28,718 nt of DNA from positions 1-28,718 of IMG/VR virus record IMGVR_UViG_3300044691_000169. One strand, written 5' to 3'. Under the pieces are notes generated by a model. It was not told the origin of the DNA. It did no database searches and saw only the letters and a list, made by a program, of their open reading frames with translations. The stretch's first letter is position 1, and every line of letters starts with the position of its first letter. The position numbers were made by a program, and so were the translations under genes. This DNA is from a virus. This document shows positions 1 to 28,718 of this stretch, one piece after another.

Positions 1-2
1 TG

Positions 3-158
3 GGGATGCTGGTGGAGCGGAAGGAACTCACGGGGGCGAACGGGGGACCGATAGCGCTCTCAGCGACCGCACGCCCCCAGGAGATGACTGACGAGCAACT
101 CCTCGCTATCGCTTCCGCCGGCTCGTCTCCGATGCTCCTCGAAGCCGAAAATCTGTAA
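3..158 (+). CDS. Probable terminase small subunit, C-terminal end (partial)
   Basis: An open frame runs in from the left edge and stops with TAA at 156-158, giving 51 visible residues. The tail contains ELTGANGGPIAL followed by an acidic stretch with TDEQLLAIA. That pattern (LTGxxGGPI, then a short DEELL-type helix) is typical of the C-terminus of phage terminase small subunits, which recognise packaging sites and recruit the large subunit. The N-terminal DNA-binding part lies outside the window. The large subunit is about 11 kb away at 11149, which is unusual because the pair is normally adjacent. The identification rests on a short tail motif only. Confidence 0.55.
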   Translation, partial: GMLVERKELTGANGGPIALSATARPQEMTDEQLLAIASAGSSPMLLEAENL

Positions 159-159
159 G

Positions 160-250
160 TTTGGGGGTATTATTGGGGGTATCTGTCAGCGTATGACACA
201 TAACCCCTTTGGTATCTGTGAGGTGTGAGTCCTTAGATAGCCATGAGCAA
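160..250. other. Non-coding stretch with paired GGGGGTAT motifs
   Basis: After the terminase-like stop there are two copies of TGGGGGTAT (about 163-171 and 174-182). The reverse complement, ATACCCCC, recurs as pairs on both sides of the attP at 7,730-7,760 and 7,970-7,990. I see no gene here. Whether the motif is a protein-binding site at all three places is inference. Confidence 0.35.
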
Positions 251-276
251 CAAAAAGCCCCCATCTCTGGGGGCTC
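250..276 (-). terminator. Rho-independent terminator ending the minus-strand early block
   Basis: A perfect 7-bp stem (AGCCCCC at 256-262 and GGGGGCT at 269-275) encloses the 6-base loop ATCTCT. Read on the minus strand it is followed by TTTTTG. It lies just downstream of the last minus-strand gene (295-510), where the block's transcripts should end. Confidence 0.8.
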
Positions 277-294
277 GCCGGCGGTCTGGTGGGG

Positions 295-510
295 TTAGAA
301 GTCCGTCGCCCAGGTGTTGCGCGATTGGAGCCGAGTTAGCTCGCGATCCGTGACGCGCTCGCGGTGTCCGTCTTTCCATACGATGACGTTGGGGCTTACG
401 TTGATAAGCCGGAAGTCAGCGGCGGCCTTGCGGTCGTCAACTGCGGTTGGTGTGTAGGTTCCCATTGGTTCGGCGGCTTTGATCTTCGTGAGTGTCGCGG
501 TCGTCATCAT
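295..510 (-). CDS. Small hypothetical early protein, leaderless gene
   Basis: Encodes 71 residues with no domain I recognise. The C-terminal half (DFRLINVSPNVIVWKDGHRERVTDREL) has the look of a small beta-hairpin fold. The ATG at 510 is exactly six bases downstream of the -10 of the palindrome promoter at 517-545, so the transcript should begin at or beside the start codon, with no room for a Shine-Dalgarno sequence. The gene opens with a tandem ATGATG, as do two other genes in this regulon. It is the last gene before the terminator at 250-276. The start is well supported by promoter geometry; the function is unknown. Confidence 0.75.
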   Translation of the reverse strand: MMTTATLTKIKAAEPMGTYTPTAVDDRKAAADFRLINVSPNVIVWKDGHRERVTDRELTRLQSRNTWATDF

Positions 511-516
511 GAATAC

Positions 517-545
517 AGATTACCAACCTACTAGTAAGCTGTCAA
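517..545 (-). promoter_or_regulatory. Palindrome promoter copy 1 (drives 295-510)
   Basis: On the minus strand: -35 TTGACA at 545-540, a 17-base spacer containing TACTAGTA, and -10 TAATCT at 522-517. The ATG at 510 follows after six bases. One outer palindrome base differs from the perfect CTTACTAGTAAG. It is one of eight copies of the same design in the window. Confidence 0.85.
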
Positions 546-553
546 GCGCCAAT

Positions 554-832
554 TTACTGCAGGCCGGCGGCTGCCGGCATCGCGAGCAGCGCCGCGCCGT
601 GCAACTCATTCCAACGCTCTATACGGCGCTCACAGTTGGCGCGGACAGTCTCCCGCCGCTCAACGTCACGGGCGAACCTAGGAGCGATCTCAAGCGCATC
701 CAGAGCGGCTATCTGCTCCCCCATGACCGCCGGCACGTTGCGGCGAGCGAACTCCTCGCGGGTGTGTCCCTGCAAATCCAAGTTGCTCCACTGTGCCGCG
801 TCGATAACCAGCCTGATAGCGTCAATTCGCAT
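554..832 (-). CDS. Hypothetical early protein, 92 aa
   Basis: Second gene of a two-gene unit. Its ATG at 832 follows directly on the TAA of the gene at 833-1057 (TAAATG junction), so it is probably translated by reinitiation or coupling. The protein is rich in Ala, Arg and Glu and looks mainly helical (for example RRNVPAVMGEQIAALDALE and RRIERWNELHGAALLAMP). I see no catalytic or metal-binding motif and recognise no family. It has no promoter of its own and depends on the palindrome promoter at 1064-1092. Confidence 0.65.
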   Translation of the reverse strand: MRIDAIRLVIDAAQWSNLDLQGHTREEFARRNVPAVMGEQIAALDALEIAPRFARDVERRETVRANCERRIERWNELHGAALLAMPAAAGLQ

Positions 833-1057
833 TTATGCAACCTCCAAGAGCGCCGAGACGCCCTTCCAACTCTTGTAATGGCTCTCAACGTCCGCGAGCG
901 TCTCGAAGCGCTTGAGAGAGCCTAGACGACCGCTCCAAGCTCGCGTGCAAGCGTTCTGTGTGCTCATGTACCAGGCGTTCTCACCTTTGCGAAGGGTCAT
1001 GGTGTGGCCGCCCTTGACTAGCTGAAACTCGGTTGCGGATATCGCTTGAATCATCAT
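833..1057 (-). CDS. Small hypothetical early protein, leaderless gene
   Basis: Encodes 74 residues. The sequence (FQLVKGGHTMTLRKGENAW, then KRFETLADVESHYKSW) reads like a small alpha/beta protein that ends in a helix, but I cannot assign a family. The ATG at 1057 begins a tandem ATGATG and lies six bases after the -10 of the promoter at 1064-1092. No Shine-Dalgarno sequence is possible if transcription starts at the usual distance. The gene at 554-832 follows immediately with a TAAATG junction. Confidence 0.75.
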   Translation of the reverse strand: MMIQAISATEFQLVKGGHTMTLRKGENAWYMSTQNACTRAWSGRLGSLKRFETLADVESHYKSWKGVSALLEVA

Positions 1058-1063
1058 GAGTAG

Positions 1064-1092
1064 AGATTACCAACTTACTAGTAAGCTGTCAA
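1064..1092 (-). promoter_or_regulatory. Palindrome promoter copy 2 (drives 833-1057 and 554-832)
   Basis: Minus strand: TTGACA at 1092-1087, a 17-base spacer with the perfect 12-bp palindrome CTTACTAGTAAG, and TAATCT at 1069-1064. The ATG starts at 1057, six bases further on. The sequence matches copy 4 through the ATG. Confidence 0.88.
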
Positions 1093-1095
1093 GCG

Positions 1096-1224
1096 CTAAA
1101 TTAGCGGAGCGACCCGATACACCAGGCCGGCTCCGCACCACACCACATAATCGAAGGCGTCCGCGTGTCGCCAGATGCCGCCGAACTCTACCACGGGCTT
1201 ACCGCAATGCCGGCAAGTAGGCAT
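1096..1224 (-). CDS. Tiny zinc-knuckle-like protein, 42 aa
   Basis: A short gene whose ATG (1224-1222) overlaps the TAA of the preceding gene in a TAATG junction, so translation is probably coupled. It ends with TAG at 1098-1096, four bases before the -35 of the next promoter. The protein begins MPTCRHCGKPVVEFGG, a C-x2-C knuckle, and later has WRHADAFDYVVWC with a third Cys and a His that could complete a metal site. Such minimal treble-clef or zinc-ribbon pieces are common in phage early regions. Function is unknown; the coding call rests on the exact stop/start overlap and the metal-binding pattern. Confidence 0.7.
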   Translation of the reverse strand: MPTCRHCGKPVVEFGGIWRHADAFDYVVWCGAGLVYRVAPLI

Positions 1225-1553
1225 TAGAGGTTCGCAAATCTGGGGACGCTCACCGTGAGCCCGGTTTCGAGAGAGAAGACAGTACGGAGATTGTCGGCGT
1301 ACACATCCTCATGCGTTGCGATCTCAGCGAGCTTGACGCCCCGTAGCTTGCTGAATGTCACGGTGTACGTATCCGCCGGCGTGAGTTCAATCTTCACAAC
1401 GTTGATTCCCCGCTTTGTGAATCCACCACCACCAGGCAGCCGAAACACTAAGTAATTGTCGCCGCCGATGAAGCTCTTTGCGCCGGTCATCATCTTGAAA
1501 CCGCCGCCGCCGAGTTGCTGAAGGATTGTGTTTGCTACTGTCATGTTTGCCAT
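1224..1553 (-). CDS. Hypothetical Gly-rich early protein, leaderless gene
   Basis: The frame is open further upstream to 1712, but the promoter at 1560-1588 lies inside that longer frame and places transcription start at the ATG at 1553. I therefore choose the 109-residue form starting MANMTVANTILQQLGGGG. The protein has two Gly-rich turns (QLGGGGFKMM and LPGGGGFTKRG), then a beta-rich part (INVVKIELTPADTYTVTFSKLRG) and an acidic helix with DVYADNLRTVFSLETGL. It recalls small phage proteins of unknown function in which GGGGF turns alternate with strands, but I cannot name a family. The 42-aa zinc-knuckle gene follows with a TAATG overlap. Confidence 0.75.
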   Translation of the reverse strand: MANMTVANTILQQLGGGGFKMMTGAKSFIGGDNYLVFRLPGGGGFTKRGINVVKIELTPADTYTVTFSKLRGVKLAEIATHEDVYADNLRTVFSLETGLTVSVPRFANL

Positions 1554-1559
1554 GAGTAG

Positions 1560-1588
1560 AGAGTACCAACCTACTAGTAAGCTGTCAA
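1560..1588 (-). promoter_or_regulatory. Palindrome promoter copy 3 (drives 1224-1553)
   Basis: Minus strand: TTGACA at 1588-1583, a 17-base spacer with TACTAGTA, and a variant -10, TACTCT, at 1565-1560. The ATG at 1553 is again six bases downstream. This copy fixes the start of the downstream gene well inside a longer open frame. Confidence 0.82.
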
Positions 1589-1596
1589 GCGCTAAT

Positions 1597-1875
1597 TTAC
1601 GCAACCCACGATTGCCGGTGAATGGGCTCCCACTCCCATTGACCAGGCCGGTAAGTACGCTGAGAGATCTTGCCATCACGGAGCGTAAAGCTCTGTAAGC
1701 GACCATCGGCACGTAGGACCAACGCGCCTCCCTTACGTCGCACCCAGGCTCTCACAGCAGCCTTCCAATCCGCCGCGCCGGTATGGTGAGCGAGCGTGCG
1801 CCACTCGGGGACGGTGAGGAGATTCGTGGGCATGGCGTTACGGTCGAAGTTGGTAGTGATTGCGTTCGTCATCAT
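1597..1875 (-). CDS. Hypothetical early protein, 92 aa, leaderless gene
   Basis: The ATG at 1875 (tandem ATGATG) is six bases after the -10 of the promoter at 1882-1910. The protein starts MMTNAITTNFDRNAMPTNLL and has a basic middle (WKAAVRAWVRRKGGALVLRADG) and an aromatic C-terminus (RPGQWEWEPIHRQSW). The basic, tryptophan-rich character would suit nucleic-acid binding, but no known fold is evident. The gene ends eight bases before the -35 of the next promoter downstream. Confidence 0.75.
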   Translation of the reverse strand: MMTNAITTNFDRNAMPTNLLTVPEWRTLAHHTGAADWKAAVRAWVRRKGGALVLRADGRLQSFTLRDGKISQRTYRPGQWEWEPIHRQSWVA

Positions 1876-1881
1876 GAGTAG

Positions 1882-1910
1882 AGATTACCAACTTACTAGT
1901 AAGCTGTCAA
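1882..1910 (-). promoter_or_regulatory. Palindrome promoter copy 4 (drives 1597-1875)
   Basis: Minus strand: TTGACA at 1910-1905, a 17-base spacer with the perfect palindrome CTTACTAGTAAG, and TAATCT at 1887-1882. The ATG at 1875 follows after six bases. The terminator at 1914-1954 lies directly upstream and insulates it from the preceding unit. Confidence 0.88.
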
Positions 1911-1913
1911 GCG

Positions 1914-1954
1914 CTAAATAGAATAGGGGAGCCGTGAGTGTACCGGCTCCCCTA
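1914..1954 (-). terminator. Rho-independent terminator after 1961-2890
   Basis: An 11-bp inverted repeat (stem arms 1924-1934 and 1944-1954, core AGGGGAGCCG / CGGCTCCCCT) has a 9-base loop. Read on the minus strand it is followed by TATTCTATTT. It sits just past the stop codon at 1961, as expected for a transcript end. Confidence 0.7.
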
Positions 1955-1960
1955 GGGTAG

Positions 1961-2890
1961 CTAGGCCGCCGCGAATATGGGACGGCTCGCGAAGCCGAAC
2001 TTAGGATCATCGGGGGACGGCTTGATAGTCGCTTTGAAGGTGATAGCAGCGCCGCGCTCGGCTGGTGCGCCGCTCGGGAGAGTAGACCAGACCATAAAAC
2101 CCTCAGCGGCCTTGACGAGCATCTTAGTGGTGAGTCCCCACTGGCTCTCCCGCTCCTCGACTTTTACGATGGTGCCGGTGATAGTGACGCGCCCAGAGGG
2201 GCAGGGGGCGGCGGCTTCCTTCTCGGCGGCTCGCTCAGCCTGAGTCACTGCATAGGCGTCATGCTTCGCGATGAGGGATTTAGCGAACACGGTCATTTTC
2301 TCGGAGAGCGTCCCGTACTGCTCAGTCGTGCGAATCATTTCCGCGAGCTTGTCCACGTTCGCCCAACGGCGGTTACGCTCGCGAGCCTCAGCCCAGGCAG
2401 CATCCTCGCGCTCGCGGCTGATGAAGTCATCCGGAGTCAACGCGAGCCCAACGATTGCGGGGAGTGCGTTACGCTCTGCAATCAACTCATACGCACGCGC
2501 TAAGCCTGCAGCGGTCCAAGCGGCAATTCCAGCACGCTTCCCCTTCGCTATGTGGTTCTCGTGTCGCGCCGCTTGCTTGAATGCGTCAAAATCCCCGTAA
2601 GCCATATCCAACTTTTCCGCACAGTCGCCGCCGGTCCTGATATAGCTGTTGGTGAGCGAGTGGTAGAAGAGAACGGTATAGATGCAATCAGCGCCGCAGA
2701 TGTGGCAATTGCCGCCGTGCTCGTGGCGGCTGTACGTCCCGCCGGTCTGTTTCATGTGAGCTTGGATGCGGATGCGCTGAGCGAGCGCGTACTGTGCATC
2801 CCCGATCCCTTCAATCTTGACGTGCTCGAAAGCTACAAACTCATACTCTGAGGGATTGATAACTGAGGGGCGGTGGGTATCGTTACGCAT
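1961..2890 (-). CDS. Treble-clef zinc and OB-fold-like phage protein, 309 aa
   Basis: The N-terminal third holds a metal-binding module, HEHGGNCHICGADCIY, followed after about 20 residues by RTGGDCAEKL, giving a C-x2-C plus a distal Cys and nearby His residues. The central part is helical and rich in Ala, Arg and Glu. The last 80 residues (RVTITGTIVKVEERESQWG and ATIKPSPDDPKFGFASRP) alternate strands and turns as an OB-fold would. Similar proteins occur widely in phages without a proven role. Single-stranded DNA or RNA binding is a reasonable inference. The ATG at 2890 has GGAGG nine bases upstream, which itself lies within the short leaderless reading frame at 2883-2906. Transcription comes from 2913-2941 and ends at 1914-1954. 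Confidence 0.8.
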   Translation of the reverse strand: MRNDTHRPSVINPSEYEFVAFEHVKIEGIGDAQYALAQRIRIQAHMKQTGGTYSRHEHGGNCHICGADCIYTVLFYHSLTNSYIRTGGDCAEKLDMAYGDFDAFKQAARHENHIAKGKRAGIAAWTAAGLARAYELIAERNALPAIVGLALTPDDFISREREDAAWAEARERNRRWANVDKLAEMIRTTEQYGTLSEKMTVFAKSLIAKHDAYAVTQAERAAEKEAAAPCPSGRVTITGTIVKVEERESQWGLTTKMLVKAAEGFMVWSTLPSGAPAERGAAITFKATIKPSPDDPKFGFASRPIFAAA

Positions 2891-2906
2891 TGGGTGTTGC
2901 CTCCAT
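2883..2906 (-). CDS. Seven-codon leader ORF overlapping the next start
   Basis: The ATG at 2906 sits six bases after the -10, at the same place where the leaderless genes start. It opens a frame of seven residues (MEATPNA) whose TAA overlaps the ATG at 2890 of the 309-aa gene. The same bases supply GGAGG as a Shine-Dalgarno sequence for that gene. Promoter copy 7 carries the same leader, but there it reads in frame into the gene. Whether the peptide is made is unproven. Confidence 0.4.
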   Translation of the reverse strand: MEATPNA

Positions 2907-2912
2907 GAGTAG

Positions 2913-2941
2913 AGATTACCAACTTACTAGTAAGCTGTCAA
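2913..2941 (-). promoter_or_regulatory. Palindrome promoter copy 5 (drives 1961-2890)
   Basis: Minus strand: TTGACA at 2941-2936, a 17-base spacer with the perfect CTTACTAGTAAG, and TAATCT at 2918-2913. The TGA stop of the upstream gene (2940-2938) lies within the -35 hexamer, so that gene's terminal codon and this promoter share bases. Confidence 0.88.
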
Positions 2942-3783
2942 GCGGATAATCTCTGAGCTTCCACCATCGCCTGATTGATTTGGCTCGCTAATACCTGCTC
3001 TACCGTCGCCTTCATCCTCTCCGGAGAGATCTCCGCGATGACCTGACGAGCCGCCACAATCGCTTTCTCTGCGGTATCCCCGCTCCCCGTAGACTTCCCG
3101 GTAATCGTCTCAGTGACGGTAAAGGAAATCTTCCCATCGTCCTCAGCGCTTCCCCATCGCACCACCACAAACTTGAGCGGAGCCATTACTCCTAGCTCGA
3201 TTGGTGTACCCATCTTCAGCACCTTCGGATTTTCCACCGGCTTTGTGATGGTATGGCCGAGAGATTTGCAATTCATCCCCATTGGCCCACGTCCGCACGT
3301 TACACACTTCGCGGGACTATCGGGCATGGCGCACAGTACCTCCACCATCCCATCTCCATCCTCGTCATACTTCGCCCGTCGCATCGCACGCTTGGCGTCA
3401 GCGCTGAGCGCTCCGAGCATCACTTTCTTTTGAAGCCGCTCGCGCTCTTTCTCGCTCCACGCGCTCAGCGTCTTTACAGCTTCGGCGCGGTTGATAGCGT
3501 TCATCGTGCAACTAGTCTTTATCTTCCCAACGTGGCCGGCGATGCGAAGCCTGCGAGTCTCCACCGTGCGCTCAGCAATCAAGTCAACCGGACCTTCTAC
3601 TTGATATCCCTGGGGACGTTTCTCGTCGCAATACCACTCGCCGCCGGTAACGATCACTTCCACGCGATCTATAGTGACTCCCTTGCTCCAAGTCCGCAAC
3701 CGCTTACCGTCTACGCAAACGGGGGCTTTGCCTTCGACTGGTACCGCTACAACCGGAGCCTTACTCTTCACCAATGACTTCAT
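2938..3783 (-). CDS. Hypothetical early protein with a Cys cluster, 281 aa
   Basis: The frame opens earlier (3894), but the ATG at 3783 has a strong Shine-Dalgarno sequence, GGGAGGAG, at the right distance. That gives 281 residues starting MKSLVKSKAPVVAVPVEGKA. Around two thirds in there is AKCVTCGRGPMGMNCKSLGHT, a C-x2-C plus Cys and His arrangement that could bind zinc. A charged helical segment (KTLSAWSEKERERLQKKV) precedes it. The C-terminus has a strand-rich part (FVVVRWGSAEDDGKISFTVTE) and a helical end. No family is recognised. It starts inside the 3' end of the 65-aa gene, and its TGA lies within the next promoter. Confidence 0.7.
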   Translation of the reverse strand: MKSLVKSKAPVVAVPVEGKAPVCVDGKRLRTWSKGVTIDRVEVIVTGGEWYCDEKRPQGYQVEGPVDLIAERTVETRRLRIAGHVGKIKTSCTMNAINRAEAVKTLSAWSEKERERLQKKVMLGALSADAKRAMRRAKYDEDGDGMVEVLCAMPDSPAKCVTCGRGPMGMNCKSLGHTITKPVENPKVLKMGTPIELGVMAPLKFVVVRWGSAEDDGKISFTVTETITGKSTGSGDTAEKAIVAARQVIAEISPERMKATVEQVLASQINQAMVEAQRLSA

Positions 3784-3958
3784 AATTACTCCTCCCGCAA
3801 TTCGGGGTATGCGTTGAATGCCCAGGTTGCCGCGTCTTTGGCGAGCTCGCGGGGCGCTCAGATGCGATCTCGTATTTCGCGTACACAACAGCAAGGCACG
3901 CGTGGTTTACGCAAGTCGCTTTGTATGCCTTCATCTTCTGTTCGTATGTCTTTGCCAT
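3761..3958 (-). CDS. Small hypothetical early protein, 65 aa, leaderless gene
   Basis: The ATG at 3958 is six bases after the -10 of the promoter at 3965-3993. The protein starts MAKTYEQKMKAYKATCVNHA and is basic. Two Cys residues and a His lie near the start (TCVNHACLAVVYAKYE), and the rest is a low-complexity basic tail that overlaps the start of the next gene by 23 bases. No function can be assigned. The tail may simply be tolerated read-through sequence that couples translation to the 281-aa gene. Confidence 0.65.
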   Translation of the reverse strand: MAKTYEQKMKAYKATCVNHACLAVVYAKYEIASERPASSPKTRQPGHSTHTPNCGRSNYEVIGEE

Positions 3959-3964
3959 GAGTAG

Positions 3965-3993
3965 AGATTACCAACCTACTAGTAAGCTGTCAA
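3965..3993 (-). promoter_or_regulatory. Palindrome promoter copy 6 (drives 3761-3958 and 2938-3783)
   Basis: Minus strand: TTGACA at 3993-3988, a 17-base spacer with TACTAGTA, and TAATCT at 3970-3965. The ATG at 3958 follows after six bases. The preceding operon ends with TAG at 3999-3997, only three bases before the -35. Confidence 0.87.
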
Positions 3994-3996
3994 GCG

Positions 3997-4092
3997 CTAA
4001 ATCGCAGCCAAGATCCAAACGCCAGCCCACAGCAACACCAGCACGCCGGCTGCTGAGATAAAGAACACGGATGAATTGTGGGAGATCCTCAT
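3997..4092 (-). CDS. Tiny single-pass membrane protein, 31 aa
   Basis: The ATG at 4092 overlaps the TGA of the gene at 4089-4289 in an ATGA junction. The product starts MRISHNSSVFFIS and continues with an uninterrupted hydrophobic stretch (AAGVLVLLWAGVWILAAI) that runs to the C-terminus, so it is a single membrane-spanning peptide with a short N-terminal tail. It closes the AlpA operon. A membrane role such as holin, antiholin or exclusion is possible but cannot be decided from sequence. Confidence 0.6.
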   Translation of the reverse strand: MRISHNSSVFFISAAGVLVLLWAGVWILAAI

Positions 4093-4289
4093 AGCCCCAC
4101 CGCCGTAGCGCATCCCGCACGCTGCCACACGGCGCGGAGATAATCGCGGATCGCCGGCGTACTACTCTTGTGGCATTCCCAACGCCGCGCAGCGCTCACA
4201 TAGATCCAAAGTGGCCAGTGTGAGCGAGGCTTCATAGAGCTTTTGAAGTCGCCGTGATCCCAACTCGATAGAAGTATTCTCTGTAACAT
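4089..4289 (-). CDS. Hypothetical early protein, 66 aa
   Basis: The ATG at 4289 follows directly on the TAG of the 44-aa gene (TAGATG), and its TGA overlaps the next ATG. Both junctions fit coupled translation within one operon. The protein is basic and tryptophan-rich (SHWPLWIYVSAARRWECHK, then YLRAVWQRAGC), with a helical C-terminus. No known motif is visible. The coding call depends mainly on the packing of the operon, since the sequence alone is not distinctive. Confidence 0.55.
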   Translation of the reverse strand: MLQRILLSSWDHGDFKSSMKPRSHWPLWIYVSAARRWECHKSSTPAIRDYLRAVWQRAGCATAVGL

Positions 4290-4424
4290 CTAGCACCACC
4301 ATCCATGAAAAGTTATCGTAGAGCCGTCATCCCATCGCATCGTGAACGTCGGCGCACAAGCACAAAATAGCCAATAGCAATACAGCGCGAAGACGTAGAG
4401 TTGCGCTCGCCAGTGGAGCCTCAT
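4290..4424 (-). CDS. Tiny membrane or secreted protein, 44 aa
   Basis: The ATG at 4424 overlaps the TAA of the gene at 4424-4636 in a TAATG junction. The product begins MRLHWRAQLYVFALYCYWLF: a short basic n-region, then a hydrophobic core up to CACAP. A polar tail with TMRWDDGSTITFHGWWC follows. It could be a signal-anchored or exported peptide, and the A-C pairs near the end of the core might allow lipidation. Tail pieces resembling MRWDDGS and TTLWECDGN in neighbouring genes suggest small exported phage proteins. Function is unknown. Confidence 0.55.
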   Translation of the reverse strand: MRLHWRAQLYVFALYCYWLFCACAPTFTMRWDDGSTITFHGWWC

Positions 4425-4636
4425 TACCGCCTCACCTGAAAATTACCGTCACACTCCCATAGCGTTGTAGGGTCAGAAAAGGTATCAGCGCGAACAATGC
4501 GGCAATGGTGTTGTATCGAGAATTGCACCCATTCCCGCTCACTCTCAGCACGCCGGCGGTCGTCCTCATTGATCTCGTGAGCGAATAAAACAAAAGCTCC
4601 GATGACCAGTAACAAAATTGCAGCGAGTGTCTTCAT
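4424..4636 (-). CDS. Small exported or membrane protein, 70 aa
   Basis: Begins MKTLAAILLLVIGAFVLFAH, a hydrophobic N-terminal segment that is either a signal peptide or a membrane anchor. A charged stretch (EINEDDRRRAESEREW) and a small disulfide-capable domain (VQFSIQHHCRIV ... TTLWECDGNFQVRR) follow. Short phage proteins with HHC...WxCDDG endings are common in prophage early regions and remain uncharacterised. The ATG at 4636 overlaps the upstream TGA (ATGA) and its TAA overlaps the downstream ATG (TAATG), so it is an internal gene of the AlpA operon. Confidence 0.75.
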   Translation of the reverse strand: MKTLAAILLLVIGAFVLFAHEINEDDRRRAESEREWVQFSIQHHCRIVRADTFSDPTTLWECDGNFQVRR

Positions 4637-4941
4637 TTACTCAACTCCGCGTTACGCATGGATGCCGCTCTGAGTTGCTCCCCGGCCTTCGAGTACGAAG
4701 AGGGCATAATGCGATGGCCGATAAATTTGCAGGTTTCGCAGACGTGGAGCTTGTACAAGTGGCGGCGCGGACCCGAGCAGCGATGAGGCGTTGCAGTTGG
4801 CGGCCCCCAAAACTTCATGTTGCGCTTTCTCTCAAGGTCACAGTTGCCCCAGGTAGCTTCACAGTCGCCGTTATGGTGGTGATGTTTCGGCGCGGCCTTG
4901 ATTCTCTCGGCTTCGGCTCTTTCAAACTCCGGATCTCTCAC
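4633..4941 (-). CDS. Hypothetical His/Cys-rich early protein, 102 aa
   Basis: Starts with GTG at 4941, overlapping the TGA of the AlpA-like gene (GTGA junction). The N-terminus is helical and acidic (MRDPEFERAEAERIKAAPKH). It is followed by HHHHNGDCEATWGNC and later LHVCETCKFIGHRIMP, giving several Cys and His residues that look like two metal-binding knuckles. No family is recognised, but a zinc-dependent DNA- or protein-binding role is plausible. Transcription comes from the promoter at 5188-5215. Confidence 0.7.
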   Translation of the reverse strand: MRDPEFERAEAERIKAAPKHHHHNGDCEATWGNCDLERKRNMKFWGPPTATPHRCSGPRRHLYKLHVCETCKFIGHRIMPSSYSKAGEQLRAASMRNAELSK

Positions 4942-5153
4942 GCCGTCACCGTCCCCATCTGCTCCACCAGAGCCCGTATGCTCTCAACGCTCCACATACG
5001 AATACGCGGACCCTGTAGCACGCCGGCGGGATATTTCCCCGAGCCAACCCCACGCCACCAAGTTGCACGGCTGACGGGGATTACTGGGGGAATCCCTCGC
5101 TTACGGTCCCCGATAATCTGGGGAAGTCTCATATAACCAATTTCAGGCAGCAT
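4938..5153 (-). CDS. AlpA-type DNA-binding regulator
   Basis: The product matches the AlpA/excisionase-like winged-helix pattern: YMRLPQIIG, then IPVSRATWWRGVGSGKYPAG, then GPRIRMWSVESIRALVEQM. In this family the VSRxTWWxGVxSGxxP segment is the recognition helix and wing. Family members regulate prophage genes or assist excision. The first ATG (5153) gives 71 residues; an internal ATG at 5132 would start MRLPQIIG. It is the first gene of a tightly overlapping six-gene operon (5153 down to 3997). A hairpin sits between its promoter and its start. It could be the excisionase for the integrase, or an early regulator; it is not an obvious CI-type repressor. Confidence 0.85.
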   Translation of the reverse strand: MLPEIGYMRLPQIIGDRKRGIPPVIPVSRATWWRGVGSGKYPAGVLQGPRIRMWSVESIRALVEQMGTVTA

Positions 5154-5160
5154 ATAAAAG

Positions 5161-5188
5161 GCTCACTCCAATAAAGTCTAGAGTGAGC
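5161..5188. promoter_or_regulatory. Inverted repeat in the AlpA leader: operator or attenuator
   Basis: Perfect 8-bp arms GCTCACTC (5161-5168) and GAGTGAGC (5181-5188) are separated by 12 bases. Read on the minus strand the second arm is followed by CTTTTATATG, so the structure runs into the AlpA start. The GGAG that could serve as ribosome-binding site is within and beside the arm, and the outer arm overlaps the -10. The repeat could be an operator, an attenuator or a structure hiding the ribosome-binding site. Confidence 0.55.
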
Positions 5189-5215
5189 TTATATCGTCTC
5201 AAGTAATCCCGTCAA
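5188..5215 (-). promoter_or_regulatory. AlpA operon promoter
   Basis: Minus strand: TTGACG at 5215-5210, a 16-base spacer and TATAAG at 5193-5188. It does not carry the TACTAGTA palindrome found in the other early promoters, so this operon is probably controlled separately. Confidence 0.6.
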
Positions 5216-5241
5216 GCCTCAAAATAATTATGCGGATGGGA

Positions 5242-5397
5242 TTACGGAGTCGATACCCATTGTGTGTCTAAATGCATTTGAAAACCTTTGATATCAAACG
5301 ACTCGCACAAATTCAAAAACATCCGTGAATCGGAAGTGGTCCGAAAATGGATAAAGATTCGTCCGTCCGTTTGCTGCTTTATTTCCACAATCCTCAC
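5242..5397 (-). CDS. Small hypothetical early protein, 51 aa, GTG start
   Basis: A GTG at 5397 overlaps the TGA of the preceding gene in a GTGA junction, and the frame runs to TAA at 5244-5242. The product (MRIVEIKQQTDGRIFIHFRT, then SRMFLNLCESFDIKG) looks like two strands followed by a helix and strand, a coherent small fold. The coding call rests on the exact overlap and on the well-formed amphipathic pattern. No family is recognised. It is the second gene from promoter copy 7. Confidence 0.6.
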   Translation of the reverse strand: MRIVEIKQQTDGRIFIHFRTTSDSRMFLNLCESFDIKGFQMHLDTQWVSTP

Positions 5398-5633
5398 GCA
5401 ACCCCCTTGCAGCACGGCATTACGCGGAAGAGTTCTGAGTTTGAATACTCAGACTCAAAGTCATTATTTATCTGTTTAGCTTCGCTCGCAACGGCCAACT
5501 CTACCGTATCCCCCTCTATCGTCCAATCTAGTGAGTGACGTTTGCGGGTAAGATCTCGACAACCTACCGCATGCACTTCCATTGGGTAATCGGTGCGGAT
5601 AACTTGGAATTTGCTCATTGGTGTTGCCTCCAT
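5394..5633 (-). CDS. Small hypothetical early protein, two possible starts
   Basis: From the ATG at 5633 the product has 79 residues (MEATPMSKFQVIRTDYPMEV). From the ATG at 5618 it has 74 (MSKFQVIRTDYPMEV). The first ATG is six bases after the -10, as in the leaderless genes. The second is preceded by GGAGG eight bases upstream and is the better ribosome-binding start. The same leader is used at 2883-2906, where the frame closes instead. The body (TIEGDTVELAVASEAKQINNDFESEYSNSELFRVMPCC) is acidic, with a CC near the end. No family is recognised. The 51-aa gene follows through a GTGA overlap. Confidence 0.65.
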   Translation of the reverse strand: MEATPMSKFQVIRTDYPMEVHAVGCRDLTRKRHSLDWTIEGDTVELAVASEAKQINNDFESEYSNSELFRVMPCCKGVA

Positions 5634-5639
5634 GTAGAG

Positions 5640-5668
5640 AGATTACCAACCTACTAGTAATCTGTCAA
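5640..5668 (-). promoter_or_regulatory. Palindrome promoter copy 7 (drives 5394-5633 and 5242-5397)
   Basis: Minus strand: TTGACA at 5668-5663, a 17-base spacer with TACTAGTA, and TAATCT at 5645-5640. An ATG follows after six bases. A plus-strand TTGACA begins only 18 bases beyond its -35, making a divergent promoter pair. Confidence 0.85.
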
Positions 5669-5685
5669 GCACTAAATAACGCAAT

Positions 5686-5716
5686 TTGACAATTATTTTC
5701 GATGGGATATTGTTAT
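5686..5716 (+). promoter_or_regulatory. Candidate plus-strand promoter
   Basis: A perfect TTGACA at 5686-5691 is followed by candidate -10 elements of four matches out of six (TATTGT after 16 bases, TGTTAT after 19). It points rightward into a region without protein genes that ends in a strong hairpin, so it is the likely origin of a small RNA. Confidence 0.45.
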
Positions 5717-5802
5717 CTCAACTCGTCAACAGTACCCGCAAGGGACGAAATGAGTTGTCCGGCATCGAGGGGTTGACTGAACCGGATAAGTAGCGCGAAG
5801 GT

Positions 5803-5848
5803 AGCGCGGGGACCAGAGCGAGCGTATAGCAGCGCGGGGACCAGAGCG
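5803..5848. repeat. 18-bp direct repeat in the non-coding gap
   Basis: AGCGCGGGGACCAGAGCG occurs at 5803-5820 and again at 5831-5848, with a 28-base period. A shorter related piece (TAGCGCGAAGG) precedes the first copy. It lies within the candidate small RNA; it could also be a protein-binding site. Confidence 0.7.
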
Positions 5849-5865
5849 GATCTTCCCGCGAAAAC

Positions 5866-5922
5866 TCAAAGAGCGTAGGGACTCAGCCGCTACCGGCCAT
5901 CTCCCTACGCTCTCCTAATTTG
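5866..5922. terminator. Probable bidirectional terminator
   Basis: A 12-bp perfect inverted repeat (AGAGCGTAGGGA at 5870-5881, TCCCTACGCTCT at 5902-5913) has a 20-base loop. The plus strand continues TCCTAATTTG. The minus strand, after the integrase gene, continues TTTGAGTTTTC. It could end both the candidate small RNA and the integrase transcript. Confidence 0.6.
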
Positions 5923-6016
5923 TGGGCTACGCGCAACTTATCCATTACGCTGCACTGATATTCGTGAATCCTAGGAAGTAACGGTATCGGGGTCGGTTGG
6001 ATACCGAGGTAGCCCT

Positions 6017-7261
6017 CTACCCCGCTTTGAAAGCCAGCAATTTCCCGCCGCGCTGAGTCTGCTCAAGGAAATCCCCCCAGGCTTGCATCATCTTCGCTCG
6101 CGGCTCAAGGTAGAGAGCGTGATTGTAAGCCGCGCTGACGGCGTTACGGGGCGCGTGCGCGAGTTGTAGCTCGATATGGTCATGCGGCCATCCCTGCTCG
6201 TGTAGGAGCGTGCTGGCGAGCCCTCTAAACCCGTGGCCGGTCATCACGCCGCCGTATCCTATACGTTTGAGCGCGAAAAGTATCGTGTTGTTACTCATCG
6301 TGCGGCGATGGTCATTCTCACCAGGAAAGAGCAACTCCCCACCGCCGGTCACTGAGCGGAGTAATTCCAGCACTTCGAGCGCTTGAGTAGAGAGAGGTAC
6401 GATATGCGGCGTCTTCATCTTCATCCGCTCAGCCGGTATATTCCAGCGAGCCATAGGCGCAATACCGAGCGCTCTGTCTAAAGGGTCATTAGCGAGATCA
6501 AACTCAGACCAACGCGCCCCTATCAATTCGCTGGTACGCACAAAGGTGAGCGCCATCAGTTTCATTGCGAGCCGAGTAATCACCTTCCCCCGATAGACTT
6601 CAATCGCTCTCAGCAAGGCCGGTAGCGCCGCCGCCTCCACTCGCGCAAGGTTCCGGCTCCGCGTCGGCTTGAGAACGTCCCCAGGCTTGATATCGGCGCA
6701 AGGATTCCGCTTGCAGTAACCGTGGGCAACTCCATACCTGAAAATCTGTCCGGTCGTCTCCAGCGCTCGCCGTGCGAGATCTCCGACACCGCGAGCCTCG
6801 ATAGCCTTCACCATCCGGACCAACTCGGGGGCAATTACCTCATCGATCGGTCGGGCTCCGATATGGGGGTATACGTTCGCCTCCAGCCGCCTCCGCGTGC
6901 TGTCTACGTGCTGCTCGCTCTTATCCACTTTCCAATGCTCATGCCACAAGAGAGCCACGGCACGGAAGCTGCTCACGTCCCCCAGGACCGCCGCGAGCTT
7001 GGCGGCCTTGCGCTGCTCCATAGGGTCAGTACCCCCGGCGAGCAGCTTCCGCGCCGCGCCGTGCCGCTCCCGAGCGTCCACCAGGCTCACATCCGGATAG
7101 CCTCCGAAGCTCATCAGTTTCTCAGCGCCTTGAAAGCGGTACTTCCAGCGCCAGAGCTTTCCGCCTGCAGGTGTGACGAGCAGGAACAGGCCGCGCCCAT
7201 CGGTCATGCGATAGGCGAGCGGCTTCACTTTGGCTTTGCGGATTTCGGTGTCACTTAGCAT
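6017..7261 (-). CDS. int: Tyrosine integrase, P4-like
   Basis: Site-specific recombinase that would integrate the phage at a tRNA gene. The ATG at 7261 has GAGGAG seven bases upstream and gives 414 residues starting MLSDTEIRKAKVKPLAYRMT; the frame opens earlier at 7339 but that start lies inside the HNH gene. Residues 1-90 are the DUF4102-type arm-binding domain. The catalytic set is visible: Arg242 (FVRTSELIGARW), Lys283 region (MKMKTPHIVPLS), His343-x-x-Arg346 (TGHGFRGLAST), His369 (LAHAP) and Tyr379 (AAYNHALYLEPR). All key residues are present, so it should be active. The attP lies about 640 bases upstream. P4-type integrases commonly use tRNA 3' ends, which agrees with the site found. Confidence 0.95.
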   Translation of the reverse strand: MLSDTEIRKAKVKPLAYRMTDGRGLFLLVTPAGGKLWRWKYRFQGAEKLMSFGGYPDVSLVDARERHGAARKLLAGGTDPMEQRKAAKLAAVLGDVSSFRAVALLWHEHWKVDKSEQHVDSTRRRLEANVYPHIGARPIDEVIAPELVRMVKAIEARGVGDLARRALETTGQIFRYGVAHGYCKRNPCADIKPGDVLKPTRSRNLARVEAAALPALLRAIEVYRGKVITRLAMKLMALTFVRTSELIGARWSEFDLANDPLDRALGIAPMARWNIPAERMKMKTPHIVPLSTQALEVLELLRSVTGGGELLFPGENDHRRTMSNNTILFALKRIGYGGVMTGHGFRGLASTLLHEQGWPHDHIELQLAHAPRNAVSAAYNHALYLEPRAKMMQAWGDFLEQTQRGGKLLAFKAG

Positions 7262-7659
7262 TGGGAACTCCTCAGATAACGAATTGCCGATTTCAGAGCG
7301 GAAACGCTGTCTCTGAATGCACCTAACGCGAGGTTGCAACCATGACAGAGAATTCCCCTAACTTTTCCCGTCAGGTGACAATGATCGGTCGCCCATCCGT
7401 ACTTACTACCCGAGTCGGGGCGACTGCAGATACCACAGCAATGACCTTGCTCCGAAAACAATAGGTTCCATTGCTCTTTGGTCAGGCCATATTTCTTTAC
7501 GATCTTGCGTTCGCGTCTTAGCTGTTTTTGCGCGAGAGTGTAGATGCGCTCTTTTTCTACCTTAGTTCGCGGCACGCGCTTGTATCGGAGAGCGCGAGCC
7601 TTCCGCTCTTGCAATGGCAATTTCATCCATTCTGACAAAGGATCTACAATAGGAGTCAT
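7255..7659 (-). CDS. HNH endonuclease, recombination endonuclease VII family
   Basis: Encodes 134 residues with a basic helical N-terminus (RKARALRYKRVPRTKVEKER) and a C-terminal endonuclease VII-like core. The core has CCGICSRPDSG, then WATDHCHLTGKVRGILCHGCNLALG. The two C-x2-C pairs bind zinc, and DHCH supplies the catalytic His and metal ligands. T4 endonuclease VII resolves branched DNA, but small free-standing members like this one often behave as homing-type nucleases. The gene overlaps the integrase start by seven bases, an odd place for a cargo gene and a hint of insertion. A second paralogue lies at 26534-26974. Confidence 0.85.
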   Translation of the reverse strand: MTPIVDPLSEWMKLPLQERKARALRYKRVPRTKVEKERIYTLAQKQLRRERKIVKKYGLTKEQWNLLFSEQGHCCGICSRPDSGSKYGWATDHCHLTGKVRGILCHGCNLALGAFRDSVSALKSAIRYLRSSQC

Positions 7660-7777
7660 GCGAAAGCGCCCTCAACGCGCTAGTAGCTGGCTGCCTGGTT
7701 CTGCTAAAACCGGCGGCCTTTTTTCATTATACCCCCACACTCTTTTTAGAATACCCCCAAAAATTACCTTGTTTTTG

Positions 7778-7817
7778 TGAGATTCAATGAGACTGGGTGA
7801 GACTACATAAGACTACA
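7778..7817 (+). repeat. Four phased 10-bp repeats near attP (candidate arm sites)
   Basis: Four consecutive 10-base units begin TGAGATT, TGAGACT, TGAGACT and TAAGACT (7778, 7788, 7798, 7808). A period of one helical turn puts every unit on the same face of the DNA, as for integrase arm sites or an excisionase or AlpA-like filament. Related TGAGTGA words occur at about 7873 and 7940. Confidence 0.6.
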
Positions 7818-7821
7818 AATA

Positions 7822-7858
7822 ACTCAGCGTAACCCCTGAATAATGGGTTACGCTGAGT
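7822..7858. terminator. 14-bp inverted repeat beside attP
   Basis: ACTCAGCGTAACCC (7822-7835) and GGGTTACGCTGAGT (7845-7858) form a perfect stem with a 9-base loop. T-rich sequence follows on both strands (CTGTTTTGATTATTTTG on the plus, TATTTGTAG on the minus). It could be a two-way terminator that insulates attP, or a structural site used in recombination. Confidence 0.5.
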
Positions 7859-7895
7859 CTGTTTTGATTATTTTGAGTGACTTGCGGGAGGTAAT

Positions 7896-7918
7896 TGGTG
7901 GGCAGTGAGGGACTCGAA
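7896..7918 (-). other. Probable attP core: 3' end of a tRNA gene
   Basis: Read on the minus strand, these 23 bases reproduce a tRNA 3' end in correct register. They contain a 7-base T-loop TTCGAGT, the T-stem 3' strand CCCTC, the acceptor 3' strand ACTGCCC, discriminator A and CCA. The matching T-stem 5' strand (GAGGG) is absent upstream, so this is not a tRNA gene but the portion carried by a phage to restore the host tRNA. It lies next to the integrase. The tRNA identity cannot be told from this part; its 5' end would begin GGGCAGT. Confidence 0.75.
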
Positions 7919-8014
7919 GCTGACTGTAAGTTGCCTATTATGAGTGATATGTGGATCACCACCCCGCGTATACCCCAAAAAATACCCCCATGAGATGAGG
8001 GTTACAATTGCGGC

Positions 8015-8137
8015 ATGTTGAAATGGCTACGGGAGATGGTAAAGCGAGTCATGGGATGCAAGGAATGCGGCAGCGTTCTGGGGAATAAAGACTGCGAAAC
8101 CTGTAATGGAGTCGCAGTCTTTATGCAAGAGTGGTAG
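8015..8137 (+). CDS. Tiny zinc-ribbon protein, 40 aa
   Basis: The frame from ATG at 8015 to TAG at 8137 encodes MLKWLREMVKRVMGCKECGS followed by DCETCNGVAVFMQEW. The C-x2-C and C-x2-C pairs, nine residues apart, form a classic minimal zinc ribbon after a basic amphipathic helix. A good -10 (TACAAT, 8003-8008) lies six bases before the ATG, the same spacing as in the leaderless early genes, although no clear -35 or TACTAGTA accompanies it. The gene is convergent with the fibre-like gene, whose stop is two bases away. It is the only plus-strand gene between the terminase fragment and the large subunit. Function is unknown. Confidence 0.65.
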   Translation: MLKWLREMVKRVMGCKECGSVLGNKDCETCNGVAVFMQEW

Positions 8138-8139
8138 GA

Positions 8140-11112
8140 CTAAAAGCTATTCCAGACGCATCCGCCGGTTGACGAAGGCAACGCCACATCCCTAAATCTC
8201 ATGGTGCTATTCGAGGGTATCGTCAGAGCGCTAGAGGAGCGATCAACGCCGTTGATTGGTTCCGCGCTGATGAGGTTTTTGATACCAACAGTGAAGGCCG
8301 ATTGCGAGTTGTTGACCGTGTAAACGGCTCCGGTTTGACCGAGGCAGTTGGGCAGCGTGAGCGTCTGGTTTGCCGTGGGTTGAGACAACAGATAAGCATC
8401 CCCCGCGAGCATAGAGTACGTTGCCGCCGTAACGATGGTCGGGTTAGCTGCTGTTGAGCCAAAATAGTAATTGAGAGCATTTGACATCGCAGCCGCCATC
8501 AAAGGTTCGCCGCTATCCGTAGGGTGGAGCCCCCCGTTGAAGTAGGTAGTATTCGCCGCCGCGCCGTCCGCGCCGAGTAGAGGATTAGCAGCCATATCGG
8601 TTATGCCATCGGCCCCGCTCGCCACAATCCCCGTGCGAATCAAATTGTTATAAGTGTTTTTCTGAGCATCCGCTCCCGTGCCGCTGAAATCTAGCAGAGT
8701 TGACACAAACACTTTACATCCGCCGCGTTTTAGAGCTTGCACTTCGCCCTGCAAGTTAGTATAAACTTGCGCGGGTGTCACCCCTCCAATCAAGTCATTC
8801 ACCCCCGCAAGCACGTTGACCACTCCACCAGCACCTTGTGATGTTTGGCACAGTTGCGCTACGCGGTTTGGTTCGGAGGCTGCAAACTCTTGCAATTTTT
8901 CGGACGGAATGCCCCAATTGCTGACTGTGTATGTGGGTTGGTTGACCAGGCTAAGAGTGCTGCAATAAGGGCCAACGGTGGCTAGGGTATCACCCGCTGT
9001 AATTGAATCTCCAACGCAATGAAGTTGCGGAGTTCCTAACAGCGGAGAGAAAGGGGAAGTTGTAACACCGCGATTGGCTACGTCAGCCCTAAATACTTGA
9101 GTGATCGCAGCCGCATCAGCCGCCGAGTACTGTGTACTGTGTACACGCATCCTATAGAACACGGCTTGCGGCGAACTGGCAACCCAAGGGCCAACCCCAC
9201 TCGCACCGATAAACAGATTGCCAGATGTTTGCACACCCGCAGTTGAACCTTGCGCCAAGTATGCCACCTCCGCCCCATCCACATAAACGTGATCGAGGTT
9301 GCCGCTGCCGGTGCCAAGTACCCAAACAATTACATGAAAGCCTGAAAATCCACTCTGCGCTTGAGTTGACACAGACCCATTCCATATCATCGGCTGTCCG
9401 AAACTAGTCCCCGTGGCTACCCCAGTGACGAAATTGATCCCCGTGCTTCCCGTGCTGCTGGTAATCCAAGACGGAAACCCGTTGATGTTGTACTTCGGCG
9501 CACCGAGGCACGGACCCGGACCCGCCCAATTTATTCCACAAGGGACTGTCGTTATAGGCGACCAATAGGCTGCAATTACAAACGTCTTGCCGGCGTTTAC
9601 CGCCGAAGGCAAAGCGATACCCTGGGCAGTTGCAGTTGTGAATCCAACCCCACCCTGCACCCAAGCTGGGGCGTTAGCGCCAGAACTAAAGGTGCCGTTG
9701 TTTCCGTTGCCGCTGGTGTCTACGAGTATGGTTCCGGCTCCAGAGTTGAACTGATAATCAGCAATGACGCCGGTTGCTAAATTACCAATCAAATTGGGCG
9801 TTTGGTAAGGAACAAAACCGAGAGCGCCGGTAATCTGGGAAGAGAGGAGAGCCTTGAATGAAGGCGCGGCAGCCGCGCCGCTGTATGGACCTTGATAGAC
9901 CGTGTTCGCGGCTGCTGTACCGGAAAGCGCGGTTGCTGTCGCTATATTGCCGGTAGGTAATACGTAATCGGTACCGGGGGTTGCTGCAAGCACACCCCCC
10001 GCATTGTTGCCTTTCAAAAGGTTATTAGTTGTCGGTGTCGTACTACCACCGCTAAAAGTGTAAGCGTTGCCTGAATGCGACACGCCGGGTCCACCGAAGG
10101 TAAATGCCCCTATCAATGTGTCAATGCTAGAGACACCGCTCGCGCCGCCCCCAGGAAGCTCCGATAATGGCACTAGTCCCGCCGCGTCGAGCCTAGCCAC
10201 TCCGTTTACCGCTCCCTTTTGCGTTGACGGAATAGCGGCGTTCGCAATCACACTCACGGGGGCTATTTGAGAGTTGACGTAAGTGGCAGATGCCGCTTGG
10301 TTTCCCGTCGGAGTGCCGGATAGGGAGATTGGTCCGGTCATCACGCCGCCGGCCAAAGGGAGATCCGCCGTCGCGCTATCGGCAACGGTCGCATGATCGG
10401 CGTTAGTGGCTATCGCTGCCCTTCCTGTCGTGTTCTGATTCAGCGGGGGAAAGTTGGTCATATTCGCCGCGCTGATTGCCGGCGCAAGCTGATACGTCGG
10501 TGATCCCGGCCCCCCCGATGCGGGACCGCCGAGCACCGAATTTTGCGGCGCATTGGCGCGAGTTGCCGCCACTGCTCCCGTAGAATTTGCATTCGATAAG
10601 AGAACTCCGTCCCCCGAGAATGAACTCACCCCCGCGCCGGGACCGCCCCCGGCTCTCGCAATTTGACCGTTAGGGCTCGCGGTTAGTACCAGGCTTACAC
10701 TCGTTGCCGTAAACGTCCCCGATGTAACAAAGCGAATGTGAGTCAGTCCAGCAAGATTGACTTGATAGAGCCCGTTCGCGGTCGCAGTAACGGTGCTGCC
10801 AGTGGTGCCGGGAGTCGCTACGGGGCTAATCGGCAGCGGGTAGTAAGTCGCCCCGTTGTCGCCGCTCCCTTGCACTGCGAAGGTCACAGTAGTTAGTGAG
10901 GTTCCGGTAACAGTGATCGTCCCCGAAGCGAACGAACTCCCCACCGTCGAAGGCACTACCAGGCTATTGAGTTGAATCACAGTGCCGGTCTTACCAGTGG
11001 CAGTAAATATCTGAGCGGGAAAAACTGAGTTGCTGTAGGGACTGGCGAGGTTCTGAGCTTGACTCGCAACCCCCAACAGTAATAGCAGTGCCAGTAATAC
11101 TTTTTGTCTCAT
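8140..11112 (-). CDS. Secreted fibre-like protein with LamG-like and SGNH hydrolase domains
   Basis: A 990-residue product. The N-terminus (MRQKVLLALLLLLGVASQAQ) is a clear Sec signal peptide. Residues about 20-430 are low-complexity, fibre-like sequence with phage tail-fibre phrases such as LDAAGLVPLSELPGG and TGALGFVPYQTPN. Residues about 450-670 resemble a LamG/concanavalin sandwich (YQFNSGAGTILVDTSGNGNNG). From about residue 698 there is an SGNH/GDSL hydrolase core: GDSITAGD at about 700, LAGVNDLIGG at about 767 and GGLHPTDSG at about 858. In the last block the usual Asp three residues before His is Gly, so activity is uncertain. The C-terminal 100 residues resemble a small beta-structured fibre tip. 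The start has GGAGG ten bases upstream. A receptor or polysaccharide-binding or -cleaving role is likely. Confidence 0.75.
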   Translation of the reverse strand: MRQKVLLALLLLLGVASQAQNLASPYSNSVFPAQIFTATGKTGTVIQLNSLVVPSTVGSSFASGTITVTGTSLTTVTFAVQGSGDNGATYYPLPISPVATPGTTGSTVTATANGLYQVNLAGLTHIRFVTSGTFTATSVSLVLTASPNGQIARAGGGPGAGVSSFSGDGVLLSNANSTGAVAATRANAPQNSVLGGPASGGPGSPTYQLAPAISAANMTNFPPLNQNTTGRAAIATNADHATVADSATADLPLAGGVMTGPISLSGTPTGNQAASATYVNSQIAPVSVIANAAIPSTQKGAVNGVARLDAAGLVPLSELPGGGASGVSSIDTLIGAFTFGGPGVSHSGNAYTFSGGSTTPTTNNLLKGNNAGGVLAATPGTDYVLPTGNIATATALSGTAAANTVYQGPYSGAAAAPSFKALLSSQITGALGFVPYQTPNLIGNLATGVIADYQFNSGAGTILVDTSGNGNNGTFSSGANAPAWVQGGVGFTTATAQGIALPSAVNAGKTFVIAAYWSPITTVPCGINWAGPGPCLGAPKYNINGFPSWITSSTGSTGINFVTGVATGTSFGQPMIWNGSVSTQAQSGFSGFHVIVWVLGTGSGNLDHVYVDGAEVAYLAQGSTAGVQTSGNLFIGASGVGPWVASSPQAVFYRMRVHSTQYSAADAAAITQVFRADVANRGVTTSPFSPLLGTPQLHCVGDSITAGDTLATVGPYCSTLSLVNQPTYTVSNWGIPSEKLQEFAASEPNRVAQLCQTSQGAGGVVNVLAGVNDLIGGVTPAQVYTNLQGEVQALKRGGCKVFVSTLLDFSGTGADAQKNTYNNLIRTGIVASGADGITDMAANPLLGADGAAANTTYFNGGLHPTDSGEPLMAAAMSNALNYYFGSTAANPTIVTAATYSMLAGDAYLLSQPTANQTLTLPNCLGQTGAVYTVNNSQSAFTVGIKNLISAEPINGVDRSSSALTIPSNSTMRFRDVALPSSTGGCVWNSF

Positions 11113-11149
11113 TCGGCTATATCCTCCAACTACGGTATTATTTTCCCGA
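11112..11149. promoter_or_regulatory. Divergent intergenic region between fibre-like gene and terminase
   Basis: These bases serve two divergent genes. On the minus strand GGAGG precedes the fibre-like ATG. On the plus strand TATTAT (11136-11141) lies seven bases before the terminase ATG at 11149, and no Shine-Dalgarno sequence precedes that ATG, so the terminase transcript may also be nearly leaderless. No convincing -35 is visible on either strand. Confidence 0.4.
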
Positions 11150-12600
11150 TGATATCGGTTACAGAGGCCGCCGTCGAATTACTCGCACGCCGTAAGGCGC
11201 GGGTGAATATCCACGAGTACATTCGGTACAGTTCGCCGCTATATAAAACCTCAGTATTCTCCGCAGCCGTATGCGCCGCGCTCGATAAGTTCGTGGAAGA
11301 CGTACAGGCCGGCAAGCGTCCTATCCTCATCCTGCAAGCTCCCCCTCAGCATGGAAAATCAGAGATGGTATCTCGGAGACTCCCTGCCTATCTGATGGGT
11401 AGATTTCCAAATTGGAGGATTGGTGGAGTCAGCTATAACGATGACCTCGCGAGCGCTATGGCTCAGGATGTACGCCGGAACCTTGCGAGTCCCGAGCATC
11501 AAAATTTATTCCCCGCTCCAAATGAAAAGAGGAAATTCGATGTCAACCGTACTGGCGAATTTACTTCCCCAGGCGGTACGGGTAGTTATGTCAGTGCCGG
11601 TGTGGGTTCGGGACTTACGGGGAAACCGCTCGATATTGGCATCATTGACGACCCGGTAAAAAACGAAAAGGAAGCTCTCAGCACGGTTACAAAAGAGGGT
11701 CAATGGAATTGGTATCAGTCAGTTTTTACGACTCGGCTCTCGGAGAAATCCGGCCAAATCATCATGGCTACCGCATGGGCTGAGGATGATCTTGTAGGCC
11801 GCGTGGGAGAGCACTTTCGCGGAGATCCTCGGCTAACACACTTGCGCTTTCCTGCAATCAATCTACGCGATGAAGTTGGATTCAACATAGATCTTCCGGA
11901 AGGTCCGCTCGTTCCCGAGCTTCATAGTTTAGAGAAGCTGTATGAGACTAAGGGCGTGCTCTCTGACTACTGGTGGAGCGCGATGTACCAACAGAGCCCG
12001 AAGGCTCTCGGCGGCAACGTCTTCAAAGAATCGACCGTACAGTATTATTTGCCGAAACAACTCCCCAAGAAATTCGACAAAGTTATAGCTTCCTGGGATT
12101 GCACTTTCAAGGATACCGATGGGACCGATTTCGTTGTCGGTCAGGTGTGGGGTAAGCATGGGGCGAACGCTTATCTCTTAGACCAAGTTCGCGCTCGCAT
12201 GAGTTTCAGCACGACGGTAAAAGAGATCGTCATTCAGAGAAAAAAGCACTCTAAGACTGGAATTAGAGAGACTTTGATCGAAGACAAAGCTAACGGTCCC
12301 GCCGTCATTGATGTACTCAAAGCCACGCTCCCCGGCATCATCGCGATTGAACCGGATGGGTCTAAGCTCGCACGCGCTCACGCGGTTACGTGCTATTGGG
12401 AAGCGCTCAACATCTTCCTACCTCACGAGACTGTATGTGTCTGGGTACGCGGGTTTGTGAGTGAACTCACGAGCTTCCCGGCGGCGGCGCATGATGACCA
12501 AGTAGACGCAATGACCCAGGCGCTACGCCGGCTGTACCCGCTCGCAGGGAAGCTCAAAATAAGCCGGTCAGCAATCAATAAAGCTCTTGGCGTGGCATAA
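11149..12600 (+). CDS. terL: Terminase large subunit
   Basis: The packaging motor ATPase and nuclease. I choose the ATG at 11149 (MISVTEAAVELLARRKARVN, 483 residues) rather than a TTG at 11104 that lies over the divergent promoter. The Walker A-like motif APPQHGKS is at residues 64-71, and the Walker B-like strand LDIGIIDDP is at 161-169. The C-terminal nuclease domain begins at VIASWDCTFKDTDGTDFVVG, an RNase H-like strand with acidic residues, and includes LIEDKANGPAVIDVL and AAHDDQVDAMTQAL, typical of the family. It heads the late operon. Its presumed small-subunit partner is 11 kb upstream. Confidence 0.95.
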   Translation: MISVTEAAVELLARRKARVNIHEYIRYSSPLYKTSVFSAAVCAALDKFVEDVQAGKRPILILQAPPQHGKSEMVSRRLPAYLMGRFPNWRIGGVSYNDDLASAMAQDVRRNLASPEHQNLFPAPNEKRKFDVNRTGEFTSPGGTGSYVSAGVGSGLTGKPLDIGIIDDPVKNEKEALSTVTKEGQWNWYQSVFTTRLSEKSGQIIMATAWAEDDLVGRVGEHFRGDPRLTHLRFPAINLRDEVGFNIDLPEGPLVPELHSLEKLYETKGVLSDYWWSAMYQQSPKALGGNVFKESTVQYYLPKQLPKKFDKVIASWDCTFKDTDGTDFVVGQVWGKHGANAYLLDQVRARMSFSTTVKEIVIQRKKHSKTGIRETLIEDKANGPAVIDVLKATLPGIIAIEPDGSKLARAHAVTCYWEALNIFLPHETVCVWVRGFVSELTSFPAAAHDDQVDAMTQALRRLYPLAGKLKISRSAINKALGVA

Positions 12601-12623
12601 TAACAGACGATGAGGCGAGCATA

Positions 12624-14099
12624 ATGGGATGGACAGATTTATTTCGTCGAAAGGTTGAACCCGTTGTCTCGGTAGTCCCCAGACGCAACGGCTTGCGACG
12701 AGCGGCGGCTAGGGCCGGGACGGTCGTAACCAAGAGCTACACGTACCCCGTGAGGCTTCCTGACCTTCTACCTGCGATTATGCCGAAGGGCGCAACGGCT
12801 GGAATTGCGATGGACTCCAATTTTTCCCCGGCCAATTTCTTCGGCATGAATACGGCGGGTTTCCCTGGTTACCCCCATCTCGCTTTTCTCGCAACTCGCG
12901 CCGAGTACCGAGCGATGAGCGGGGCTCTCTCGACGGAGCTAACCCGCGAGTGGATAACCGTCAATAGCTCCGAGACTGACGACGACGCCACGAAGCAAAA
13001 AGTAACCGAGCTTACCAAAGCAATCGCGGACATGGGATTGCAGCAAATCATACAACGCGCCGCCGAGCATGATGCCACGTTTGGCCGCGCTCAAATCCTC
13101 ATCGATATCAAGGGGCATGACCTTACAACCCCGCTCATCTTGAGCAATAAAACAATCAAGCTAGGGAGCCTCAATAAAGTAACAACCGTCGAGGCTATGT
13201 GGACAACACCCACTGCCTACAATGCTATAGACCCGATGGCCCCCGACTTCTACAAGCCGGCCAAATGGTTCATGCTCGGCAAGGAAGTACACGCGAGCCG
13301 CCTTCTCACCATCATTACCAGGCCGCTCCCCGATATGCTCAAACCCGCTTTCAACTTCGGCGGGATGAGCCTCAGTCAGCTCGCGGAACCCTATGTGGAC
13401 AATTGGCTCCGCACGCGGCAGAGCGTCTCCGATCTCATCAATAACTTTTCCATTACTATGCTCAAAACCAGCATGGATCAGATATTGACAGCCACGGGGG
13501 ACGATGCCACAGATGGGGATGCTGCGGATGAGCTAATGGATCGAGCAAGACTATTTAGCGCAGGGAGGAGCAATTTGGGGCTCGGGTTGCTCGATATGGA
13601 CCGCGAGGAGCTAGTCCAACTCAATACCCCGCTCAGTGGCCTTCATGAGCTACAGGCACAGTCTCAGGAGCACATGTGCGCTGTGAGTCGCCTTCCAGCA
13701 ATCATCCTGACTGGCATCTCTCCGAGTGGGCTCAACGCTTCGAGTGATGGTGAGATAAAAACTTTCTACGATTGGATCTCGGCTCAGCAAGAGGCGTACT
13801 GGCGTAAGCCGATCGATACCATTTTCAAAATCCTGCAGCTTTCGATGTACGGGGAGATTGATGAAGATATCACTTTCAAGTTTGAGCCTCTGTATCAGAT
13901 GACGCAAAAGGAACTCTCTGAGATCCGAGCGGCTGACGCTACAGCAGCACAAACCTACGTTGGTATGGGCGCGGTAGACCCGATGGAAGTAAGAGAGAAA
14001 ATTGCGCGAGATCCCGAGAGCGGCTATCAGGGGTTGGACCTTGACGTGGAACTTACAGACCCAAATTTAGGAGATGATGACGATGAAGACGACAAGTAA
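12624..14099 (+). CDS. Portal protein, DUF1073 family
   Basis: Forms the dodecameric ring at the capsid vertex through which DNA enters. Encodes 491 residues; the ATG at 12624 has GAGG eight bases upstream. Family features include EYRAMSGALSTELTREWI near residue 95, RPLPDMLKPAFNFGGMSLSQ in the middle, and the conserved block SRLPAIILTGISPSGLNASS followed by FYDWISAQQEAYWRKPID. The C-terminus is strongly acidic (DLDVELTDPNLGDDDDEDDK). The family (PF06381) is also named for resemblance to anti-CBASS Acb1, but the position between the terminase and a gpF-like head gene makes portal the right call. The next gene begins within its last codons. Confidence 0.92.
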   Translation: MGWTDLFRRKVEPVVSVVPRRNGLRRAAARAGTVVTKSYTYPVRLPDLLPAIMPKGATAGIAMDSNFSPANFFGMNTAGFPGYPHLAFLATRAEYRAMSGALSTELTREWITVNSSETDDDATKQKVTELTKAIADMGLQQIIQRAAEHDATFGRAQILIDIKGHDLTTPLILSNKTIKLGSLNKVTTVEAMWTTPTAYNAIDPMAPDFYKPAKWFMLGKEVHASRLLTIITRPLPDMLKPAFNFGGMSLSQLAEPYVDNWLRTRQSVSDLINNFSITMLKTSMDQILTATGDDATDGDAADELMDRARLFSAGRSNLGLGLLDMDREELVQLNTPLSGLHELQAQSQEHMCAVSRLPAIILTGISPSGLNASSDGEIKTFYDWISAQQEAYWRKPIDTIFKILQLSMYGEIDEDITFKFEPLYQMTQKELSEIRAADATAAQTYVGMGAVDPMEVREKIARDPESGYQGLDLDVELTDPNLGDDDDEDDK

Positions 14100-14874
14100 G
14101 ATTTTTGCAGCGTTCGCGGTTCTCGCGGTTATGGCGATTGGCACGGGGTTCGCAGTCAATGTGATTGGGGCGATTGTCAACGCGACAACCGGCTTCCAAT
14201 ATAACGGGACGGCTCCGAGCAACCACGTCCTTTGCGGTAACGGGACAACTTACGTTGACGCCCCGAACTGCGGCACGGTCGCGAGTCCTTTTTATCAGAT
14301 AGTGCAAACCGGCGGCACTTCGTTTATTCAGAGATTTTTTCTCAATTTTGACAGCAACTTTGCGCCTGCAGATAGCAACCCTTCTACTACGGTGCATCTC
14401 GCGTCCACCATCACTTCAAACACTTCCGGTAATGCGGCGACTGCGACGAATGCTAACGCTGTGGGTGGCGTAGCTCTCTCGGGTCTATGTCAAACGGGCG
14501 GAACGGGTTGCCCCCCAACTATCGGCTCTGTAACTTGTAACAGCAATGGTTGCTATCGTCAGTCAACGGACGGCTTTTACGAGATGTGGGGAGTATCCGG
14601 ATCATTCCCGACGGGGGCGGCTGCATCAACGGTATTTGTGACTTTCCCTCATGCGTTTACTACCACAGCTAATCTCAGCTTTGTTGTATCGGCTGACGCT
14701 TGCGCCCAAGGTCCATGCTCTACCGGGGCAAAGAATCCCATATCCGTATCAGGTAATGGAGATCTATCGGTGAGTGGGTTTACTGCTGTCGCAATCGGCG
14801 TAGTTCCTACGGGCGGCGGCGGTACATCGCTTGTCGGAACTATTCACGCTCACTGGCACGCGTTCGGACAATGA
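14083..14874 (+). CDS. Exported fibre-like protein with gp53-like tail-fibre C-terminus
   Basis: The best start is the ATG at 14083, with AGGAG nine bases upstream, giving 263 residues that begin MKTTSKIFAAFAVLAVMAIG, a signal peptide or membrane anchor. The middle is Thr/Asn/Ala-rich, with fibre-like STVHLASTITSNTSGNAATA. The C-terminal 110 residues (GCYRQSTDGFYEMWGVSGSF ... GFTAVAIGVVP ... HAHWHAFGQ) resemble the C-terminal receptor-binding domain of gp53-like tail fibres. It overlaps the portal gene by 17 bases and the head gene by four (ATGA). A fibre-type gene between portal and head protein, with an export signal, is out of place and suggests an acquired gene. Confidence 0.6.
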   Translation: MKTTSKIFAAFAVLAVMAIGTGFAVNVIGAIVNATTGFQYNGTAPSNHVLCGNGTTYVDAPNCGTVASPFYQIVQTGGTSFIQRFFLNFDSNFAPADSNPSTTVHLASTITSNTSGNAATATNANAVGGVALSGLCQTGGTGCPPTIGSVTCNSNGCYRQSTDGFYEMWGVSGSFPTGAAASTVFVTFPHAFTTTANLSFVVSADACAQGPCSTGAKNPISVSGNGDLSVSGFTAVAIGVVPTGGGGTSLVGTIHAHWHAFGQ

Positions 14875-15644
14875 CGCCCAAAGTTGCACGAGCGGTTCAC
14901 GCCAATCGCGGCCAAGCTATTCACTACCGCCGGCGGATGCAAACGCTCGTTGATGAGATGCATGAGAGCGTTTTGTACTGGCTGACGGCCACGTATAACC
15001 AAGCCCCGCCGGTACTCGCTCAGGACGCGAGCCCCGTAAAGGTCATACGTAAGCAATTGCGCGAGCTTGCTCAGCGTTGGCGCAAGCGTTTCGATGATTC
15101 CGCGCCGAAGATCGCGGAGGCTTATCTCAAGGGCTCTTTCAAGCATACCGATTCCGCGATGCGTCAGGCTCTCACAGATGCCGGTTGGACTGTCAAATTC
15201 GAGATGACGCCGGCGGTACGCGAAGCATTTGAAGCGTCACTCGCGGAGAATGTTGGGCTCATCCGCTCTATCCCTGAGCAGTATTTACAGCAGGTAGAGG
15301 GAGCGGTTATGCGCTCGTATGCTGTTGGGCGAGATCTCGAAACGATGGTGCGCGATATCAAACGCATATACCCGAAGGCAGCCAACCGCGCCGCGCTCAT
15401 CGCTCGGGACCAGAGCAACAAGGCAAACGCGGTAGTAACGCGAGCCCGTCAAACTGAATTAGGGATAGTGGAAGCGATATGGATGCATTCTCACGCAGGG
15501 AAGGTTCCGCGCCCTGACCACGTTGCAGCCAACGGCAAGAAGTACAAAGTTGCCGAAGGCTGCCTTATCTCGGGGGAGTATATCTTTCCTGGTGAGCTTA
15601 TCAATTGCCGCTGTACGTCGCGTTCGGTGCTGCCTGGGTTTTAG
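14871..15644 (+). CDS. Head morphogenesis protein, Mu gpF-like
   Basis: A minor head protein of the SPP1 gp7/Mu gpF group that associates with the portal during capsid assembly. Encodes 257 residues; the start overlaps the upstream TGA (ATGA). The N-terminal half is helical (RYHYRRRM-type and IRKQLRELAQRWRKRFDDSA). The diagnostic C-terminal part is RTALIARDQ-like (NRAALIARDQSNKANAVVTR), then WMHSHAGKVPRPDHVAANGK and FPGELINCRCTSRSVLPGF. The HxxxxxPRxxH ... NCRC arrangement is the family signature. Its TAG is three bases from the end of the convergent minus-strand cassette. Confidence 0.92.
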   Translation: MTPKVARAVHANRGQAIHYRRRMQTLVDEMHESVLYWLTATYNQAPPVLAQDASPVKVIRKQLRELAQRWRKRFDDSAPKIAEAYLKGSFKHTDSAMRQALTDAGWTVKFEMTPAVREAFEASLAENVGLIRSIPEQYLQQVEGAVMRSYAVGRDLETMVRDIKRIYPKAANRAALIARDQSNKANAVVTRARQTELGIVEAIWMHSHAGKVPRPDHVAANGKKYKVAEGCLISGEYIFPGELINCRCTSRSVLPGF

Positions 15645-15832
15645 TGGTGACAATAATCAGCGGGTTGTATCTGCTCGTCTTCCGGAACATCTATATAAAC
15701 TCCACAAAATTTACATTGATGGGGAGTATCTAAAATATGTTGGATCTGATCGAGTTGGTCTTGCATGTACGTTGCGGTGTGAAACACAGGAGCGGTTACC
15801 AAATTCAAAATACGCATTGCTTGTGCTGACAT
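15641..15832 (-). CDS. Small zinc-binding-like protein, 63 aa (minus-strand cassette gene 3)
   Basis: The start at 15832 follows the TAA of the 31-aa gene by one base, with GGGG seven bases upstream. The product has a hydrophobic N-terminus (MSAQAMRILNLVTAPVFHTA), a helix (MQDQLDQIQHILDT) and a C-terminal Cys/His cluster: CKFCGVYIDVP, then ADYCHH at the end. The C-x2-C and C-x-H-type pairs could bind one zinc ion. The final four bases overlap the end of the convergent head gene. Function is unknown. It is transcribed against the late operon, from promoter copy 8. Confidence 0.6.
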   Translation of the reverse strand: MSAQAMRILNLVTAPVFHTATYMQDQLDQIQHILDTPHQCKFCGVYIDVPEDEQIQPADYCHH

Positions 15833-15833
15833 T

Positions 15834-15929
15834 TTATCCCCGCCTGTTGTGGTTGTGACCTTCGCACGCGCCGATGATGCAGATGAGAGCGAGCACCATT
15901 ATTGTTACCAGTCCCCAAGGGTTATGCAT
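15834..15929 (-). CDS. Tiny lipoprotein-like or membrane peptide, 31 aa (cassette gene 2)
   Basis: The product starts MHNPWGLVTIMVLALICIIG and continues ACEGHNHNRRG. The hydrophobic core followed by IIGAC fits a lipoprotein signal with lipobox I-G-A-C, which would leave a mature peptide of only ten residues. Alternatively it is a simple membrane peptide. The ribosome-binding site is weak (GGAT about ten bases upstream). The TAA is one base before the next ATG. Together with the 39-aa membrane protein it could form a small envelope-acting pair. Spanin, exclusion and lysis-timing roles are all possible and undecided. Confidence 0.5.
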   Translation of the reverse strand: MHNPWGLVTIMVLALICIIGACEGHNHNRRG

Positions 15930-16040
15930 AGTAGGTTCTATCCAATTCAAATTGACCGTTGTTCGCAAACTTGATGGTTGAGTGGGGACGGTGAAGCGTC
16001 CGCGCTACGGCGAGCGCTTGTTGGTGAGCCTCGATCCGAC

Positions 16041-16160
16041 TTAGAAGGCCCAAGGTTGGCCCCCGCGAAAGTTGACTCCGATAGCGCAAGCCATGATGAA
16101 AAGACCAGTGATTACGGCGGCGACGACTACCATTTCCCGATTGTTTTTGATGAAGGTCAT
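16041..16160 (-). CDS. Small membrane protein, 39 aa (cassette gene 1)
   Basis: The ATG at 16160 has AGGAG nine bases upstream, and the frame ends with TAA at 16043-16041. The product starts MTFIKNNREMVVVAAVITGL, continues FIMACAIGV, and ends with the short polar tail NFRGGQPWAF. It is a single membrane-spanning segment with a charged N-terminal tail. It is the first gene downstream of promoter copy 8, with a leader of about 32 bases that has a normal ribosome-binding site, unlike the leaderless early genes. A holin- or exclusion-type role is possible but not shown. Confidence 0.6.
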   Translation of the reverse strand: MTFIKNNREMVVVAAVITGLFIMACAIGVNFRGGQPWAF

Positions 16161-16198
16161 TGTCTTATTCTCCTGTTTGTTTCTCGGCTACAAGAGAG

Positions 16199-16227
16199 AC
16201 ATTAGCAGGGTACTAGTAGCCTGTCAA
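16199..16227 (-). promoter_or_regulatory. Palindrome promoter copy 8, inside the late operon
   Basis: Minus strand: TTGACA at 16227-16222, a 17-base spacer with TACTAGTA at the same offset as in the other seven copies, and TAATGT at 16204-16199. The spacer flanks and downstream bases have diverged completely from the early copies, while the -35, palindrome core and -10 are kept. This pattern indicates selection on those elements. It drives the three minus-strand genes and lies back to back with the DUF2213 gene. Confidence 0.8.
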
Positions 16228-16245
16228 TAACTATTTCATTTGCGG

Positions 16246-16281
16246 CATAATATTTTTTCTGAAATTATTACGGGTAATATG
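16246..16281 (+). promoter_or_regulatory. Possible plus-strand -10 before the DUF2213 gene
   Basis: CATAAT at 16246-16251 is a near-consensus -10, and the ATG follows at 16279. No good -35 is visible at 16-18 bases; the sequence there overlaps promoter copy 8. If real, the TACTAGTA site could regulate both directions. Confidence 0.25.
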
Positions 16282-17469
16282 TCCGCTATGGGGGTTTTGG
16301 CTTTCGACGCTTCGGTTCGTAGTACGGACGCTTTCGGTCACTTGCGTATTGCCAAATCTCACATCAGCAAGGCGACCGTAAACCCCTATTACGGCATGGA
16401 GATACCCCGCGCCGCCGAGCTTGGACTCGATCCCAATAAGATCTATTATCTTTTCCGCGATCCCCTTGAATTAGCTCGCGCCGCGTCAACTTTCGCAACG
16501 AAACCCATCCTCTCGCGGCATGTTCCGGTAAGTTCCGAAGCTCCACGCCAAGAGTTGATTGTTGGCGCGATTGGCTCAGATGTGGAGTTCAACGACCCAT
16601 ACCTAGACGCGGATACGTGCATCTGGGAAGCCACAGCGATAGCCGGCATTGAGACTGATACCGTGCGCGAGTATTCCGCCGCCTATTCCTACGTTCCCGT
16701 GATGACTCCTGGTGAATATCACGGGCAGCGTTACGACGGGATTATGACAGAGATTCGCGGTAATCATCTGGCTCTCGTTGAGTCAGGGAGGGCCGGGAGT
16801 GACGTACTAGCAGCAGATGAGGAAATCAAAATTATGAAGACGACCAAATTGGGCAAAGCCCTTTTCGTGACTCTCGGCGGCATGAGCCCGAAGCTCGCAG
16901 CGGATTCCGCGTTGCTTGCTTTGGTTGGTCAGGCCGCCAAGAAAACCTTCAATCGGGAAGATGTAAGCGCCAAGCTCGTAGCGATGGACGCGGATCTCGA
17001 CCCCAAAAAGTTAGGCTCAACGCTTGACGTGATTCTCGCACTTGACGCGGACTCGAAAGATGACGATGAGGCTATCGGTCAGGACGGCGAGGACGATGAG
17101 GAAGAGGAGAAGAAAAAGAAGATCGCCGCTGACAAGCTCGCGAAGGACGCCGAAGAGAAGTCGGACAAGAAGCTCGAAGGCGCAATGGATAGTCTCCGCA
17201 AGGATCTCCGCGAAGCTGACGAAGCGCGCCGAGCCGTTCGCGATGTAGTGGGAGATGTGATCGCTCAGGACTCGGCGGCCAACATCTACACTCTCGCTCT
17301 CGATGAGATGAAGATCTCTCACGAAGGCGTTACCGACGTTGCCGGCCTCAAGGCTCTCTTCGCTCTCGGTCACTCCTCGCGCTCGGCTGCTCCCGCTCCG
17401 CGCATCGCTCAGGACTCGGCATCCGTTACGGCCAAGTTCCCCCACGCAACCCGCTTCCGTCAGCAGTAA
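16279..17469 (+). CDS. DUF2213 head maturation protease and scaffold
   Basis: Members of this family cleave and scaffold the procapsid. I start at the ATG at 16279 (MSAMGVLAFDASVRSTDAFG, 396 residues); the frame can be extended to a TTG at 16240 across the promoter, which is unlikely. The N-terminal half carries the family pattern: HLRIAKSHISKATVNPYYG, IWEATAIAGIETDTVREYSA and YDGIMTEIRGNHLALVESGR. The C-terminal half is highly charged and helical (DDEEEEKKKKIAADKLAKDA), as expected for a scaffold. Its promoter region is shared with the divergent cassette. The cement and capsid genes follow. Confidence 0.9.
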   Translation: MSAMGVLAFDASVRSTDAFGHLRIAKSHISKATVNPYYGMEIPRAAELGLDPNKIYYLFRDPLELARAASTFATKPILSRHVPVSSEAPRQELIVGAIGSDVEFNDPYLDADTCIWEATAIAGIETDTVREYSAAYSYVPVMTPGEYHGQRYDGIMTEIRGNHLALVESGRAGSDVLAADEEIKIMKTTKLGKALFVTLGGMSPKLAADSALLALVGQAAKKTFNREDVSAKLVAMDADLDPKKLGSTLDVILALDADSKDDDEAIGQDGEDDEEEEKKKKIAADKLAKDAEEKSDKKLEGAMDSLRKDLREADEARRAVRDVVGDVIAQDSAANIYTLALDEMKISHEGVTDVAGLKALFALGHSSRSAAPAPRIAQDSASVTAKFPHATRFRQQ

Positions 17470-17482
17470 GAAAGTAGGACTC

Positions 17483-18388
17483 ATGCCGTTTCAGAACCGA
17501 GTCAATCGCAACAACCCAATCGCAGTAGCCGGGGACTTCGCATCCGCGAATCCTCGCGCCGCTGTACTCGCGGGGGAAGGCGGCCTTGTGGCCGGTCCCC
17601 TCGGCGTGACTGTCGGAAAGTTTGCCTGGGTATCGGCAGACGGAAAGACAGTCACCAACTCCGGAGAGGGAGCAGTTGCCCCCACCGGCTTTGTGCATCG
17701 TCAGGAAGGCGCGGCGCTCATTACCGCGTTTCTCGGTGAAGCCTCCAACGTCATTCCCGCCGGTTTCCCGGTCACTCTGCATAACGCTGGTGATTTCTTC
17801 GCCGCCGTCAACGGTCAGGCGAGTGTAAACGGTTCGCAAGTCTTCGCGAGCTTCGCTGACGGTTCGGTATTCATCGGAGCGGCTCCCGCCGGTACCACGG
17901 CGACGGGCTCCGTCGGTGCAACCTTCACCGCGACGGGTACCGCGAACTCTCTCGCAGTGACAGCCGTTACCGGGCTCATCTCGATTGGTGACGCAATCGC
18001 TGGAACCGGCGTCCCCGCAAATACCTCCATCACTGCACAGCTTAGCGGCACACCAGGCGGCGCGGGTACCTACACCACCAACAACCCCACCACGGCAGCG
18101 GCGGCCACTGTTACGGCCTTCGGCAATGTGCTCAACGTTACGGCGGTCGTCGGTGTGTTGGCGGTTGGCGATGGCGTTACGGGAACCGGCGTACCTGCAG
18201 GCGCAACCATCGCGTCTCAGGTGAGCGGAGCAGGCGGCGGCGTGGGAGTCTACACGTTGGACCGGAACGCAACCGCATACGCGGCTTCGACGGCTCTCAC
18301 CGTGGCAGGCGGCATCCTGACCAAGTTTGTAGCCAAGTCTATTGCCGCAGTGGGCGAGCTTGTCAAAATCTCGACGTGGGGTAACTAA
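17483..18388 (+). CDS. Capsid cement/decoration protein with two tandem repeat domains
   Basis: Starts at the ATG at 17483 (MPFQNRVNRNNPIAVAGDFA, 301 residues); a longer frame upstream overlaps the protease gene and is not coding. The first 140 residues match the phage structural cement layout (GDFASANPRAAVLAGEGGLV, VGKFAWVSADGKTVTN, GFVHRQEGAALI). Residues 157-212 and 217-274 are two copies of a 60-residue repeat with the core GTGVPAxxxIxxQxSGxxGGxGxYT, an embellishment found in several phage virion proteins and probably exposed on the capsid surface. The C-terminus (KFVAKSIAAVGELVKISTWG) closes the cement fold. It lies directly before the major capsid gene. Confidence 0.8.
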   Translation: MPFQNRVNRNNPIAVAGDFASANPRAAVLAGEGGLVAGPLGVTVGKFAWVSADGKTVTNSGEGAVAPTGFVHRQEGAALITAFLGEASNVIPAGFPVTLHNAGDFFAAVNGQASVNGSQVFASFADGSVFIGAAPAGTTATGSVGATFTATGTANSLAVTAVTGLISIGDAIAGTGVPANTSITAQLSGTPGGAGTYTTNNPTTAAAATVTAFGNVLNVTAVVGVLAVGDGVTGTGVPAGATIASQVSGAGGGVGVYTLDRNATAYAASTALTVAGGILTKFVAKSIAAVGELVKISTWGN

Positions 18389-18394
18389 GACACT

Positions 18395-19426
18395 ATGAAT
18401 CCAACTCTCCTCGCACTTTCCACCTTGGCCGGCATTCATTTTATGGGAGTGAATGCAGACTTGCAGCTTGCGGATGCGGCTCGGAGCGTTCTCATCGCTC
18501 AGGACGCACAGCCAGCACTCATTACCACCAGCAACGCCGGTATCCCCGCGTTTCTCTCTACCTTCATCGATCCAAAGATGATTGAGATTTTGGTCGCCCC
18601 TATGAAGGCCGCCGATATCGTTGGCGAGGAAATCAAGAAGGGCGATTGGACCACCAAAACGGGTATGTTCCCTGTTGTGGAGTCCACTGGCGAAACCTCG
18701 GCGTATGGCGATTACAGCAACAACGGCGTTGCCGGCGCGAACACCAATTTCCCTCAGCGTCAGAGTTTCCACTACCAAGTGATTACTCAGTGGGGCGAGT
18801 TGGAACTCGAAACGGCGGCTCTCGCTCGTATCGATTGGGCAAACCGCGTCAACATCGCGAGCGTGCTTACACTCAACAAGTTTCAGAACAAGAGTTACTT
18901 TTTCGGCGTTTCCGGCTTGCAGAATTACGGCTTGCTGAATGATCCCAACCTGGGAGCCCCCATCGCTCCCACCGTCGAAACTGGCGGCCTGGTAACGTGG
19001 CTGTCAAAGGATGCGCTCGGCGTGCTCGCGGATATCGCGGCCATGTTTACGCAACTCCAGACGCAGGCAGACGGCTTGGTCGATCTCGCTACCCCGATGA
19101 CTTTGGCAATGTCTCCCGCCGCCGAAGCTATCGGGCTCACAAAGACGAATAACTTCAACGTCAACGTGTTGGATCTCATCAAAAAGAACTACCCCAACAT
19201 GACGATCAAAACCGCCCCCGAGTACGCGACGGCTTCCGGCCAACTCGTGCAACTCATCGCCAACGAAATCGAAGGTCAGCGGACAGTTGACGTTGCCTTC
19301 ACCGAAAAGCTCCGCGCTCACCCCGTGAAAATCGAGTTGAGCAGCTTCAAGCAAAAGAAGTCTCAGGGAACCTGGGGCGCGATTATTTATCGTCCCTTCC
19401 TGATTGTCGGAATGCTCGGCGTCTAG
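18395..19426 (+). CDS. Major capsid protein, DUF2184 family
   Basis: Encodes 343 residues with an HK97-like fold by family assignment. Recognisable parts are FLSTFIDPKMIEILVAPMKA, DWTTKTGMFPVVESTGETSA, YGDYSNNGVAGANTNFPQRQ and the long central domain with MTLAMSPAAEAIGLTKTNN. The C-terminal WGAIIYRPFLIVGMLGV is typical. The first ATG (18395) has only a weak ribosome-binding site; an internal ATG (MGVNADLQLADA) is an alternative. There is no obvious delta domain, which fits the separate scaffold encoded by the DUF2213 gene. A hairpin follows the gene. Confidence 0.92.
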   Translation: MNPTLLALSTLAGIHFMGVNADLQLADAARSVLIAQDAQPALITTSNAGIPAFLSTFIDPKMIEILVAPMKAADIVGEEIKKGDWTTKTGMFPVVESTGETSAYGDYSNNGVAGANTNFPQRQSFHYQVITQWGELELETAALARIDWANRVNIASVLTLNKFQNKSYFFGVSGLQNYGLLNDPNLGAPIAPTVETGGLVTWLSKDALGVLADIAAMFTQLQTQADGLVDLATPMTLAMSPAAEAIGLTKTNNFNVNVLDLIKKNYPNMTIKTAPEYATASGQLVQLIANEIEGQRTVDVAFTEKLRAHPVKIELSSFKQKKSQGTWGAIIYRPFLIVGMLGV

Positions 19427-19460
19427 TAAGGTACGGACAGTGGGCAGATGAATTACTTGG

Positions 19461-19495
19461 GGACTGAGAGCGATACTCTCAGTCCTCGATTTCTA
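19461..19495 (+). terminator. Hairpin after the major capsid gene
   Basis: GGACTGAGAG (19461-19470) and CTCTCAGTCC (19476-19485) form a perfect 10-bp stem with a 5-base loop, followed by TCGATTTCT. It could partly stop transcription or protect the capsid mRNA 3' end, keeping the capsid product more abundant than downstream proteins. Confidence 0.55.
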
Positions 19496-19510
19496 GAAAA
19501 GGAAAATAAT

Positions 19511-19834
19511 ATGGCAAAGGTTGTTATCGGCTGCAGGCTCCCTAATGGGTTGACTATTACCCATCCCACCACCAAAGCGAAAGTCACTCTCGCCGGGACG
19601 TTCTCCTCGAAGATCATCGGCGCAACCCACGCGACAACTCTGGTAGAGCAGGAGTTTTGGGACACTTGGAAGAAAGCCTATAGCGATTACGCGCCCCTCA
19701 AGAATGGCTCAATCTTTGAGGCTCGCTCCGGAACCGAAGCCGGCGAGAAGGCGAAGGATCTCGAAGACGAAAAGACGGGCTTTGAGCCGATGGCTCGCGA
19801 TGCCGCCGGCGTGAAAGAAGCAACAAAGGACTAA
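19511..19834 (+). CDS. Small structural protein of unknown role, 107 aa
   Basis: Starts at the ATG at 19511, with AGGA eight bases upstream (MAKVVIGCRLPNGLTITHPT). The protein continues with a beta-rich part and EQEFWDTWKKAYSDYAPLKNG, then an acidic, lysine-rich tail ending KDLEDEKTGFEPMARDAAGV. Proteins of this pattern (VIGCRLPNGL ... FWDxW ... NGxIF) sit between the capsid and connector genes in many myophages. They are annotated as hypothetical, and a virion accessory role is likely from position. Confidence 0.75.
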   Translation: MAKVVIGCRLPNGLTITHPTTKAKVTLAGTFSSKIIGATHATTLVEQEFWDTWKKAYSDYAPLKNGSIFEARSGTEAGEKAKDLEDEKTGFEPMARDAAGVKEATKD

Positions 19835-19879
19835 GTAATCGACGTTGCCCGCCGAGTTTCAGCGTCTTCCTCGGCCTAA

Positions 19880-19914
19880 GCGGTACCCGAAGCAGAGACG
19901 CGGCAGGGTACCGC
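19880..19914. repeat. Inverted repeat before the DUF4054 gene
   Basis: GCGGTACCC (19880-19888) and GGGTACCGC (19906-19914) form a perfect 9-bp stem with a 17-base loop in the gap between two late genes. No T-run follows, so an mRNA-processing or stability element is more likely than a terminator. Confidence 0.45.
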
Positions 19915-19933
19915 GCAACACTGGAAGGGATAT

Positions 19934-20380
19934 ATGTCCGTCGCAGTATTCAATCTCGTAGACTTCCTCACTCGGTATGCGGAATTTAGCGCCGTGAGCC
20001 CTTCCAAGCTCGCGGCCTATTTTTCGGATGCGGGGATACTCTACCTCAACAACTCCCCTGGTGGACGCGTGCGGGACATACCTAAGCGCACTCTTCTCCT
20101 CTACATGCTCACGGCTCATCAATCTTTCTTGAGCGGAGATCTCACGGCAGACGGGCAGCCTAAGCCAGTGGGGAGAGTGAGCCAAGCTGCCGAGGGTAGC
20201 GTATCCGCGAGCTTTGAGGGCGTACCGCCTACACCTGGTACCGGCGCATGGTTTCAACAGACCCAATACGGCGCGGCCTTCTGGCAGGCTACAAGCTCGC
20301 TACGGGGTATGCGGTACCTTCCGCGCCAAACGAATCCCAACAGCTTCCCACGCTATGACGGCGGCTTTCGTGGCCGGTAG
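19934..20380 (+). CDS. Head-tail adaptor, DUF4054 family
   Basis: Encodes 148 residues starting MSVAVFNLVDFLTRYAEFSA. The family pattern is F..RYPEF followed by a helix (SPSKLAAYFSDAGILYLNNS), KRTLLLYMLTAH and a Gly/Ser-rich loop, ending with TQYGAAFWQATSSLRGMRYL. DUF4054 proteins occupy the position of the connector that joins the portal ring to the neck. The ATG follows a purine-rich stretch GGAAGGGATAT. The last 26 bases overlap the next gene. Confidence 0.85.
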   Translation: MSVAVFNLVDFLTRYAEFSAVSPSKLAAYFSDAGILYLNNSPGGRVRDIPKRTLLLYMLTAHQSFLSGDLTADGQPKPVGRVSQAAEGSVSASFEGVPPTPGTGAWFQQTQYGAAFWQATSSLRGMRYLPRQTNPNSFPRYDGGFRGR

Positions 20381-20798
20381 TGTCTCCGACAACGTAGAGC
20401 GCAAGCTCAAAGAGATCGCTAAGAAAATGAGCGGCTCCGTCGAAGTCGGATTTCTTGAGGGCGCAACCTACCCAGACGGTACCCCCGTGGCCGCCGTTGC
20501 CTTCTGGAATGAGTTCGGAGCGTCAGGACCGCCGCGCCCCTTCTTTCGCGGGATGATTGCTGAGGATTCCCCCTCATGGCCGGATAAGGTTGCGGCTCTC
20601 GCGAAGTCCACAAACAACGATGGCGCGAAGGTGCTCGCGCTGATGGGGGAAGACATTCAAGGGGCTCTCATTCAGAGCATCAACGATTTCACAACTCCCG
20701 CTCTCGCTCAGAGCACAATCGACCGCAAGGGCTTTGATAAGCCGCTCATCAATGAGGCAATTATGGTCAACTCAACCGGCTACAGGGTCATAAAATAA
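20355..20798 (+). CDS. Head-tail/tail completion protein, gp10-like
   Basis: I choose the ATG at 20355 (MTAAFVAGSVSDNVERKLKE, 147 residues) because everything upstream is in the DUF4054 gene in another frame. Key pieces are VEVGFLEGATYPDGTPVAAV, AFWNEFGASGPPRPFFRGMI and a C-terminal STIDRKGFDKPLINEAIM. The combination VGF...YPDGT.VA..A..NEFG....PPRPFFR is the signature of neck or tail-completion proteins near HK97 gp10. Its TAA overlaps the next ATG. Confidence 0.85.
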   Translation: MTAAFVAGSVSDNVERKLKEIAKKMSGSVEVGFLEGATYPDGTPVAAVAFWNEFGASGPPRPFFRGMIAEDSPSWPDKVAALAKSTNNDGAKVLALMGEDIQGALIQSINDFTTPALAQSTIDRKGFDKPLINEAIMVNSTGYRVIK

Positions 20799-21202
20799 TG
20801 GACCTTCGCGGAATCGCCAACAGCGTAAGCAACGCCGTCAACCCGAACATGATTGTCACGGTGACGGCTTCTACCGGGAACACCCCAGGCAACGCGGGAA
20901 ACGGCTATAAGCAGACTCCGACTTATGCCTCGCCTGTCAACGGTCCCGCGCAACTCCAAGCTCTCGATAGTCAGGATCTCAAGCAAATTGACGGACTCAA
21001 TCTGCAAGGGGTACTCCGCGCCATCTACTTGCGCGGATCTCTCGCGGGAGTTATCCGTCCGAATAGTACCGGCGGGGATATCGTAACCATCGCAGCCCCC
21101 GCGCCGGCGCAATTTATCGGTACCTGGTTAGTCGTCAAGGTACTTGAGACGTGGCCGCTGTGGTCAAAGTGCGTAATAAATTTGCAGGTGCCGAGTGCCT
21201 AA
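20798..21202 (+). CDS. Head-tail joining protein of unknown family, 134 aa
   Basis: Starts at the ATG overlapping the upstream stop (TAATG). The sequence begins MDLRGIANSVSNAVNPNMIV and has TPTYASPVNGPAQLQALDSQ, then LRAIYLRGSLAGVIRPNSTG and a C-terminal TWLVVKVLETWPLWSKCVIN. The same pattern (Y..P....QLQ.L...DL...DGLN.QG..R.IYL.G) is common in myophage neck regions, where it is annotated as hypothetical or neck protein. Strand-rich, probably a ring component. Confidence 0.7.
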   Translation: MDLRGIANSVSNAVNPNMIVTVTASTGNTPGNAGNGYKQTPTYASPVNGPAQLQALDSQDLKQIDGLNLQGVLRAIYLRGSLAGVIRPNSTGGDIVTIAAPAPAQFIGTWLVVKVLETWPLWSKCVINLQVPSA

Positions 21203-21695
21203 TTACGTTCCGAGCATCATCGTTGACGCGGTAATAGGGGCTCTCGGAGCATTCCTACAGCCATTCGTGGGAAGCGCTCCGATAGTGCGGGGGCAGAATA
21301 ACCGTACCGCGATGCCGCGCTCTGGCTTTGTGGAACTCACAGAGATTTTGCAGGTTGACTTAGAGACGCCAAACACCGTAGAGACTGCCGATACCGCAAC
21401 CATCACGGGACCGAAGCGCATTGATATCCAAGTTGACTTTTTCGGTCCCGCTTCCGGCGATTGGTCTAGCGCTATCAAGACTGTTTATCGCAGTCCGTAT
21501 GCCCCCGCGCAATTCCCTGACGGCATCAAACCATTATTTTGCTCTGACGGACACCAGGCTCCCTTGGTAAACGCTGAGCAGCAATACGAAGGGGGTTGGA
21601 CGCTTACGGCGAGCTTGCAATATAATCCGGCTGTAGTAATACCTTTGCAGTCCGCTAATGTTTTAGCTGTAAATATTTTGGAGGATCTACCCTAA
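21195..21695 (+). CDS. Phage neck/tail terminator protein (LIC_12616-like)
   Basis: Uses a GTG start at 21195, overlapping the previous gene by eight bases; AGG lies six bases upstream. The 166 residues begin MPNYVPSIIVDAVIGALGAF and contain VRGQNNRTAMPRSGFVELTE, then RIDIQVDFFGPASGDWSSAI and PLVNAEQQYEGGWTLTASLQ. This is the pattern of the phage neck terminator family that caps the tail. It lies immediately before the sheath gene, as expected. Confidence 0.8.
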   Translation: MPNYVPSIIVDAVIGALGAFLQPFVGSAPIVRGQNNRTAMPRSGFVELTEILQVDLETPNTVETADTATITGPKRIDIQVDFFGPASGDWSSAIKTVYRSPYAPAQFPDGIKPLFCSDGHQAPLVNAEQQYEGGWTLTASLQYNPAVVIPLQSANVLAVNILEDLP

Positions 21696-23215
21696 TGACC
21701 ATCCCCGCGATGCGGATTGCAAAGATCAACCCAGGTGTGATTAGTGGCGGCGGCAATTCGCTTGCGATGAATGCCCTCTATCTTACGCAAAGCCTTCTGA
21801 TGCCAACCGGCTCCGTTTTCAACTTCGCGAGCGATGCGTCAGTGGCTAAGTTTTTCGGTCCAGGCTCCCCCGAAGCTGCTCAGGCGGCCATCTACTTTGC
21901 GGGTTACAACAACTCCCCGCTCAAGCCTGGGGGGATGTTGTTCTCTGCGTTCAACGCCGCCGCTCGCGCCGCGTTCCTTCAGTCCGGATCTCTCGCGGGG
22001 ATGACGCTCACACAACTGCAGGCGCTTACCGGGACGCTCACAATCAGCGTTGACGGTACCCCCGAGACTTCGGCGGCTATCGATCTTGCGACGGCTACCA
22101 GCTTCACCAACGCGGCGGCTCTCATCCTCGCAGGCTTCACCGCGCCGGCCTTCGCCGTCAGTTGGAATGCAGTGGCGAGCGCGTTCGTATTCACGAGCAC
22201 TCTCACCGGCGTTACTGCTACGATCTCCTACGCAAGCGGGACGCTCGCCGCAAGCCTCAACCTTACGGTAGCCGGCGGCGCGATTCTCTCGCAGGGCGCG
22301 GCGGTTGATACTCCCGCAACTGCGATGGCGAATGCAATTCGAGTCAGTCAGAATTGGGCGACGTTCGTTACTTTGTGGGAGCCGGTCACTGCGGATAAGC
22401 TCGCCTTCCTCACTTGGAGCAACGAGCAGAATGACCGATATCTTTATCTCGGATGGGACTCCGATGTAAACGCTTCGGTACAGGGGAATACGACTTGCTT
22501 CGGAGCGCTCGCAATCGCGGCGGGGCTCGGCGGCGGCGCGGCCTTCTCTGGCGATCCCGCATTGGCGTTGACTGAGGGTACGACTCTCGCCGCGCTCGCG
22601 CTCAACCTCGCAACCTTCGTGGCCGGCGCAATCGCCTCCATCAACTTTGCGGGAATCAACGCACGCACAACGCTTGCCTTCCTCTCAGGGTCCATCCAGC
22701 CGACTTGCGCGGACGACCAGATTTCACAGAATCTCCTCGCCAACGGGTACAGCTTCTACGGTAGCTACGCCACGGCAAACAAGACTTTCATCTTCCTCTA
22801 TAACGGGCAAATGTTCGGAGTGTGGAAGTGGATCAACAGTTACGTACAGCAGATCTATCTCAACAGTCAGTTTCAGTTGGCTTTGATGAATCTGGTTACT
22901 CAGATTGGCTCCGTCTCCTACACGCCGGCGGGTTACGGCCTGATACGCAATACGCTTGCCGATCCCATCGCCGCCGCTCTCGCCTTCGGTACTATCCGCG
23001 TCGGTGTGACGCTCTCGGCATCGCAAACCGCGCAAGTCAATCAGGCCGCCGGCGTCAACGCTGCGAGCGTAATCCAGACGCAAGGGTACTACCTGCAGAT
23101 CCTCGACCCAGGCGCGGAAGTTCGCGCAAACAAGGGGAGCCCGATTATCAATTTCTGGTATGCGGATGGCGACGACGTACAACAGATCACGATGGCCTCA
23201 ATAGACATTCTGTAA
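21695..23215 (+). CDS. Tail sheath protein, DUF3383 family
   Basis: Encodes 506 residues; the ATG overlaps the upstream stop (TAATG). DUF3383 proteins are the contractile sheath of a group of myophages, so this gene is the main evidence for a contractile tail. Characteristic parts are the N-terminal INPGVISGGGNSLAMNALYL, then FFGPGSPEAAQAAIYFAGYN, LTLTQLQ-type repeats in the middle insert, NWATFVTLWEPVTADKLAFL, INFAGINARTTLAFLSGS and the C-terminal GAEVRANKGSPIINFWYADG. The middle (residues about 100-215) is Ala/Thr-rich and probably the surface-exposed insert. Length is normal for the family. Confidence 0.9.
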   Translation: MTIPAMRIAKINPGVISGGGNSLAMNALYLTQSLLMPTGSVFNFASDASVAKFFGPGSPEAAQAAIYFAGYNNSPLKPGGMLFSAFNAAARAAFLQSGSLAGMTLTQLQALTGTLTISVDGTPETSAAIDLATATSFTNAAALILAGFTAPAFAVSWNAVASAFVFTSTLTGVTATISYASGTLAASLNLTVAGGAILSQGAAVDTPATAMANAIRVSQNWATFVTLWEPVTADKLAFLTWSNEQNDRYLYLGWDSDVNASVQGNTTCFGALAIAAGLGGGAAFSGDPALALTEGTTLAALALNLATFVAGAIASINFAGINARTTLAFLSGSIQPTCADDQISQNLLANGYSFYGSYATANKTFIFLYNGQMFGVWKWINSYVQQIYLNSQFQLALMNLVTQIGSVSYTPAGYGLIRNTLADPIAAALAFGTIRVGVTLSASQTAQVNQAAGVNAASVIQTQGYYLQILDPGAEVRANKGSPIINFWYADGDDVQQITMASIDIL

Positions 23216-23230
23216 CCGAGAGGGACTCAA

Positions 23231-23668
23231 TTGGCAGACACAACGATTACAAGCGCAAATTCCGTGGTAACTCTTTCCGTGGCCGGCCTCTTCCCGATCC
23301 CTCAGCAGTTGCGCGGCTACTCGGCAGATCGCGCGTGGGAATCTGAGGCAATCGAATTGACTGAGAGTCAAATGAGCGTTGACGGTCGCAAGACTTCCGG
23401 ATACGTCTTCAACATGGTTCCGCAGACGTTCAACCTGCAGGCAGACTCCCCGAGCAAGGCGATTTTCAACGCCATCATCAACGCCATGAAAGCGGCGCGG
23501 GAGGTTCTCTACATCTCGGGGACGATTGATCTACCCTCAACCGGCGAGTCTTTCGTTTGCACTCGCGGCACGCTCAAGAGCGGCAAGATGCTCCCCGATG
23601 CCGGCAAGGTTCTGCAGCCGATGACGTACACGATTGAGTGGGAGAGCATCAACCCGACTATCAGCTAA
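23231..23668 (+). CDS. Tail tube protein, DUF3277 family
   Basis: Starts with TTG at 23231, with AGAGGGAC just upstream, giving 145 residues (MADTTITSANSVVTLSVAGL). The body has the DUF3277 features FPIPQQLRGYSADRAWESEA, VDGRKTSGYVFNMVPQTFNL, then AIINAMKAAREVLYISGTID and the C-terminal MTYTIEWESINPTIS. Tube proteins follow the sheath gene in contractile-tailed phages, as here. The rare start codon may moderate expression, though a tube protein is needed in high copy. Confidence 0.88.
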   Translation: MADTTITSANSVVTLSVAGLFPIPQQLRGYSADRAWESEAIELTESQMSVDGRKTSGYVFNMVPQTFNLQADSPSKAIFNAIINAMKAAREVLYISGTIDLPSTGESFVCTRGTLKSGKMLPDAGKVLQPMTYTIEWESINPTIS

Positions 23669-23761
23669 AGGTGTGGTTAGCGTAACAGTAACGTCCGAAC
23701 GGTCAGCGCATGAATGTTACGTTTCAACCGCCGGGGACCACACTCGAATTGAGGAAGCGAA

Positions 23762-24184
23762 ATGAGAACAAGCGCGAACGGTATCAGCTTCATCAAAGAG
23801 CGAGAGGGATATACCCCAATCCCGAAGGACGATAATGGTCATCTGATGTGGGGGCATGGCCACGACCGGCGCGGCTTCGAGCTAGTTCCTGATTACATTT
23901 CGCTCAGCGATTCCGGCGCTCTGCTCGCGGAAGATCTCGCCGTACACTTCGAGCCTCAAGTGAACGCGCTGGCTCCCTGGGCGAATCAGAATCAATTCGA
24001 TGCTCTGGTGGATTTCTGCTACAACCTGGGGCCGGGGGCGCTCGCCACGATGTTGCATCACGGACGAGATGTGGTACCTACACAAATGGCCGCCTGGTGC
24101 TATGAGCATGTGAATGGTGTGGCACGACGGTCGAAAGGTTTGGCTGACCGGCGATCAAAGGAGATTGCGTTATATGGCGCGTAA
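23762..24184 (+). CDS. Lysozyme, GH24-like, with altered catalytic triad
   Basis: A muramidase-like protein of 140 residues. The N-terminus carries FIKEREGYTPIPKDDNGHLM then WGHGHD. Aligned by eye with T4 lysozyme, Glu15 matches the acid Glu11, Asp23 matches Asp20, and the Thr26 position is Met29. Later parts (NQNQFDALVDFCYNLGPGAL, RRSKGLADRRSKEIALYG) fit the family. It lies between the tail tube and the tail chaperone, so it may be a tail-associated hydrolase; it could equally be the endolysin, since no other lysis gene is visible. No signal peptide is seen. Confidence 0.85.
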   Translation: MRTSANGISFIKEREGYTPIPKDDNGHLMWGHGHDRRGFELVPDYISLSDSGALLAEDLAVHFEPQVNALAPWANQNQFDALVDFCYNLGPGALATMLHHGRDVVPTQMAAWCYEHVNGVARRSKGLADRRSKEIALYGA

Positions 24185-24644
24185 GATTGCAAATTACACC
24201 GTCACCGACGAAGGGCGCGACAAGGGAAAACTCTTCGTCATAAATGAGATGAGCGCAACGCAGGGCGAAGAATGGGCAATGAGAGCGATGCTCGCGCTCA
24301 TGCAATCCAATGTGGAAATCCCCGAGGGGGCACTCGAATTGGGGATGGCCGCTCTCGCTCAGATGGGACTCAAGGCGCTCTCTGGTATCAAATGGGAACT
24401 CGCCAAACCACTCATGCAAGAGTTGATGGAATGCATTCAGATCATCCCGAACCCCTCGAAGACTGAAGTTGTGCGTGCATTGGTTGAGAGCGATATCGAG
24501 GAAATCTTGACGCGAGCAACGCTCAAGTGGGAGGTATTGAGTCTCCATGTGGATTTTTCGCAAGCCGCCGACCTCTCGAAATCCCTTCGAGGCGTAGTGA
24601 AGGCGGCAAAGTCCGGACGAGCTACAAAAATGTCCCGAAGATAA
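24174..24644 (+). CDS. Tail assembly chaperone, short form (G-like)
   Basis: The true start is the ATG at 24174 (MARKIANYTVTDEGRDKGKL, 156 residues), with AGGAG eleven bases upstream. It contains FVINEMSATQGEEWAMRAML, PEGALELGMAALAQMGLKAL and a C-terminal acidic helix. The pattern Y.VTDEGRD.GK.F.I.EM.A...E.WA is a common one in myophage tail assembly chaperones, which bind the tape measure protein. The gene overlaps the lysozyme by 11 bases. A second frame overlapping its 3' end encodes the extension found in the G-T fusion. Confidence 0.85.
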   Translation: MARKIANYTVTDEGRDKGKLFVINEMSATQGEEWAMRAMLALMQSNVEIPEGALELGMAALAQMGLKALSGIKWELAKPLMQELMECIQIIPNPSKTEVVRALVESDIEEILTRATLKWEVLSLHVDFSQAADLSKSLRGVVKAAKSGRATKMSRR

Positions 24645-24763
24645 TCGGGGTTCTCATTTCGCGCCGCATCGCCACGTTGCATGAACTCAGTACCATCTAC
24701 GGCGTCGAAGACGCTCACAAGATGCTTGAAATAATTCTGGTGGATGATGCCAACAATAATTGA
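24174..24763 (+). CDS. Tail assembly chaperone, -1 frameshift product (GT-like)
   Basis: The frame one base back stays open past the short-form stop. It encodes NVPKIIGVLISRRIATLHEL then STIYGVEDAHKMLEIILVDD, which is the classic second-half pattern of tail chaperones (SRR.ATL.EL ... YG.EDA..ML.IL). A -1 shift at the AAAAA run (24626-24630, zero-frame ACA AAA ATG) lets Lys-tRNA re-pair perfectly on AAA and gives ATK-NVPKIIG. The extension ends 20 bases inside the tape measure gene. Placement and logic match the lambda G/GT and Mu-type systems; the exact slip codon is inference. Confidence 0.75.
24624..24632 (+). promoter_or_regulatory. Programmed -1 frameshift site (candidate)
   Basis: ACA AAA ATG in the zero frame includes five consecutive A bases at 24626-24630. 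It is not a perfect X-XXY-YYZ heptamer, but the AAA codon can slip back one base without mismatch. It is the only homopolymer run in the overlap between the two chaperone frames that is suitable. Confidence 0.5.
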
Positions 24764-26534
24764 TTCGCTCGTCGTAAAGCTCGGACTCGATAGTAAGGAT
24801 CTCGATTCCAAGAGCACGACCGCCGGAAAGAAGCTCAAGGATCTCGAAGGTCAATCCGCAAAGACCGAAAAGGGCGTCAAGCAAATTGGCGAAACGTCGA
24901 AGGGAGCCTCTCGGGGGGTTGAGACTCTCACCCGCACTCTCGGTAGTTTCCTTGCGATCATCGGCGGGACGGCGGCGCTGAAAGCGTTCGTAGAGGACAC
25001 AATCGCCACTAATGCGGCGCTCGACCGACTCTCTAAGAATCTCAATGTGAGCGTCTCCGATCTATCCGCTTGGGGGAACGCTGTTGAAGGGATGGGCGGG
25101 AGCGCTAAGGGGGCATACGGCACGTTAGATATGCTCTCCAAAGCTCAGACCGAGCTACGGCTCACCGGCCAATCCTCACTCATTCCCTACTTCAGTGCTC
25201 TCGGGGTATCGCTCGCCACTGTTGAGGGCCAAGCTCGCCCCGTGGATGATATTCTTCTGGATCTCTCCGAGCGCTTTAGCCACATGGACCGCACGACTGC
25301 AAACAATATGGGTCGCATGATGGGGATAGACCAGGACACACTCAATCTACTCCTGCAAGGCCGGCGCGAAGTCGAGCTAACCATCAAGCGTCAGAAGGAA
25401 CATAACGCGGTTACAAAGGCTCAGGCGGAAGAGTCGAGCAAGTTACAGCGCTCAATCGTGGATTTGAAACAGAGCTTCACTGCTTTCGGTCGCGATTTGC
25501 TGCAGCAAGCCTCACCCGCAATCGAAAAGATACTCGGGTTGCTTCAATCGTTTGGTAGTTGGGTCACGACTAACAAAGAGTTTATTGGGGACTTCCTTAC
25601 GGTCATGGCTGTAGGGCTCGGGGCGATTGCCTTAGTTACCCTACCCATTACCGGCACCGTGGCCGCTGTGACCGCTCTAGCCGCAGCAATCGCCCTTCTG
25701 TATCAGGACTACCAAACTTGGAAGCGCGGCGGGGATTCGTTCGTAGATTGGCAGGTTTGGAAGGATCGCATAGACGCGGTTACAAATTCGATACACAAGC
25801 TACGTGATGCTCTGGGAGGCGTTGCGGATAAAACCGAGACTTATCTCGAAAAGAATGTGCCTGGATTCAAGAAATTCAACGATTGGTTTGTGAGCAAAGG
25901 GGACGCTAAAAAGCTCGGCGCTGCTACCAGTGGCGCGATAGGCTCCGCGTTGGGGGTTCGATCATCCGACCCGCGTAAAGCTCAGGCAGAGCGAGTCTCC
26001 GCGAAGACTGGCATTCCTGCAGATATCATCTACGCTCAATGGGAGCACGAGACTAATAACTTCACCAATCGCGGCGCGAAGGATCTCAACAACCTCGCCG
26101 GCGTGAATGTCCCTGGTGGTAAGGGTCAGGACTATCGAAAATTCAAATCTCTTGACGAGTTCGGAGATTACTACGCGTACATGATGCGGCCTGGTGGCTA
26201 CTATCCAGATGCGTCGAAAGCAAAGACAGCGGCGGATTTCGCGGCGGCTCTCAAACACGGCAAGGGGGGCTTGCAGTATTACAAGGGGCCGGAAGACGCT
26301 TACGCCACAAACATGCAACGTTATCTCAATGGCATCGGGGGGGCATCCGGAGCGGTGGCCGCCGCTGGCTCCTCGCCGGCGTCATCTTCGAGCACGACCG
26401 ATAAGAGCGTCAAGGTGCAAACGGGGGATATCACCATCCACACTCAAGCAACCGATGCGAACGGCATCGCTCGCGGTATGGGCAATGCGATGGACTACCT
26501 GTTTACGAGCCAAGCAAACTCGGGGCTTTTCTAA
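24744..26534 (+). CDS. Tape measure protein with C-terminal glucosaminidase-like domain
   Basis: Sets tail length. Encodes 596 residues, or 595 from the second ATG at 24747 (MPTIIDSLVVKLGLDSKDLD, the usual N-terminus in the family). The N-terminal part is charged and helical (KKLKDLEGQSAKTEKGVKQI). A hydrophobic region lies at about 285-320 (FLTVMAVGLGAIALVTLPIT). Residues about 410-520 (KAQAERVSAKTGIPADIIYA, then QWEHETNNFTNRGAKDLNNL) resemble a bacterial glucosaminidase domain with Glu in WEHET as the likely acid, suitable for local cell-wall opening during infection. The C-terminus is a Ser/Ala-rich linker and a short tail. The start overlaps the chaperone extension. The length is modest, implying a short to medium tail. 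Confidence 0.9.
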   Translation: MMPTIIDSLVVKLGLDSKDLDSKSTTAGKKLKDLEGQSAKTEKGVKQIGETSKGASRGVETLTRTLGSFLAIIGGTAALKAFVEDTIATNAALDRLSKNLNVSVSDLSAWGNAVEGMGGSAKGAYGTLDMLSKAQTELRLTGQSSLIPYFSALGVSLATVEGQARPVDDILLDLSERFSHMDRTTANNMGRMMGIDQDTLNLLLQGRREVELTIKRQKEHNAVTKAQAEESSKLQRSIVDLKQSFTAFGRDLLQQASPAIEKILGLLQSFGSWVTTNKEFIGDFLTVMAVGLGAIALVTLPITGTVAAVTALAAAIALLYQDYQTWKRGGDSFVDWQVWKDRIDAVTNSIHKLRDALGGVADKTETYLEKNVPGFKKFNDWFVSKGDAKKLGAATSGAIGSALGVRSSDPRKAQAERVSAKTGIPADIIYAQWEHETNNFTNRGAKDLNNLAGVNVPGGKGQDYRKFKSLDEFGDYYAYMMRPGGYYPDASKAKTAADFAAALKHGKGGLQYYKGPEDAYATNMQRYLNGIGGASGAVAAAGSSPASSSSTTDKSVKVQTGDITIHTQATDANGIARGMGNAMDYLFTSQANSGLF

Positions 26535-26974
26535 TGCCTTATAAATGCCCCGAACGCGCTAACGATCAAAAACGCAGATGGAAGTCCAACATGACTCCTG
26601 AGCAAAAAGAACATGCTCGTGATATGGAGCGCAAACGTTGGGCTACTAAAACCGCCGAGCAAAAACGATATAAGTCTGCATCTAGAACACCAGAGCAACG
26701 CCGCAACTATCAGTTGAAAGCTACGTACGGAATCACTCTAAAAGAGTGGGACGAAATGTTTGTTGCTCAAGGTTCATGCTGTGCAAATGAGCTATGCAAG
26801 GCGAGCTATTCCAATAACAAAAAGGGTTGGCACCTAGACCATTGTCATTCAACACGTAAAATTCGCGGCATCCTCTGTAGTAATTGTAATGTCGCGCTCG
26901 GTCATGCTCAAGACGATGAAAAACGGTTGATTGGTTTGTCTATGTATGTGCTAAAACATCGGGAGATAAGCTAA
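26534..26974 (+). CDS. HNH endonuclease, endonuclease VII family, inserted between tail genes
   Basis: Encodes 146 residues. The N-terminal half is basic and helical with repeated TPEQK and AEQKR motifs (NMTPEQKEHARDMERKRWAT), suited to DNA binding. The C-terminal half is the endonuclease VII core: SCCANELCKASYSNN, LDHCHSTRKIRGILCSNCNV, ALGHAQDDE. Both boundaries are TAATG overlaps, and CTAATGCC occurs at each end, so its removal would leave the flanking genes joined by the normal overlap. Its base composition looks richer in A and T than its neighbours. Free-standing nucleases of this type act as homing-like elements in phages. Confidence 0.88.
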   Translation: MPYKCPERANDQKRRWKSNMTPEQKEHARDMERKRWATKTAEQKRYKSASRTPEQRRNYQLKATYGITLKEWDEMFVAQGSCCANELCKASYSNNKKGWHLDHCHSTRKIRGILCSNCNVALGHAQDDEKRLIGLSMYVLKHREIS

Positions 26975-27720
26975 TGCCGAATATCCCTTTTCCGTCCGTC
27001 CCCGCATACCCCGGCGTCCCCGCTCTGACGCGCCCAATCCAAATAGCCGTAGCGAGAAACGTCCCGCTTTCTATCGCTATCGGCACTGTTGAAAATCTTC
27101 TTATTCAAGCTCTACAACAGGCTCCGCGATGGGGGATATTCGACGCTGCCGGCAATCAGTTAGGGATTGATGCCAACAGCGGTAACCCAATCATCACGGC
27201 GCTTACAAGCCAAATCACGGGCATAACCGCGCCGGTACTTTCCACCTTCGCCTTCGAGTTTCGGAAAGAGACGAAGATTAGCCAATTCCCCATAGAGGGA
27301 GGCTCATTCGCGAGCTTCAATAAAGTTGAGCTTCCGGCCAATCCTATCGTGACTTTGGTTATGGACGGTAGCGAGAGTGACCGCACGAACTTTCTCAGCG
27401 CCATTGATGATGCTTGCAAATCTACCGCTCTCTATAGCGTGGTGACGCCGGAAGTAACTTACGCGAATTACAGTCTCGAATCCTACAGCTACCAGCGCCG
27501 AGCTACCAGGGGAGCTACGTTGCTCATGGTTGAGGTAGTGCTCGAAGAAATCCGGCAAGTCTCGGCGGCATTCTCGACGGCCACAAAGCCCATTGTCAAT
27601 CCTCAGAATCCCGCCGCTACCCCTCAGACCAATAGCGGCATGACTCAGCCGGCCACGCCGGATGTATCCACGCTCAAGTCAATAACGAACAAGATCTCAG
27701 CGCTCGCGGGAGTACAGTAA
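26974..27720 (+). CDS. Dit-like baseplate/tail protein, 248 aa
   Basis: Starts at the ATG overlapping the HNH stop. The protein begins MPNIPFPSVPAYPGVPALTR and has WGIFDAAGNQLGIDANSGNP, EFRKETKISQFPIEGGSFAS and FNKVELPANPIVTLVMDGSE, followed by a helical segment and SYQRRATRGATLLMVEVVLE. The phrase ISQFPIE.G.F.S.NKV..P....V.L...G is typical of the Dit-like N-terminal domain in myophage baseplates. The last 50 residues are Pro/Thr/Ser-rich and probably flexible. Its TAA overlaps the plug gene. Confidence 0.75.
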   Translation: MPNIPFPSVPAYPGVPALTRPIQIAVARNVPLSIAIGTVENLLIQALQQAPRWGIFDAAGNQLGIDANSGNPIITALTSQITGITAPVLSTFAFEFRKETKISQFPIEGGSFASFNKVELPANPIVTLVMDGSESDRTNFLSAIDDACKSTALYSVVTPEVTYANYSLESYSYQRRATRGATLLMVEVVLEEIRQVSAAFSTATKPIVNPQNPAATPQTNSGMTQPATPDVSTLKSITNKISALAGVQ

Positions 27721-28028
27721 TGCAGCAAATCGCGTTGCAGCCGGTACCCTCGCAGCAATTACAAACTGTGCTCGCCGGCCAAAATTGCCAGATTGCCGTG
27801 TACCTCAAAGGTGAGCATCTCTTTGTGGATCTCAACTCCAACGGCGTCGATATCTCTACCGCTGTAATCGCTCGCGATGTTGTCCCGCTCGTACCTACGG
27901 CATACCTGGGGTTTGTGGGCAATCTGATATTCACTGACACTCAAGGGACCAGCGATCCAACCTTTGACGGGCTCGGCTCGCGGTACCAGTTGGTCTATCT
28001 GACTGAGGCTGAGTATGTCCTCATTTAG
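27720..28028 (+). CDS. Baseplate plug protein (Pam3 gp18-like / DUF6983)
   Basis: Encodes 102 residues starting MQQIALQPVPSQQLQTVLAG. The family pattern is clear: QN.QIAVYLK..HLFVDL..NGV.I......RDVVPLV.T.YLGFVGNL.F.DTQG..DP...GLGSRYQLVYL. Such proteins plug the baseplate hub of contractile-tailed cyanophage Pam3 and its relatives. The start overlaps the upstream stop (TAATG) and the last codons overlap the hub gene by 14 bases. Confidence 0.85.
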   Translation: MQQIALQPVPSQQLQTVLAGQNCQIAVYLKGEHLFVDLNSNGVDISTAVIARDVVPLVPTAYLGFVGNLIFTDTQGTSDPTFDGLGSRYQLVYLTEAEYVLI

Positions 28029-28718
28029 TAACAAAAAAGAGCTTCGCTTCATCATCACGCTCGCAACGGGTAGCTTCGGCTCAAGCTCCAACAACCAAAT
28101 AACTCTCGAAGGATTCCGCGCAACTGTCGATATAGACAAGGCCGGCGGGATGATGATGGGGACGCTCCGCGCTCAGATTTACGGCGTATCTCAAAGCAAT
28201 ATGAACTCCATCACAACTCTGCAGTGGAAGCCTAGCGGGTTTCTCAAAAACACCGTAGAGGTTTACGCCATCGACGGAGCGCAACAGACTCTTATCTTTC
28301 AAGGGAACATCGTCAACGCTTGGCCTAACTACCAGGGGATGCCGGATGTGTTTCTGGAGATCCAAGCTCAGGCCGCATACTTCAATCAGTTGCAGCCGGT
28401 ACCCCCGAGCAGTTTCAAAGGTATGGTAGACGTTGCAACTGTGATGGCTCAACTCGCGAAGGGGATGGGGCTCACCTTCGAGAATACTGGCGTGGCGGTA
28501 CAACTCTCAAATCCATATCTACCTAACACTGCCTTAGAGCAGGCAAAGGCGCTCGCAATAGCCGCCGGCATCGATATTTATTTAGACAACAATGTGCTAG
28601 CGATCACGCCGCGCAATACCCCGCGTGGGACTCTCATCCCCGAAGTCTCCGCGCAAACTGGATTGCAGGGATACCCAACATTCGACGGTATCGGGATAAA
28701 CTTGCAAGTCCTATTCAA
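28015..28718 (+). CDS. Baseplate hub protein (partial, runs off the right edge)
   Basis: Starts at the ATG at 28015 (MSSFSNKKELRFIITLATGS), inside the last codons of the plug gene, and stays open to the window end, giving 234 visible residues. It contains ITLEGFRATVDIDKAGGMMM, GTLRAQIYGVSQSNMNSITT, then VFLEIQAQAAYFNQLQPVPP and an ALAIAAGIDIYLDNN-AITP segment. These are features of gp27/gp44-type hub proteins in Mu-like and Bcep-type phages, whose successive beta-barrels form the tail tip ring. The C-terminal part is missing. Confidence 0.85.
   Translation, partial: MSSFSNKKELRFIITLATGSFGSSSNNQITLEGFRATVDIDKAGGMMMGTLRAQIYGVSQSNMNSITTLQWKPSGFLKNTVEVYAIDGAQQTLIFQGNIVNAWPNYQGMPDVFLEIQAQAAYFNQLQPVPPSSFKGMVDVATVMAQLAKGMGLTFENTGVAVQLSNPYLPNTALEQAKALAIAAGIDIYLDNNVLAITPRNTPRGTLIPEVSAQTGLQGYPTFDGIGINLQVLF

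Follow-up and report, generated by a model that had tools for sequence, protein, structure and literature searches.

We find that a temperate phage fragment very probably carries a switchable operator-promoter set that would give five leaderless mRNAs, with Shine-Dalgarno (SD) leaders arising from other copies of the same promoter. Where transcription starts, how ribosomes would bind these mRNAs and that repression would act at a palindrome are points that we infer from the DNA sequence. The stretch analysed, called the window throughout, is the whole of the 28.7 kb virus record IMGVR_UViG_3300044691_000169 (GC 55%). Genes recognised in it encode a tyrosine integrase, endonuclease VII, large terminase, portal, protease and major capsid protein, and further a contractile tail sheath and a tape measure protein. 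The presence of an integrase together with terminase, capsid and sheath genes marks the record as part of the genome of a temperate phage with a contractile tail.

None of the named phages has DNA similar to the window at the megablast level. The nearest genome found was IMGVR_UViG_3300036787_000035 (47,971 bp; G002, hereafter the sister phage), to which a further genome, G001, is nearly identical, and the structural proteins of window and sister phage mostly share 60-80% identity. The closest named relatives, Proteus and Stenotrophomonas phages by large terminase (TerL) and Aeromonas phages by major capsid protein (MCP), point to Proteobacteria, whereas the top-scoring match of gene 3 (described below) is an Acidobacteriota phage.

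A repeated promoter cassette ending in ATG

A 38-nt cassette matches the minus strand of the window seven times at three or fewer mismatches, where shuffled sequences are expected to give no match. Its layout is TTGACA, a 17 bp spacer containing TTACTAGTA, an extended -10 element (TGG-TAATCT), six bases, and ATG. The first base of the -35 element lies at 545, 1092, 1588, 1910, 2941, 3993 and 5668, and the A of the ATG at 510, 1057, 1553, 1875, 2906, 3958 and 5633, each six bases past the hexamer. Copy 1 (517-545, minus strand) has TTGACA, the 17-bp spacer with its TTACTAGTA core and TAATCT; the remaining matches to the cassette, all on the minus strand, are copy 2 (1064-1092), copy 3 (1560-1588), copy 4 (1882-1910), copy 5 (2913-2941), copy 6 (3965-3993) and copy 7 (5640-5668). 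The hexamer is TAATCT in six of the seven copies and TACTCT in copy 3. A first-pass annotation of this DNA had described this exact six-base distance from -10 to ATG for copies 1, 2, 3, 4 and 6, which we confirm and find likewise in copies 5 and 7. In a column-by-column comparison, CATG (positions -1 to +3) is identical in all seven copies, four of the five remaining discriminator columns vary, and identity falls off straight after the G of the ATG.

TAATCT is a weak -10 element, matching the consensus at three of six positions, and for that reason a simple consensus scan does not list the cassettes; the case for a promoter rests on the perfect -35, the 17-bp spacing, the TGn extension and conservation. 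No convincing copy of the cassette was found in named phages. When 79 MCP relatives were scanned with the strict promoter pattern, a single one had any match, and its two matches both lacked an ATG at six bases, so the cassette family is not common to that clade. Back to back with copy 7, a forward-facing promoter of good consensus (TTGACA-16-TATTGT; 5686-5713, plus strand) faces a region with no obvious ORF that holds repeats and a stem-loop, possibly a small RNA.

In five copies the promoter-borne ATG opens an ORF of 65-109 codons and lacks an SD sequence. These start codons, all on the minus strand and all as the first-pass annotation listed them, are those of gene 1 (508-510; ORF 295-510, 71 aa, beginning ATGATG, with an in-frame TAA inside the -10 hexamer), gene 2 (1055-1057; ORF 833-1057, 74 aa, also ATGATG), gene 3 (1551-1553; ORF 1224-1553, 109 aa, phrog_9437), gene 4 (1873-1875; ORF 1597-1875, 92 aa, ATGATG) and gene 6 (3956-3958; ORF 3761-3958, 65 aa). 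Genes 1 and 2 have no PHROG match. In gene 6 (3761-3958, minus strand) the latter half of the ORF is unlike the first, and an alternative frame reads ELAKDAATWAFNAYPELREE and ends at the SD of the next gene, which suggests an indel near 3850, either real or a sequencing error. That next gene, the second of the copy 6 unit (2938-3783, minus strand), is SD-led, and its sister-phage orthologue has a leaderless start.

The cassettes also share sequence in subsets: copies 1, 2 and 4 have ATGATGA in common, copies 3 and 6 ATGGCAAA, and copies 5 and 7 ATGGAGGCAACACC. By this measure copies 1, 2 and 4 are probably duplicates of one another. The tandem ATGATG that had been proposed to assist leaderless initiation is real in these three copies and occurs at 2 of 30 other window starts (Fisher p = 0.014), but this value overstates the association because the three cassettes look like duplicates, and an assisting role is thus weakly supported.

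The same promoter also stands before SD-led genes. In copy 5 the predicted +1 ATG overlaps an SD sequence (ATGGAGG, 2900-2906, minus strand; -9.3 kcal/mol), and the 309-aa gene (1961-2890) probably starts mainly at the SD-led ATG at 2890, 16 bases downstream; a search with the 309-aa protein found no relatives in viral contigs. The promoter-borne ATG of copy 5 itself opens a 7-codon ORF, MEATPNA (2883-2906, minus strand), with a stop that overlaps the start of the longer gene, and translational coupling of the two is possible. Copy 7 carries the same ATGGAGG (5627-5633, minus strand) and one C fewer than copy 5, hence its ATG at 5633 is in frame with an SD-led ATG at 5618, 15 bases downstream (gene 5394-5633). 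A diverged cassette in the structural gene region, copy 8 (16199-16227, minus strand), precedes an SD-led 39-aa ORF starting at 16160. This ORF, which with its cassette occupies 16041-16227 (minus strand), encodes a predicted membrane peptide, MTFIKNNREMVVVAAVITGLFIMACAIGVNFRGGQPWAF, and runs opposite to the surrounding structural genes; our guess is that it may be a moron expressed from the prophage. Promoter and start codon had been described as one inseparable cassette, a view contradicted by copies 5, 7 and 8 and, in the sister phage, by three promoters of this family that have leaders. Ordinary SD sequences had been ascribed to the structural genes, and most do have them, although not uniformly.

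Protein starts, leaders and spacing

We then considered whether proteins begin at the promoter-borne ATG. Gene 3 has homologues in Sinorhizobium phages phiN3 and phiM12 and in Enterobacter phage phiT5282EW whose annotated starts align exactly with its residue 1, and in these three phages the ATG has leader sequence upstream; the homologue in Tunturi_5 has its annotated start three codons later. Gene 4 and its sister-phage orthologue are conserved from residue 8 on, the only earlier ATGs being the tandem pair, and an in-frame stop lies four codons upstream, as the TAA of the -10 element. The two phages have also exchanged modes of initiation: leaderless gene 4 corresponds to sister gene 5829, which is preceded by GAGAGGAT (N-termini within 4-5 residues), and SD-led window gene 3783 corresponds to leaderless sister gene 8695 (N-termini within 3 residues). 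Alignment searches with gene 4 and with gene 6b matched the sister phage and its near-identical copy only. Residue 1 of sister gene 5107 lines up with the annotated start of a BcepF1 gene, the product of sister gene 7752 fits phrog_1081 from residue 1, and the G003 product fits an endolysin family from residue 2. Homology therefore places the beginning of the protein at the promoter ATG for genes 3 and 4 and for sister genes 5107, 7752 and 8695; the starts of genes 1, 2 and 6 are predicted from position alone. The sister phage also has a 71-bp near-identical duplication spanning the SD region and first codons of its gene 4 orthologue (L037:5527-5597, 5799-5869), which creates a second ORF with the same N-terminus.

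These alignments bear on the possibility that the ATG is a passive passenger of a duplicated promoter cassette, with translation from downstream starts. All seven copies have the ATG, two of them with a likely SD-led start downstream, and the sequences shared by copies 1/2/4, 3/6 and 5/7 suggest duplication; since copies 5 and 7 retain the ATG despite their likely downstream starts, cassette ancestry may explain part of its conservation. Gene 4, however, leaves no ATG but the tandem pair ahead of its conserved region, with the in-frame stop four codons upstream, and the starts of the gene 3 homologues coincide with residue 1. The sister phage has an ATG at +1 only where that ATG opens the gene, its leadered copies carrying GCA, TTG or GCG at that place. 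We consider a passive ATG improbable.

The -10 element ends six bases before the A and the base at -1 is C, so transcription is expected to begin at that A; the layout of -35, 17-bp spacer, extended -10 and six bases puts +1 at the usual sigma70 position, preceded by a pyrimidine. In all seven copies exactly 12 bp separate the first T of the -10 from the start codon, and for bacterial leaderless genes a TANNNT element has been placed some 12 bp ahead of the start codon (Zheng et al. 2011, PMC3160421).

Anti-SD pairing energies differ within the promoter family. The leaderless set reaches -2.9 kcal/mol at best (null median -1.7) and is background-like for all nine candidates, as against -7.4 to -10.3 kcal/mol in five of the six leadered promoters of the family, the sixth having GAGAAGAT in G002 and GAGAGGAT in G001. 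The leaderless starts of the sister phage lie at spacing 6 (5107 and 8695) and 7 (7752), and its leadered starts lie behind the promoters at 5499, 6244 and 9420. Across the core genomes, the distance from the -10 to the first ATG is six bases in nine cases and seven in two, with none at 0-5 or 8-13, and the distribution resumes at 14.

A wider test scanned viral contigs (L197-L275, L316-L395), a few related contigs among them, with two promoter patterns that were unconstrained downstream of the -10, and its counts are among the matches listed. With TATAAT, 61 of 96 promoters among the matches listed have an ATG ORF within 60 bases; spacings in these 61 are 0-4 (n = 4), 6-8 (n = 9) and at least 15 (n = 48), with none at 9-14, and the mean SD energy is 0.1 at 6-8 against -4.95 at 15 or more. 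With the CTAG-spacer pattern, again among the matches listed, 12 of 58 fall at 6-7 (mean SD energy -0.02), seven at 9-13 (mean -0.13) and the others at 14 or more (mean -5.44). Among the matches listed there are clearly two spacing classes by sequence, one at 6-8 bases without an SD and one at about 14-15 or more that is SD-rich, and this pattern makes leaderless starts at six to eight bases probably general to phage promoters and not peculiar to the window. Very roughly, the counts suggest, among the matches listed, leaderless starts at some 15-20% of those strong phage promoters that have an ORF nearby. A weaker promoter scan of 26 MCP relatives gave no clear enrichment at spacing 6-7.

The spacing classes also speak to the possibility that transcription begins further upstream or reads through from neighbours, giving an mRNA leader that has no SD. 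Read-through is possible, since the cassettes are closely spaced on a single strand. Against this, scans reveal no second convincing promoter just upstream of the genes in question, and the spacing of exactly six bases recurs in unrelated phages, apart from the SD-led class; we regard an upstream start as decidedly improbable. The earlier proposal of five leaderless genes without an SD is thus supported at the level of sequence by conservation of ATG and spacing, by homologue starts and by the switching of mode between orthologues, and also by the lambda cI precedent and the two spacing classes in other phage DNA.

A spacer palindrome and a proposed mechanism

Within the promoter spacer, copies 2, 4 and 5 contain the palindrome CTTACTAGTAAG, and in other promoters with this core the flanks of the palindrome often vary symmetrically, as judged by eye. 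Because the palindrome overlaps RNA polymerase contacts and its flanks change symmetrically, a site for a dimeric repressor is likely. It is exceedingly improbable that the repeats are instead non-promoter sites such as replication iterons, recombination sites or stoperators: short palindromic phage repeats can serve in this way, a case made for the 17-bp repeat of Cluster O (PMC4351075), but each copy here joins TTGACA to an extended -10 at 17 bp, oriented with the gene and directly before an ORF, and the sister phage keeps the promoter layout while its leader sequences differ.

The palindrome TACTAGTA also occurs in the spacers of single promoters in Streptococcus, Dictyobacter and rumen clostridia (L018, L021, L024, L025, L031 and others), often with symmetric flanks. 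Motif matches in bacterial genomes (Streptococcus, rumen clostridia and others) were set aside as candidate relatives of the cassette set: most are lone promoters, and what lies downstream of them is unrelated. A search with the products of genes 1-4 and another with those of genes 2-4 recognised no DNA-binding protein, and helix-turn-helix (HTH) proteins encoded at 4775-5062 and 4229-4489 of the sister phage are regulator candidates only.

We propose that the sigma70-type promoters, each with a palindromic operator in its spacer and scattered over the early/accessory region of the phage, would be switched together by one regulator. With the regulator bound at the operators, all units would be silent in the lysogen. 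With the site free, RNA polymerase would start, at five copies, on the first base of the ATG that opens the gene, and the resulting mRNAs would have a 5'-terminal AUG and no SD and would probably be read by direct recognition of the AUG, as for lambda cI. At copies 5, 7 and 8 the same promoter would yield a short SD-bearing leader.

More speculatively, the window may contain a regulon of leaderless early genes built from repeated operator-promoter-AUG cassettes, in which a new gene would need the cassette alone and no ribosome-binding site, the mode of initiation would swap in evolution, and copies 5 and 7 would possibly be dual-mode, with either a pair of proteins or a coupled leader peptide as the outcome; this reading is tentative, and we think it somewhat unlikely. 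If leaderless expression holds, a co-regulated set of phage genes would sidestep the SD pathway, which would matter when infection or stress alters ribosomes or initiation factors. Gene-calling programs that depend on an SD may then assign such starts wrongly. The peak at spacing 6-8 (9 of 61 and 12 of 58, among the matches listed) suggests that leaderless genes are common in phages and that sequence data allow them to be counted.

Relation to known systems

Single leaderless phage genes are already known, namely lambda cI and those at three predicted Cluster O promoters (PMC4351075). Messages of the leaderless type are spared by kasugamycin (PMC5230787). In the literature we searched, which covered few subscription papers, a repeated operator-promoter-AUG set was not found, and what looks new here is a dispersed, multi-copy set of this kind with a palindrome in the spacer.

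The stoperators of L5-type phages occur genome-wide and stop elongation; they are asymmetric and lie mostly off promoters, whereas the window core is palindromic and lies inside each promoter. The operator/stoperator repeats of cluster A (L5-type) mycobacteriophages (PMC9283540) resemble the window in that many dispersed copies of one regulatory site occur in a temperate phage.

The TA-led bacterial leaderless genes resemble the window genes in having TANNNT about 12 bp before the start and no SD (PMC3160421). The set of Zheng et al. (PMC3160421), however, consists of host genes across genomes, and the window has one repeated, operator-bearing phage cassette. Closer in kind are Cluster O mycobacteriophages, in which the predicted +1 of promoters PL1, PR2 and PL2 is the first base of the start codon (PMC4351075). 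PL2 drives a reversed gene within the structural operon, and copy 8 of the window is similar in position but SD-led. The Cluster O 17-bp palindrome lies mostly away from promoters (PMC4351075), in contrast to the window palindrome inside each promoter.

Lambda cI transcribed from PRM is, like the window genes, leaderless, with six bases between the -10 and the start codon (TAGATT-TAACGT-ATG), in a temperate phage and with operators that overlap the promoter region. PRM, however, serves one gene, itself the repressor, whereas in the window at least five unrelated small genes follow near-identical cassettes with a palindrome in the spacer.

Follow-up and report, generated by a model that had tools for sequence, protein, structure and literature searches.

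Phage promoters with a common palindrome in the spacer and a different palindrome in a sister lineage

A bacterial virus was found to carry at least eight near-identical promoters in front of small genes, each holding the same palindrome between the -35 and -10 elements, and relatives use the same layout with a different palindrome, which points to one switch protein shutting many genes at once. The DNA analyzed was a stretch of 28,718 nucleotides of a viral record (IMGVR_UViG_3300044691_000169; hereafter the window). The window is a fragment of a Bcep781-like myovirus, with homologous terminase, portal, MuF-like, DUF2213 and capsid genes in the same order; its TerL is 43% identical to that of Bcep781, its capsid protein is 61% identical to that of Aeromonas phage 56, and it is collinear with a near-complete relative of 47,971 b (hereafter G002).

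The original prediction held that eight 29-base sites, all on the minus strand, share TTGACA, a 17-base spacer with a palindrome starting three bases after the -35, and a -10 of TAATCT or a close variant, and this observation was confirmed. An exact search for TTGACA-N3-TACTAGTA returned eight occurrences, all on the minus strand. TACTAGTA occurs exactly eight times in the window, against 0.14 expected in shuffled sequences (none of 100 shuffles reached eight). A genome-wide count showing the motif equally common away from gene starts had been named beforehand as an outcome that would count against the proposal; in the window, all eight copies lie in these promoters. TACTAGTA follows 8 of the 17 minus-strand TTGACA and 0 of the 6 plus-strand ones. 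The -10 is TAATCT in six sites, TACTCT in one (1560) and TAATGT in one (16199). The sites and associated genes are as follows, promoter activity being inferred from sequence.

517-545, minus strand: class I promoter with spacer palindrome (TACTAGTA at 529-536), driving the ORF 295-510.
1064-1092, minus strand: class I promoter (palindrome 1076-1083, CTTACTAGTAAG), driving 833-1057 and 554-832.
1560-1588, minus strand: class I promoter with -10 TACTCT (palindrome 1572-1579), driving the phrog_9437 gene 1224-1553.
1882-1910, minus strand: class I promoter (palindrome 1894-1901), driving 1597-1875, whose homolog in G002 (5829-6077, 67% identity) lies downstream of site 5499 there.
2913-2941, minus strand: class I promoter (palindrome 2925-2932) with an ATGGAGG leader containing a Shine-Dalgarno, driving 1961-2890.
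3965-3993, minus strand: class I promoter (palindrome 3977-3984), driving 3761-3958 and 2938-3783; the homolog of 2938-3783 in G002 (8695-9423, 45%) lies directly behind site 8660 there.
5640-5668, minus strand: class I promoter (palindrome 5652-5659) with an ATGGAGG leader, driving 5394-5618.
16199-16227, minus strand: eighth class I promoter (palindrome 16211-16218), divergent from the DUF2213 gene and with a conventional leader; genome G003 has an orthologous site, and genomes G444 and G418 have sites at the equivalent place.
16044-16160, minus strand: 38-aa small membrane-type protein (MTFIKNNREMVVAAVITG...), driven by the eighth site, with an ortholog in G003.
4938-5153, minus strand: AlpA-like small protein, the only candidate DNA-binding protein recognised near the array, not driven by a class I promoter.
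6017-7339, minus strand: tyrosine integrase (Arm-DNA-bind_3), without a homolog in the relatives surveyed.

The seven array copies are near-identical from about 12 nt before the -35 to the ATG, with a mean pairwise identity of 1.0 in the -35, 0.95 in the spacer, 0.95 in the -10 and 1.0 at the ATG, falling to 0.27-0.37 outside. This region had been proposed to include bases with no known role, part of which can now be named. The sequence TTGG-TAATCT holds the TG of an extended -10, which is also the mirror image of the CA of TTGACA. The conserved element is larger than first described, an 18-bp dyad CA-NN-TTACTAGTAA-NN-TG running from the end of the -35 to the TG of the extended -10. The last conserved bases are the ATG itself, which lies exactly 6 nt after the -10 in all seven array sites, so that the start codon coincides with the expected +1; five of these sites look leaderless and two carry a Shine-Dalgarno. 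The eighth site, thought to retain only the -35, palindrome and -10, also keeps the outer CA..TG arms, with GG/CC changes on both sides (CAGGcTACTAGTAcCCTG).

Conservation of the site in related prophages had been put forward as a criterion in support of the proposal; related phages were examined next. In G002 all four exact copies of TACTAGTA and one copy of TAACTAGTA lie in promoters; the genome of the window itself could not be counted in full, the record being a linear fragment. Across 18 sites of six phages the spacer palindrome is about as conserved as the -35, whereas spacer positions 2, 13, 14 and 17 vary (majority-base frequency 0.96 inside against 0.71 outside, P = 0.008). At the orthologous eighth site, the window and G003 differ at 0 of 8 palindrome positions and at 5 of 7 flank positions (Fisher P = 0.007). 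Sequences within a lineage are related, so these P values are rough, and the near-identity of the seven array copies may partly reflect copying of a promoter cassette, so that they are not eight independent observations. The CA and TG arms stay even in genomes G419 and G418, where the -10 is poor. The palindrome is a conserved element separate from the promoter, kept in relatives, in part at orthologous genes, while neighbouring spacer bases change.

A sister lineage has the same plan with an unrelated palindrome, GATAAATWATTTATC, at the same place and on both strands: 20 of 20 copies in five genomes lie in promoter spacers. Genes of phrog_9437 carry the TACTAGTA promoter in the window and the GATAAATWATTTATC promoter (class I-A) in genomes G426 and G427. 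When the last 11 kb of RcSpartan, a named phage with a phrog_9437 gene, were scanned, no spacer palindrome of the kinds found here was seen. In the sister lineage, a gene encoding a 55-residue HTH protein lies downstream of a class I-A promoter: 24 of 27 loci with this gene have the operator, nearly all 0.4-1.7 kb upstream on the same strand, against a null of 1 of 135. This protein is the likely reader of GATAAATWATTTATC; in G426 it is encoded at about 28229-28387 on the minus strand, and one promoter of that genome lies at 1343. Whether the regulon includes autoregulation, with the reader encoded behind one of its own promoters, is left undecided by this linkage, no reader having been identified in the lineage of the window.

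A search for a helix-turn-helix repressor had likewise been proposed, and no convincing reader was found in the window, as the original prediction had stated. The HTH candidates in G002 are AlpA-like, HTH_8, HTH_38, TetR-like and ParB-like proteins. The AlpA-like protein is conserved beside the array in the window and in G002 (66% identical to G002 4578-4778, which hits Phage_AlpA below the curated cut-off). However, ten of the twelve loci found are other phages without the motif nearby, and in one locus (L280) it sits beside an integrase; it was kept only as a weak candidate, and its structural model was too poor to use. The TetR-like phrog_8723 protein was considered as a reader of TACTAGTA, but its own gene is preceded by another operator class, TTGACR-N4-YGTCAA, in G423 (a genome that has the sites), G426, JD001 and Scuro, so it more likely reads that one. 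Of the ParB-like proteins, the group A type was not found in G423, and the group B type occurs only in G001, G002 and G419, too few relatives to judge. The 92-aa protein encoded by 1597-1875, itself class I driven, gave an AlphaFold2 model with a pLDDT of 71 and no significant fold match. A homology between 1961-2890 and G002 5107-5502 was tested and not accepted, and a search for RNA families returned none.

The interpretation offered in the original prediction, a dimer in the spacer blocking RNA polymerase at every unit at once, on a plan recalling stoperators, was partly supported. Conservation of the palindrome while flanks change, and its replacement by another in the sister lineage, are what an operator in the spacer predicts, and each site heads its own small gene or operon, as had been claimed. 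By contrast, the prophage or stoperator frame was not supported: the sites are symmetric, few, and all inside promoters, and G002 has no homolog of the integrase of the window and no recognisable CI, yet has five sites.

We consider it likely that each site is a strong sigma-70-type promoter (consensus -35, 17-bp spacer, TG-extended -10) whose spacer is filled by an operator, the 18-bp dyad CANNTTACTAGTAANNTG. In this view, a dimeric repressor bound there would cover the -35/-10 gap and exclude RNA polymerase, so that one protein would silence at least eight small transcription units together. Since most relatives lack an integrase, the simplest use would be to cap or shut off a set of early small-gene promoters during infection by negative feedback; keeping a prophage silent is possible only for integrase carriers such as the window. 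The plan belongs to the phage family, but the operator and probably its reader are lineage-specific. The sites, their positions and conservation, the second operator and the linkage of the HTH gene rest directly on the sequences, whereas promoter activity, binding, repression, timing and the identity of the reader are inferences, no transcript, reporter or binding data having been examined. In line with the model, in Granulosicoccus the geometry TTGACA-N3-TACTAGTA-N6-TANNNT-N6-ATG heads a full-length TetR-family gene.

Other explanations were judged unlikely, although an activator or a host-encoded reader is not excluded. The best surviving one is that a bacterial regulator recognises the palindrome and the phage borrows it. 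The same promoter geometry is found before the TetR-family gene in Granulosicoccus and in an unrelated phage (G006), in which no homolog of the window was found. However, TTGACA-NN-TTACTAGTAA-NN-TG was absent, with up to one mismatch allowed, from 297 Acidobacteriota genomes, although the host phylum is unproven; the capsid was not found in 396 Acidobacteriota genomes, and no host was identified. Moreover, in the sister lineage the likely reader is phage-encoded. A lysogeny repressor system of the stoperator or immunity type, with a CI-like protein holding all units silent in a prophage, is slightly less likely. In its favour, the window carries a tyrosine integrase and an AlpA-like gene, and phrog_66 (excisionase and regulator) is a weak hit of the G002 homolog. 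Against it, no homolog of this integrase was found in the surveyed relatives that have spacer-palindrome promoters. No CI/Cro-type repressor gene was recognised beside the sites in the window or in near-complete G002, but an orphan family could be missed, so the comparison with lambda-type immunity operators does not settle either way. Copying of a promoter cassette with the palindrome as a passenger without a reader is also doubtful: identity of the seven copies starts about 12 nt before the -35 and stops exactly at the ATG, and the genes behind them are unrelated by the searches made, but the palindrome is kept in diverged phages while flanks change, and an unrelated palindrome holds the same place in the sister lineage. 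Least likely is a MerR-type activator working from the spacer, since such regulators do bind dyads in promoter spacers (a BmrR study is PMC7722741) but the promoters they activate have 19-20 bp spacers, whereas those found here have the optimal 17 bp with a consensus -35 and extended -10, so no untwisting is needed.

Comparison with known systems showed partial resemblances. In cluster A mycobacteriophages (L5, Bxb1), one repressor reads many near-identical sites dispersed over the genome and oriented with transcription, and the motif differs between related subclusters (PMC6550527). Stoperators, however, are 13 bp, asymmetric, 20-30 per genome and mostly outside promoters, where they block elongation, whereas here the site is a symmetric 18-bp dyad with core TACTAGTA, present at least 8 times (fragment) or about 5 times (G002), and all 8 window copies and all exact G002 copies are in promoter spacers; no immunity repressor was recognised, and binding was not assayed. 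The KorA/KorB regulon of IncP-1 plasmids (RK2) has a small autoregulated repressor acting on palindromes inside several dispersed core promoters (related papers are PMC2680271 and PMC11790492), and the phage sites share with this working plan the presence of one palindrome in several promoters and not elsewhere; it differs in being a plasmid system with other operator sequences and a cooperative pair of repressors, and no homology was shown. PLtetO-1-type and TetR-family autorepressed promoters place a palindromic operator in the spacer of a strong 17-bp promoter, as does the Granulosicoccus gene, but each is a single engineered or autoregulatory promoter and not a dispersed phage set. The 21-nt direct repeats of phages TLS and T1 are repeated intergenic elements in a virulent phage that their authors compared with stoperators (PMC11447400), but were not described there as palindromes within promoter spacers.

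A broader reading is possible, though somewhat less likely than not: that a family of mostly integrase-less myoviruses controls dispersed small-gene promoters through operators built into the spacers, and exchanges the whole operator/reader pair between lineages (the TACTAGTA dyad versus GATAAATWATTTATC with an unrelated reader) with homologous genes kept under control, while a further family-wide operator, TTGACR-N4-YGTCAA, whose first half is the -35 itself, is probably read by the TetR-like phrog_8723 protein.

Combined, these findings provide a concrete, testable reader and operator pair, the 55-aa HTH protein and GATAAATWATTTATC, and a naturally replicated set of apparently leaderless promoters. 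The regulon would show that phages without an integrase or recognisable immunity repressor run a genome-wide multi-promoter repressor circuit, and that such a circuit can be rewired wholesale, with a new palindrome and a new reader but homologous genes and the same place in the promoter.

All eight promoter sites of the original prediction were found at exactly the positions assigned to them, and the observation held. The palindrome TACTAGTA occurs eight times in the window, against 0.14 expected in shuffled sequence, which is far above chance. An equal frequency of the motif away from gene starts had been put forward in advance as grounds for rejection; in the window, every copy lies three bases after a TTGACA. 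Of the 17 TTGACA sequences on the minus strand eight are followed by the palindrome, as opposed to none of the six on the plus strand.

To define the composition of the site, the seven copies of the array (window 517-5668) were aligned. This gave a conserved block that begins about 12 nt before the -35 and ends at the ATG, with background identity on both sides. The spacer is 17 bp long, the -10 is TAATCT or close to it, and a TG one base before the -10 makes it an extended -10. The CA that ends TTGACA and this TG are mirror images, so that the dyad is CANNTTACTAGTAANNTG. In all seven array copies ATG follows the -10 by exactly 6 nt, which places the A of ATG at the expected +1. Five of these look leaderless, a property inferred from spacing since no transcript data exist, whereas in the copies at 2913 and 5640 the ATG is followed by GAGG and a second ATG, so that these probably use a Shine-Dalgarno. 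The array is an apparent natural set of leaderless mRNAs. By contrast, the eighth copy has a normal leader. Other phages (sequences L010, L015, L023 and L054) carry TTGACA-AAG/AAC-TACTAGTA, also with ATG 6 nt after the -10, in front of a predicted primase/helicase-like gene.

The record is a linear virus fragment of 28,718 bases, whose host was not identified. Terminase, portal, Mu F-like, DUF2213 and capsid genes place it with Bcep781-like and Aeromonas phage 56-like myoviruses. It is collinear with the relative G002, a genome of 47,971 b that has both ends inside one fibre gene and is therefore near complete. Repeated GGGGGTAT/ATACCCCC motifs at 158-220 and 7735-8000 of the window flank the segment containing the integrase and the array on both sides, and may be integrase arm sites.

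Conservation in related prophages had been named beforehand as evidence that would count in favor of the proposal, and relatives of the window were examined for the site. G002 and the near-identical genome G001 have five such promoters each. A third relative, G003, has the orthologous eighth site before the same small gene; here the palindrome is unchanged, while most other spacer bases outside the -35 and -10 differ. Two further relatives, G444 and G418, have a site at the equivalent place, beside DUF2213 and before a small gene. G418 and the relative G419 have variants (CACATTACTAGCAATGTG, CACGTTACAAGTAATGTG) that keep the outer arms although their -10 is poor. Per-column information over 18 sites showed TTACTAGTA and TG to be about as conserved as the -35, with variable bases between, although the sites within a genome are not independent and P values ignore relatedness. 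Two array genes of the window have homologs behind such promoters in G002, namely 1597-1875 (67% identity) and 2938-3783 (45%). In addition, G002 (L135) encodes at 9475-10107 an Imm-5-like protein with long SAADSAAYSA repeats, located behind a promoter of this class and with a homolog in G419.

A search for promoters that share spacers within one genome found 3-7 members in the window, G002, G419, the genomes G423, G426, G435, G422 and G439, and phages JD001 and Scuro, a pair in phage XapPhi1, and about none in shuffled genomes. The pair in XapPhi1 (Xanthomonas phage, L278), at 24105 and 40532, shares almost exactly a spacer that is not palindromic, WCTGCCCTGTGGATATG. In G422, G423, G426, G428, G435, G439 and G427, which represent a second lineage, the shared spacer is the palindrome GATAAATWATTTATC or a close variant, placed two bases after the -35 and abutting the -10, on both strands. 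All 20 copies with at most one mismatch in five of these genomes sit in promoters. The phrog_9437 gene is behind a TACTAGTA promoter in the window and behind a GATAAATWATTTATC promoter in G426 and G427. The place in the promoter is kept while the palindrome changes, which is the strongest argument that the spacer holds an operator.

A candidate reader was then sought for the second palindrome. A 55-residue protein with a weak HTH_3 match, below the curated cut-off, is found in all five of the more complete genomes with this palindrome. A scan of viral contigs with this protein returned 27 loci, 24 of which have the operator with a -35, on the same strand and in nearly all cases 0.4-1.7 kb upstream, against 1 of 135 shuffled loci. 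This is evidence of linkage, not of binding. No relative of the protein was found in named phages.

By contrast, when a protein able to read TACTAGTA was looked for, as had also been suggested at the outset, none was convincingly recognizable in the window. G002 encodes AlpA-like, Fis-type HTH_8, HTH_38, TetR-like and ParB-like proteins. The TetR-like protein (phrog_8723) is more likely the reader of a third element, TTGACR-N4-YGTCAA, which was found before its own gene in G423, G426, JD001 and Scuro and is repeated in these genomes. The first half of this operator-like element is the -35 itself, and it is repeated in the sequences L248 (Klebsiella phage JD001, about a dozen places), L249 (Acinetobacter phage Scuro), L234-L236 and L238-L240, being present upstream of the phrog_8723 gene in four of them. 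Bacterial Granulosicoccus genomes carry the TACTAGTA promoter geometry before a TetR-family gene, which shows that the arrangement suits an autorepressor but does not identify the phage protein. In the window, a hairpin (GCTCACTC...GAGTGAGC) followed by CTTTTAT lies at 5161-5188, between a presumed promoter and the start of the AlpA-like gene, and is a possible attenuator or binding site.

The original prediction had interpreted the sites as bound by a protein dimer that blocks RNA polymerase at every unit, on a plan recalling stoperators, and this interpretation was partly supported. The arrangement works like dispersed-operator repressor regulons, such as that of KorA on IncP plasmids. It resembles stoperators in number and dispersion, but fails the stoperator criteria of asymmetry and of location outside promoters. 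No paper found in the literature searches, which covered an open-access collection and are weak evidence of novelty, describes spacer palindromes in this phage group.

A consensus -35, optimal spacing and an extended -10 predict high activity without help, so a protein in the spacer should repress. One dimer per promoter would then set or shut off all units at once. Whereas the sites, their conservation, the second palindrome and the linkage of the HTH gene were observed, this mode of action is inferred. Although for the window both remain possible, feedback control during infection is more likely than lysogenic silencing, since the relatives checked lack a homolog of the window's integrase and no CI was recognized in G002.
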